Assembly (NCBI GenBank): GCA_903813345.2
Contig: CAIIXF020000005.1
Location: 30,755,375 to 30,819,374, forward strand
DNA from: Owenia fusiformis
Lineage: Eukaryota > Annelida > Polychaeta > Sabellida > Oweniidae
Direction of reading: 5' to 3'
Length of the DNA stretch: 64,000 nucleotides
Shown here: positions 1 through 64,000 of the stretch, one piece after another
Numbering within the stretch: position 1 is the first letter of the stretch
How the letters are laid out: the number at the start of each line of letters is the position of its first letter
Notes under the pieces: generated by a model
Database searches by the model: none
What the model was told of the DNA's origin: nothing
The model's input: only the letters and a program-made list of their open reading frames with translations
Position numbers and translations under genes: made by a program

Positions 1-3000
1 TAATATTACCCATGTGAACCTCAATTTTATTTTCCTGGCCTAAGTGCTATAAATTATTAGTTACCTTGAAGAGAATGTATTGATTAATAACAGTAGACAG
101 GTAACAAGCCGGGTAAGTAAATATGATATTGTAAACGAGGACTTTACACCATTCAGCCTCAGCAGAACAAGAATCAATTATGTTTCTATTTGGATGAATG
201 GTATACAAGTTATTATAGTCTCCCAATCTACTTCTGTAACTGTTAATATTAGGTAATTTAATTAATGGAGTGTAAGGGGTGCTTGATAAAATTGCAACTC
301 CTGATTGAAAATAATTATTAGTTTGCGTATGTGTTTATAAAGTATTCTTAGGCATTCTTTAATTAAAAATGTGCAGGTTGGTTTTGGAAGATTGATTACA
401 TGTATTTTGCGAATATATACAGTATTGAAAAATCAATTGTAAATCCTTCACTTATTCTAAACATATAATCTAAAATTTATTTTAAAATTGGTCCTTTTAA
501 AAATATTCATCCTTCATCTTTTATAATAGAAATATCTGAAATTTTTAAATATATGCCTAATATATATTTTAAAAAGGATGCTTCAATTGAAAAACATTTG
601 TCCAAACTTCCAAATTCACTTTACTAAATAGAGATGACATTTTTGTTTCCATGTTGCAGCTCTATTTCCAGATATTCAGCTGCTCAATATATTTAAATTC
701 AATAGAAAATTTAAATAATAAATGAGAAAATATGCCATATGCAAAAAAAAAATATCACTTTCCTTTTCTGTAATGTAAGTTAATTATATCACACTACTAT
801 ACCTTGCATTTGGTGTTCATGAGCAACCCATTTGGCTTATTAGTAATGATTATGTATTTGTTTCTATTTGTCTGTTCCTTATGAATGGTTTATCGGTTGA
901 AAATTAGATGCTAGTAAGGCACTTTCAAAAATATATTAAACAATTCAATTAGACAAACAAAGTATCTTATGCATTTCTAGGTGTTAGGTATAGTAGTGTG
1001 ATATGCATAAGCATAGCCAGACAGGGTGTGATGGGTGCACCTCCCCAATAACCAATGAAAATACAACCATGGGACAGTAGAAAAGAGCTTTAAAATGCTT
1101 TTGAGGCATCAATTTTGTAAAATTCAAAACAAATCTCTTGTTTATGCCAAAATTGCACCCCCCCGACTGAAAACCAAAATATTTTTTGGCGATCACACCC
1201 CCCCCCCCCGCTGACCGAAAGCTGGTTACGCCCTTGATATTATTGCAACTATAAAAAATCTGAGTGGGTGTCTAAATTGTAAATACAGAATTTTGCATAG
1301 ATGATCTTGATAGCTAATTTGACATTAGTTTCTCAATATTAGGTAGATGTGTTATATTTACCATAAGATGATCCTGTATGTAAATACATATAATATTATG
1401 TTCATATTTATCTTAAATCTTTCTGTCTGTCTGTAGGTCATTAATACATAGAATGACCCTCAATAGTCCTATTCAACTTTAAAAAAGATCTGTTATGTAC
1501 TTAATCCTAAATTTTTCCCTTTTGAGTTTGAGAGTAAGTACATTCTCAAATATTGTCATATTGCTTTTAAAATTGCTGAATATATATGTATAAATTCATT
1601 AGATCGTGAAATCCTGATCTACAGAGAAAACATAATCTCTGATCTTGAAGTTCTGAAATAAAGATTAATCGGGATATGAGACATAAGTAGCATTAAGTCG
1701 TAAAAATGTAACCTATAATATTAATTCTATAAACTTACACTCTGTGAAAATTCTTCATTATTTTTACTTTTACATCCAAAAGTAATAGAAAACAAGAAAA
1801 TTGCGTCGAGCAAAATATAATTCTACCTCATATCACTGACCTTATGTTATATTGTATCAATTCTAGTAAGCTGACTCTAGCTCCCTTTATTCTGTAAGCA
1901 ATTGCTCGATCGGTGCAGGCAACATATACACAACTAAAACTGACTTCTATCAAATTATATAACATTACCAAAGTAATCTACTAATCTCATAAATTGGCCT
2001 TTAAATGTCCTTTTAAGCTTAGAATTCTATTTTCAGTCTATTTCAAATTGTGTTACAGTTACTATGAATCTATTCATTCATTCAGCTTATATTTACATAT
2101 GAACTGAAACTTATTCATTCACCCATTTTTTATACATTGGTCTTTGATGAAATCCATAGGCAAGAATGAACACTGTTTCTAACTATCTACACAGGTTCTA
2201 AATCTACATCAAAGATTTTAATCTCTCTATCTAATTATAGAGAACATAATAACATGTTATTGTAACCCCAACTTTTTCAATTTTGGATACTCCCTAACTT
2301 CTGAAATTGAATACGTCTGGTACCAACTGTTTGGTATGCAGTGAAGGGCTTTGAAGGATAGGACAATATAGTTTGATATTGATCTAGGATTGAATATTGA
2401 ACTATTGAATAGCCCTTAAACTTCAAGAAGGTGTGGTTTAAATTTAAATGCACGTAAATAAATATATGTTCAATACACCAGAATAAAAACCGTTGCTTAA
2501 AAAAGTGAGATATGCGTCACTTTATGCTCTTGATATTCCTAAGTACGAGTACATGATAAACTTTATAATAACTATAAACTTTACAGAAATGTAAAGTGAA
2601 AGATCTGGGATGAATGACTTTAATGCATTCTAGCAACTGAGTAAATAATATCAAATACTGAATTTAAAACACCAAAGAGCAATCAATCACGGGATGAAAA
2701 GCAAATGGCAACACCTTTTTGTTCTTTTGTAGGCCCAGATGAGCTTTACAGTATATCATTTTCATCATTTGCCCAGTTTTCATAATATAGTAAACTACCC
2801 ATTATACTTAAAATTTATGTTTGAATGCATAAGCTAGACTTAATGCAATCTTTTTACTTTTGAAGCTAGCAAGGCTGCTTTTAACCATGATCAAATTAGA
2901 ATGGGATTCCCAATATCCTTCTTATAATGTTATCACTTTTCAAATTGTCCACGAAGACATAAAATGCAAGTCATTTTTTCCTTGACTGCACCTTTTACAA

Positions 3001-4734
3001 TTTAGTGATGACATTCTTGTTTTAGGCGACCCAGACAAATCGTTAAGATTTAATTATCAACTAATTCTAAAAGTACATTTATTTATTGATTGCACCACAT
3101 GTTCTATATAGATTTTCAACTTTGATTAGATATCACACCACATGTATATGAAAATTATTCAGAACCCCAGAGAGATAATGTGGTTACTATACCGTCGTGT
3201 GTAGGCTCCGGGGTGTAGGCTAAATATCAAAAGAGTTAATTTGTCCCAAAATGCATTTCTATATCTATTCAAGTTTAACAATTGATTTACAACAATTTAG
3301 CTTGTTTTTCAGTTCGCGCTAATTCCTCTTCCACGAATTGCGCGTAACTTAAAACCTCTGTGTAATTTAGCACATCTACAGTAAATGAACATAATAAGCA
3401 TGCTAAAGAAATCTCATAATTTCAAAGTACATGTATCTGTATATACGTAGTTATGACTACTTTGCAAAAAGACATGAAAACGTGTTTCATTTGTTTATTG
3501 TTGATTCTTATTACCAGATTGATTTAAATACAGATGTACCAAATAATTTTGAAATAGATACAGGTAAGATAGAGGTTAGGGTATCAATTATATTTGTTCT
3601 GTCAGTCTGACCTAGCTCATGCATGCCACTGCTAGATGGTTTGAAGAGGTGTTATCCCCGGGTGTTATCTAACCCTGTTATCTAACTGAAAGAATACTGT
3701 AGATAGGCTGGAGAATCATTGACTGATAATTGACCTGAGACGTAAATGTTTTATGTCATTGTTATCTAATTGTTTGAGCATTTCAGTAAAATTATATGTA
3801 GGTTTTATCAACCTTCATTTATGATATTTCAAAATCAATGATGTGTATGTAGGTAGAATACACTCCATGGAGCAACATGTCATTATAATTGAAAGTGGCT
3901 GGTTACCTTGCATCATAAACCAGCTACATGATACTATAGCTCAAAACTACTTTTTATAACATTATTCTTTAAGACTGTGACAAGGAAATACATGTACACA
4001 CAAGTTCATTACTGTGAAACCAATCTAGTTGAAAGCCCATGATTAAACACAGGCCATCCAACTGTCCCGTAATTTGTATATTTGTTGAAGTCATGCGCAT
4101 TGTTTTATCTTATTGTCAAGCAGAAATATTTCAGGAGAAGAAAACGATCCCTGAAAAAAAGTACACGGTTCATTTGGAATGTTTACATGAAGTGCGTACA
4201 TTTATGTGTGACGCATTTGCTTCAAATTTCAATATACTGTAGTTGATAAAGTTGGTAAAGAGATCTTATACAAACAGAGAGATTCATGGTAAAGGCTAAC
4301 AGATGGGGTGTGAATTACCTTATCTACCAAACAGCCTCCTGTAATATACATGTACAGTAGTTCAAATGCAGACACATGTTCTAAAAAAATTAAAAATCAG
4401 ACAAAAAGTTTAAAACTTTTTGCAAAAACACCTATTTCTACTGAATTCTTGAAACAAGTTGCATCCAAATAAGGTTAAAATAAAACAAATTATGATTATT
4501 CAATTCACCTTTATATGATCAGTGTCCTGTGTCATCCATTTTAACTATAAATCACACTTCTAAAGACTTAATCCGTTTTGTGTACAAAGCATCTCCATGA
4601 CTGCTTAATTGAAATGTCAAGGTCACTTAAAACTTTTGACCAATCAGAAATTTCCTTACAAACCAGTTTGGGAAGTTTGTAGAAAGTTTTCGAAAATAAA
4701 TTATTTTATGATTTTGTTACAATTTACCTGAGTT
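1..4734. other. Upstream flank of the MGLL-like gene, no gene seen
   Basis: AT-rich sequence without supported coding exons. Short ORFs here lack family resemblance and splice context. A run of about 13 C at 1198-1210 and a CCCCCCC run near 1160 sit in what looks like an old repeat. The region next to 4735 probably holds the promoter and 5' UTR, but I see no clear TATA box. Confidence 0.5.
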
Positions 4735-4847
4735 ATGGATAATCAAAGCAATTCAGAGGACACAGAAACTCAAGAAACCGAATACTTCATAAATGCTATT
4801 GGAAAACGAATATTTTTTAACTCCTGGAAGCCTGAGAAGGAGCCAAG
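4735..4847 (+). CDS. MGLL: MGLL-like exon 1 (residues 1-38, start codon)
   Basis: ATG at 4735 opens a 37-codon reading frame ending in the first two bases of an Arg codon at the donor AG/GTTAGT. It encodes the polar N-terminus and the YFINAIGKRIFF strand typical of the family. Confidence 0.85.
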
Positions 4848-7800
4848 GTTAGTGAAATATTAGATAATCTACAAATTGAATTTTTCTTTTTGTGGAAAAA
4901 CTAAGGAATTTGTCTAGATGGAAAAAGAAGTCAATAGAGTAGAGCAAACCTCGACTAAATAAGCTTATAAAAGAAAAATCCTGTGGTGGAAAAACTTGTG
5001 CCTGGAAATAATGCCTGGTGATTACTCGATTACATTTTTGCAAGAAATCGTCCCATTTGGCACACCCCCATAAATGTGGGGTTGAATTGGCGTTTTTTCT
5101 TATATTTGATCATTCTTGTTCCAATTGGCACTAAAATATTAAAAAATAAGAAAAAACGCCAATTCGACCCCACATTTATGGGGGTAATTTGGCACGCAGT
5201 GTTCTTTCAAGAAATGTTGTTTTGTCTTTTGTCTTGGATTGTGTTCACCAGTTTGCCCTATTTAAAAACATCTAAATTGATGAACTTTATCTTGCTCGGT
5301 TGTGAACAAAAATAATACAAATGGCTTCATGGCTGCTACAACGGCAGAATACAGAGACGGCTTTGGAAGAAAGTAACCTGGTGCTACATGCCGTACTGTC
5401 AACCCCCAAAGATTTTCTCGCCGGATAGATTTTTAGACCCAGTTTCCAAAATTTGCAGGATTTTGCAATGACATCCACCTATATGTAAATTCCCGGGATT
5501 TCGTGGGACATTTAAGTGATTGCAAATTTTGATCAAATTCGCGGGATTTTGCGGGACCATTTGAGGGACAGACACACTAATTGCAGGACAGTTAACAGGG
5601 TATTTCTGAACAATAGTTTGCACTTATGGCATTCGTGACAAACTATGAAACGCTTACCCCCCATAGTGTTATATATTAAAATGTACCTATCCATATCGGG
5701 GTTCGATGAATCTGCATAAAATTATAGGGAGTCAGGTTACTTTTCGAGATATCAGCGTCCATTTATTGTAACCCGCGTTTGCTAACATTTTCTCAGTTCT
5801 GAGATGAAGGCCACACACATAGTAAAAAGGCCAAAGTTGAACTATTTGTGATCCCTATTTTCATAATTAAAAGCCGACAATTGCTGGACACGCGAATTAG
5901 CGAATTTTGATTCGCAGGATAATCCCGCCATTTGCGGGACACTTGACAGCTCTGTACATATACAAATTGCACATATGACGACAAGTCAAGTATTATTTCA
6001 TAATATATATATGTTCGCTCTATGACAATCATGATGATCTTCAAAACCTATTATTCAAAACACATGAAACATCTTCCTTGGAAAATGATTTTTACATAAT
6101 GAACTTTGTTATTGAAAACCTGGATTTAATCGTTCATCTTTATTTATTAGTCAGTTGCCTAAAACGGGTACATAATAGGCCCATGCAGAAAGGCTCATGT
6201 CTACATGTAACTAGACGGGGATGCCCCGGCTCTGATGAGTTGGAGTATTGGAGTTTTGACTTACGTCAGGGTCACCTTCTATATCAGATTTATAAATAAA
6301 GACCCTACAGGTGCATCTATGGATCTAACATGCATCTTGCATCTTTAGTGTCAGGTATCCAATATTGTTGACCCTTTTTAGTTTGGGTAAGGTTTGAAAT
6401 GAATCTATATTATTGCATAGAGGGAATACCAAAACCAAATTATATTGATTTATTTTCAGTTTCATTTTCAAAATCTTTAGCAGTAGTATGCCATAACACT
6501 GCTTGATTTATCCCTAAAAATCACAATGTTTTTATATTGGCCTTGCCCCAAGGGTGAAATTATCACGTTAAACCTAGCTTGGCAACAGAAGGTTTAACTT
6601 AGTCGAAGTTGAACCTGTGATTATAGAAGTGTTTAGTCAATCCAAATATGTTCTCTATTGGTTACACTGTATCAGCTACTGATTTGATTTGACATACATG
6701 TATTGTCACACATTTTAGGGGTTTTAGAATAGTTATTAGAATTATATCAAAAACCTATATTGGAGGCTGCCATTTTGAATTTATGTTTCTACGATTGTCA
6801 TCACAGCACTTTAATATTTCCATAGTAGGAGGAAGATACAGAGACATTTTTTTTATTTATCTGTTTATTTATTTTACTTTATTTAATGGTTACACTAGAT
6901 ACACTATATAATGCTGCAATAAAACGATAAACATAGGCCACCATCGACCTATAGGACACCGGACTATGGAAATTCACTAAATATCAATATAGAGTCATTA
7001 AATATTGTCAACTAACCCTCTAACTCTACAAGAAAACAAAGGTTTTTCAATCGGATGGTGCCATATTGTTAGGAAATTATTTAGTTTTAAAATGATATAT
7101 AGTACATGACATTGTTTAACATATATCATATAATATTTATCTTTAAACTTGGGTATTGGAAGTTTTGGCCCACCCTGTATATAACAACTAAGCTCAGAAG
7201 AGAGGTTCATGACCTTAGCCAATGACTCTATGACCTGATTCACTATACACAAAGGCTATTATATTGATGCCAAATTTGTATGTTTCCAGGGCACTGGTAC
7301 AAATTGTTCATGGAGCGGCTGAGCACTGTCTTCAGTATAATGACCTTGCCAACTTATTGGTAGCTAAAGACATCCTAGTTTTTGGACATGATCATGGTGT
7401 GTAATTTTATAAAAAAAATAATTTACATAAAGTAGATATGCAAATGGTAATTTTCTAAAAGGTATAAAATACCTTCAATAAATGAAGTTCGGAAAAAATA
7501 ATGTTTCTATATATTTCATGCATAGAAGTTTATAAATAGCTTTTTGGGATAGTTGGGGTTTGTTTTCCTTATGACTGATGTACTCTTGAATGTTTTCTTT
7601 TTCTTTCAGCGTTCTGTAAGCATTTTGGGTACTTCCCCATTGCCTCTTGCACATACATATTTACAAATATACTGTCAAGGTTTAGTTGGCAACTGAGCTA
7701 TCATAACCTGAATTGTACAATTGTTTGGTTTTGTTCCAGTTGGACATGGCCAAAGTGATGGGGACAGAGTACATGTTGATACATTCCACACATATATTGA

Positions 7801-10800
7801 TGATGTCATCAAACTTGCCTCAGATCTGAAAATGAAATACCCAAACATTCCTTTAATCCTCATAGGACATTCCATGGTATGAACTATAGATTAATATTTT
7901 TATGAATGGCCATCTTTGGATCTTATGTATTTTTCTTTGTTTCACCCCTTCTTATGCTATGTTTTAATTTTTGATGTAGAGAGTCTCTAAATCTATATCA
8001 TTATGTATTATGAATGAAAAAAATCGACGACATTTGATTTCATATTGTAAAATAATCAAACATTGTTACATGTTTGTCAAACACAATACGGTATATGAAT
8101 GACATATCACTAACATTTTTAGAATTGCACCCCTAGTTTTAGTCTGATGTTTTTAAAAACACATAAACATGTATTAGGCCTATATGTGTATAAGGGAGAA
8201 TCAGGACTCATCATACTATCGAAATATTTAGTAAAAAAACAAAAATGAAAATGAATCCAACAATAAATTTTTTTTATTTTTTTGAAATATGGACTATATC
8301 TGTTATATTGTAGGGAGGTCTCGTTGGAACAATGACGATACTAGAGAGGCCTGACCTATACCAGGGAACAGTTCTCATTGCAGCTGCATTACAATCAAAC
8401 CCAGAAACAGCCACACCTATGAGGGTACATTTTTTTCACATGTCTTTGCAAAGGGGTCAATATCATTCCAAACTCTTTAGATAAGAGTGAAATATTTCAA
8501 ATTGCTGGGCAAATCAGAGAAATGAGTTCAGCTTATATTTATGATTTTTTATCATGTTCAACTAATTGATTATTGTATTTAAAAATCCATTAAGAAATAT
8601 ATTGTTCCTTGATCTTGTATCATTGTGAAATCTGTGTCACATTTTAATAAATTGTGCATAAGATTTGAATGAAGCTAAAAATCTAAAACTCTTGAATGTT
8701 TTAGCCTTGACAGAGGGTATTGTACTCATGAAGAAGGTATTGTACTAGACAGAGTATAGTGTACTAGACAGTGGGTATTTTACAAGACAGAGTGTAGTGT
8801 ACTAGATAGAGCGTATTTTACTAGATGAAGGGTATTGTAATAGACACATGATATTGTACTAGACAAAAGGGTATTGTACGAGACAGATAGTATTGTACCA
8901 GACAAAGGGTATTGTACTAGACAGTGGGTATTTTAATGTAGTGTACTAGACAGATGGTATTGTAATAGACAAAGGGTATTATACTATACAAAGGGTATTA
9001 TTCTAGACAGATGGTATGGTACTAGACAAATGATATTGTATTAGACAGTGGATATTTTACTGGACAAATGGTAGTGTACTAGACAGAGAGTATTTTGCTT
9101 CATAGAGAGTAGTGAACTAGGTAGATGTTGGTGTACTTTTCAGAGAGTAGTGTACTAGACAGAGTGTAATGTACTTAGGTGAAGTGCTAGATTACCAGGG
9201 TTAAATACTAGACAGTGGGTGTTGTAACAACAGAGGATGGTGTACAAGATAGGGGGTAAAGTGAAATAGCAATATTTAGAAGTTATGTCACTATTTGGTG
9301 AAATATGGCTGAATTCTGCCAATATAGGCCGACCTTTGGAGGCTCTACATTTGGTCAAGAATGAAGGAATAATTCACATCATAGTGATATAATTGATGTA
9401 TTACATACCATTATTCCCTTAACTACTTTGTATCAATGACGTCACACAACTGAATGAGAGTAAAATTTGATGGAAACGACACATGACGTCATGTTATTGT
9501 CATGGTTATTAAAGACATTGGGCTATATCAGTGTATTCAGGTAATTCGGTGGAAAGCCCTCTTATTTTCCCATTGACTTCCATACAAATGCTTCGCTTGT
9601 AATACTATAAGTTATTGAATGATTTGAAGTGCAGTACAGGATATACTCTGCTCGAGAAATTCTGTATTGGAACGAGATGAAGTAGAGTGCCAATACAGAA
9701 TATCGAGACAGAATATATCCTGTATTGCACTTCAAATCATTCAATAATGTTTTAATCGTGTGATCCTCCGTATTGCTACTGAGATTGCCCCCTCCGTACC
9801 AATATTTTCTGTATTGCGACGGAGATGATCAACAGGGACAATCTCAATAGCAATACAGATCGGTACAGCACTGACCAATCAGAAGGCTTCATTTTACAGA
9901 TCAAATGATAAATGCCTGTATTGTACATTTTATGCTAATTTTCAGATTTGGGCAGCCAAAATTCTTGCTTACTTCTTCCCTCAGATGGGTATAGCTACAA
10001 TAGATCCTAACTGTATTAGCAGAGATCCAGATGTTGTAAGTATTTCTAACTCCAAGTTTATGCCAACATGTATATGACTTTTGATTGCATGATTTTGGCA
10101 TACAAATTTTATCCCAATGTAGTCATGGATAGTTTTGGAAAGGTTCAAAATAAAATATATAAATATATTCATAATTTTACTCAAGTAACCATTGATTTTG
10201 ACAAGTTTGTTAATGACATTGTTATTAATGAAGAAATTGCAATTACCGATGAACCAGCTTGTGATACAGATACAGGGTGACACATAAATTCAGTCCTGTA
10301 ATTAATCATTTCTTTGTAAAAATGTAAAAAAAACACAACAATGAATACCACACAAGTTTGAGCAGGATTGTAGATAGAAGTGTTAGTAATTTTTTTATTC
10401 CAAAGAAGAATTAAAAATTCATGAATGATATTACATTGTTGTCCATTGTTTCTTGAAAATGTCTGACATAATTTATCCTTGATAAAAGCATTTTTACATC
10501 TTATATGTTACACTCTCTTGATTGCAGGTAAAGAAATACACAGAAGACCCCTTGAATTATCATGGACCCTTAAAAGCAAGGTGAGATGATAGTACACTTC
10601 CTCTAAGTTTTTCATTTCCTCAGAGTGAATACAGAATTTTCCTCGGGCCCTGGACAAATTCCAGTCTTGAATTTTGATCAGTTTCTCCAGAATTTCCTGG
10701 AATTTTTGAAAGTATTAAATCATAACGATGTTTTGATTTGCTTTTATTGTTTTATATATTATTACACAGTACTGAATGGTATTCTTTTAAAATATTTTGT

Positions 10801-13800
10801 CCTTATTGGTCAGTTGAGGTGACCAATAAGTTTAGGTCATTTGATGGCACAGACAATTAGATTCACACAACTCACAACGGAGAAGGCTCTAAATTCAGTG
10901 CTATCTTCCCTGCCATAAATTTACCTCTTTACCTAGGAATTGCCCCCCCCCCCCTCCTTTTCATTCTTCCATCACACATTATTCCTGATGGTTCCTCCTA
11001 ACCTACTCCTCTTTATTAATGGTTTATGTTATGTTTCCTACTTTTCTCCATCCATTTTCCTCTCTCTTAATCTACTACTAACCTACTGTTCTGTTATTAT
11101 GATTGAGTGAACTAACTCAGATGTGAGCTTCATAAAGACTTTATTGTACCAGCTATCAAGAATCATAATATTACATCATGGCAGGCATCTAGGAAGGCCC
11201 CGGATGTCGGTCTTAAAGCCTGACACTTATGACGTCACTTAACATTTGTTTATTTAACATTTGTTTATTTATAGTCGGGTTTGAATAGGAGATAAGTTCA
11301 CAGAATATTTCAAAAATATATAGAAGCAATCTTAAGGTGGATTTCAAAACTTCATGCCATCCTTTTGAGAACCTGAAGTGGCACCAAGCAATCCATTGAC
11401 TTTTTCACCAAAAATCCAAGATGGCCGCCATAATGTATTGAAAAATCATAAAAATTGACTAAAGTTGTAATTTAATAAGTCAAAATAGTTGTATACTGAT
11501 CAAACATGACTAATAATAGTACCTATTAGATGTTCATATGCATTTAAATTCATTGGATCATTTTTGTATGAAAACTGGAGTCCCACAAGGCTCAATTTTA
11601 TGTCCGCTACTTTTTTTGTCTAATGATTTGCATTGACCATGGCATTTGCACATAGCAGTGAATACTTATCCATTTTTGTAATGTGTGCACCCAGGACCAC
11701 ATTTCACCTTGCACCCATACTTGACCAATGCTTGGCATGCCTTGGCTGCTTGAGGAAGGGATGTCAATAGTGGCACCAGTAGAGACATCTCATACTTCCA
11801 GCCCCATGTTGTGAACTCCTATACCAATTTTAGATGGAGATTGTACAGTTGCCCTCAAACAATACCACCTTGGTTAGCAAGTTCTTAAGATTTTCTGAAC
11901 AAGGCCCCCTTTTGTTGATGATATTCTACTATATGGCCATCACAGAACATTCGTGCTGTATTGATATCTATCTGGTTGCTGGTTCGATCATATAATAGAA
12001 CACAGTGAAGTGTTCTAGGGACTGAATGGCCTGAACTGACAAAGCAAGGTTTGTTGTAACCATTTGTAGCACTTGTAAAAAAGCTGGAGTAACTTCAATG
12101 AGCACATTCCATAGCTTGAAGGCAGATTTTTTGCTATGGCCAAAGAATGGTGAAGCTAATATAATATAATTTAATACCTGTTATTTTTGAGAGGTATTAA
12201 AAATTGACACTTATTGCGCCCTTAAATGCTGCAGCCATGGCAAGAGCAACTACATCAGTATCTCAACTTCTGATTGTGAAGTCGTTTACCCTCTGAGGTC
12301 ATGTTTTATATGAACCAAGAGTCTCGTTTCAGTTTCTTCATGAGCAATGAGTACAAGGTCCAATCATTGCTGTATCTGGCAATTGAGGAAAGCACTGAAT
12401 ATATTCTCCAATAGAAGTTATCATTTGCTTGTCATTAACATCAAACTCAGACATAGAGTTGGCCAGGAATGCAAACAGTCTAGTCTTGTTCCGTTGATTG
12501 TTAGAAAAGCTGGGCAATTCTTAGCCATCGCATTCTCTGCATAAACTATCCTTCTAGCACCAGTGCCACGATGAATCCTTGTTAGGGACTTCTCACTGTT
12601 TTGTAGGTAAACATTCCAGACAACATCTAGTAACACCTTCCAAAACTACCTTTACTTGGGATGAAAGGACCAGTTTCTAGACATTTAAGTAAGTCGTAGG
12701 TCACATGGCTCTGTGCTTAGCTAGGGATGACGGGATGCCAATCAAGACACGTTGACATGTCTGAGTTTTTCAAACATGAAAAACATGAGTTCCGGCCATC
12801 CTTAGCTAAGCACAGAGCCATGAGACCTACAAAGAAGCAGACTTACTGAAATGTTGAGAAGTTAAGCCAGATGGATCTGAAGTATTGGAAAAAACCTGCA
12901 GATGCAATTTTAATAGATGGCACCCTTCTGGTCTATGTGATGCGTCCTGGTGTGGCTACCAACTTCCAAGAATATGTTACCAATGTCTCATCCCAAGTTA
13001 AGGCAGCTTATGGAAGGTGTTTCAAGATTAGATGCCATCTGGGATGTCTACCAACAAAACAATGGGAAGTCCCTGACAAGGATTCATCGTGGCACTGGAT
13101 GGTTTATGCAGAGAATCTGATGCCCAAGAATTGGCTAGGCTTTCTAAGAAATGGCCAGAACAAGACTGAGCTGTTAGCATTCCTGGCCAACTCTATTTTT
13201 GAGGTTGATGTAAATGACAAGCAAATGATAACTACTATTGTGGAATCTGTTCAGTGATTTCCTCACTTGCCAGATACAGCAATGGTTGAACCTTGTTCTC
13301 ATGAAGAAGTTGACACTAAACTGTTTGTTCATGTAAAACAGATGACCTCAGAGGGAAAAAAGACTTCATAATCAGAAGTGCAGATACTGATGTAGTTGTT
13401 CTTGCCATGGCTGCAGCATTAGTCCACACGCTATGGCTCAGTGGCAGAGTCAAGGTTACCAATATCGCTTGGCCCCGGGTTCGATTCCCGGTTCAGACAA
13501 GTTTGTTTGTGCGTCATGTAATTCTGGGTGTTTGACTGAGTGGTTCACGACTCGTATAAAAGGCTGTGGTGTTTACCTTTATGTCTGTGTACCTGGGCAC
13601 ACAAAAGAACACAGGGCTCCTCCTGGCTCTGTCTTCGAGTGTAAAATATGTAAAGTACGGAATATACCAATGAGGTATTGCTCGCCAAATATGGCGGTAA
13701 CCAAAATATAATAATAATATAAGGGCCCAATAAGTGTCAATCTGAATTGCCTTCGAACCTCTCAAAAATTACAGATATTAAATTATATTAACTGCATCAT

Positions 13801-16800
13801 TCTTTGGCCATAGCAAAGGATCTGCCTTCAAGGTATGGAATGTGTTCAAGGAAGTTACTCCAGCTTTTCTACAAAAGAGTGGCACAAATGCTTACAACCA
13901 ACCTGGTTTTGTAAATTCAGACCATTCAGTCCCTAGACTGTTTTACTGTTCTATTATATGATCGAACCAGCAACCAGATAGATATCAATGCAGCACGAAG
14001 ACTAATGTTCTGTGGCGGCCATACAGTCATTGACAGAATACAACCAACAAAAGTAGGCCTTGCTCAGAAAATCTTAAGAACTTGTTAACCAAGGTGGTAT
14101 TGTTTGGGGCCAACTGTACAATCTCCATCTAAAATTGGTATAGGAGTTTACAACATGGGGCTGGAAGTATGACATGTCTCTACTGGTGCCACTATTGACA
14201 TCCCTTCTTCAAGCAGCCAAGGCATGCCAAGCATTGGTCAAGTATGGGTGCAAGGTGAAATGTGGTCCTGGGTGCTTACATTTCAAAAATGGATAGGTGT
14301 CCACTGCTATGTGCAAATGCCATGGTCAATGCAAATCATTAGACAAAAAAAGCAGCGGACATAAAATTGAGCCTTGTGGGACTCCAGTTTTCATACAAAA
14401 ATGATCCAGTGACTTTAACCACATATGAACATCTAATAGGTACTATTATTAGTCATGTTTGATCAGTATACAACTATTTTGACTTATTAAATTACAACTG
14501 TAGTCAATTTTTATGATTTTTCGATACATCGTGGTGGCCATCTTGGATTTTTGGTGAAAAAGTCAATGGATTGCTTGGTGCCACTTCAGGTTTTCAAAAG
14601 AATGGTATGAAGTTTTGAAATCCACCTTAAAATTGCTTCTATATATTTTTGAAATATTTTCACCTAAATATTCCTGACTATTAATACAATATCTCTCCAA
14701 GAGTGAGTTACATAACACTACACCTACCTCTATTTTACCCCTTCATCTCCTCTTGACATTCTTTCAACCTCTGGGATTGATTTTCTTAAAAGTTTCTGCC
14801 CTCTGTCTCAGTTCCACTTGTGATATCTTTCCCTCGATTCATGTATATTCTGCCTGTTTCTCCATAAGTTGATACTTTTCCTTTTTCACCCATTTCTTCC
14901 CTTTCCCTTTGTAATCCCTTACACTGGATTATGACATGTATATTTATATGACAGCCCCACCCCCTCCCCCCCCAAAACTTGTACTTTTCAAAGTTATTTT
15001 TCTGGACTGCGTCTAACTTTCATCATTATTCAGTTTATTTTCATGACATGAAAATTCAAATGAAACCCTGAACTTGTGAAGATTGTGAAATTCTGTGACA
15101 AAACAGGTTTGTAAAATGCTGCAAAAATCTCCTTTCAAATGAAAATGATTATTATTAAAACCTCCCAAATAAACTGATATTTGATTAATAAGAATGGTTT
15201 GAAAGTTAATTTTCTCTATAGATATGTTTTAAATGAGAACAACAAAGATAGAATCAATACATATTTGTCAAAATTCTGATTTTAATTTGTCTTAAAGAGT
15301 GACCAGATCAGCTTGACCTAGAAGTTTTAACATAGGCCATCAATTTCACTTCCAAATATGGAAGGTACAAAAATAGAGCTGTCAATCAAATATTGAACTG
15401 TATCAAAGAGAAAGTTATATTTAGGTTTGCTGTTGATCAGTTGGGATCAGTTTTTCAGACTCAGAACTGAGGTTTTATATCAACAATGCTAAAAATATTT
15501 AACTCCTAAAAATGTAGTTGACTAATATACAGGTCAGTGTGACCTATTTGTAATAAATATTGTAACTGACCATCAGGTCTGGGAATACTATTTCTTATAT
15601 AAAAACAATGAATGCAAACCAGTAATAGCAAAAAATGTCATAAGAAACAGCAGTTTTTATAATATTCAGATGTCATTTTGAAAAACATATTTATGGTAGA
15701 CATCCTAATTTTTAGACATCCTGATTTTTCACTGATTTTCCTGCCATGCAATACGAGGGGTGATCAATAAGTAATGGACGCTTTTTTACATGGATGCTTA
15801 TTATAGACCATTACCTTCAACTCTATCAACTCTGAAGATTTGAAAACAAAAGATGTAATATATTTTGATATATCTTTATTTCCGTGAAGGAGGTATAGGT
15901 ACCCCGGGACCGACATGACATCAAACATTCTGAAGCTATTTTAGCTTGTTTAACATGTAAAGCAGTTAAATGCAGGCTGAACAAAACAACCCATTATGGT
16001 CATGATTTTGAATATTTTATCATCACTATGTGGTATTCATGCCACATTCATTCTACAGGGCCCTCTACATAGGTACCACCAAGTGTACACAATTCCTTAT
16101 CCTTTTAACTCAAGATTGTGAGACAAGGCTGAATCCTTCTCTCACCAACCCCTTCTTCCACAATGCTTCCTCAAATTGACCTGCAAACCCTGACCATACA
16201 ACACTCTGACATCACAATACTTACTGCTTGCGTGTTTCCAGTCAGAAAAATTTCACACTACCCTACCTCGATAGCGCATGCGCGAATTTTTGGGCTTTCA
16301 ATCAGGTCGCTTTTAAGTATATCGACTGCTTAGTGAAAAGGTTAATACGTTTGGTGCTCGGAGTGAGTCAATATTGCTATTCGCTGAACTTCAGTGGTGC
16401 AATAGTGAAGTCCATGTTCCAAGTTATATGATAGTTGAAGAAAGAATGTAAATAATATCGTTTTAAATTTTTAAATATTTGACACGTCATAGTACACGGT
16501 ACACAGCTGCAAAAGTTGATCAATACAGGGTACGAGGAATGTAAATTGTTCAATAGTACAGGGAGCGAGAAAGTAAGCTGATTATACAGACATACTATGT
16601 CCCGATCTCATGTATATTTACGTTGCAAACAGTGAAAATAATGCTAAAAAGGCCGCCTGTTGATGCTTTGAGGTGTCATCAATTGTTATTTAATCCAAAT
16701 AAAGTAAACATTATTTAGTAGATTTAGACACGGGCTTTTAGGTCGTATATGCATTTTAGTCATTAAATTAACAAGAACGCTAGATTATACGTGTTAATAG

Positions 16801-19800
16801 GGTATCAAATTGAAATAAAATAACGAAATTAAATATGAACACGTAAGTGATAAATGACTATCGGCTATCAGGATTAATGACTATCCGCTATTCAGAATAA
16901 TTAAAATTGCGTGAACTACATGTAAAGAATCTTTCTATATAACCCCTTGAATGGTCTAATTCACTACCGTCCTCAAAAACCGATCATTTAAAATAGTTTG
17001 TTCAAAATACCATCATGTCACCACATTTTGTTCTTCACGATTTGCTGTAGAGGTGATATGACGTCGTATTTCTCTATTGGTATGACTCCACCATTGTTTT
17101 GCCGTTTTACTACATGCCACAATCAACCTCACTGCCATCATATCAAACCAGGCCCATTTTCCATCAAACTTGGCCCAACTACTATCAAGTGGATGTCCTT
17201 CAAAAATCAAGTTGGCATGGTTACCAAAGCCTAATAGTTGCCATGGCAACCGTAGAAATGGGGTAAGAAATGAGAGCAAAAAAGCACCCAAACCCACCCC
17301 AATTGAAAGAAGCCTATGGAAAATCATCTCCAATTATCACCTTACTTACTATTGATAATTAGTTGAAAGTTAGGTGTAAAAATTCACATGCAAATGAGCT
17401 AATTATCAACTTAATTAACGCTTAATTTGCAACTTAATTAACGATTAACTACCATCAATATGCAAATGAGCTATTTGCGTAAATTAGTTGAAAGTTAGTT
17501 GTAAGTTTGATGTAAGTTAATCTCTAATTATCACCTAACTTACTATTGATAATTAGTTGAAAGTTAGGTTTAAGTGAGATTTGTGACATCTCAAAAATGA
17601 CTCGCTTCTTTTTTTGCTTCTCTTCACTCAGAGATTTTTGCTTCATCTTGAACTATTTTGTGACGGAATATTCATCTTAATTAGGATCTTTCAGAACAGA
17701 CAACATTGAACTTGAACTATTGAAATTTCACAGCAAGAGGAGGGAAAACCCCATGATTCAATTGATGACATACGATTTCCTCCTTCGCACACCTCCTTTT
17801 GTCGAAAACGTACCCTCCATCTTGGTTTTCAAAGTTTTCAAATTGACCTAGTTTTAAACCAATCAACGATCGACTCGCTAAACCAATCAGCGACGATGTC
17901 ATCTCAATACAGATTTACATTATAAGTGTATGTCATTTTTAAGATTCATGAAAAGCATGTGAAAACATCATTATTGCCATCAACAACTAAAATCAGAACA
18001 CAAACATTAGACTATAATGTTACATAATAAGGACGTAACAGATATAATCAAAAATTATGTTTTGAAATGTCTTTGATCTAACAATCATTATTTAGAAGAG
18101 CACATTTGGATTACTTGTGAAATATAGGTAACCCATGTTAGTACCTAAATTGCATTCTAGGATTAATATTATATGATCTGATTCAAAAAGATTTTTAAAT
18201 TCATAAACATTTCAGACAGAAGTGTGAATAAGATTTAACATACATTGTATTCATGTTCTACATACCCTTATAATAATGTTGACCAAATTTCATGGTAGTA
18301 TACGCACCATTCACGTTGTAATTCTCAATTTTATGAGAGAAATATCTCTCACATGTTTTCTTTTTCCACCATCTTGAAATTAAATTTAGGGGGTTTGTAT
18401 TTCTAAATCATGGGCCTAATTTACGACTAATTATCATTATAATGTTAACTATCAACCAATAATCTACTTCAGAACAAAAATGTTTTAATTTACCACTTAC
18501 TATCACCCTCAAACATTTCATATCTTAATTATCAACTAAAAATCATAAATCAGCATTATTGTAAGTTAATTTACGTTGAACTTGCTACTGATAATTAGGC
18601 CATAATTATCATTGATTTAATTAACGCTTAACTTTAATTCCAATTGCCAGCAGAATTGTTGATAATTAGTTGTAAATTAGTTGGTAATAAGTTGGTAATT
18701 AGTTTTATTTTTCAATTGGGGTACCATATTGGCACTAATTTATAAAATATTTCTAGACATACAAATTTTCTTAAACTTTGATATCATCTAGGACACTTCT
18801 AGACAACAAAAATATCAAAAATTGGGGGTAGGTTTACCACTTCAATTTTTTTCTAGGCTTGGTCAAAGTAAAACTACGAAAAAAGCACTCATTTTCACTT
18901 TTGAATCACCTATTATCGCCCAAATGGCTATATTTTTTCAAGGTCAAGGTTGCCATGTTAAAAGTAGAATTACGGAGATAAATCTGCTCTTCAGACAATG
19001 TTTGATGGCTTTTCTTCACCACGGAACAAAGATCTTTGCCCTGGTATGCCCATTTCCATGAGATGATATACGTGAAAGAGGAACTATGTCTTTAAGTGTC
19101 ATCAAAACTTTATGCCAACACGTGAAAAGGCCATTTCCGCACTACTTTTGGTGTAATAATTCCTATTATTGTAAAAAAACTAATACCAGATCGATGTAGT
19201 CTTATATGACGTGTTGAATGTCAGATGTTTTTGGATGGTATCTGCCCCATTGATTTTACATTTAATCATGAAACGCTCATCACAAGACACCTCGAAACAA
19301 ACATTATCCTCCTTGAGGAAAAATGTTTCACAATATGTTATGCCTTACGGCAAAATAAAGATACATTCCTGGGACGGCTTTTTTGCATCTTAAGATTTTA
19401 GAAAAACAATTAATTCACAAAAGTACAGTTGAATAACATACTGGAAAACGTATCCACATATAATACGATGACACGCAGTTTAAATAACAGTTTACTGGGG
19501 TTTTGTTACATATCAATGTAACATTTTCTAAGGGAAACTTACATGCTCCCTGTACGTTGACAGATTTACTGAAATGTATCGTGTATTGCATTGAGTTTTG
19601 CTTCACTGCGCCCACTATTATCTATCTTTGCCTATATTGGTTTTTTGCCAACAATATTCTACAAACTGCTTGATGAATCAATTCTATGTCTGGTAGAACA
19701 CTAGAAATAAATGTAAAATGTATTTTACGTTCAGAAATATGGAATTAAACCCACGTCCTCCATTTGCAACTTAGCTGTACCCTGTTTCCCTTTTAAACGT

Positions 19801-22800
19801 GGTCACGTGGTAGGGTAGTGTGAATTTCAAACAAAACAACAATTGTTGCATATAAAAAAAAGTTTAAATCTAACTGAAATTTGCCAAACTGGATAAAAAC
19901 TGAATATGTGACGTAAATGTCAGTCCCGGGGTACATGTAACTCCTTCACGGATAAGGATAAGGATATATCAACATGTATTATATATTTTGTTTTCAAATC
20001 TTCAGAATTGATAGATAATTGAATGATATATCAGTGGAAGGAAAATCAAAGGGATTGGTCCATAAAAAGAATGTGTGTAAAAAAGCGTCCATTACTTATT
20101 GATCACCCCTCGTATATCAATTTTAGAAACAAATATACTGAATGGTTCCCTGTTACTATGTACATCATCATATGGTACCATTTTGTGATTTTAAAATTCA
20201 AAGCTCAAAATGTAGGACAAATCTTAAGTCTGACTGATCGTATAAGTTGAGGAAAATATAAATAATGAATCTATTCACAGTTCTTCATAGATAGCAAGTA
20301 ATATAGTTTATTAAAACACATTGGTGCATTTTATCTAATTTCTCTTTTGTAACTCAGATGGGCTGTTGGAATGATAAAAGCAATCGCGGATGTTGAACAG
20401 AAAATGGCTGATATAGAAATGCCTCTACTGATTCTCCATGGAACCGAAGACAAACTGTGTAATATATCTGGGTCTAAAAGACTCCATGAAGTCGCTAAAA
20501 GTACAGACAAAACACTTAAGGTATTTATGTAACTTTTTTATTACCAACACAGAATGTTCCAAATATACATTTAAAATGGTGCACAGTAAAACTTGTATAT
20601 AGTGAACACATATGACAAAAACTTTACATTGTAAGTAGGTTTTACTACAAAGAGAGAATTTTATGCATGAGTCAATGTAGAATGTGTCTTAAAAGTTGTG
20701 TTCACTTAATACAGGTGTTCATTAGAAAGAGGTGTACTTAGACAGGATTTACTGTACACATATGTAGGGAATGAAAATATAAGTTCCAAAAGCTCTGAAT
20801 CAGCACTAAACCATAGTACCATGATTTAAATTCAATGTTTGTTAAGTACTCAAATTAGTACTAAATCATGCCTGATTACATCATTGATTTAGTGCTAGTA
20901 ATTCATCAAAATATAAGTGCTGATTTAGTATTAAAATAACATGTACTAAAATTAGCAAAAAGTCCATGAGTATTTATAATATCATATTTTCTTGTAACCA
21001 AGTATGACAGAATGGGGCATATCCTGCTATGTTCTATGATGACTGGCAATTTTACATATTTTACCTTTTTGCAATATTACAGCAATTTGAAAATCAAGAA
21101 ACATTTGGGAGGTTCAACATTAATACAGTTCACAATTGAAATACCGTCTCCTCTGTAATTAGTGCCCAGCCCTTAATAAGTGCCCATCCCGCTTCACAAA
21201 GTTCAAGAAATATTGAGAAATGACCAAGTATTAACGAATTTATCAGAAAAAATAAAAGTTTAAGTGGGCAGTATTAGAGCACTTCTACTAAACTACTGTA
21301 AATGTGACGCATTTTGTAATTCGATGCATCCTCCCGATAAATATCTATCATTGAGAGCTTCCCACATCATACTAAACCAATATTATCTCAAAATACAGTG
21401 AAACCTGTAAAGTGGAACACCTGTACAAGTGGAATGCCTCTTTAGAACACTTTTTAAAGTCAACTTTTACAAAAAATATGATCTATCATTAAATTAAAAA
21501 CTAGACATGTAAATTGAACAAGTTCAATTTAAGACTCCAGATTTAATTCTTTTTTTAAGCTGAGTCATCCAGAATACTTGTAAGCTGAGTCATCCAGAAT
21601 AAGCTGATCGAGTCAGCTAGAATTTAGACATTTAGACAACTCTCCATTTTTTATCTTCGACTCCATTGGCTTAACATGGGGATATCATCATATCAACTTT
21701 TCGAGACTTCAAACCGCTATAACTATCTAACCAGAAGTTAGATTGTATTTTGGTTTAAAGATTCGGACTCCTGAGAAAATTCTACCCTTAATTCATAACT
21801 CATACATTAAATTTGGAGATTTTTTTATTTTGACCTACTTTTTGGACACCATATCTCAAAAGTGGGTCAGAATACTTTCTGACGGCAAAAGGCTATCACT
21901 ATAAGCACACTCTTTGCTACCTGTATACAAAATTTCGAAGCAAATCATTAAAGTGTAATGTCAGAATCGCAAAAATAAGGAAAATTATGAATTTGCCCTA
22001 GATTTTGACCTTGGCATTTTGGTGTCCAAATTTTAAAGCTAGATAGCCTTCGAGGTCCCCTTCTTTTAAAGGCTTTCAGAATGTTAAGCTGTACTCAGTC
22101 TATATCTGGTATTTTAGACTTCAAAAAAATCTTTTTCCCTATTGACATAACATGGGGCACCAAATTTAGCAATTTTTGAGCTTTCAAACGCTATAACTTT
22201 CAAACAGAAAGTCGGATCGAAATTTGGTTTGCAGATTCAGATTCCTCAGAAAATTCTATCCTTATTTCATAACTCATATGCTAAATTCGGAGAACTTTTA
22301 TTTTGACCTACTTTTCGGACACCATATCTCAAAAGTGGGTCAAAATACTCTCTGACGGCAAAAGGCTAACACTATTAGCACACTCTTTGCTACCTGTATA
22401 CAAAATTTTGAAGCAAATCCTATAAGTGTAGTGCCAGAATCGCAAAAATAAGGAAAAACTATGAATTTGACCTAGATTTTGACCTAGGCATTTTGGTGTC
22501 CAAATATTGAAACTAGGTAGCTTTTGAGGTCCCCTTCTTTTATAGGAATTCATTATCTTAAGCTGTACTCAATCTATATCTCGTATTTTACACTTCAAAA
22601 AAATCTTTTTTCCTTGACTTTCTATCAGGATAACATCAGATCGATTTTTCTCGAAATTTCAAAACGCCATAACTTTCAAACCGGAAGTCGGATCGAAATT
22701 TGATTTAAAGATTCGGATTCCTGACAAAATTCTACCCCTTATTCATAACTCATACGTTAAATTTGGCGAATTTTTATTTTGACCTACTTTTAGGACACGC

Positions 22801-25800
22801 CATAACTTTGGAACTGGAAGTCGGATCGAAATTTGGTTTGCAGATTCGGATTCCTGAGAAAATTCTACTCTTAATTCATAACTCATATGTAAAATTTGGA
22901 GAATTTTTTATTTTGACCTACTTTTCGGACACCATATTTCAAAAGTGGGTCAAAATACTCTCTGACGGCAAAGGCTATCACTATAAGCTCACTCTTTGCT
23001 ACCTGTATACAAAATTTCGAAGCAAATCCTAAAAGTGTAGTGCCAGAATCGCAAAAATAAGGAAAAACTATGTATTTGACCTAGATTTTGACCTAGGGAT
23101 TTTGGTGTCCAAATTTTAAAGCTAGATAGCCTTCGAGGTCCCCTTCTTTTATAGACTTTCAGAATCTTAAGCTGTACTCAGTCTTTATCTGGTATTTTAC
23201 ACTTCAAAAAAATCTTTTTTCTCATTGACATAACATGGGGCACCAAAATTAGCGATTTTTGAGCTTTCAAAACGCCATAACTTCCCAACAAAAAGTCGGA
23301 TTGAAATTTGGTTTGCAGATTCGGATTCCTGAGAAAATTCTACCCTTAATTCATAACTCATAAGTTAAATTATGAGAAATTTTTATTTTGACCTACTTTA
23401 CGGACACCATATCTCAAAAGTGGGTCAAAATACTTTCTGACGGCAAAAGGCTCTCACTATTAGCACACTCTTTGCTACCTGTATACAAAATTTTGAAGCA
23501 AATCCTAAAAGTGTAGTGCCAGAATCGCAAAAATAAGGAAAAACTATGAATTTGACCTAGATTTTGACCTAGGCATTCTGGTGTCCAAATTTCGAAGTTA
23601 TGTAGCTTTTGAGGTCCCCTTCTTTTATAGGCATTCAATATGTTAAGCTGAACTCAGTCTATATCTTGTATTTTACACTTCGAAAAAGCCTTTTTTCCCA
23701 TTGACTTAACATGGGCACCAGATTTAGCGATTTTTGAGATTTCAAAACGCTATAACTTCCGAACCGTAAGTCGGATCAAAATTTTGTTTGCAGATTCGGA
23801 TTCCTGAGATAATTCTACACTTATTTGATAATTCACACGTTGAATTTGGAGAATTTTTTATGTTCTGACCTACTTTTCGGACGCCATATCTCAAAATCGG
23901 TAAGAGTAATCAAAAAACGGTTTGCCTTACGGAATTAGCTTTTTTTCTAAGGAACATGATGAAAAAAACCCGGAGCAAAAATACCAAAGGACGACTGAGA
24001 AAACTTGTGAAATAGCAAAAAGAGACGATTTGACCTAGTTCTTGACCTTTGACCTAGATAAACATTTGACCTAATTTCCCAGAAACTAGAACTCATTACC
24101 TAGTTGACTATGTTAGCAGATTTTAGGAAGTCCCTCTAGTTGCTGAGAAAACGCGGAAAGAAAGAAAAATAATAATAATAATAATAATAATAATAAGAAA
24201 ACTGGCAAAAGCAATAGACTCCAGATGAAATCTGGAGTCTAATAAGGTATAACTTTAGATCGATATCCAACAGTGTCTACCTAGTGGGAATATTGAAGAT
24301 AATTGGGGAAAAAATGTCCTTTAATTCAAGGGGATCTACTGGGGATTGGTTCAATCACTCTTGCAAATTTCTTGCTTTAATTTAGCGATTTAACTTTTAA
24401 CTGTAATCTCTCCAACAAAAATATATATCATTATTCTATATTAGTATTAAAAATTATTTCTATTTTAAAATTTGTTAATAAAAGTTGAAAATGTCATTTG
24501 ATAAATTAGATTGTAACATTTAATGCCACCATCATTAGGTGATGACATACAAAGCAAGTTTCAGAAAAATATTATGGAATAAATAGCTTATTGATGGTCG
24601 TGATGGAATATGAATTTTTCCTTGAGAAAATATCATATTTACACTCGGTCAATATGATATTTTCCTTGGTCAATATCATATTTTCCCTCCAAATAAAATT
24701 CATATTCCATCTCTCCCATTAAATTACCTCTATTTATTGTAAGAGTATGCTGTTACTTCCTTTTGATATTGCAAATAATACATACTTGGCAAGAAAACAT
24801 AAAATATCTGAAATTCCCGAGGATTTTTGACTTCTTATCAGACTGGTTTGAAGGAGATATTTTGAACTTTCTAACTGCCATTTTAATTACAGACAATACG
24901 ATAAGTAATGTTTTCTGTCAATATGACTGACTGTGAATCAGAGGATGTTATTTTCTGAAAACAGATCATGAATCCAAACACAATACATGTAAAAACAATT
25001 TGGTAAAGGATTGAACCTGTGTCTTTTCGGCTGTGTTTTTCAAACATTAATTTGTAATTAGCAGTGTTATCTATCTCTTTAGCCAATGTCATTTTATCAT
25101 CATTTAGAGCTTCATATCTCTGTTTAAACTTAAGTAGGAGACCATCTTGTTCCTTTTCCTGTTCAGAATGCATTTCCTGAATTAACAAACTCAGTTCTTT
25201 TTCTAATTGAGTCATATTTTTTAAGTGTTCTTTCATGAATTCTAAAACATTTATGATTTCATGTAATTGAGGAGTAAATTCTTCAAATCTATCTGTATAC
25301 CATAAAATTAATGGAAGTTCCATGTTCTGTTGACAGAACACAGCATAGAGGATCATTGTAAAATTGAAAATATTCCTGAAAATGATTTGAACGTGAGGTA
25401 TAAAACCTTTAATTGGTTGAATCAGATCGAGTGTTCTTAGTGACTCACTTAATATATCATGCAACTTTTCACATAATTCAGTAGGATCTCGGCCTATATT
25501 ATATTCCTGAATGCACGTTTGAAGTTGGTCAACCAAGTCAGTAGCATTGTTTGATACCAATGGAACATTTGTAATAGTCAAAATTGTGTTATATGAATTA
25601 TTTTCATGAATATCTTTAAACCTTGTAATGATGAAGACCATCGCCATTTTTATATATGAGATTGCGGAGTGTCGAAGGTTGATAACTCCCTGCTTCGTAC
25701 TTTCAGCCTTTTTTAATGCCTCAGAGTATTCTTGACTTTGACCTTGAGGATGACTGCTCAGTGAATCAACATTATGCATTTTTTGGAACTCATGCACAAA

Positions 25801-28800
25801 TATGTGCTCCTTGTGTTCAAATTCACAGCATTCGTCACATATTTTCTTATCACATGTTTTACATATGAATCTCCTAGGACTGAAAATGTGTTCTGGGCAA
25901 GTGTCTGTTTTTGAAGATACCCGTTTGCTCCTCATTACTATGATTTCATGATCTTTGTGCAACTGGTTTGTACATTTCGAGCATACAACGGTCACACATG
26001 GTACACACCAATGTCTTATACTCGATGAAGGCAGTTTTACTGAATGGCATTTGTTGCATTTATCAGTCATAGATATTGAATCTTTTATAGTAATTGGTGT
26101 CATTGTTTCCACAGATCTACTTGGAGGTTTATGTGTATTTGTGCTTATTGTTTTCTGCATTTTATCTGTATTCGTACCTTTTGTTTTATGTTTTTTAGTC
26201 GTATGAGTATTTGTACTGATATTTTTTGTTTCCACTTTGTCATTCGTCATTATACCTTTATGCTCCCTAGATATGTCTACCTGGATTGAATCTTGGACCC
26301 TTGGCACTATTTGCTTTGCAAGGAAGTTGGTAGTTAGCTGATTTATTCTTCCGTGGCTTAACATGGTCTCTTTTCTGCAATTTGGGCATTTTATGCGTCC
26401 AAATGAATGGCACGATTGTTGATATGTTTCCAAGCAGCCTTGACAAAACGTGTGTCCACATTGTAGCACTTTGGGTACCACTTTGTCATACTCCTCAAAG
26501 CACAAAGGGCAGTTGATGACATCATTCTTGTCGAGTCTCGTTGACTCTGTTAGAGATCCGGACATGTTGACCTGGATGTACAAAGTACAATGTTAGGCCT
26601 AGCATGTTTCTCTATATGTCTAGGAGGAAGTACAGAGAGGGAGGCTAGAAAGAGGGAGGGGCATAATGAGCGCTTCTCTATATGGCTAATTATTTAAAAA
26701 CTGGCCCAATGCCTTCCAATCTTAAAATACACACTAGGGCAGAGCATTTGTACTGAAAGGAGCGTTTTCAGTACAAATATGTACTGAAAAATGTACTAGT
26801 TTTGTTTCAGTACAAATTTGAGTATATTTTTGTACTGAAAAATGCACTGAATTTTTTTCAGTATATTTTTCAGTACAAATTCATGTACTGAAAAATATAC
26901 TGAATTTTAAGTACAAATTTAAGTATAAATATGTACTAAAAAATGTACTGAATTTTAAGGACAAATTTAAGTGCAAAAATATACTGAAAAATGCACTGAA
27001 AATTTAAGGATAAATTTAAGTACAAATATATACTGAAAATTATACTGAAATTTAAGTGCAAAAGTCAGTATAAAAATGTACTGAAAAATATACTGAAATT
27101 TAAGGATAATTTTAAGTATAAATATATGCAATGAGAAATATTCGTGCCCAATAATCACGGGGGATAAGCAAAACAATGGCGAAGCCACGGACTGCGACTC
27201 GCGTAACTTTACACCGCAGCCCAGCGCCAAAATGGAGGGACATCCGGCAGTGCCTACTGCTTCTTCCGACAAAATAGAGAAATCCAGGAATTTTAAATGC
27301 TATCGTATTGTCTAATCGGTGACCTAAATATTACTCTGTATCTACTGTTGGTCTGTAGATAAGAAAATAAGCAGTTGTCCAGATCAAGCTAAAACAGTAG
27401 CAAAGTTCTGATTTTACCTGTAAAATATGTCCATATTATTTAATTTACTATACACTTGAAAGGAGTTTTAACACGTTTCTGATATCTAAAGGTTAGTTGA
27501 GGCTCCGAGTATAATTCGTGAAAATGATTTGATAATAGAATGTGTTCATGAGGAGAAAATTAGATTCAAACTGCGCATTCATAGTGGACGCAGTCCAGTA
27601 AACAAAGCTATTTCAACAACGCAACACAGCCTCCATTGATATTCTAAGCAACGCAGTCCAGCCGCGAACACGAAATAAATAAGAAAGTGTAAACTATATT
27701 CCTACGCTATTATTGTTTCAGGAAAAGAAAGTCAGCATCCAGATTATCATTCAAAGTTACGTTGATTAACATATATCTATTACCTGAATCAATGTCCCAA
27801 ATTGCTATATTGTATCGTTTAAGACCTAGAAATATGGCAATTCAATAGCATATTTGGCAGAACAGTCGAGCGCAAGATGACAACGTAATATGTTTATTAC
27901 AAACCAATTTGTGGATAGGATTAAATATATAGATAATTGGATAGTGGTGAGACTTTTTATAAGAAGTAGAAATGCGAAACAATTAACTTTTTGATGATGC
28001 AATAAAAGCTGTTGGGGAAGGGTACATTAACTATATCTAGTATTTAAGATATCAGGAAAATATCAAATAATTGGAGAGTTGGTGAGTTAATGTAATTTTG
28101 GATGATCTTTCCAACAGTCCATCAATATTGCTAGCTACCACAAATTCATGATTTCAGCTGTATTTGACAGCTTGTATATATTTGCAGAATGGATTGAGAC
28201 ACGATGTAAGTCTATTAAAATAGCCCTTTATATTCAATTTTGTCCAAAGTTGCTCTATTTCGGCCACACCTGTACACACATTGTGCTATCTACCTTTGGC
28301 TGTGATTGCGTTCAGCTTCAGATATAAAGCAACACTGAGTCGTGGACTGCGTTGGACAGATGGATGGACTGCGACTATCAAAAATTCCAATTGTCTATGT
28401 AATTGTACGTTTTCCGCTTACCAAATATCACACGAAGATGTAATTGTAACAACAGAACATGAATAATTATATTAATTCGATGTCATTTCTGATTCCTTTG
28501 TTTAAATCGGTATATTAGGGACAAATATTGACAAAATTACATTTTTTGTGGCAGATTTCGAATTCATTTGTGATCATGCTAAACTATTGGACAGCCGAGC
28601 ACCAAGAATGCCATTGCAGTTGGAGTATGAATATGTTGATCACCGACTGGAACATACTAGCTATTCTGTAGAATATCCAAACCAATAATCTACCCCAAAT
28701 CCTAACATGCCTTCCAAATTAAGTTTGGACTTACCGCCATTGTTCAGCTATAATGCGTAGTAATCTCGTTTTGAATTACGCGAGTCGCAGTCCGTGGCTT

Positions 28801-31800
28801 CGCCCTCGTTTTGCTTATCCCCCGTGATAATGGAAATAAGAGAAAACGTAAATGTAAGGCATACTTTATAAACTCTAAATCACTCAAAAAGTTCTTAGAA
28901 TGGTGAAAAAGTGCATGATTTTAAAAGAATTTTTGGCCAGGGGTGGGGGGTGTTCGCTTGGACCCCTGAAACCCCCCAACAGGAATGCTATTACATTATG
29001 AAATTATTTTGGATGCTTCCTTTACAGCAGCCTTTAACCAAACTTAAAAGAGTCTCTCTGTAATCAGTCAAAATATTTTGTTTTGTTAGTGGATTAATAA
29101 AGTTTTTTTAGACACATCCTTTAAAGGGATAATAACCTCAAGTAAAAACTATGATTCATCAGAATAATAAGTCTATAATCAAAAACATGACCCGGGTATG
29201 AGCGACGATCTTCTTATGCATCGGCAGATATATTGGAATTAATTTTGAGGTATTGGATCTTCACCTGGATTATGGAGGTCGCCATAACCTACCTATGAAT
29301 ATTCATGAGCGGCGTCACTGCGACTCGACAAATTCCAGCATTTTGATTGGCCCGAAAAATGCGCATGCGCAATTGTAGCGGGGCGGCCACATTGAAAAAT
29401 ATTACGAACTTCTTAACAAGAAAATGGAGCAATTTGAAGATTTTGAAGATGTATTTGGCATATTGACATACTATAATATGATATCACCTGTTCGAGAAAA
29501 ACATGACCATGTTCACTTCAATACTTACAATTCATAGAATTAACTCCCAAAGTGCCAATCAAAACCAAAAACTGACCAACTCGTGAACGTTGGTTACCAA
29601 CATGACAGGAAAATGCGTTAATTTTATGTTGACAATCAATTATCTCTCGATCGTTTTGCTTGAAGATTAAACATATTCGGATCTTTTATTTAATAAAATG
29701 ACGAATGGCAGATATTAATTGGATTTTTGACACTCTGTTATAAATATAAGGCAGAACTGATAATGTATTCCCCGTCATGAATGATCGCGATCGATGACGC
29801 AAGGTTCATCATTTCGATCACCATGAAGGTGTATTTTTGTTGTATTTACAGTAGACAACAAACAATTTAAAGGCTCGTAGACCTAGTATGTTATATTTAT
29901 TTCACAAATATGGTATTAAGTTATAAAGCTATTAAAGACATACGATACGATACAATTCAAAAAGTTTTTTCAAAATGGCGTCGACCTAACCGGCACATGA
30001 CCTGGTTCAGTTCTCTTTTTGGGACTGGATTGCTCGCCTTGAATCTGTTTTCTTTGGTACTTGTGAGAGGATATGTATGGTATGGCAATTGCCCGAACGA
30101 CAGTGAGATTCCATTGTCGATAACGACAGTGTTATTTCTGTTGCCGATAGCAAACTGTCGTGGGTAAACCCGGAAGTAAAATTGTGTTCAATCTACGCCG
30201 TTTGAGGAGAAAATCAGCTAAAACAACTTGCCCCGCGTGTCTAGAACCATCATCACTGTAGCGTCTATATAATCAATACTTACTTGAAATATCCTGACAT
30301 CGAACTAAATACTGTAAACCACTCTAACTTCAGTTGTTATTCATTTTTATTCACCAATCTATTTTGAAGAGCTTTTGAATAGCGATTTCAGCATTTGAGG
30401 CAATCTGCGCCAGTTCCTCTTGATTCGGAATCTAGTTCATGCGCATTAGAATGAATAATTTGATTGGCTTAATTCCAAAAACACATGCGCACTTGTAAAT
30501 TATTTCAAACTACTAGGCATGCGTGAAGAGTTGAAGCAAAAACGAAACTGCTGCAGATTACCCTACTTATTCGATGGCGGAATTAGAAAATTCGTTATTC
30601 AAAATGTTTTCCCGTATTGGGGAGAAAAACACAACCCCAGGATAGATATAGGATGACAAACAAGACAATAATAAGTAGGAATCTTTGATTGTTAAAAGCC
30701 GTGCATGAAACTTTTCAAAAACTATAGTAAGTGACACTGTTTTAAATGTGTTCTATTCCCCGGGGATTCGGTCCACGACAACGACAGCTGGTTTGAACTG
30801 TCGACAGATTTTAATTATACCGTCACCAGCCGACTGTCGTACTGTCGTTCAGGCATTTCTTTTAAAGTCCTTATCCCAAGTCTAGCTCTATCAGTGGAAA
30901 TATTTGAACAATTTACCACACAACACATAGGCATTTTCCTTTGTTGTGAATGCTTTCAAGATGGCGACTCAGGTCGCAGAAACGTCACACTTCCGGTCTA
31001 CATCCGGGTCTCTGAGGGAAATATGGCGAGCCCCGTCCAACAGACAACTGGGTCACTGGGTCAATTTATGATTTTTATTTTCAATATTATACAAAAACTA
31101 ACACATAACAAGATTTTCAACTTATTGCATTTTATTCAGTAGTATTGTAACTACATATAATGATGATTAGAATACCTGACATTATTTCCGCTTTAAAGCA
31201 GACTCTATAACTGGAGAGGCTAGGTTTACTGTAATCAAGTGATTTCCTTTTTAGAAGTTATGTCTATGGATTTATTAAAAACGGCCTAAATCACTCAAAA
31301 AGTTCTTAGAATGGGCGGGGGGGTTCGCTTGGACCCCTGAACCTCCCCCCCCCCAGGAATGCTATTACATTATGAAATTATTTTGGATGCTTCCTTTACA
31401 GCAGACTTTAACCAAACTTAAAAGAGTCTCTCTGTAATCAGGTTTGTTTTGCCTTGTCAAAATATTTTGTTTTGTTAATGGATTAATAAAGTTTCTTTAG
31501 ACACATCCTTTAAAGACTCTAATCAAACTGGAGAGGCTAGGTTTACTGTAATCAAGTGTTTTCCTTTTAATAAGTTATGTTTTTGGATTTAATTATTTAA
31601 GACGCATCCTGTAATAATATCTGATTGCATTTTCTCCATCAATAAATTTCTAAATCAAACCTATCAAATATAATGCATATATAAGGGTTATGTACTGGGA
31701 GGTTTTGGATACCCATATTTCCTGAGGGATAAACCCTTTATTTAAACCTGATCGTACATAACATGTGTATTCCATACCTTTTGAGGTTTCTAGATACATT

Positions 31801-34800
31801 CTACCTTATTAAGTTCTGAAAGGACGATTCTCGGTTTGGAGAACAGTCTCCTGGGCTAATAATTTTCTTCATGAAAAATATAGAAATATTACCCAAATTA
31901 AACTATGAATATTCAAAAGAGGACATTTAGATCTACAAGATGTAAAAATAACAAATTGGTCTGAAGCAGGGATAACGCTCAATTTGACCGATTCAATAAA
32001 TTACAAATCTCGATTTGGGGAAAGAAGTTCATCAGTGTACTGCGCGAATATTTTTTTGCGAAAAATCTAGAAATATTACCCAAATTAAATTATGACTATT
32101 CAAAAGAAGACATTCAAATCTATGTTATGTAAAAACCAGAACAACGGCAACGCCAAAGCGTAGCAAATCCCATCGAACAGATATGGCTGACATTTTTACA
32201 AATATATAGCAAAATCATAAAATACAAACATATAAGAAAGGCCACCATTTTCAAAATGGTTGCTAACTAGCCAAGTTGTCATCAGATGAAGTAATATGCT
32301 TTCAAGTAGCCACATATTAATTTTTCAAAAATCGAACAAATGTACAATGTAAATGGTGGCCATTTTTTAAAATGGCGGCCTACTACTCAATATCATAAGA
32401 CAGTATACAATGCTTATGAGTATTCACATATCATTTATGAACAAAATCACTCTATTACTTTTTGAGTTCAAATACAAAATGTAAAATAACACACATAAAA
32501 ATCGTGACCATTTTTCAAAATGGCCGACTACCCCCCAGTGTTATTAGACAATGTACCATTGAGTATTCACATATAAAATATGAACAAAATCGCTCAGCTA
32601 CTTTTCGAGTTATATTAAAAAAATGTAAAAATTGTTTCCATTTTTCAAAATGGCTGCCTACTACCCAAAGTGTCATTTTACAGTGTGCTATGCCTATAGT
32701 ATTCATATATAAAAAATATGAACATGATCAGTCTACTACTTTTTAGTTATAGTGAAGAATGTAAAATAATATACGTAAAGATGGCGGCCAGTTGTATATA
32801 TGAACAAAATCGCTCCACTACTTTTTGAGTTACAGTAAAAAATGTTTAATAACACACATAAATGGCGGCCATTTTTCAAAATGCTCCACACCTCATGCAA
32901 AGAACAGGTCCATTTAACAGACTATTGGTCCACTTAGACTTTTTCTGAAAAACTCATTCTTCCATTTACTTTTAAAACCGATTGCAAGTTGTAGAGAAAC
33001 CTTTTTTCTTGAGATGTGCAATTTCAAAAAGAGGCATTAGTTTTCAGTTTCTTTGAAAAATTGGCAGTAAGAACCCCTATCACAAGACTGTCTGGATATG
33101 GGTACACACTATGTTTACCATCAAAATAATATCAAAACTTATCATTATATAGAATTCATTATATGGAACATATGGCATAGAAGCATTCGGAGTAGGTCAT
33201 TAACAAAATCCAGCTATGTATGAAGTTTACTGATGCAAATCTGGAAAACATTGTCATTTTTGTTCAGTTTGTTATCAAGTTTTAGCATGGTGCTCATTCC
33301 CTTTCATTGAAAATTTAACCATCAGCCCACACTCCCACAAAAAAGATATTGAAACAGTATAATGCAGAGACTGTAAAGTAACTCCCCTGCAAATATCATT
33401 GTTTGTGGGAGTGTGGGCTCACCACTAAAACTTAACTTTTGTGATGAAAATAAGGCTGACTGGATTATGTTTTCAATATGGCTGCTAACCTGGGCATACA
33501 TGTACACTACATAACTGCATGTACAGATTAGGCCATTCAAAATTCATTATATGTTGGCATTCTGATGATTGGCCTTATATTAAAAACTACAAAACCTTTA
33601 TTTATTTAAAGGGTTTTATATATTATTTAATAGTGAAAATGCAATAACACATTGTGGCAAATCAAGTAACACACCTTGATTCAGAAGATGACATTCTTAA
33701 TGAAGACAATACTGAAGCTTATATACATGTAGTTTTTAATCAATCTTGGAACTCATTTCACTACAATATAATTCAAGATCACAATTCCCTTTGTCATTTA
33801 TATGCATTTCAAGTACAGGGTACATGGGAACATTTTGCTTTTTCTGAAAACATAGAATTTAGTGACATTAATTATAAAACATCTTTGAATGGCCTAAGTG
33901 TTTTTATAAATAGGGTATAAGTTATTATATTATCATTATTTTAAGCAATCCTTTGAGTGTCATGCCATTTATACATGATGCTGTCTTACATTTTATGATT
34001 TATATTGAAAGACGATCTCTCTGAATTATTTTTGTTTCAATTATGCGAACTGCAAATTGGCAAATAACTTTAAGATTAAGTCTCCATACAGACATTTAAT
34101 TTCAAATTCCAAAGCAAATGCCAATGGGTATTTATTAAAAGTGACCCTATAACTATTTAGAATATGGCAAACATGTTTAGAAAACTGGCGAGAAGCAATT
34201 GAAATAAGAAAATCCATTCTCATGGAAGTGGCCTTGTGTGCATTTAATTGCAGTCATTTTATTCTAATTGCCCATGGGCATTTAAAACAATAATCACATC
34301 CAAATTCTTAAAACATGCTTAGGATACTGTTGGAGTCTCAAAGGGCAACAAGAACATTCATTTTTGAAACAGGAACATTAAGTCCCCCTAAAAATGGCCA
34401 TATGGGGATTTATTCTCAAGACTTCCTTGTAATTGCCCGTGAGAATTTATTAAGAATATTTTTATTTCCATTCACATGTCTTATTATCAGTCACAATCAA
34501 AATTAAGCCAATTGCTTCCATTTCTTGTATTAGAAAACCGCAAAATTTTGACAAAAATAGCATCTCTCAAAGTTGACCTTTAAACCACTCTTATGTCAAG
34601 GTCAAATGTCAAAATTCTCAGAAATCACATTTTAAGTAATAAGTCATACTTCCTCTTCAATTCCGTATCAATATATACTTGTTTTGTAGGGGGGCTAAAA
34701 GAGGGGTTTACCGCCACCTGTCCTTTTGGAGAGCATTACATCATCAAGGAATGGTCATTCCACATTGCACTGAGTCCAGGGCTTAAATCCTTAAATAAAA

Positions 34801-37800
34801 CCTTTTAATATTATTTACAAAATCACACATTGCTTTGTACATATCATACCATTAGGCCTACTTTTACCAGTTCTTATATATAAAATAATAAAAATACCAG
34901 AAATTGATTCATTACTGTTGGAGTGATAAAAAACAAAACTGTCTGCCATTTTTACAAATCACCCTATGATTAGTGATTGTACCTATTTTGAATGGCGAGA
35001 CATGGCGCTTAAAAACCAAAGAATATTAGTACCATAATTTTGGAAGTCCTAAATCTATAGCACAGGGTGATGATTTTGTCAGATTTTATGCTGTTTTAGA
35101 AGTGGAAGATGCTAAATTGTGCATTCCATGTGTTTTCAATGCAATAAAACGCATAGTAAAGGTAAAACAATCCTTTAAAGATACAATTTGAATTTATCAC
35201 AATAAATTACGATGTAATATTATCAAACTGTCAGTAATCCCTGATCGCTTTATGTCACCAAATGAGCTACATATTATCAGTTAGGGGGGACTGCATCAAC
35301 TATATCACATTGTCTTGAAAATGAGATGCTTCTGAGCTGGATGCTATTCTCCCGCTCCTTTGTCTAGTTTCCCCTACCATTTACCCCCACTCTCAACTTC
35401 TATTCTGGATTAGTGGCAGCCCGTGAGTTAAAAAACAACAAAAAAGGTTGTAGTCAGTTAAAGGGTTAATAGGGAATCCTGGAAGGGTTAATAGAGAATG
35501 ATACCTTGGTGGTTTTGATGTGTTCCTTTGATTTTAATCGAACTTTCTAAAAACATTAATTCTCGCAGAATATTTGATATGTAAAGCTTCAAAGTGCATG
35601 CACACTACAGTAAAACCTATCTAAATGAATAAAAGTACCATTGGTACTGTGTTAATATGGGAAAATGTTTAACCTAAATTTAGCTGTCTCACTGGTTGAG
35701 TAAATTAACTAAAAAGACCTGAAAATATGAGTTTTGGTTACATTTACTAGATATTTTTCCAAAGCTTCTGGATATTAACCTATTATCTTAGCTGCCTGTG
35801 TAATTTTAAACTTGTCAGGCCTGGCCAAAAATTCTTTCAAAATCATGCAGTGTTCACCACTTTGAGCACTTTACATACAAGTGATTTGAGGCATTTTTGG
35901 GACAAAATTGTCAAATGTCCCCCTGGATATTTTTGAAAAGTGACCCCCCTTAGCAAATCCTGGCTATGGGCCTGCTTGTAGATATTGATTATCTATAAAT
36001 AATAAAAAATGAAGTTACCTGTACAAGCAGATTGATGGAATACTTGTGGCCAAAAAGAGCTAAAACCTGATTTTTCTGCAAGAAAATTTGCCACCATTTT
36101 GAAACAGGTGACCTTATGAGGTGCCACTTAATGGACAATAGACTAGATGCGAGTAGAAATAATCTTGATTTACGTCATTAAATATTCAAAATTCAATCAA
36201 AGTGACCCCTTATTTGAAATCTGCATGTTAAAGTACATCTAGAAATATGGCTTCGAAAATTGTCTATCAACTTTGAAAATTAAATTTTTTGGGCAAATGT
36301 GACTTCTTGTTCGGGTTGATTCCCCATAGACCCCATGTTACAAAATCACAAAAAGTGAATTATCTTCTCTTGTATTGGACAGATAACATTTTCTTTTACT
36401 GGACATATTTTAATTTGCATTACTATTTGATACATAAGGATTATATGAAAATTGAACAACGCAAATAGATGTAATTTAAGTTAAAGGGAAGTATCTACTA
36501 TACCCGCCATGCTATCTGACCCGAGCGAGCCACCTGGTGATGAATCTGGTAACTACATACTCGCATCTGCGTTATTGACGACATAAAGAGACTAATCTTA
36601 AATAAGAAACCATTGCAATTGTCGAGGAGGATTTTGAATTCTTAGACTTTATCTTGTCATACAAGTGATAACAATAATAAAAATGCTGTTTCATGCATAA
36701 GGTTTTGCTGTACTTCTTTTCTCGTACTTTTGAAATATTTGAATCCCTTTGAAGTTACTTTTAACAGGAAGTATGACACTTTTTCCCAAGCCTAAAATTC
36801 TTGAATCTTATTGGTCAAAATGGTTCTGGTAAAGTGATTGTACACAGTATAAAAGAGTTTGTCTTCAAAAATATTGCCATTGGAACACTCGGACACTGAC
36901 CAAAGTTACCAAAGATGTCTTTACTTGGATATGGGAGTCAGGGTGTTGTGCTCAAGCAAGGAAATGTAGCCGTGAAGCAGCTTAGCACTGCAGAAGTAAG
37001 TTTTTATATTCTTTAAGTAACCTTGAGCTTTTTTTAACTAATCAATTGAACAGTATGGATTATATTGGTGAATTCTAAAATACTCTTATTAACTTGTATT
37101 GAATGTGCACTCATAAAGCATCTTCTACACTCTATGTGCTCTCTGACGTAAAGGGGAGATTAATGCTGATTCTCCACTGTTTTGCCTGGACTCATAAACC
37201 CTTCATGGGGAGGCCCTCGAGCAAGCAGAATGAATCTAACCCTTTCTAGGAGACAACACAACATAGAGCACACCTATCATGCATCGTACACACAAATATC
37301 ACTGCTCCTCATTTTTTATGTACCTACAAATTATATAATGGATGTTATCTCAATTGAAGGTCCAGTAAAAGACTGTCCATGTACTTTGGCTTGAAGTTAT
37401 TATAAGGTGCAATTTTGAAATTTAATTCCTCGCTTTTTTACATTCATTGACAAAACATCATAATAGACATCATCCATTGATCCCTATTGATGTCAAAATG
37501 TCACCACCAGCCATTTGTTACAGACTTTGAATTCTGACCACCCGATGCCAAACACCAAACGCTATCCACAAAAAATTGAAGTCAGTCTAACATTATTTAA
37601 AGGCAGAATCTGATCTAAAGGGGGTGACAAAATTACAAGCAACATGTATAATTGACCTACCAATCTATTCCTTACAATATCAAATAAAATATCTCCTAAA
37701 AATTTTTTGTTTGGTCTGCTCTCTATATATGATTCTCTCTTTAATAAAATAAGGCAGTATTATACAAAATATCACTACCTGCCATTTGTAACAGACTTTG

Positions 37801-40800
37801 AATTCTGACCGCCGGATGCCAAACACCAAATGCAATCCACAAAAAATTGAAGTCAGTCCAAACATTATTTTACAAAATAAGGCATTAAAGGTGCAACAAG
37901 TAGTGCAGAGGGGCCATTCAACGATCAGGACCAGTGTCAAAATATATTTAAGTTTGGATATTTCATCAAGACTAACATCTATTTTTATTTTCTAGAAAGA
38001 AACCCCCTAGAAAATCATTATTTCAGCTTATATTCCTCTTGAAACATGGTGGATCTTGAAAATATAAAAGTGGACGTCCCCTTTTTGAAGCTTTGAACTG
38101 ATTTTACACTTTTTAATGCCGAAATTGATAGTTTATCCATACATTTTAAGAAAATGGGTATGTCGAAGAAGATGTTAAGCCAACTGTTGCCTTGATAGCT
38201 CAGAAAAAGTTAAAATTTTCCTATTTTCTCTCTACAATCCTTATTGCCCCTTTAATATACAAAATGTCACCACCAGTCATTTGTTACAGACTTTGAATTC
38301 TGACCGCCCGATGCCAAACACCAAACGCAATCCACAAAATATCGAAGTCAGTTTAAACATTATTTAACAAAATAAGGCAATAATATACAAAATATCTCAA
38401 CCTGCCATTTGTTCCAGACTTTGAATTCTGACTGCCTGATGTCAAACACCAAACACAATCCACAAAAAATTGAAGTCAGTCTAAATAAGGCATTAATACA
38501 CAAAATGTCACCACCTGCTATCTGTTACAGACTTTGAATTCTGCCCGCCCGATGCCAAACACCAAACGCTATCCACAAAAAATTGAAGTCAGTCTAAATA
38601 AGGCATTAATACACAAAATGTCACCACCTGCTATCTGTTACAGACTTTGAATTCTGCCCGCCCGATGCCAAACACCAAATGCAATCCACAAAAGATTGAA
38701 ATCAGTATAAACATTATTTAACAAAATAAGGCATTAATAGACATAATGTCACCACCTGCCATTTGTTACAGACTTTGAATTCTGACCACCCGATGCCAAA
38801 CACCAAACGCTATCCACAAAAAATTGAAGTCAGTCTAACATTATTTAAAGGCAGAATCTGATCTGAAGGGGGTGAAAAAATTACAAGCAACATGTATAAT
38901 TGACATTATTTAACTAAATAAGGCAATAATATACAAAATATCTCAACCTGCCATTTGTGACAGACTTTGAAATCTGACTGCCTGATGCCAAACACCAAAC
39001 ACAATCCACAAAAAATTGAAGTCAGTCTAAATAAGGCATTAATACACAAAATGTCACCAACTGCTATCTGTTACAGACTTTGAATTCTGAATGCCCGATG
39101 CCAAACACCAAATGCAATCCACAAAAAATTTAAGTCCGTATTTGTTAAGATAATTGAAGTTGTAAGATTTTGTTACAGACGCCAACTGCCAGACCCCATC
39201 CACCATCCGCCGTCACAAAAATCAGAGACCATAATAATATGTCAACACTTTTTGGTGGTGACATTAAAACATAGCATCCGGCATATTCTTAAATTGGACA
39301 TTTTATTTCAACTTTGAGTCAAATCACCTTTTCATGAGTGTCAATTGAGCAAACAATATGGTACACTTAAAATCTCTTATGCTTTATAGTTGACCATATA
39401 TCTTCGCATAACAGCATCCACTTGTTACGTTAGATAGACACCCTTGCTGCATTATACAATATTTAACTAATGAATGACATTCCAAAATTGATATCAGTCA
39501 TCCTTAATAGCATCCTATTCTTGATGTACACTGCTATTTAAGAAGTGTTCTGACATCAGATCATAACTCCTGCTGCAAACAGCTATCTTAAATCCAATGA
39601 AATATGGACATTACTATGGGGAAGCTACTATGGGGTGTATATACAATGTATGCATTTCATTCTCAGCACACAATTTTTATATTATGTGTTTCAGGATGCC
39701 AGACGGGAAGGCGCAATGATGATGAAATTTGTTAGTCCTTTTATACCAACGGTTTTTGATGTCTCTGTGGAGAAGTTCACCATTTCAATGGAACTGTAAG
39801 TATAAAATGAAAATATATTTATTAATCATATCTGTTGTTTCATTGAAAATCATGCAAAATGAATGAAATGGTTGGCAAATGTCATTTTTTCATTTTGTCA
39901 CAGCTAACATGAGCGAACCAGTGAAAAAATCAAATTTAGATTTGCATGATTTTACAACACTTCCACATTATACATTTGTATTTTTAGGGCCTTCTCTGAT
40001 GCCTTCAGCTTTTTTGAAAGAAATGATGTAACTGGGGGCCTTAGACTAAGATTGGTGGCCATGATGGGGCTTGATATTGCCATGGCGATTGAAGAAATTC
40101 ACAGCAATGGCATCATCCACTGTGATATCAAGCCAGAAAACATTCTTGTCTTTAGTGACACAACTAGAAGAAGACAGATTTTCAAAGTAAGTTTCATATA
40201 TAAATAAGAGATGGTTTATTACACAAACAAAAAGTAACATCAATATTTTAAATCCAATAATCTGTTTCTTTTGCATGAATGTTTTTATAACCACCACAAG
40301 CCTGCAGAAAGAAACATGAAATAATATATTAAATATTAATGAGTATGTGCAAATGTTTTAGCTGACAGACTTTGGCGCCGCGGGCGAAGTAGGGGATACA
40401 TGGATGGTGGGTACTCCAACTTACATTGAGCCGGAGACGATGGCATCCAGGATCATGGCTCCATCCACTGATGTCTTCAGCTTAGGAGTCAGTTTAATCC
40501 ATATGTAAGTTATATACCATTTCCCTATAATATTATGAATGAAATTCCATTAAATAATACTGGTTATACTGACTGCATTTTTGGGAATTGAAATATAAAT
40601 ATTTCCTAAAATGCTGTATTATATATTCTTTCATTCCTCAATTTTTGTATTTGCAGGCTAACAAACAGACAGTCCCCAGACCTGATGGGTGCTGCGGAAA
40701 GCAGGGTGTTTTATAAAAAGCAATTACAACGTATCAAAGGTGTCATTTCTTCTAACCGTAAGTATAATTTGGTTCTTGTAAACAGACCTGGAATTACTCA

Positions 40801-43800
40801 CTTCGAGAGCCATGTTAGATTTTGAAATCCAAATAGCTTTCGCAGGAAGTAAACCTGGAAATAATAAATCATAAGAATTTTTATCACAATAATACAGAAC
40901 TTACACACTGGTAATGATCAAAAACATCCATCATGAGATATCACAGCTTCCTATCAGTTTCCTTCAAGTAGGTCAATTCTCTATAATTACTCCATTTTTT
41001 GTTTTATGGTTTCAGTGTATACTGCACTATACCAAATACTGGTTGAGCTGTTTAGGCCAACTGCCAAGGGCTGTGTGTATTTGCTCAGTTAGAAACTTGG
41101 TAGGTATTAAAGTGATTGAGTTTAAAATCCTGAAAACTAGTGAATTTCTCCAACCACACTACAAGCTTACTTCTTCCTAAAATAAATTCAAAATCAGATT
41201 TTCCTAATCTTCATCATTCTCATGTAAATCCTCAAAGTATGAAGTGCTGATGAAGCTCATCAATTTCAACTGCTATTTAATCCCGATGAAGACTTTCCTT
41301 CATTTGTAAAGTTGACATAAGTACTTTATATGAGACTTTTATGAACAAAATTCCAAATCTGGAACATGCTGCATTTTGTCAGAAAGGTGATTAGTTGTGA
41401 CTGGTTAGAAAATCAAAATTAAAAACAGAGCACTACTGCCATCTTTATATTGACTTAAAACCTGCAGAGAAATACATATGACCAAACTCACTTCATTCTG
41501 CTTTTCTGTAGTCCTGTATATAGTATGTTTAACTAAATAATGCTTCATATTTTATTTTCAATGTTTTTTAGGAACTGAAGACTGCTACCATACAATATGA
41601 CACATTGCATCATTCTGCCAATCTACTAGCCAATCTGCCAATCAGAGATCATTCTTCATATACTATAGACATTAGATACAATTTCGGATACAATAATGAC
41701 ATTTCATTGAACTTTGTAATACAATTAATGAAGGCATATAGTAAGACTAGTATCTAATGGGGTAAATTGTACATAATATCAACATATCTAGTTCAAATTA
41801 AAGGCCCACTATACTTAATTTACATGTAGAAGAAAAATTTAAAATCATAAAAATTACTATGGTTTTATGAACATGAGTGATGTGTAAATTGAAGCCTGGT
41901 CTTAGAACGTAAAATAACTTGACATGAAGAATTGAAAATGAACAATGTTTACTGTACAAATATATTTAAAACTGAAATACGTCTTATACATCTTATAAAC
42001 TGAAATACATCTTATAAACTGAAATATACAAAATTGTTTTATGTATTCTTCCTTTATAAGAGATTATGAGAAGTTGTTAAGACATACCTGCCAACCTACC
42101 TTATTTTTACGGGAATCTATCGTAAAAATTTTGTTTTTCCTCAAAAAATGACAATCTAACGTAAAAAATTACCATATTTTCCTGTAAAAATGACTGTAAA
42201 AAAATCTACTGTAATTTTACCGAAATCTACCGTAAAATATTTTATTACAATTTGTTTTTTTTCTATAAGAACGGCCGTAAAATAAACCGTAAATATTTGT
42301 AAATCTACCATATTTCTGCTGAAATTAACAGTATTCATTTTCAAACTACCATAAAATCTACCATTATTATTTGGAAATTCTGTAAAATTGAAGTCTTCCC
42401 AGATCCCGTATTGCCTTTGTAATATTCCATTACCAACCCAAAAATAAATAGGTGTCGGCACGTCTGTGAAAGTGGTTATTGCGTACTTAGTAAGTAACTA
42501 AGTAAGCTAGCGTGTGATCAGTCAACACACTGGGGAGTATTTTTCCGTATTTTTCAAAATCTTCCGCAAAAACTACCGCATTTTCTTTAAATCTACCGTA
42601 AAACTACCGTATTTTTAAAATATTCCGCAAAACGACAGTTTTTTCAAAAATCTACTGCTAAATCTACCGCATTTTTTCAAAATCTTCCACAAAACAACCG
42701 TGTTTACAAAAATCCACCGCAAAAACTACCATATTTTTTCAATATCTACTGGAAAACTACCGCATTTTACAAAATCTTCAGCAAAACTAGTTTTTCAAAA
42801 ATCTACCGCAAAACTAAGGCATTTTTTATTAATCTCCAAAAAAGTACCATTTCTCAATAATCGATCAAAAAATCACAGAAGTTTTTCAAAATCAACTACA
42901 AAACTACCATATTTCTTTCAAAAAATACTGCAAAAACTACCGCATTTTGACAACTCGTATCTACCACAAAAATACTGCAATTCAAAAAAAACTACCGCAA
43001 ATTTTTGGTCTTAGGTTCGCAGGTATGTAAGAGATATGTCTATGGTAAAAACTGTCATCTCAGCTCTACTATGTAATGAATATTAGTGAAGAATTACATT
43101 TTTAAAGGACAATTGAAATAGCTTTCTCAACTTGCAGCTACAAAAATGTGGTTTTCTGCATTGTAAGTCTAATTTCACGACAACCATTAAAAGAAATGTT
43201 AAATAGCTGTTAATGGTCATTATAATAACATTATAAATAAAAATGGATCAATCAGATTGGCCCCCATGTGATCAGTAACATCTTGCATAATTTATAGTTT
43301 AGCTCAATTGGTTTCTTGGTTATCACTACGTCAAGGCAACCTGAGGATTGTTGTGTAAACAAATAACAAAAAATCTTACTATTTTGACATCATGATTCAA
43401 CTGATCAAAACGAGTCAAATTGGGACCAGTGAAATGTCACGAGTGGTCCAAAAACATGACAAACGCGACAAGACATTTAAATATTGCTTATTAAGTACCT
43501 TCCACGTTTAGTAAAATGAAACAGTTGCCAGGTACCTGATAAGCTAACATATCTAAATACATTAATTATTTAAGGAACAAAAATTGATAGACCATTCAAT
43601 ATGTTGAAATTTGCGTGCTGTCATTTTTGCCATTCCCAGATATGACATCACAATACAGTTCAGATTTCCGGATGTGCACAATGCACAGTTGTGCATCTAT
43701 GGAGAAATAGAGAATGTTCTTTATTGGCTATGCTGCACATGTATTCTGATTTGTTGAGGAATTCAATTAGAGCACAGTCATGTCAGGATAAATAATATTG

Positions 43801-46800
43801 ATTCCTTTAGGTTTAAATTACTGTTTCAGTTGTCCTTTAAATGGGAATATAATATAATGAATAAAATAGCTACTTTCATTTTTTATCTTTTATGTACTGG
43901 AATCATAAGACAGGGAATAAAGATGACAAAATGTCATTCCAGTATAATGTTGTAACTGTAACATTTGTTACAAACACCAACTATAATATTTGTTACAAAC
44001 ACCAACTATAATATTTGTTACAGACACCACCTACCACTTTTTGTGGCGAGATAATTTAACTTTAGCTATCTTACAAGTAATGTACACTGTACAGACTACA
44101 GGGTGGCCAAAAAAATGTACAGTTTGATAATAAGTTTGCTCCATACAGTATTATGCAATTCATAGCAAAATAAGAGCATTTGCATCTTTTTACTTTCAGC
44201 ATGGACACTCTGTACATGAGATAACTTATGCTGATTATTCATAGAGTATGACATGATATATTTGGAGAACTACGTAGATACAGATTCTTCCTCTTGATAA
44301 ATTTTTGTCTAACACTGCTCAATTGACATCTGCACAAAAATGATCTTCTCGTCAGCACTTCATATACTGCTTTTTAGTCATTGATAAAGATTTATTATAA
44401 ATCACTTTAAAAAAATAGTAAAGTGTCCTCTATCATATGTACTTAAAACATCCTGAATCATGAATAATGGTTTTTCATTATTTGTGTCCAGATTAATCAC
44501 TGTTTAAGTTGTTTTTAGCTCCATCTTGGTTTTCATCTTCATTAACTTTCTTTGCAGTTTCCTTACCATCTGATGCAATAACCTTGACCTCTAGCTTGAC
44601 CTGGTTTTCCTCTTGGTTGCATTTTTGTTTCTTTGGAGTGGAGCATACCAGACTTTCACACTCATCAAAGCTTATCTGTGAGAGATCTGAGTCTAGGTTT
44701 TCAGAAAGTTCTAATTCATGGTTAGCCTTTTTGAGTTTTTCTTTCAGGTCTGCAATTTCTTTTGCTTGGACGAAGCTGTCCTTTTTAAGAGATGCCAGTT
44801 GTTTACGGACAGCCTGTGCATCACACTTAGCTGCATTTGATAACCCAAGAAGAAATTCAATGTCTTGATCAAGCTTAACTGTTGCTTGGGATAAGCCTTT
44901 AAGAGTTTTCACTTTACTCGCAGAGTCAGGTACTGTCAGGTCAAAATGCACACTCTTTAGTTCTTTAAGTGCAATAGATGACTCCAGCCTTGATATGATT
45001 TTGCTCAGTTTCTCCACTAGCTAGAAAAAAATAGGCTGACTTTGCTAAGTATATCATAAAACAGACCCGTGAAATGTGTGTAAACAAATAATTTGTGTCT
45101 ATGGAGTTGATAATTTAAAGGGCAAGAAATGAAAAATCTAATTATTCATTAGAAAATCGAGGATTTTGGAAATGTATGATTAATACTGGCAAAACATGAA
45201 ACAAGGTTATATAATCATGTGAAAATACTGAAGATGCTGTATATCATAGTTTTGGAGTATTTCTTGATCAGAAACTAAATATACAATTTTTCACAATTAA
45301 AATACTCGTGAAAAATAGTCATATTGTTTGAATCAACATCTTGAATATTGTTTTATGTAGATTGAAATATAAAATGCAATCAAACATATAAAAACATTTC
45401 AAGATTTTTCAAATGACAATCTCCAAAATATTTTATCAAGCACTTTTATAATCGTACAAATAATTATAAATTAGCAGTTGAGTCACTATTTTTACATAAT
45501 AATTTTTTTTATCTCAAAGTTTTTCTTCAAACAAGCCTTAGCTCTTGTATCAAGGTTTAAGGTTAAATTTTCTACTTACTCCTGAAACTGTATTTGTAGC
45601 CATTCTTCCTTCAAATATGTTGCAAAAATATCGATATATTTTGAAGTTGCTATGCCAAGATGTTAAACTTGAATGGCTGACCCTTGAAATTGAGCCCCTT
45701 TTATATACAATACTATGGGAAATTATTGTGGGAAACTAATTTTACAGGAAATGCAAATTTTATTAAAGAAAGATCAAAGGTAAAAAGTGTGGGAAATTAA
45801 AAGCGAGTGGTTGATGATAAGATTGTCAAATTATTCTCGCAAAATGCTGTGAGAAATGATGGAATAAAATGTTTCTATATGAAAGATCAAGGGAAATCAT
45901 CAAATATAAATGATCTCATAAAGTGTGGGAAAGTGTATGAAAATAATATGTTGTCAAAAGTAAACAAAGAAATATAAGATCAAAAGCTAAAAAACGTGGG
46001 AAATTTTAACTTTTGTGGGAAAATTGGTTCAAAAGAAAGTACCTCAAAACATTAATAGAAGATCAAAGGAAACCATGTAATTTCTCACACTATTTCAAAA
46101 TAATTTCGCAACAATATAAGATCAAAGGTAAAAATTTTGTGGGAAAATAAAATCATAAGAAAGTACATCAAAACATAAACAGAAGATCAAAGGAAACCAT
46201 ATAATTTCTCGCAGTATTTTAAAACAATTTCGCAACATCCTGGGTGTGGCTTTATAATTCCCACACTTTGGATCATTGCAAGACTATATAAGATGGAGAA
46301 TTCTAACTTGAAATCACATGAACAAAGAGAAGCAAACATGAAGTATCAACTATATATTTGGAAAAATTTATATTCAGCCTATGGATCCATAAACAGTTTT
46401 TAAGCAGGATCGCCAAAATGAAGCAGAGGACCAAACTTGACAAAGATCAACTATGTGAATGGAATAGCACTGATTCAGGATATAATTCGATTAAGAAGGA
46501 CAGTTATCCTAATAAACTTGTACTTAGTGCAATGTGAAACAAACTATGAAGCTATGAACTATTCAGCATATTGTTCCAGTATACAGGTGAGACTCTTGAT
46601 CTGTATGCATTCCTGATGATATACATGTAATGTTATATCTCGTAGTTTGTCTGAATCGTTCAGGGATTAAAAATCTAACTATTTATACATATTGCAAAAA
46701 CTGACCTATTATTCTATCCATGATATAATATTTACTTTAATTTGAATTATTTTGCATGGACATTGAATCTTTTGCATAGTTTCAATGTCTGCGAAAATAA

Positions 46801-49800
46801 TTAAACAATTAGAAATAGCAGATAGATAGACCATATCTTTGATTAAAATCTCACAAAATTAGGAATAATAAATTATGTTCAATAGAAGAAACACATGAGT
46901 ATAAATTCAGGTGTGCACTTATGCAGTATATAAGTGAGAATTTAAAAATAAAGACTTGTATTATAACAATCAAAATCTGGAATCATCCTCCATTTTACTT
47001 AGAACAGAAAAAATCCCATAATAAAACTTGACATTTAAAAAATGTACTTGAAATAGAAAATTATATTGAGTTTAACAAAATATTTTGAATGTTAGGATAC
47101 TTTAAGGTTTATTTCCTGTGGAAACTTCATGAAAAGTATTTAAAATTGAAAAGGTTAGCAGGAGTAATTGACCCTTGATTTAGATTCATAATATCATTAA
47201 TTAATTATCCCACAAAATTTGAAGACTGCTTTCCCATTAAATGCAACATTTGAAAAATTGTACTGTATCAGTACAAGATGAATAAGCTGTGGTTTTTGAA
47301 TGAATTTAAACGTAATATATCTTAACATTGTTGATACTTCTAAACCATCTACATGTATTTTCTTTAAATGGTCACTTAACTTAGTAAGGGAAAAACTTTG
47401 AGTATTGGATTTTAGGAGAAATTATAGACGTGGCTACTAGGTTGATGCTATTAATTCTCTTAAGACTCAATATGAATGGTTTATCTAACTTAAACCACTT
47501 ACTGGGCACTGGGTCTTATGAAAGGTAAATGGTCCATGATCTACTTTCAGGAAAATTTGATTTATTAATTTTTTTTAAAATTAATTTTATAGACATTCCT
47601 TACTATTCTTTATTGTTATTCTTTCTACTTCTAACTCCCTTTCAACCATCTCCTACATGCACCTTCCAGGGAACTTGGCTGAACTTGGTGAAAAAGATTA
47701 ACTTTGCCTAGATTTTGAGATATTTAAGGTCAAAAAAGGTTTAACTTCAACTTGCTTCAATTTGACCAATTAAAAAAAAATATTCTACAAGATCACACGA
47801 ATTCAAATCTGACCTTAGTTTTGACATTTGGCCTATGGTTGACCTTCAGCGACCTATCAAATTAATTTTCTGGATTCATATTTAGGTCAGTTCAGTTCTG
47901 ACCTTTGATATGTGATTTGACCATTGGTATAAGGCATAATTCACCTGCTCTGTAAATTTAATTAATTGCATGGTTCTTTTAGCTAGTAGGAAACTGAACC
48001 AAATCATCTATTTTACTTATAGAACTGAAGAGAGCAATTCAACCTGACAAACCTTACTATGTGAGGCAGCTAATAAGATGAATATCTTCAAATATTAACA
48101 GTGAGCCTTTCTCAAGACAGTGAATTATTACTGAGGCATCAAATGCAGCAATGTAGGATGTAGGATGTACAAAACATCTTCGACTATCTGAGAGTGTACA
48201 ACTACAAGGTAAATGATTAGCATACCTAAAAGCTGACAATTAAGGCTAAAGACGATTCAGAACTCTCACTTGTAAGAATCCCACAATGTCTCTACAAGTA
48301 TCTAGAAAAAATTACATAGCTGCAACTGTAGCTGGACATTTCAACCAAAGTGCTAGAAGGTTTGACCATGAGGGGCAAGGAATACAATGTACATGCAATG
48401 CTTTAGTTGCGTTGTGCTTTTCAAAAGTAAAACCTATAGAAGAATGGCAAAGCATTGATATTAATAACATCCTAATTCAAGGAAATGAAACCTATTTACA
48501 TGTCTGTAAAGTGCTTAACATTAGCCCAAGGTTACTAGGTGTGTCTGAATTGCCTTCAGTTGTCAATATTTTTAAAAGGGGCTTTAAAGTGCATCAAAAA
48601 GAACCACTTAGTGGTATGATAGGTAAAAAACCATCTCACGACCAAACCCACATTGTTGCTTTACATGATGCCCTTATCAAACTTGAGGATATAACTGATA
48701 CACATCTTATAACTGTTCCGGGTTATACTATATGCCTTGTGATATCAAATGGAGAATATTTTGTGATTGACTCGCATTCAAGAGGGCAAGATGGATGCAT
48801 GAAAATAGATGGTGGTGTTGCTATGTTGTATAAAATGTTGTCAATAGAAGACCTAGAAACCTTTTTGTTAGAAAACTGGAAGAGTATTGGAAAAACATTA
48901 GATGATCAGTTTGAAATAACACCAATCATTCTTATGGCTGCTTTTCATATGCCATCAATTGAAGATTATTTCAAAGATCAAGAAGCAAAATGTGAGCTGC
49001 AAAAGTTGAGTAAGAAGGAGCGTGAAAAACAAAGAAAACGAAAGTTAAGGAATCAATTATCTGACAAAGATATAGATACTATTAGAGAAAGAGAGACATT
49101 GTTAAGAAAACGTTCAAGGTCAAGAAGAACAAGTGAACTAATGGAGGAAGATAGGGGTGTAGATAAAACAAGGAAAACAAGGTCAAGGTCAAGAAGGACA
49201 AATGAACAAATGGAGGAAGACAGGGGTGTAGATAAAACAAGGAAAACATGTTCAAGGTCAAGAAGGACAAATGAACAAATGGAGGAAGACAGGGATGTAG
49301 ATAAATCAAGAAAAATGATTTCAAGGTCAAAAAGAACAAATGAAGAATGTACATTAGAAAAGGAGAAAGAAAAGGAGAGATTATCAAATTTACGAAGAGA
49401 ACATTCCCAACAAAGAAAAGATCTGGAGAGAGAAGCAACCAGGGGAAGAATATTCCACACCAGAGCAATGCGGTGTGATGAAGTACAGGAGGAAGATAGA
49501 GAAAAGGATAAATCAAGGAAAACTAGATCAAGGTCAAGAAGGACAGATGAACAAATGGAGGAAGATAGAGGTGTAGATAAAACAAGGAAAACACGTTCAA
49601 GGTTAAGAAGGACAAATGAACAAATGGAGGAAGACAGGGATGTAGATAAATCAAGAAAAATGATTTCAAGGTCAAAAAGAACAAATGAAGAATGTACATT
49701 AGAAAAGGAGAAAGAAAAGGAGAGATTATCAAATTTACGAAGAGAACATTCCCAACAAAGAAAAGATCTGGAGAGAGAAGCAACCAGGGGAAGAATATTC

Positions 49801-52800
49801 CACACCAGAGCAATGCGGTGTGATGCAGTACAGGAGGAAGATAGAGAAAAGGATAAATCAAGGAAAACTAGATCAAGGTCAAGAAGGACAGATGAACAAA
49901 TGGAGGAAGATAGAGGTGTAGATAAAACAAGGAAAACATGTTCAAGGTTAAGAAGGACAAATGAACAAATGGAGGAAGACAGGGATGTAGATAAATCAAG
50001 AAAAATGATTTCAAGGTCAAAAAGAACAAATGAAGAATGTACATTAGAAAAGGAGAAAGAAAAGGAGAGATTATCAAATTTACGAAGAGAACATTCCCAA
50101 CAAAGAAAAGATCTGGAGAGAGAAGCAACCAGGGGAAGAATATTCCACACCAGAGCAATGCGGTGTGATGCAGTACAGGAGGAAGATAGAGAAAAGGATA
50201 AATCAAGGAAAACTAGATCAAGGTCAAGAAGGACAGATGAACAAATGGAGGAAGATAGAGGTGTAGATAAAACAAGGAAAACTAGATCAAGGTCAAGAAG
50301 GACAGATGAGCAAATGGAGGAAGACAAGGATGTAGATAAATCAAGAAAAATGATTTCAAGGTCAAAAAGAACAAATGAAGAATGTACATTAGAAAAGGAG
50401 AAAGAAAAGGAGAGATTATCAAATTTACGAAGAGAACATTCCCAACAAAGAAAAGATCTAGAGAGAGAAGCAACCAGGGGAAGAATATTCCACACCAGAG
50501 CAATGCGGTGTGATGAAGTACAGGAGGAAGATAGAGAAAAGGATAAATCAAGGAAAACTAGATCAAGGTCAAGAAGGACAGATGAACAAATGGAGGAAAA
50601 TAGAGGTGTAGATAAATCAAGGAAAACTAGATCAAGGTCAAGAAGGACAGATGAACAAATGGAGGAAGATAGAGGTGTAAATAAAACAAGGAAAACTAGA
50701 TCAAGGTCAAGAAGGACAGATGAGCAATTGGAGGAAGATAGAGGTGTAGATAAATCAAGGAAAACACAGTCAAGGTCAAGAAGGACAGATGAGCAAATGG
50801 AGGAAGATAGAGGTGTAGATAAATCAAGGAAAACACAGTCAAGGTCAAGAAGGACAGATGAGCAAATGGAGGAAGATAAAGGTATAGATAAATCAAGAAA
50901 AGTGAATTCAAGAGCATTTGAAAAATCAACACCTGCACTAGATAAGAATGTAGGAGTTTTCAGAAAGAACATATCGGAGGGACCATTTTACTTTTGTACT
51001 TGTTGCTTGCGATCTTTTTACAGACACTCGGTCGTTCAATTTAAAATTGAGCAATATGTAAAAATTTCAAAAGAAAGTATGGCCAACTTTGTTACTGAGA
51101 CGAAAAGTTTAAACGACAAAGATTATATATGTAATAGCTGTCACAGAGATTTTAAAAAGGGTGATATGCCTTCTGTTTGCCATTATAACTCTCTCCAACT
51201 GTCAGATATACCAGAGGAATTAGCAATACTGAATGAGTTAGAAGTACGCCTTATTTCCCAGAGAATTCCATTCATGAAAATTTTACTGCTTCCAAGAGGT
51301 GGTCAGAAAGGTATACAAGGAGGGGTTGTAAATGTGCCAAGTGATATGGATAAAGTCTGTTCTCTCCTACCTAGATGTACCTCAGATTCGGGTTTAGTTG
51401 GCCTAAAACTAAAAAGGAAACTATCATATGAGGGACATGTTATGTCTCAAATCATCAGACCTGATGCAATTGAGAAAGCATTGAATTATCTTTCAATGAA
51501 TAACAAATTATACAATGGTGTTTGTATAGACAAAAACTGGAAATCAAAAAGCAATGAATCTGACAATGAGCTATGGACTTCACTGACACAGGAAAATGTA
51601 ACAAATGGAGCACAGAATGAGGACATAGAGAGAAATAACACCATACACACAAAAAGTGGAACACAAGGAAATATGAAGGAAAAAAGACAAAAGTCAAAAA
51701 TCGGCAGAGTAAATTATTCTGAAGAAAACAAAACTAACAAAGATTCAGAAAAAAATGAACCACTTGATAGTAATGACAGCAGTGACTCTTCTGAGAGTGA
51801 AGGTGAAGTTGAAGAATCTTCCCCAGCAAAACAGCTTGATACATGCTTGCACCCAGCAGAAGTTATCACAGAAAACGCAACAGTGAGTATAGCACCTGGA
51901 GAAGGGCAGAAACCCATAGGTATTTTTAGGGACACAAACTGTGAAGTTCTCTCATTTCCACAGCTATATCCAAATGGAGAGTTTGGCTTTGATGTCAAAA
52001 GAAATAAAAAGATTAGTACAAGGAAATACTTCAACACTAGACTTCTTTGCAAAGACACAAGATTTTCATCATCAACAGAGTATCTGTTCTTCGCACAATA
52101 TGTTGCTGAATCAGAACAGATACAAAGTGAAATAAGTATGACATTACGTAAATCCAAATTGCAATCACTAAATGGGAATTATATAACAGCTGCAGATGCT
52201 AAAGATCCCTCTACACTTTCCAAAATAATAAGGTATGATGAGGGATACAGAATGTTTACAAATATCCGTGGATCCCCAGCTGCATGGAAGCAAATGCAGC
52301 TTGACTGCCTTGCAAAAATCAAGCAGTTAGGTACATGTACCTTTTTCTTTACATTGTCTGTAGCAGATACGTACTGGAGTGAAATAGTGCAAGTTGTCGC
52401 AAGAATGTATGGCGAAAGTTTCACATCAGAACAAGTGCAAAGGATGGATTGGAAAACAAAGTCCTCTTGGCTGAAAAGAAATCCAGTGATTGCAGCAAGA
52501 CATGCTGATTATATGTTTCAGCAAATGCTTGGAAAAATCATATTAGCTCCACCACATCCAGTTGGGGAAATATTAGACTATGATTTCAAAAAGGAGGCAC
52601 AGAGTAGAGGTGCGATGCACTTTCATGGGATATTATGGACTAAAGATAGCCCAAAATATGATGAGGACACAGATGAAGAAATAGCTGACTTTGTTGATAA
52701 ATATATATCTTGTAAAGTACCATCTGTAGATGAAGATGAAGAGCTACATACATTAGTCTCAAAGCTTCAAACACACAGACATAATAAAACATGTAAGAAA

Positions 52801-55800
52801 AAGAAGAACACAAAATGTAGATTCTCATTTCCAAAACCTCCTTCAGATAGAACACTAGTAGCTAGAACTCCAGTTGATGAAGAAGAAATAATTAAAATGG
52901 ATGAGAATGAGGAAATACTCAAAAAGGTGTATGATACAATAACTGACTGGAGTGATGATGCTAGGCCAACTTTATCAGAACTTCTAGGAGAAGCTGGCAT
53001 ATCTTCTGAAGAATATCACAATGCTTTGCAATTTGCAAAGAAAAGAAGTACTCTCATTCTACAAAGGACTCCAGATGAGATGAACATAAACAATTACAAC
53101 CCAGATATTTTACGTATCTGGAGAGCAAATATGGATCTTCAATTCTGTCTAGATCCTTATGCTACTATTATGTATGTTACCTCCTATTTATGCAAGCCAG
53201 AAAAAACTATGAGCGAGCTTTTAAGAAAAGCGAGTAAAGAGAGCAATGATGTAGGAGTAAGAGAAAAATTGAGAAAACTTGGAAATGTTTTTCTTACTCA
53301 CAGAGAGTTCTCTTCTCATGAAGCAGTGTACAGAATCTTGTCCATGCCACTTAGACAAAGCTCAAGGCAAGTGATTTACATACCCAGTGACATTCCAGAG
53401 AAACGAACAAGACTGCTGAAATCTCAAAATGAACTTTCAGCACTTGATGATGAAGACACTGATATTTTCAAGACAAATATATTGGACAGATATGCCGCTC
53501 GACCCAAAAAATTAGAAGAGATGTGTCTTGCTGACTTTGCTACACAATATGCCTTGCATGGGTCAGAGACAAAGGCAAATGAAGATTGTGAAAATGATGA
53601 AGAAACAACGGAAAAACAAGATACTATAACTGTACTTGGTAAAACAATGAGAAAAAGAAAACGCCCATGTATCATGCGATACCACAAAATAGCAAAAGAA
53701 AAAATCCTGAGGAGCATGCACATTCAGAACTCATTCTATTTTTTCCATGGAGAGATGAAGAGCGTGATTTGAAACATGATGATAAGACATATGCAACAAA
53801 GTACATAGAAGTGGATAGAATTCTCATGGCTAACAAGAAAAGATATGACAGGTTTGACAAAGAAGTCGAAGAAGCCTTAAGGGCAGTTGAATCAGGAGAT
53901 GTACCACAGTCAGCATGGGATGAACTAGCAGGTGGAGTAGAACAAGAGAGAGAAGACATGAGTAAAAGAAGAACATTGTATGACATAGGGGAAGATGAGG
54001 TGGAGTCTGTAGGAGTATCAAAGGATCCAAAGAAAACTAATAAACCTTATACTGTAGACTACTCATCACACATAGTATCAAGTGACGAATATTCTACCAT
54101 TGTACAATCCTTAAATGAAAAGCAAAGACTGCTTCATGATTTTGTGCGAGAATGGTGTAGGAGCATAAACCAAGAAAAGATCACGAACAAAAAGACAGAA
54201 CCATTTTACATTTTTCTCAGTGGAGGTGGAGGGGTTGGGAAGTCACATAGTATCAATGCCGTGTACCAAGCAGTGACACATTCACTAAGAAAGGCAGGAG
54301 ATGACGTTGATAGCGTGGCATGCATATTAACAGCCTCAACTGGTGTTGCCTCTTTCAACATTGGAGGTATCACTGTTCATTCTGCTCTCAACCTCCCAAG
54401 GAAGGAGTCAAATGCCGAGGGAACGCCTGAATATACAGCAATGGGAGCTCCAAGACTAAATACCATGCGCATGAAATTGATGAATCTCAAGCTTCTTATA
54501 CTTGATGAAGTTTCAATGATAGGATGCGAAACATTCCTCCATATAGAAAAACGATTGGGTGATATAATGGGAATTCCAAAAGCAGATAGGAAAACTGTGT
54601 TTGGTGGAATTTCAATATTAGTAGTTGGAGATCTGCTCCAATTACCACCTGTTGGAGGAAGTCAAATATTCCTTCCAACAAAGGCAAATAGAATGGCAAT
54701 GCTACATGGATCCTTGTGGAAAAGATATTTTAAACTATTGGAACTCACTGAGATACATAGGCAGAAAGATGATCTTTCATTTGGGGAAATGCTGAACAGG
54801 ATAAGAGAGGGTCAAACAACTCAACATGATATAGAAGTTCTGCAAAGTAGAATAATATCTCCAGAAGACCCATTGTATCCAAAACAAGCTTTGCATGTGT
54901 TCAAAACAAATGAAAGTGTGAGAAACCACAATGATAAAATGTTGAGATCAGAGCCAGAGTTAGATGTATATGTGATAAAAGCAAGAGATACCTCTGATGT
55001 AGAAATTAACCCATCATCACTTCCAGATGATCATCACAAGACTGGAGGATTGATGTCATCACTGACTCTAAGAGTTAATGCAAAAGTGGCATTGACAAAA
55101 AATATTGACACATCAGATGGCCTTGTAAATGGTGCAATGGGTACCATCTCAGCAATTAGTAACCAAAGTCATGATCCATTGGAATGGATAATATGGATAA
55201 AATTTGAGCATGAAAGAGTTGGTCAAAGGTCAAAAGAAGTACTGAGACAAAATGATATGATTGGTATCAAAGCTACAGTTGCAACATTTGGCCTTGGGAG
55301 AAAGAATGCATATATTAAAATCAACAGATGCCAGTTCCCACTTATCCTGGCATGGGCAGCAACGATTCACAGGACACAGGGGTTGACCCTGGAGGTTATC
55401 GTTGTATCTTTTAAAGCAACCTGCTTCAACAATGGACAAGCTTATGTGGCACTTAGCAGGACTAGGACACTGGGAGGATTATTCCTTCTTGACTTTGACC
55501 CCAAAAAAATATCTGCTAATAAGAAAGCAATGTCAGAAATGGTACGTATGCGCTCAGAAATGCCATTCGAATGGGATTATCCATTTCGTTTGGTTGATGA
55601 AGACAACTCCATGATAGTAATGTACTTGAATATATGTTCTTTACGACAACATAAAGATGACTTTAAGAAGCACAGTGCATTGATGAATTCAGATATCATC
55701 TGCCTTACTGAGACAAACATCAGAAAGGATGATGAGGAATATCACATTGAGGGTTATGACATGGTGACTAAAGATACAAAGCATGGAATGGTTTGCTATA

Positions 55801-58800
55801 TAAAATCAGACATTCTCTACTCTGTTCTAAATGACAGATCATACCTTCCAACAGAAACAATGACAGTGAAGATACAGAAAAAAGAAACAGAGTTGAATGT
55901 TGTTTCAGTGTATAATCCACCAAAGATGAATGCTACCACTTTCATTAATCAACTCCAAGAAGAAGATTTTATGAAAAACTCAAAAACTCTCATCATTGGG
56001 GATTTCAACACAGATTTACTAAAAGATGAAGCTAGTGTGAAAAGATTGAAACAAAGTACTAACATTATGAAGCAGTATATAACTACTCCCACACATAGGG
56101 CAGGAGGCTTACTTGATCATATATATGCCAACCAATGTGCCAGAGATGATGTTATATCTAGTGGCACATTTGACTGTTATTACTCGGATCACTGTGGACT
56201 ATTTGTCATTCTTGAACTTGACAAAGTATCAACATAGTGTGGTACAGCTTACTACTATGATAATGGTAATGTGTGTTCAGCATCATATGGTGAAAAACAT
56301 TATAGACTTTGTTGTAGCCAGATGCATTGCAGATAATTTGTGTCAGCCATATTAAAATTAAAGGCAGAATACATTACAATGTTTTGTAAGAGAGCCATAT
56401 TAAAATAAATTGCTCAATTGACAACTGAAGGCAGAATACACAGTAATATTTTATAAGAGATCCTAAGAAAAAAGTCATGTCTGTATCATTGTAATATATG
56501 AGAATCTAAGGCAATAAAGGCATGTCTTTGTATCTTTGTAATATATAATGTAAGAGAATGTAAGATAAAAAGTCATGCCTCTGTATCATTGTAATGTACG
56601 AGAATCTAAAAGAAAAAAGTCATATGTTTGTATCTTTGTAATATATAATGTAAGATAAAAAAGTCATTTCTTTGTATCATTAAAATGTACGAGAATCTAA
56701 GAGAAAAAAACTCATGTCTTTGTATCTTTGTAATATATATAATGTAAGAGAATGTAAGATAAAAAAGTCATTTCTTTGTATCATTGAAATGTACGAGAAT
56801 CTAAGACAAAAAGTCATGTCTTTGTATCTTTGTAGTGTACGAGCAAGTTCTTTAGTCATTTTGTTCCAATATACATACTTACTTAACTTAAGTAAAATGT
56901 CCGTTAACCATTGAGTAACTCTTTTGTAAACTTCAAATATTACTAGAGACAAGTTATTTCGATTATGAAGCCACCATTTTTATGCTATGTGCATCCTATC
57001 ATGTTATCTTTATGCTATTCTGACATATCAAAACACTGACTAACTGCTAAAACATGTCAAACATTGACTAAAATAAAATGTAAGCAAACCTAAGGTACCA
57101 GCCTACTGTATGTCTTTATAATATCATGTGTAAACATATATAAAACCTGGTTGCCAACTAGCCAAAGTGTCATAAGACAGTATTATGAGTAATTCAAAAA
57201 TCAAATATAAACAAAATCTCTCTTTTACTTTCGATATACTAAAAAACAAAAAATAAATAATGGCAGCCATTTTCAAATAAGACAGTGTGCCATGCTTAAG
57301 AGTATTCACATACCAAATATAAACAAAATCGCTCCACTATTTTACACTAAGTTACAGCAAAAACTGTAAAATAGTATGTAAAGGCCACCATTTTACAAGA
57401 TGGCTGTCATGTGTTTCTTAAATATCTACATTTTTAACTTTATTATGTTCTATATATCTTCTTTACATTAAAAACACATTGGAATTACATTTTTATATAT
57501 TGTATCCAAATTTGTGTAAAATCGGCACTTAAATGGACGCCATTTTGAAACAAGCAGCCATTTTCAAAATCAGCTTTCGAGCAGAACTTCTACCCCCATA
57601 GAGCATAAGTGTACAAAATATGAACAAAATTGGGCCAACGATATTTGAGTTATCGTCCAGACGGACGGCCGCCTTCTACCAAAAGTGTCATTAGACAGTG
57701 TTACATGCTTATATTATTCACATACCAAATATGAACAAAATTGCTCCACTACTTTTCAAGTTATAGTAAAATAAGTTAAAATGGCGGCCATTTTTCAAAA
57801 TGGCCACCTTCTACCAAAAGTATCATTAGACAGTGTGCCATGCTTATAGTATTCACATACCAAATATGAACAAAATCGCTCCACTACTTTTCGTGTTATA
57901 GTAAAATAAGTTAAAATGGCCGCCTTTTACCAAAAGTATCATTAGACAGTGTGCCATGCTTATAGTATTCACATACCAAATATGAACAAAATCGCTCCAC
58001 TACTTTTCCAGTTATAGTAAAATAAGTTAAAATGGCGGGAAAAATGGCCGCCTTCTACCAAAAGTGTCATTAGACAGTGTCCAAAATGGCCGCCTTTTAC
58101 CAAAAGTATCATTAGACAGTGTGCCATGCTTATAGTATTCACATACCAAATATGAACAAAATCGCTCCACTACTTTTCGAGTTATAGTAAAATAAGTTAA
58201 AATGGCGGCCATTTTTCAAAATGGCCGCCTTCTACCAAAAGTGTCATTAGACAGTGTGCCATGCTTATAGTATTCATATACCAAATATGAACAAAATCGC
58301 TCCACTACTTTTCAAGTTACAGCAAAAATCGTAAAATAACGAGTAAAGACCGCCATTTTTCAAGATGGCTGCCATGTGCTTCTTTAATATCTACATTTCT
58401 AGCTTTATTAATGTCCTATATAATTTTTTTACATTTGAAACATATTATGTTATAGTTTTTAATATTGCACCCAAATTACTGTAAAATCGGCACTAAAATG
58501 GCCGCCATTTTTGAATCAGTGGCCATTTTGAAAATCGGCTTTCGAGCAGAACTTCTACTTCCATAGGGTATATGTGTACAAAATATGAACAAAATCGGGC
58601 CAGCGGTATTTGAGTTATTGCCCGGACGGACGGACGGACGGACGTACGTACGTACGGACGGACGTACGTACGGACGGACGGACGTACGTACGGACGGACG
58701 GACGTACGTACGGACGGACGGACGGACGGACGGACGGAGGCGTTCCCTATATCCCTCCGAACTTCGTTCGATGGGATAAAAATCAAATTTGTCCGAAGCA

Positions 58801-61027
58801 GGGATAATGCTCATATAGATTGATGAACTTCGTTCTCCAAACCGAGAATCGTCCTTTAAAAACATTAAAGGTACACATTTTCTCAGTCTTAAAAATAAGT
58901 TTTTCATGAGATTTTCACTCATATTGCTTGAACAAATTAATTAATTGATATCAGAATTAAAATATATAACATGAACATAGAACCTCATTTGTTCGAGTAT
59001 AGCAAAATCCATGGTATAGATGTCAAAGTCAGGAAGATGTCGTAATTCAAAATCTAAGTATATTTTTCAGTATAAAGGACGATTCTCGGTTTGGAGAACG
59101 AAGTTCATCAATCTAAATGAGCATTATCCCTGCTTCGGACAAATTTGATTTTTTTACATAATATAGATTTGAATGTCTTCTTTTGAATAGTCATAATTTA
59201 ATTTGGGTAATATTTCTAGATTTTTCGCAAAAAAATATTAGCGCAGTACACTGATGAACTTCTTTCCCCAAATCGAGACTTGTATTTTATTGAATCGGTC
59301 TATTTGAGCGTTATCCCTGCTTCAGACCAATTTGTTATTTTTACATCTTGTAGATTTAAATGTCCTCTTTTGAATATTCATAGTTTAATTTGGGTAATAT
59401 TTCTATATTTTTCATGAAATTTTTTTTAGCCCAGGAGGCTGTTCTCCAAACCGAGAATCGTCCTTTACAATTAAATATGCCCTTAAATTTCAGTATATTT
59501 TTCAGTACATATTTGCACTTAAAATCACACTTAAATTTCAGTATATTTTTAAGTACATATTTGCACTTAAAATCACACTTAAAATTCAGTATATTTTTCA
59601 GTATAAATATATACTGAAAAATGTACTTAAAATTTCAGTACATTTTTCAGTACATATTTATACTGAAATTTGCACTGAAATTTTAAGTATATTTTTCAGT
59701 ACATATTTATACTGAAAAATATACTTAAAAATTCAGTACATTTTTCAGTACATATTTGTACTGAAAATGCTCCTTTCAGTACAAATGCTCTGCCCTAGTG
59801 ACATGTTCACCAACATTAGAAAACATTATAACATCTAACATACACCATCAATAGATATTGTAACAAACCTTTCATCTGTAAATATGAGTACTTGAAAAAG
59901 TTTGAAGCATAAGGAGCCTTTTAGAAATTATAAGAGGTGCATGCATCACATTTGTATTACAAAGTCATTTTGATGATGCAATTTGTAGGCTGTTATGATT
60001 TTTTACAAATTAGGGTCAACTTTCAACTTAACTTCACACACTCTTAAAATTGATTATGATAAAAATAAAGGACAAAAACATACCTCAGTTCATGATCTTT
60101 CAAAGAAACTCAGACTCCAATGTGTGCAAACTTACAAAAAACATTTACTTCTCGTTCTTAGAAGTTGAACATTCAAATTGTTCCTAGGTCATTCTCAGAA
60201 GTTCAACAAGTTTATACTTTTTATTAACTTATAAGTAAGTTGTTGACATCATTTACTTTTGTACAGTGAGCAAACACCCTTTTGTCTTTTTGTGTTTTGT
60301 GCAAACACCCTTATTTATTCTCAAGTTCTTCGAAAATACAATATGTCTAGAATTAAAAACATTTCCTTTTACATATGACAATGGGTTAGCGTATTTTCAA
60401 ATATTACAATATGTGTTTTCTACATAAAATTGTCCCATAATTCTATCATATCATTAATCAATTCTTATAGAAAGGTTTTTAATAAGTTAATACTTCACTG
60501 ATTTATTTGTGTCTTATGTTTATGGTCCTATCGACTCCTCTGTCCATATTATGAGATTGCCTGATAATTCCTAGCTTCGTTCTCGATCGTCGTTTACCTA
60601 TCTGTGAATTTTGAATCCTATCGCTCAAATGTGATCATGAGATACACCTAAACCTAAAATCATTTGATTTTTGTTAACATAACTTTTATCTACAACAAAA
60701 ATCAGAACTCATTTGTTCACTCCCACTTGATAATATTTTTATCAAATTATGGATAAGAATGACACATAATACAAAATATCACTTTGTAGAACATGTGTAA
60801 AAAGGAACACCTTACTGAAGTGTTCCACGTATGCATTTCAATCACAGAGGTGTTCCATTTGGAAGTTTTTACTACATGTATACATATTATAGGCTCTATC
60901 AATATACAATGTATTCTCTTTATTTCAGATTTATGAAGGTTTCTACCACCAGATTCACAAAGAGGTTGGTGAAGGAGGTCCCATGGTACGACAGGAAATC
61001 GTAGATTGGGTCTTAGCTCACATCTGA
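4735..61027 (+). CDS. MGLL: Monoacylglycerol lipase, MGLL-like, eight exons (gene span)
   Basis: Serine hydrolase that would split 2-monoacylglycerols, including 2-arachidonoylglycerol, into fatty acid and glycerol at membranes. Eight exons (4735-4847, 7290-7396, 7740-7876, 8314-8424, 9946-10035, 10528-10580, 20358-20520, 60929-61027) join with GT-AG sites and matching phases into 290 residues; human MGLL is about 303. Visible motifs are HGAAEH (45-50), DHVGHG (72-77), the nucleophile elbow GHSMG with Ser118, Asp235 in HGTED and His265 in FYHQIHKE. The Cys of DKLC (238) matches a cysteine conserved in vertebrate MGLL. The start is the first in-frame ATG of exon 1 and puts the family-type N-terminus directly before the hydrolase fold. 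No stop or frameshift is seen. Intron 7 is 40.4 kb and crowded with transposons and nested genes. The lipase call is firm; substrate preference is inferred from the family. Confidence 0.93.
5064..5185. repeat. Short hairpin element in MGLL intron 1
   Basis: A 39-bp arm at 5064-5102 is repeated inverted at 5147-5185 with one or two mismatches, around a 44-bp loop. The motif TTGGCAC also recurs just outside both arms. This looks like a hairpin MITE. Confidence 0.75.
5440..5960. repeat. GCGGGAC-rich degenerate repeat
   Basis: The motif CGGGATTTTGCGGGAC and its variants recur at 5493-5560 and again near 5915-5945. The segment lies in MGLL intron 1. The family is not identified. Confidence 0.4.
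7290..7396 (+). CDS. MGLL: MGLL-like exon 2 (HGAAEH motif)
   Basis: The acceptor TTTCCAG precedes 7290 and the donor is GTGTGT at 7397. It encodes residues 39-73 with the oxyanion-hole region HGAAEH and the start of the DHVGHG motif. Phase matches exons 1 and 3. Confidence 0.9.
7740..7876 (+). CDS. MGLL: MGLL-like exon 3 (catalytic Ser118)
   Basis: The acceptor TTGTTCCAG precedes 7740 and the donor GTATGA follows 7876. It encodes residues 74-119, completing GHGQSDG and reaching the catalytic GHSM. The elbow is completed by GG at the start of exon 4. Confidence 0.92.
8314..8424 (+). CDS. MGLL: MGLL-like exon 4
   Basis: Thirty-seven whole codons (residues 120-156) begin with GGLVG after the nucleophile and run into the lid region. 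The acceptor is TTGTAG and the donor GTACAT. Confidence 0.9.
8700..9255. repeat. Minisatellite of about 20-bp units in MGLL intron 4
   Basis: Over twenty imperfect copies of a unit like AGACAGAGGGTATTGTACT run in tandem. No coding potential is seen. Confidence 0.85.
9612..9747. repeat. Hairpin MITE in MGLL intron 4
   Basis: TTATTGAATGATTTGAAGTG at 9612 is matched by its complement ending at 9747. The arms stay similar almost to the centre near 9680. Confidence 0.75.
9766..9864. repeat. Second inverted repeat beside the hairpin MITE
   Basis: The arm around 9766-9790 (CCGTATTGCTACTGAGATTG) returns inverted at 9835-9864. Together with the preceding hairpin it could form a double stem or one decayed palindromic element. 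Confidence 0.55.
9946..10035 (+). CDS. MGLL: MGLL-like exon 5 (lid region)
   Basis: Thirty codons (residues 157-186) lie between acceptor TTTTCAG and donor GTAAGT. The residues run IWAAKILAYFFPQMG, matching the position of the substrate-access lid in MGLL. Confidence 0.88.
10528..10580 (+). CDS. MGLL: MGLL-like exon 6
   Basis: Residues 187-203 plus two bases of Arg204, with the family-like DPLNYHGPLKAR stretch. The acceptor is ATTGCAG and the donor GTGAGA. Confidence 0.9.
12421..12636 (-). pseudogene. Left-arm copy of a decayed gene fragment
   Basis: The minus-strand reading VVWNVYLQNSEKSLTRIHRG with GTGARRIV and AENAMAKN following resembles a widespread invertebrate repeat protein that I know only as uncharacterized (typical words are VWDVYLPDSLK and KGVRRRVE). 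It is the mirror of the fragment at 12871-13420 and lacks a full reading frame. Confidence 0.5.
12871..13420 (+). pseudogene. Right-arm copy of a decayed gene fragment
   Basis: A 128-codon open stretch (12871-13257) reads ILIDGTLLVYVMRPG, then SSWHWMVYAENLMPKNWLGF and NKTELLAFLA, resembling the same uncharacterized repeat protein (typical words IIDGAALVNMLKP and NKTELFAFLA). After a stop, a shifted frame continues with CSHEEVDTKLFVH and IRSADTDVVVLAMAAA. After the SINE it goes on near 13797 with FFGHSKGSAFKVWNVFKEVTPAF. Stops, shifts and the SINE make it non-functional. Confidence 0.55.
13422..13720 (+). mobile_element. tRNA-derived SINE
   Basis: An A-box-like TGGCTCAGTGGC (13434-13445) and a B box GGTTCGATTCC (13478-13488) have the spacing of a tRNA promoter. 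A tRNA-unrelated body of about 200 bp and a short ATA-rich tail follow. The insertion is absent from the mirrored position in the left arm of the foldback (near 12220), so its edges are well defined there. Confidence 0.75.
15754..20112. mobile_element. TA-flanked foldback element with mariner-like ends
   Basis: CGAGGGGTGATCAATAAGTA at 15754 returns inverted ending at 20112, with TA on both outer sides as in Tc1/mariner insertions. The arms match for about 170-190 bp to the GGTACCCCGGGA region (15899 and 19920). A second inverted match (TTCACACTACCCTACC at 16250 and 19808) suggests longer arms interrupted on the left by about 300 bp. No transposase frame is seen, so this is non-autonomous. Confidence 0.75.
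17297..18721. mobile_element. Nested element with CCCCAATTGAAA ends
   Basis: CCCCAATTGAAA at 17297-17308 is matched by TTTCAATTGGGG at 18710-18721. Both ends are rich in short repeats of AATTAGTTGAAAGTTAG and AATTATCAACTTAATTAACG. It sits inside the TA-flanked foldback. No target duplication was recognised. Confidence 0.5.
20358..20520 (+). CDS. MGLL: MGLL-like exon 7 (catalytic Asp235)
   Basis: Residues 205-258 lie between acceptor AACTCAG and donor GTATTT. The exon contains PLLILHGTEDKLC, which places the catalytic Asp, and ends in KSTDKTLK as in other family members. It follows a 9.8-kb intron filled by foldback elements. Confidence 0.93.
21531..24242 (+). mobile_element. Non-autonomous Helentron-like element with tandem core
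   Basis: The left edge AAGACTCCAGAT (21531) is matched at the right by a perfect terminal hairpin, AGACTCCAGAT-GAA-ATCTGGAGTCT (24216-24240). A TAA microsatellite sits shortly before the hairpin. The core holds about five direct copies of a 475-bp unit, one truncated. This plan (short motif at the 5' end, microsatellite, 3' hairpin) copies that of the giant element ending near 58781. The Helentron assignment is inference. Confidence 0.55.
21714..23890. repeat. Tandem repeat, about 475-bp unit
   Basis: The start motif GCYATAACTTTCAAAC recurs at 21714, 22190, 22667, 22799, 23273 and 23747. Spacing is 474-477 bp except for one 132-bp truncated unit. Units also share CTGACGGCAAAAGGCT and TTTGACCTAGATTTTGACCT. 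Confidence 0.85.
24602..24711. repeat. Hairpin MITE near the 3' end of the TRIM gene
   Basis: GATGGAATATGAATTTT at 24602 is repeated inverted ending at 24711, with AAAATATCATATT repeated inside. It lies downstream of the TRIM stop codon, before a possible minus-strand AATAAA at 24733-24738. Confidence 0.65.
24883..26583 (-). CDS. TRIM-type RING/B-box protein with C-terminal membrane anchor
   Basis: Probable E3 ubiquitin ligase of the tripartite-motif family, 566 residues in one exon. A C3HC4 RING spans residues 25-69 (Cys25, Cys28, Cys42, His44, Cys47, Cys50, Cys66, Cys69). A first B-box spans about 176-212 and a second about 229-260 (C-H-C-C-C-C-H-H ligands visible). A predicted coiled region follows. 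There is no NHL, SPRY or filamin tail; instead one hydrophobic segment near 524-543 (YQIVFTCIVFGFMICF) suggests a membrane anchor. The opening residues MYIQVN may be intronic read-through: TTTGTACATCCAG just upstream of the second Met looks like a splice acceptor, so Met7 is the likelier start. It lies antisense inside MGLL intron 7, only 150 bp from the CACTA element. No frameshifts are seen. Confidence 0.85.
   Translation of the reverse strand: MYIQVNMSGSLTESTRLDKNDVINCPLCFEEYDKVVPKVLQCGHTFCQGCLETYQQSCHSFGRIKCPNCRKETMLSHGRINQLTTNFLAKQIVPRVQDSIQVDISREHKGIMTNDKVETKNISTNTHTTKKHKTKGTNTDKMQKTISTNTHKPPSRSVETMTPITIKDSISMTDKCNKCHSVKLPSSSIRHWCVPCVTVVCSKCTNQLHKDHEIIVMRSKRVSSKTDTCPEHIFSPRRFICKTCDKKICDECCEFEHKEHIFVHEFQKMHNVDSLSSHPQGQSQEYSEALKKAESTKQGVINLRHSAISYIKMAMVFIITRFKDIHENNSYNTILTITNVPLVSNNATDLVDQLQTCIQEYNIGRDPTELCEKLHDILSESLRTLDLIQPIKGFIPHVQIIFRNIFNFTMILYAVFCQQNMELPLILWYTDRFEEFTPQLHEIINVLEFMKEHLKNMTQLEKELSLLIQEMHSEQEKEQDGLLLKFKQRYEALNDDKMTLAKEIDNTANYKLMFEKHSRKDTGSILYQIVFTCIVFGFMICFQKITSSDSQSVILTENITYRIVCN
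26732..27130 (+). repeat. Left terminal inverted repeat of the CACTA-like element
   Basis: Begins CACTAGGGCAGAGC and continues as an irregular array of GTACTGAAAAATGTACTGA-type motifs. It is mirrored at 59467-59800. Confidence 0.8.
27155..28827. mobile_element. Harbinger-like non-autonomous element
   Basis: Perfectly placed TAA duplications (27152-27154 and 28828-28830) flank terminal inverted repeats of about 53 bp starting TCACGGGGGATAAGCAAAAC. A TWA target is typical of PIF/Harbinger. The interior has no transposase, but carries extra copies of the end motif GGACTGCG (about 27596 and 27653 inverted, 28348 and 28366 direct), possibly transposase binding sites. It is inserted in the left arm of the CACTA-like element. 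Confidence 0.75.
29127..31190. mobile_element. Element with 8-bp target duplication CTTTAAAG
   Basis: CTTTAAAG at 29119-29126 and 31191-31198 brackets a 2,064-bp insertion whose ends are imperfect inverted repeats (GGATAATAACCTCAAGTA against CGGAAATAATGTCAGGTA). An 8-bp duplication fits hAT-like or similar elements. No transposase frame is present. It contains GCGCATGCGC (29358) and a short exon-like start at 29424 reading MEQFEDFEDVFG, which may be the remnant of a promoter and first exon. Confidence 0.7.
30091..30854. mobile_element. Small nested element with GCCCGAACGACAGT ends
   Basis: GCCCGAACGACAGT at 30091 is mirrored by ACTGTCGTTCAGGC ending at 30854, with ATT on both outer sides. 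More ACGACAGT motifs occur inside both ends. It is nested in the 29127-31190 element. Confidence 0.55.
31819..32135 (+). repeat. Left 393-bp unit of the CACTA-like element, first part
   Basis: Begins AAAGGACGATTCTCGGTTTG and breaks off after ATGTAAAAA. The missing 76 bp are found at 58782-58857. The mirror copy at 59074-59466 is uninterrupted. Confidence 0.85.
32200..32900 (+). repeat. Tandem repeat with AATGGCGGCCATTTTTCAAA units, 5' side
   Basis: Units of about 150 bp share TATGAACAAAATCGCTC, an ACTACTTTTTGAGTTA-like motif and CATTTTTCAAAATGGC. The same family forms the larger array at 57140-58580 in the same orientation. Confidence 0.75.
32901..36800. other. AT-rich stretch of the giant element, no firm gene
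   Basis: Contains a perfect 18-bp hairpin stem (33324-33341 with 33402-33419, AGCCCACACTCCCACAAA). An open frame near 33654-33920 lacks an ATG at its 5' end and has no recognisable domain. Nothing else can be supported. Confidence 0.4.
36848..36854 (+). promoter_or_regulatory. TATA box of the kinase gene
   Basis: TATAAAA lies 61 bp before the kinase ATG at 36915, a plausible core promoter with a short 5' UTR. Confidence 0.55.
36915..36995 (+). CDS. Kinase exon 1 (Gly-rich loop, Lys21)
   Basis: Twenty-seven codons from ATG to donor GTAAGT encode residues 1-27 with GYGSQGVV and VAVK. Confidence 0.78.
36915..41600 (+). CDS. Small protein kinase, six exons, cargo of the giant element (gene span)
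   Basis: Predicted Ser/Thr-type protein kinase of 217 residues. Exons 36915-36995, 39695-39795, 39988-40186, 40362-40504, 40657-40757 and 41572-41600 join in phase through GT-AG sites. Visible are the Gly-rich loop GYGSQGVV (5-12), the ATP-binding Lys in VAVK (Lys21), a candidate helix-C Glu32, the catalytic loop HCDIKPEN (105-112), TDFG (129-132), an APE-like EPE (150-152) and the conserved DVFSLGV (164-170). All key catalytic residues are present, so activity is plausible. The HRD Arg is Cys, as in non-RD kinases. The N-lobe is very short and the C-lobe ends soon after helix F, so it is smaller than the usual 250-300-residue domain. Its family and substrates are not recognised. Presence inside a Helentron suggests capture from a host or a long-kept element gene. 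Confidence 0.8.
37490..39160 (+). repeat. Tandem repeat in kinase intron 1
   Basis: About nine copies of a unit of 115-150 bp built on GTTACAGACTTTGAATTCTG, GATGCCAAACACCAAACGC and ATCCACAAAAAATTGAAGTC. Related AGGGGGTGACAAAATTACAAG blocks occur at 37620 and 38868. Confidence 0.85.
39695..39795 (+). CDS. Kinase exon 2
   Basis: Residues 28-60, starting DARREG with the likely helix-C Glu. The acceptor is GTTTCAG and the donor GTAAGT, phase 0 to 2. Confidence 0.8.
39988..40186 (+). CDS. Kinase exon 3 (catalytic loop)
   Basis: Residues 61-127 with IHSNGIIHCDIKPENILVF, the catalytic loop. The acceptor is TTTTTAG and the donor GTAAGT. Confidence 0.88.
40362..40504 (+). CDS. Kinase exon 4 (DFG, activation segment)
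   Basis: Residues 128-174 with LTDFGAAG, the GTPTYIEPE activation segment and DVFSLGVSL. The acceptor is TTTTAG and the donor GTAAGT. Confidence 0.88.
40657..40757 (+). CDS. Kinase exon 5
   Basis: Completes the Met175 codon and encodes residues to 208 (LTNRQSPDLMG onwards). The acceptor is TTTGCAG and the donor GTAAGT. Confidence 0.75.
41572..41600 (+). CDS. Kinase exon 6 (stop)
   Basis: After acceptor TTTTTTAG it completes Arg209 and adds eight residues before TGA. It is short, so this is the least certain exon. Confidence 0.6.
42082..43028. mobile_element. MITE with ACATACCTGC ends and internal repeats
   Basis: ACATACCTGCCAACCTA at 42082 is mirrored by TAGGTTCGCAGGTATGT ending at 43028 (one mismatch), with AAG on both outer sides. 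The interior is an array of short ACCGTAAAAAT-type motifs, with the two halves in opposite orientation. The ends resemble hAT-type termini, but no transposase is present. Confidence 0.7.
43965..44035 (+). repeat. Short tandem repeat, 25-bp unit
   Basis: Three copies of ATTTGTTACAAACACCAACT with small changes. The word is related to the kinase-intron array. Confidence 0.7.
44493..45603 (-). CDS. Coiled-coil protein, two exons, cargo of the giant element
   Basis: Exon 1 (45580-45603) encodes MATNTVSG and ends at GTAAGT. Exon 2 (44493-45020) follows the acceptor TTTTTTCTAG in phase and opens LVEKLSKI. The two-exon model supplies the missing ATG, because exon 2 alone has only a GTG near its start. 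The product has 183 residues. The middle (about 85-125) is a heptad-rich charged helix (ADLKEKLKKANHELELSE), likely a coiled coil. The C-terminus is acidic and Asn/Lys-rich, with a KKQK patch that might aid nuclear import. No known domain is recognised. Divergent orientation to the Rep/helicase unit suggests a shared regulatory region. Confidence 0.68.
45697..45707 (-). promoter_or_regulatory. TATA box of the coiled-coil gene
   Basis: TATATAAAAGG on the minus strand lies 94 bp before the ATG at 45603. It is a strong match to the core element. Confidence 0.6.
45727..46265. promoter_or_regulatory. Cluster of seven YGTGGGAA motifs between divergent genes
   Basis: TGTGGGAA or CGTGGGAA occurs at 45727, 45788, 45924, 45995, 46014 and 46138, and inverted at 46258. 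This is the consensus of CSL/Su(H), the Notch pathway DNA-binding factor. The words are embedded in an irregular repeat with AAGATCAAAGG, so expansion of a repeat could also explain them. Confidence 0.5.
46285..46292 (+). promoter_or_regulatory. Possible TATA box of the Rep/helicase transcript
   Basis: TATATAAG on the plus strand, 2 kb before the Rep ATG. A donor-like CAG/GTGAGA at 46586 and acceptor-like sites (TTACTTATAG at 48022) would allow a spliced 5' leader. This is inference only. Confidence 0.35.
46590..48285 (+). other. Leader or intron region before Rep, no gene seen
   Basis: AT-rich with no supported coding exon. It may be a 5' intron of the Rep transcript. Confidence 0.35.
48286..53772 (+). 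CDS. Helentron ORF1: C76-like protease, charged repeats, Cys-rich domain and HUH Rep
   Basis: First part of the RepHel protein that nicks and transfers transposon DNA, 1,828 residues before a stop in a shifted frame. Residues 1-220 resemble a herpesvirus-tegument-type cysteine protease (family C76-like deubiquitinase): QGIQCTCNAL with candidate nucleophile Cys35, and VIDSHSRG with Asp162 and His164. Residues about 256-895 are Arg/Lys/Glu repeats. Residues about 900-1000 have CxxC pairs (YFCTCC, YICNSCHRDF) as in N-terminal domains of Helitron proteins. The Rep domain begins near 1224 (FPQLYPNGEFGF), with the HUH motif MHFHG (His1445, His1447) and the YVTSY tyrosines (Tyr1630, Tyr1634). Homology leaves this frame at the A run 53699-53704 and goes on in ORF2. 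Residues after about 1806 are therefore probably not native. Confidence 0.88.
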   Translation: MSLQVSRKNYIAATVAGHFNQSARRFDHEGQGIQCTCNALVALCFSKVKPIEEWQSIDINNILIQGNETYLHVCKVLNISPRLLGVSELPSVVNIFKRGFKVHQKEPLSGMIGKKPSHDQTHIVALHDALIKLEDITDTHLITVPGYTICLVISNGEYFVIDSHSRGQDGCMKIDGGVAMLYKMLSIEDLETFLLENWKSIGKTLDDQFEITPIILMAAFHMPSIEDYFKDQEAKCELQKLSKKEREKQRKRKLRNQLSDKDIDTIRERETLLRKRSRSRRTSELMEEDRGVDKTRKTRSRSRRTNEQMEEDRGVDKTRKTCSRSRRTNEQMEEDRDVDKSRKMISRSKRTNEECTLEKEKEKERLSNLRREHSQQRKDLEREATRGRIFHTRAMRCDEVQEEDREKDKSRKTRSRSRRTDEQMEEDRGVDKTRKTRSRLRRTNEQMEEDRDVDKSRKMISRSKRTNEECTLEKEKEKERLSNLRREHSQQRKDLEREATRGRIFHTRAMRCDAVQEEDREKDKSRKTRSRSRRTDEQMEEDRGVDKTRKTCSRLRRTNEQMEEDRDVDKSRKMISRSKRTNEECTLEKEKEKERLSNLRREHSQQRKDLEREATRGRIFHTRAMRCDAVQEEDREKDKSRKTRSRSRRTDEQMEEDRGVDKTRKTRSRSRRTDEQMEEDKDVDKSRKMISRSKRTNEECTLEKEKEKERLSNLRREHSQQRKDLEREATRGRIFHTRAMRCDEVQEEDREKDKSRKTRSRSRRTDEQMEENRGVDKSRKTRSRSRRTDEQMEEDRGVNKTRKTRSRSRRTDEQLEEDRGVDKSRKTQSRSRRTDEQMEEDRGVDKSRKTQSRSRRTDEQMEEDKGIDKSRKVNSRAFEKSTPALDKNVGVFRKNISEGPFYFCTCCLRSFYRHSVVQFKIEQYVKISKESMANFVTETKSLNDKDYICNSCHRDFKKGDMPSVCHYNSLQLSDIPEELAILNELEVRLISQRIPFMKILLLPRGGQKGIQGGVVNVPSDMDKVCSLLPRCTSDSGLVGLKLKRKLSYEGHVMSQIIRPDAIEKALNYLSMNNKLYNGVCIDKNWKSKSNESDNELWTSLTQENVTNGAQNEDIERNNTIHTKSGTQGNMKEKRQKSKIGRVNYSEENKTNKDSEKNEPLDSNDSSDSSESEGEVEESSPAKQLDTCLHPAEVITENATVSIAPGEGQKPIGIFRDTNCEVLSFPQLYPNGEFGFDVKRNKKISTRKYFNTRLLCKDTRFSSSTEYLFFAQYVAESEQIQSEISMTLRKSKLQSLNGNYITAADAKDPSTLSKIIRYDEGYRMFTNIRGSPAAWKQMQLDCLAKIKQLGTCTFFFTLSVADTYWSEIVQVVARMYGESFTSEQVQRMDWKTKSSWLKRNPVIAARHADYMFQQMLGKIILAPPHPVGEILDYDFKKEAQSRGAMHFHGILWTKDSPKYDEDTDEEIADFVDKYISCKVPSVDEDEELHTLVSKLQTHRHNKTCKKKKNTKCRFSFPKPPSDRTLVARTPVDEEEIIKMDENEEILKKVYDTITDWSDDARPTLSELLGEAGISSEEYHNALQFAKKRSTLILQRTPDEMNINNYNPDILRIWRANMDLQFCLDPYATIMYVTSYLCKPEKTMSELLRKASKESNDVGVREKLRKLGNVFLTHREFSSHEAVYRILSMPLRQSSRQVIYIPSDIPEKRTRLLKSQNELSALDDEDTDIFKTNILDRYAARPKKLEEMCLADFATQYALHGSETKANEDCENDEETTEKQDTITVLGKTMRKRKRPCIMRYHKIAKEKILRSMHIQNSFYFFHGEMKSVI
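49348..50515 (+). repeat. 345-bp in-frame repeat units in ORF1
   Basis: The segment starting CTLEKEKEKERLSNLRREHS begins at 49348, 49693, 50038 and 50383, an exact 345-bp (115-residue) period. The units also include SRSRRTDEQMEEDRGVDK subrepeats, which continue on both sides (49110-50890). Near-identity between copies points to recent expansion. Confidence 0.9.
53667..56237 (+). CDS. Helentron ORF2: PIF1-like helicase fused to EEP endonuclease
   Basis: Second part of the RepHel protein. The frame is open from 53667, but homology starts only at about 53703 with NPEEHAHSEL after the A run, so the ATG at 53667 is probably not a real start. The helicase shows Walker A GGGGVGKS (186-193), Walker B LLILDEVSM (Asp280, Glu281), and later the TIHRTQG and YVALSRTRT motifs of PIF1-type superfamily 1 enzymes, which would unwind DNA behind the nick. 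From about 648 on comes an endonuclease/exonuclease/phosphatase domain: TETN (Glu682), GDFNTD (Asp779, Asn781), LDHIY and SDH (Asp841, His842). This C-terminal nuclease marks Helentrons among Helitrons. A possible AATAAA lies at 56404. The frame is intact to the stop. Confidence 0.88.
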   Translation: MYHAIPQNSKRKNPEEHAHSELILFFPWRDEERDLKHDDKTYATKYIEVDRILMANKKRYDRFDKEVEEALRAVESGDVPQSAWDELAGGVEQEREDMSKRRTLYDIGEDEVESVGVSKDPKKTNKPYTVDYSSHIVSSDEYSTIVQSLNEKQRLLHDFVREWCRSINQEKITNKKTEPFYIFLSGGGGVGKSHSINAVYQAVTHSLRKAGDDVDSVACILTASTGVASFNIGGITVHSALNLPRKESNAEGTPEYTAMGAPRLNTMRMKLMNLKLLILDEVSMIGCETFLHIEKRLGDIMGIPKADRKTVFGGISILVVGDLLQLPPVGGSQIFLPTKANRMAMLHGSLWKRYFKLLELTEIHRQKDDLSFGEMLNRIREGQTTQHDIEVLQSRIISPEDPLYPKQALHVFKTNESVRNHNDKMLRSEPELDVYVIKARDTSDVEINPSSLPDDHHKTGGLMSSLTLRVNAKVALTKNIDTSDGLVNGAMGTISAISNQSHDPLEWIIWIKFEHERVGQRSKEVLRQNDMIGIKATVATFGLGRKNAYIKINRCQFPLILAWAATIHRTQGLTLEVIVVSFKATCFNNGQAYVALSRTRTLGGLFLLDFDPKKISANKKAMSEMVRMRSEMPFEWDYPFRLVDEDNSMIVMYLNICSLRQHKDDFKKHSALMNSDIICLTETNIRKDDEEYHIEGYDMVTKDTKHGMVCYIKSDILYSVLNDRSYLPTETMTVKIQKKETELNVVSVYNPPKMNATTFINQLQEEDFMKNSKTLIIGDFNTDLLKDEASVKRLKQSTNIMKQYITTPTHRAGGLLDHIYANQCARDDVISSGTFDCYYSDHCGLFVILELDKVST
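53699..53704 (+). other. Six-A run joining ORF1 and ORF2 by a -1 shift
   Basis: ORF1 reads GAA AAA ATC here, whereas the ORF2 frame reads AAT CCT. A -1 slip on the A run, or one lost A in this genomic copy, would fuse the two into a protein of about 2,650 residues. No downstream pseudoknot was examined. Confidence 0.65.
56450..56840 (+). repeat. Minisatellite downstream of the Rep/helicase ORFs
   Basis: Repeats of AAGTCATGTCTTTGTATC alternate with ATTGTAATATATAATGTAAG and GTACGAGAATCTAAG, with a unit near 55-60 bp that may be a dimer. Confidence 0.8.
57140..58580 (+). repeat. Tandem repeat with AATGGCGGCCATTTTTCAAA units, 3' side
   Basis: At least six units of about 120-165 bp share CAAAAGTRTCATTAGACAGT, TATGAACAAAATCGCTCCAC and AAAATAAGTTAAAATGGC. 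It is the same family as 32200-32900 and lies just before the 3' microsatellite and hairpin. Confidence 0.88.
58620..58740 (+). repeat. GGAC/GTAC microsatellite before the 3' hairpin
   Basis: A 120-bp run of GGAC and GTAC tetranucleotides. It sits directly before the terminal hairpin, like the TAA microsatellite of the 21531-24242 element. Confidence 0.92.
58751..58777 (+). terminator. 3' terminal hairpin of the giant Helentron
   Basis: ATCCCTCCGAAC and GTTCGATGGGAT pair around TTC with two central mismatches. The sequence after it rejoins the interrupted target unit, so this marks the transposon 3' end, where rolling-circle transfer would terminate. Confidence 0.72.
58782..58857 (+). repeat. 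Left 393-bp unit of the CACTA-like element, second part
   Basis: Resumes ATCAAATTTGTCCGAAG after the hairpin and ends GAATCGTCCTTT. Joined to 31819-32135 it gives 393 bp, the length of the mirror copy. Confidence 0.85.
59074..59466 (-). repeat. Right 393-bp unit of the CACTA-like element, uninterrupted
   Basis: Inverted copy of the split left unit. It runs without a break through the point (59149-59155, seven T) where the left copy holds the giant insertion. Confidence 0.88.
59467..59800 (-). repeat. Right terminal inverted repeat of the CACTA-like element
   Basis: Mirror of 26732-27130: an array of TACTGAAAAATATACTGA-type motifs ending GCTCTGCCCTAGTG. Confidence 0.8.
59801..60928 (+). other. 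Right end of MGLL intron 7, nothing else seen
   Basis: AT-rich intronic sequence leading to the acceptor TATTTCAG of exon 8. No gene or repeat is recognised. Confidence 0.5.
60929..61027 (+). CDS. MGLL: MGLL-like exon 8 (catalytic His265, stop)
   Basis: Thirty-two codons and TGA follow acceptor TATTTCAG. The exon opens IYEGFYHQIHKE with the catalytic His and ends in an amphipathic VDWVLAHI helix. Phase 0 fits exon 7, although exon 7 lies 40.4 kb upstream. Possible poly(A) signals (AATAAA) lie near 61154 and 61197. Confidence 0.9.
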   Translation: MYEGFYHQIHKEVGEGGPMVRQEIVDWVLAHI

Positions 61028-61363
61028 TTGGGCAATATTTGTATCCTTTTCAAAAGTGGTACTGCATTTGTAGAAACTAAGAACAACAACGAAAAGTTTC
61101 GACCTGGACAAAGTACTTGCATAAATCAAAATGAGTGGCCTGAAATATAGGCGAAAATAAATGGACAAAACAAAATGAGAACTGCATGACAAGTTAAAAT
61201 AAACTATTTAAGTAGATACACTGAAAAGAATTGATTGACTGAACACCAGTTAAACACCTACCTCAAACATTGAACCTTTTGGATTATTTCGTATTTATTT
61301 AAGTGGACCAAAAATATTAAACAACTTTGATATTATGTATACTGTGTCTATACAGCAGCAGCA

Positions 61364-61407
61364 AGAAGCAGCAGTACTTATACTGCGGTATAAGTACTGC
61401 TGCTTCT
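61364..61407 (+). other. Perfect 20-bp hairpin in the MGLL 3' UTR or flank
   Basis: AGAAGCAGCAGTACTTATAC is followed by TGCG and its exact complement. It starts 337 bp after the MGLL stop codon. No mismatch breaks the stem. Confidence 0.8.
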
Positions 61408-62839
61408 AGTCTCAAATTAGAGACAGAAACCTGGGTGTCAATTTAATCATTATCATTATTTAATCATTATATACTATAATATGGATTATAAGGATAGGGA
61501 AATGCATGCAGTAGGATTGGATCCCAATATTTTCCAATGATGAATCCGATCTTGAAGGATGTCATGATTTTCACTTCAAATTTTAAACTGGAGTTGTGGT
61601 TTATTACGTAACAAAGAAATTCAAAACAGACACGAAGTGATCAAAATATTAGCTTTTGGATTGCTGATTATGATTTTATAACCAGTTTAATGTCAGAAAA
61701 TAACATTCTAGCATTTTCATTGTTTGAAAATATCAAGATTGCATTTTGGGATCCAATCTTCGTTGGCATGATAACTAACATATTAACTACACAACTGCCA
61801 TCTTTGTAGTGGCCTGAAACCTATTATTATATGTCTCTGTATATGTCTCTGAACAGCTTTTGCACTTGATAGTACATGTAATAATATAGATGTCACTTAA
61901 TTATGGGCATGATATCATAATATGTTTCCTGATTTTATGTGAACTTTATGTTTGTGCATGGGTTCTAACGAGACCTCATCCATGCGCATTTTAGACTTCT
62001 CATTTAGCTTATCATACTGCCAAATACCGCTGAGCAAAGTTCTAGTCAGTACCTTATTGTCACTTGTGTGTTAAATGCAATATTCTGTCTGCCTGTCTTA
62101 CCTATATGCTCATAATAGTTTTGATGAACTCACTGTTTATATTTTCAGTCTTATTTGTACCCATGGTGCTATACATTTATATGTTTTTTGTGACTTGATA
62201 TTGAATGTAAACAAAATTGGATTGCTATATTTAAAAGATCAAAGAGGCCCCAATATTTTCCTTAGTTGGACAGACTTCTTGAATTTTAAAATTGCTCCAA
62301 ACATGATTTTTGTTAATGGATTTCACACTCCAAGACATATTTATAGGTTTTACAATTTGGTTAATCATCAAGCTTCTATGGTTTTTCAATAAAGGAAAAT
62401 CTGGGGAGTCTTATGTAGTGTGTTCTGTGTAGTAAATTCTTTTTACTATAGAATTAATATTAGGCTTTCTATGCCAACCTTTACTATTGTGATTTAACAA
62501 AAAGTATAGGTTCACCAAAATATGATATACATTGTGTGACAATTTATACTGTAGAGATGGGTTGAAAACCCAAATTGGTTGATGTACATTTTTTAATTTT
62601 GATAGGTGTAATATAGCATTTTTTTGAATTGTATAGGGATTAGGTCAGTGTTTCAGTGTTGTCTAAAATGTAATTCAGATTCCCATCCCCCAAAATGTAA
62701 CTTACATTTTTTGACTTTTAAATAAAAAGTTTGTCTCAAAAAATCAATGTTTTTCGATCAAACAAGTGAACTTCTACCCCCTCCCACAAATATGATCAAT
62801 TACATTTTGTGGCCATACACTGAGAAACTGACCTGTTTT

Positions 62840-63226
62840 TTTAAAGAGAGAATCAGAGATAGCGAGCAGGCTAAACAAAAAATTGTTTCAATTTTAAAAT
62901 ATTTTTGGCTCAGGTCATTCCTTGTCATGTCTATTTTCTAAAAATCACAAAAGTGCAGATACTTTATTCAAGGAAAACGAAGGATTTTTCCAATAATGTA
63001 TTATTTTTCTTCAAGAATGGTAACCATTCTTATTATTTGGGAGAATTTAAACATTTTTCACCCATTTTTGCACTTAGAATCATTTATAACTTCACCAATT
63101 TATAACATATTGTGAATCTTTTGGGAGATATTGTATCTGATATTGTAAGGAATAGATTTGTAGGTCAATTATACAAGTTGCTTGTAATTTTGTCACCCCC
63201 TATAGATCTGATTCTGCCTTTAATCT
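62840..63226 (-). repeat. Dispersed repeat also found inverted in the kinase intron
   Basis: The complement of 63130-63226 (AGGCAGAATCAGATCTATAG onwards) matches 37594-37690, and that of 62840-62895 matches 37710-37755. The kinase-intron copy lacks the middle part. Confidence 0.7.
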
Positions 63227-64000
63227 AGATAAATAAATGTTATTATATATTATAAGGTACCAGACCCAAGGTCCATACTCATATTTAAGCGTATTTATAT
63301 AACTTTATAAGGTTGTTAAAATTAATGTTTTTTATTATGTTGTTAATATATAATATTAAAATAAAAGTTAACACAATTAATTATATATAACCTGTATGTA
63401 TATTTTATTCAATGTTTATTTACAGTACATGTATAATATATTGAAAATGAATGTAATAATGAGTATTATAATGATGTTGAAAATGTACCATGCAGTAACT
63501 GTAAACAATTTGGTGTACATCGTATTATTGGAGAAATGAATATAACTCAAATCATGGACGTGAAGAATCTTCCAACTCCATGTATAGAAAATCGACAAGA
63601 TGCTTGAATAGATAAGATTCAACTAAATTAAACAGCATCAAATTAAAGTTATAGTACATTTATTATAAATACATGTATATCTATTTAGCCACTTAATCTC
63701 AAGTCAACATGTTACCTAAAAGTTCTTTTTGTGGTTTTTGAACAATTTGTATCACAGTTATATCACCATTATCTCATTTGCTCCGATTTTCAATACCCGA
63801 GTCCAGCCAATGAGTATTTTGTTCAAAATTGCATTCAGTTTTACTCATCGCTTCGGCTAGGCCCCAGTTTTGAAAATCTGCGCAAATGACCTATAGGCAT
63901 TATTCAATGCATTGGAATCTAGATCTGGTTTAGGAAACATCGTACTGTGTATTGTGCACTATAGGTTCCCACAAAGAATCAATGAATCGTGATATTAAAA

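Follow-up and report, generated by a model that had tools for sequence, protein, structure and literature searches.

Helentrons are known to carry gene fragments, and the route by which these are taken up is an open question. In the parts of Thomas, Vadnagara and Pritham 2014 (PMC4067079) drawn on here, Helentrons encode Rep and a PIF1 helicase with a C-terminal AP endonuclease, possess subTIRs and a 3' palindrome, insert at a T-rich run without modification of the target site, and occasionally hold gene fragments. Their non-autonomous relatives (HINEs) share the same ends and are commoner. In mite families the subTIRs are 12-15 bp long, one lying near the 5' terminus and the other 38-60 nt inside the 3' end. 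The Rep motif-2 residue, S in Helentrons and L in Helitrons, is a usual diagnostic in the sample of that paper but is not defining. Large cargo Helitrons reach 14 kb in fungi and 39 kb in maize (excerpts of PMC6431247).

The element discussed here lies in a 64-kb stretch of Owenia fusiformis DNA, the window. It shares with the published Helentrons (PMC4067079) the Rep, helicase and endonuclease, the subTIRs, the 3' palindrome, the T-rich target, the more numerous HINEs and the presence of gene fragments, and its replicase is antisense, as in Helentron-Da-40. It differs from the Helentrons in the excerpts of that paper in its length of 26.6 kb, in its intron-containing kinase exons and in ORF1, where 345-bp in-frame repeats separate a deubiquitinase domain from DUF6570. 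Oyster Cg_HINE, as partly described in PMC7492417, has a similar layout, with a 5' subTIR with inverted repeat, a GTCC-type microsatellite, central satellite-like arrays, and a 3' subTIR and palindrome; however, Cg_HINE is non-autonomous, whereas the window element has an autonomous-type interior between two arrays. Like the cargo elements of maize and fungi in the excerpts of PMC6431247, it is enlarged by captured gene pieces, but those are Helitrons and this is an animal Helentron. The empty site here is clean, a shorter relative holds another kinase at the corresponding position, and a further piece lies on a third contig; 13 short relatives have both ends in common with it, and the genome contains a kinase cluster that is a possible donor. 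A stepwise reading of capture and exchange may become possible, and the element is a useful case for studying how rolling-circle elements pick up and swap host genes. The insertion site and the element ends are as follows.

31819-32135, + strand: left part of the host unit (393-bp TIR element), its last bases 5 A; from alignment to the complement of 59074-59466
32136-58777, - strand: whole Helentron, strict span 26,642 bp, 5' end 58777, 3' end 32136; from the empty site, copy ends and subTIR
32136-32166, - strand: 3' terminus, with a predicted stem between subTIR and end; from folding and copy comparison
32167-32178, - strand: 3' subTIR, reading ATCCCATCGAAC on the + strand; from the sequence match to the other end
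58778-58857, + strand: right part of the host unit, its first bases the shared A-run; from alignment and copy comparison
59074-59466, - strand: unbroken inverted partner of the host unit, the empty-site control, with 26-bp TIRs beginning AAAGGACGATTCTCGG; from alignment and reading of the termini

The first-pass annotation had proposed that a 393-bp unit was broken by the insertion, that its parts add up to the length of an unbroken partner, and that both ends of the insertion can therefore be read from the sequence. The alignment agrees on all three points. The pieces 31819-32135 and 58782-58857 sum to 393 bp and align over the full length of the partner's complement (59074-59466, also 393 bp); in BLAST they are 95.9% (317 bp) and 98.8% (81 bp) identical to it. 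Five A stand to the left of the break (32131-32135) and five to the right (58778-58782), compared with seven in the partner, so that the element end is placed to within a few A; these counts are compatible with a short duplication. The target is an A/T run, as had been suggested, and AA adjoins the left end in 18 of 19 other copies and the right end in 12 of 13. CACTA elements have the termini CACTA/CACTG. The host had been called CACTA-like, but its termini are AAAGGACGATTCTCGG, which does not support this; it consists of two paired TIR units of 393 bp each.

The inverted end motif that had been noted is a perfect 12-bp subTIR, ATCCCATCGAAC at 32167-32178 and inverted at 58766-58777. It lies 0 nt from 58777 and 31 nt from 32136, the latter compared with 38-60 nt in the mite families of the PMC4067079 excerpts. 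In either orientation the termini read CCAGAAC.../...GATGGGAT, within an A-run. Canonical Helitrons have TC...CTRR ends and insert between A and T, which these termini and the A-run site do not match. By the published Helentron criteria the 5' end is 58777 and the 3' end 32136, with the replicase antisense, which reverses the earlier polarity (5' end at 32136); the hairpin at 58781 is not confirmed as the 3' end. A stem is predicted in the 3'-terminal 60 nt (-11.3 kcal/mol, folding without shuffle control), and the first 70 nt of the 5' end are also predicted to fold (-20.8 kcal/mol), so folding alone gives no polarity. The sequence of this 3'-terminal palindrome is similar in all 19 other copies, and that same end was the basis of their selection.

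A query with the left end matched from its position 1 at 38 of 39 other scored places; since the query itself begins there, this shows only that similarity reaches 32136. The 19 other copies were all picked by the left end, their flanks were compared by eye and the right end was sought within 6 edits. The left flanks differ among all 19, which shows that similarity stops at 32136. The right end was located in 13 of them, at the same base as in the window element, and was not found in the other 6 within the stretch examined. Copies with the same boundaries, to which the first-pass annotation had pointed as a check, are thus present wherever both ends were located. These 13 copies are HINEs of 1,169-1,847 bp, and the element was rightly called unusually long, as its 26.6 kb are far beyond the 1.2-1.8 kb of the two-ended copies. 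It is a candidate full-size partner of this abundant HINE family.

Two open reading frames encode the proteins of the element.

48286-53772, + strand: ORF1, 1828 aa, with a herpes-tegument-like deubiquitinase domain (VTD), 345-bp in-frame tandem repeats, DUF6570 and Rep (Helitron_like_N)
53667-56237, + strand: ORF2, 856 aa, with PIF1 helicase and C-terminal endonuclease, in another frame and overlapping ORF1

The presence of Helentron proteins is confirmed by the Rep, PIF1 helicase and endonuclease domains (Helitron_like_N 8.2e-21, PIF1 2.2e-27, Exo_endo_phos 1e-8), with Rep and helicase encoded in two overlapping frames. The best relative, P0004, has Rep, helicase and endonuclease domains. 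Rep motif 2 reads EAQSRGAMHFH and lacks after the G the S that is usual for Helentrons, in contrast to RGAMHFH's published counterparts (PMC4067079, excerpts). The ORF1 N-terminus (aa 15-215) matches PDB chain 8add, and a Cys and an Asp-x-His motif were recognized by eye in the predicted deubiquitinase domain. This N-terminus appears, from its sequence, to be like the VTD deubiquitinases of Helitrons and Helentrons; their carriers in the excerpts of PMC9741609 are vertebrates, insects, cnidarians and molluscs, whereas the host here is an annelid. By its domains, ends, A/T-run target and same-ended relatives the element is a Helentron.

The element had also been said to hold two further genes, for which the candidate features are these.

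39695-39795, + strand: kinase exon A, intact splice sites
39988-40186, + strand: kinase exon B (HCDIKPEN), intact splice sites
40362-40504, + strand: kinase exon C (DFG, GTPTYIEPE), intact splice sites
40657-40793, + strand: possible kinase exon D, starting at a splice acceptor, its end set before a dispersed repeat
44496-45020, - strand: open frame of 175 codons without recognisable relatives

The kinase, part of a gene with exons and introns at 39.7-40.7 kb, bears out the presence of gene sequence beyond the element's own machinery, but a second gene is not recognisable. For 44496-45020 there was no Pfam match on its strand and none of 189 candidate relatives was found at E 0.01; Glyco_hydro_101 (0.024, other strand) and DUF7623 (0.6) were both taken as chance, and naming the gene was rejected. 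The 64-kb window has no tRNA or Rfam matches. Relatives of the kinase DNA cluster on contig C4 at 27.97-28.67 Mb with 76-95% identity, and the best genome match, 86% over 928 bp with introns included, lies in this cluster. Between the window exons and the copy at 28.32 Mb on C4, dN/dS is 0.21 over 119 codons (gapped codons and one stop left out), yet dS is 0.51 beside introns that are 3-5% divergent, and as this is unexplained the ratio gives no conclusion on function. No Helentron-borne kinase is named in the titles and abstract openings of the Helentron/Helitron, gene-capture and annelid literature, judged from listings.

The closest relative of the element is a 12.9-kb copy on C4 (27.7418-27.7547 Mb) with its 5' terminus missing. 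Its order is left terminus, array, kinase exons, Rep and helicase region (RepHel), 3' region, array and tail. As no match of at least 100 bp at E <=1e-10 to the flanks of the window element was seen, the copy did not arise by segmental duplication of this site. The junction from RepHel to array at 57148 is identical in both copies, and neither outer junction of the window element is present in the C4 copy. The RepHel DNA is 96% identical, with dS 0.10 and dN/dS 0.25 in ORF2 and 0.17 in the ORF1 C-terminus (gapped or stop-bearing codons left out), but the kinase DNA is only 56-59% identical, so the two kinases are not one capture by simple descent. The divergent C4 kinase lies in the same place and orientation, between the 3' end and RepHel. 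A fragment on C8 has the C4-type kinase (97.6%) adjoining its RepHel (98.3%), and kinase DNA is thus found in all three close RepHel copies. Relatives on C11 (55-58%) were considered as further carriers and rejected, as they are split pieces without kinase matches in 28 kb. From these comparisons the kinase DNA seems to belong to the Helentron lineage but to have been exchanged.

The remaining interior consists in part of arrays, tails and dispersed repeats.

32179-32883: 3'-side array of HINE-type units with palindromes like GGCCATTTTTCAAAATGGCC, stopping mid-palindrome at 32883
57148-57667: inner 5'-side array and tail (W1), cut off within its microsatellite
57668-58777, - strand: outer array, tail (W2), GTCC microsatellite and 5' terminus with the subTIR at 58766-58777
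34543-34727: dispersed repeat, with copies of 66-67% in L008 and in a C11 stretch
36135-36577: copy of a dispersed TIR element, nested also in the left array of the C4 copy and beside a HINE in L053
37494-39141: tandem-repeat stretch of ~113-bp units, parts of which match window 62827-63223, the C4 flank and L051
47716-47861: satellite-like dispersed repeat, with tandem copies in L046

A reading of the whole length as one cargo load is not supported, as four interior stretches (~2.4 kb) match dispersed repeats. The stretch 36135-36566 was rejected as backbone common with C4, being the nested TIR element; 36683-37301 was set aside, its terminal repeats not being clear by eye.

It is probable that a single endonuclease-type rolling-circle transposon, a Helentron of O. 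fusiformis, inserted in the A/T run of a 393-bp TIR element, and that its history includes kinase capture, later exchange and swelling by repeats. Rep would nick at the 5' end (58777), the helicase would displace the strand leftward, transfer would normally terminate at the 3' end (32136), and the endonuclease would open T-rich targets. The kinase DNA probably entered on the 3' side by terminator bypass or template switching, probably from a family like the C4 cluster, with later exchange between copies. A plan of ~13 kb may then have swollen to 26.6 kb by dispersed repeats and other DNA. Among the copies compared, no other has the complete 26.6-kb arrangement, which speaks against this reading, as does the lack of either outer junction in C4.

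Less likely, though the strongest competitor, is that the host unit first received a short HINE (32136-32883 plus 57668-58777, 1,858 bp), which a 24.8-kb block with a terminus-less Helentron then interrupted, the 26.6 kb never having been mobile as a unit. This is the split by an unrelated second insertion that had been named beforehand as a possible refutation, and the in-phase join speaks for it: edges 32883 and 57668 meet to the base and restore an array unit without a gap, the summed length is near the HINE range, and the inner tail stops within its microsatellite, as a broken element end would. However, the C4 copy has the same plan of terminus, array, interior, array and tail at an unrelated site. 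By eye, the array edges 32883, 57148 and 57668 of the window element all lie at or within the unit palindrome, and so does the left one in the C4 copy; the 57148 junction, which C4 shares and a HINE split does not need, is among them, so being in phase may be characteristic of the array edges themselves. No second right-end motif was found in 32336-58777 (within 6 edits, + strand, right end only), which leaves the block without a recognised right end. Furthermore, 11 of 26 deviant sites are common to the outer tail and the inner Helentron tail where 1.1 are expected, a chance figure that is too low since some HINE controls share 2 where 0.3-0.5 are expected, which is a point for the split. Twelve of 13 HINE controls share 0-2 (top fraction 2/7, L006, 0.3 expected), and L051, which aligns badly, shares 5 of 63 with 3.0 expected. 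Conversion between adjacent tails could mimic the shared changes, as these cluster in one stretch. At the 3' end 2 of 6 deviant sites are common with C4 (0.4 expected), compared with none in 18 of 19 controls and 1/4 in L054. The outer tail and 3' end therefore have more Helentron-type changes in common than the HINE controls.

It is doubtful, but conceivable, that the lineage keeps a kinase slot, with intron-bearing kinases repeatedly taken from a host family and swapped by strand switching at array palindromes, and with the kinase putatively aiding the element. The palindromic array edges in the window and C4 copies, and kinase DNA in all three close RepHel copies despite its divergence relative to RepHel, suggest this; that the two tails in the C4 copy meet at a point which is not a palindrome argues against it. 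Finally, it is improbable that a Helentron of ~10-13 kb received all its extra length, including the kinase, from later independent insertions, as the four dispersed-repeat stretches listed above might suggest, since kinase exons occupy the same place and orientation in C4 and lie beside RepHel in C8.

In the 498-Mb genome of the annelid Owenia fusiformis, the window (C5:30755375-30819374) holds a 393-bp host unit whose left copy is interrupted at 32135 and continues in an A-run that starts at 58778. The partner in inverted orientation, 59074-59466, has no such break and the two halves match it at 95.9% over 317 bp and 98.8% over 81 bp, so the broken and unbroken units described in the first-pass annotation stand. 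The insertion is 32136-58777 and has a length of 26,642 bp, with boundaries that are uncertain by a few A because 5 A lie on either side of it versus 7 in the partner. The host had also been called CACTA-like, a name that is unsuitable since the 26-bp terminal inverted repeats of the host units start AAAGGACGATTCTCGG. The region is flanked, one array per side, by an inverted pair of tandem-repeat arrays with ~48-bp units (26766-27125 and 59464-59768, ~83% alike). A TRIM-like open frame of 566 codons with RING and B-box zinc fingers, 24883-26583 on the minus strand, may be a host gene that lies outside the element.

Features inside the inserted element (window positions)
34543-34727; 36135-36577; parts of 37494-39141; 47716-47861: dispersed-repeat matches
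39695-39795: kinase exon A, open, GT/AG sites
39988-40186: kinase exon B, open, GT/AG sites
40362-40504: kinase exon C, open, GT/AG sites
48286-53772: ORF1, with a tegument-like deubiquitinase domain, 345-bp in-frame tandem repeats, DUF6570 and Rep
53667-56237: ORF2, with a PIF1 helicase and an endonuclease

Its endonuclease fusion, its ends, its target and its HINE partners make the element a Helentron, and the Helentron proteins expected in the insertion were found as Rep, PIF1 helicase and endonuclease domains. The deubiquitinase domain of ORF1 matches PDB chain 8add (E 8.7e-10), listed as an ATP-dependent DNA helicase, which we take to be the zebrafish Helitron VTD of PMC9741609. The window copy may be inactive, as ORF1 and ORF2 overlap in different frames, barring an assembly error in the A-run behind the frame break. 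The closest relative, the C4 copy (27.7418-27.7547 Mb), has frame breaks in the same Rep/helicase region, and its ORF2 contains three TGA. Among 53 matches to ORF2, the close copies are the window, C4:27750513-27753077 (93% amino-acid identity to the window) and a C8 fragment (pieces at 82-93%). Between window and C4, dS is 0.10 and dN/dS 0.25 over 849 codons. No match to ORF1 residues 1-934 was found in the C4 copy, and the 49112-50912 part of ORF1, a frame-keeping 345-bp tandem repeat coding for RSRRT-rich repeats, is likewise without a match there.

A genome search with 32136-32600 gave 3602 first-look candidates, of which 40 were scored, the window itself among them. The match starts at query position 1 in 38 of the other 39 places, a figure that shows only similarity reaching 32136 because the query starts there. 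Nineteen copies, all selected by left end, were inspected; their left flanks are, by eye, unlike one another, and similarity therefore ends at the element's left end. The right end falls at the window's base in 13 of the 19 (spanning 1,169-1,847 bp) and was not found within the stretch examined in the other six (L003, L005, L008, L043, L044, L046). AA precedes the left end in 18/19 and follows the right end in 12/13. The 13 copies in which both ends were seen thus stop at the same bases as the window element; they are HINEs, non-autonomous relatives of Helentrons.

Mite Helentrons are described with a 5' subTIR 2-4 nt from the 5' end, a 3' subTIR set back 38-60 nt from the 3' end and a palindrome between this subTIR and that end (PMC4067079); oyster HINEs are described with an additional inverted repeat and GTCC-type microsatellite on the 5' side (PMC7492417). 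In the element, one copy of the 12-bp subTIR lies directly at terminus 58777, with an inverted repeat and GTCC repeats after it, and the other sits 31 nt in from 32136. These features put the 5' end at 58777 on the minus strand, reversing the earlier polarity with a 3' hairpin at the right, and make the replicase antisense, as in one published Helentron family (PMC4067079). Both ends are foldable (predicted -20.8 kcal/mol for 70 nt at 58777 and -11.3 kcal/mol for 60 nt at 32136), so folding alone does not decide polarity.

The 26,642-bp element is probably one mobile unit. The refuting condition named beforehand was a short hairpin-ended element split by an unrelated second insertion, here a short HINE (32136-32883 plus 57668-58777) broken later by the interior block, and this we consider less likely. 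The two parts do join in phase, which speaks for such a split. However, the C4 copy has the same plan at another site: left terminus, array (with a nested TIR element), interior and kinase exons, then the Rep-helicase region, 3' region, array and tail, in 12.9 kb without the 5' terminus. No match of ≥100 bp to window 31500-32133 or 58603-59500 was seen in its flanks, and the junction of Rep-helicase region and array at 57148 is common to both copies. The outer tail (in 57668-58777) moreover has 11/26 deviant sites in common with the inner tail (in 57148-57667) and 9/25 with C4, where 1.1 each are expected, a chance figure that is too low as the HINE controls indicate. In 12 of the 13 controls 0-2 sites are common (maximum 2/7 versus 0.3 expected), and the poorly aligned L051 has 5/63 with 3 expected. 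Since the common tail sites are clustered, local conversion is possible. At the 3' end 2/6 deviant sites are in common with C4 (0.4 expected), compared with none in 18/19 controls and 1/4 in L054. The in-phase join itself counts for less if array edges fall at the unit palindrome, which would make such joins common. By eye, the palindrome coincides with or contains edges 32883, 57148 and 57668 and also the left edge in C4, which is suggestive only, being four edges noticed after the fact; the point where the two tails of C4 meet is not at a palindrome.

The element was said to hold two further genes. Six-frame Pfam scans of 32900-47499 bear this out for kinase pieces near 40 kb and gave nothing else convincing. 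Kinase intron positions are alike in the window and C4 copies. The N-terminal lobe and gene ends were not found in the window element, so the kinase may be a fragment; against solved structures CHK2 chains top 1516 matches, and the match is generic. Kinase DNA is 56-59% identical between window and C4, exons and introns equally, whereas the Rep-helicase region is 96% and other common stretches 80-91% identical, which indicates that one or more exchanges, or a second capture, lie between the two copies. Kinase identity between C4 and C8 is 97.6%. Among the 40 scored of 670 candidates in a search with 39500-41000, matches cluster at C4 27.97-28.67 Mb (76-95%), with others around 7.05 Mb on C12 and at a small number of further places. 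The best of these (L058, C4:28.32 Mb) matches 39437-40432 at 86.6%; it contains a stop codon, and the 6 kb read showed no end motif of a Helentron. Introns are covered, so the kinase DNA is genomic and not a processed copy. A 59-bp dispersed repeat with many copies (86-100%), 40794-40852, lies beside a possible exon D. Dispersed repeats inside the element sum to ~2.4 kb when sought against ~294 kb of sequence, and more are likely given that limited comparison.

By analogy with the known family, Rep would nick at the 5' end, the helicase would displace the strand, termination would occur at the 3' end and the endonuclease would cut within the T-run. The kinase DNA sits between the Rep-helicase region and the 3' end, the position that would be expected from terminator bypass; this fits such a bypass and is no proof of it. 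Satellite palindromes could provide hairpins for strand switching. What is unusual in the element is its size among animal elements, the intron-bearing kinase exons, the antisense replicase and the Rep residues RGAM. The description as unusually long holds for an animal element, but 26.6 kb alone is no record, as Helitrons reach 39 kb in maize and 14 kb in fungi (PMC6431247). The 751 Helitrons predicted in oyster have a mean length of 1.1 kb, and gene fragments occur in 17 of them (PMC7992393).

Between 39437-40432 and L058, introns are 95-97% and the upstream flank 90% identical, exons A and B ~84% and exon C 77%. Differing sites number 47/302 in exons A and B versus ~15/363 in introns 1 and 2 (Fisher P 4e-7). 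Exon edges are kept, with dS 0.51 and dN 0.11; at silent sites the exons evolve faster than the introns. As guesses, this contrast might stem from intron homogenisation, from old exon lineages that selection maintains or from escape from small RNA directed at exons. The ORF2 search also found a second Helentron family (L013-L038 and other places, 29-35% to ORF2), which is possibly active or clustered; its open frames reach 3377 aa and many are on small contigs (C13, C505, C515).
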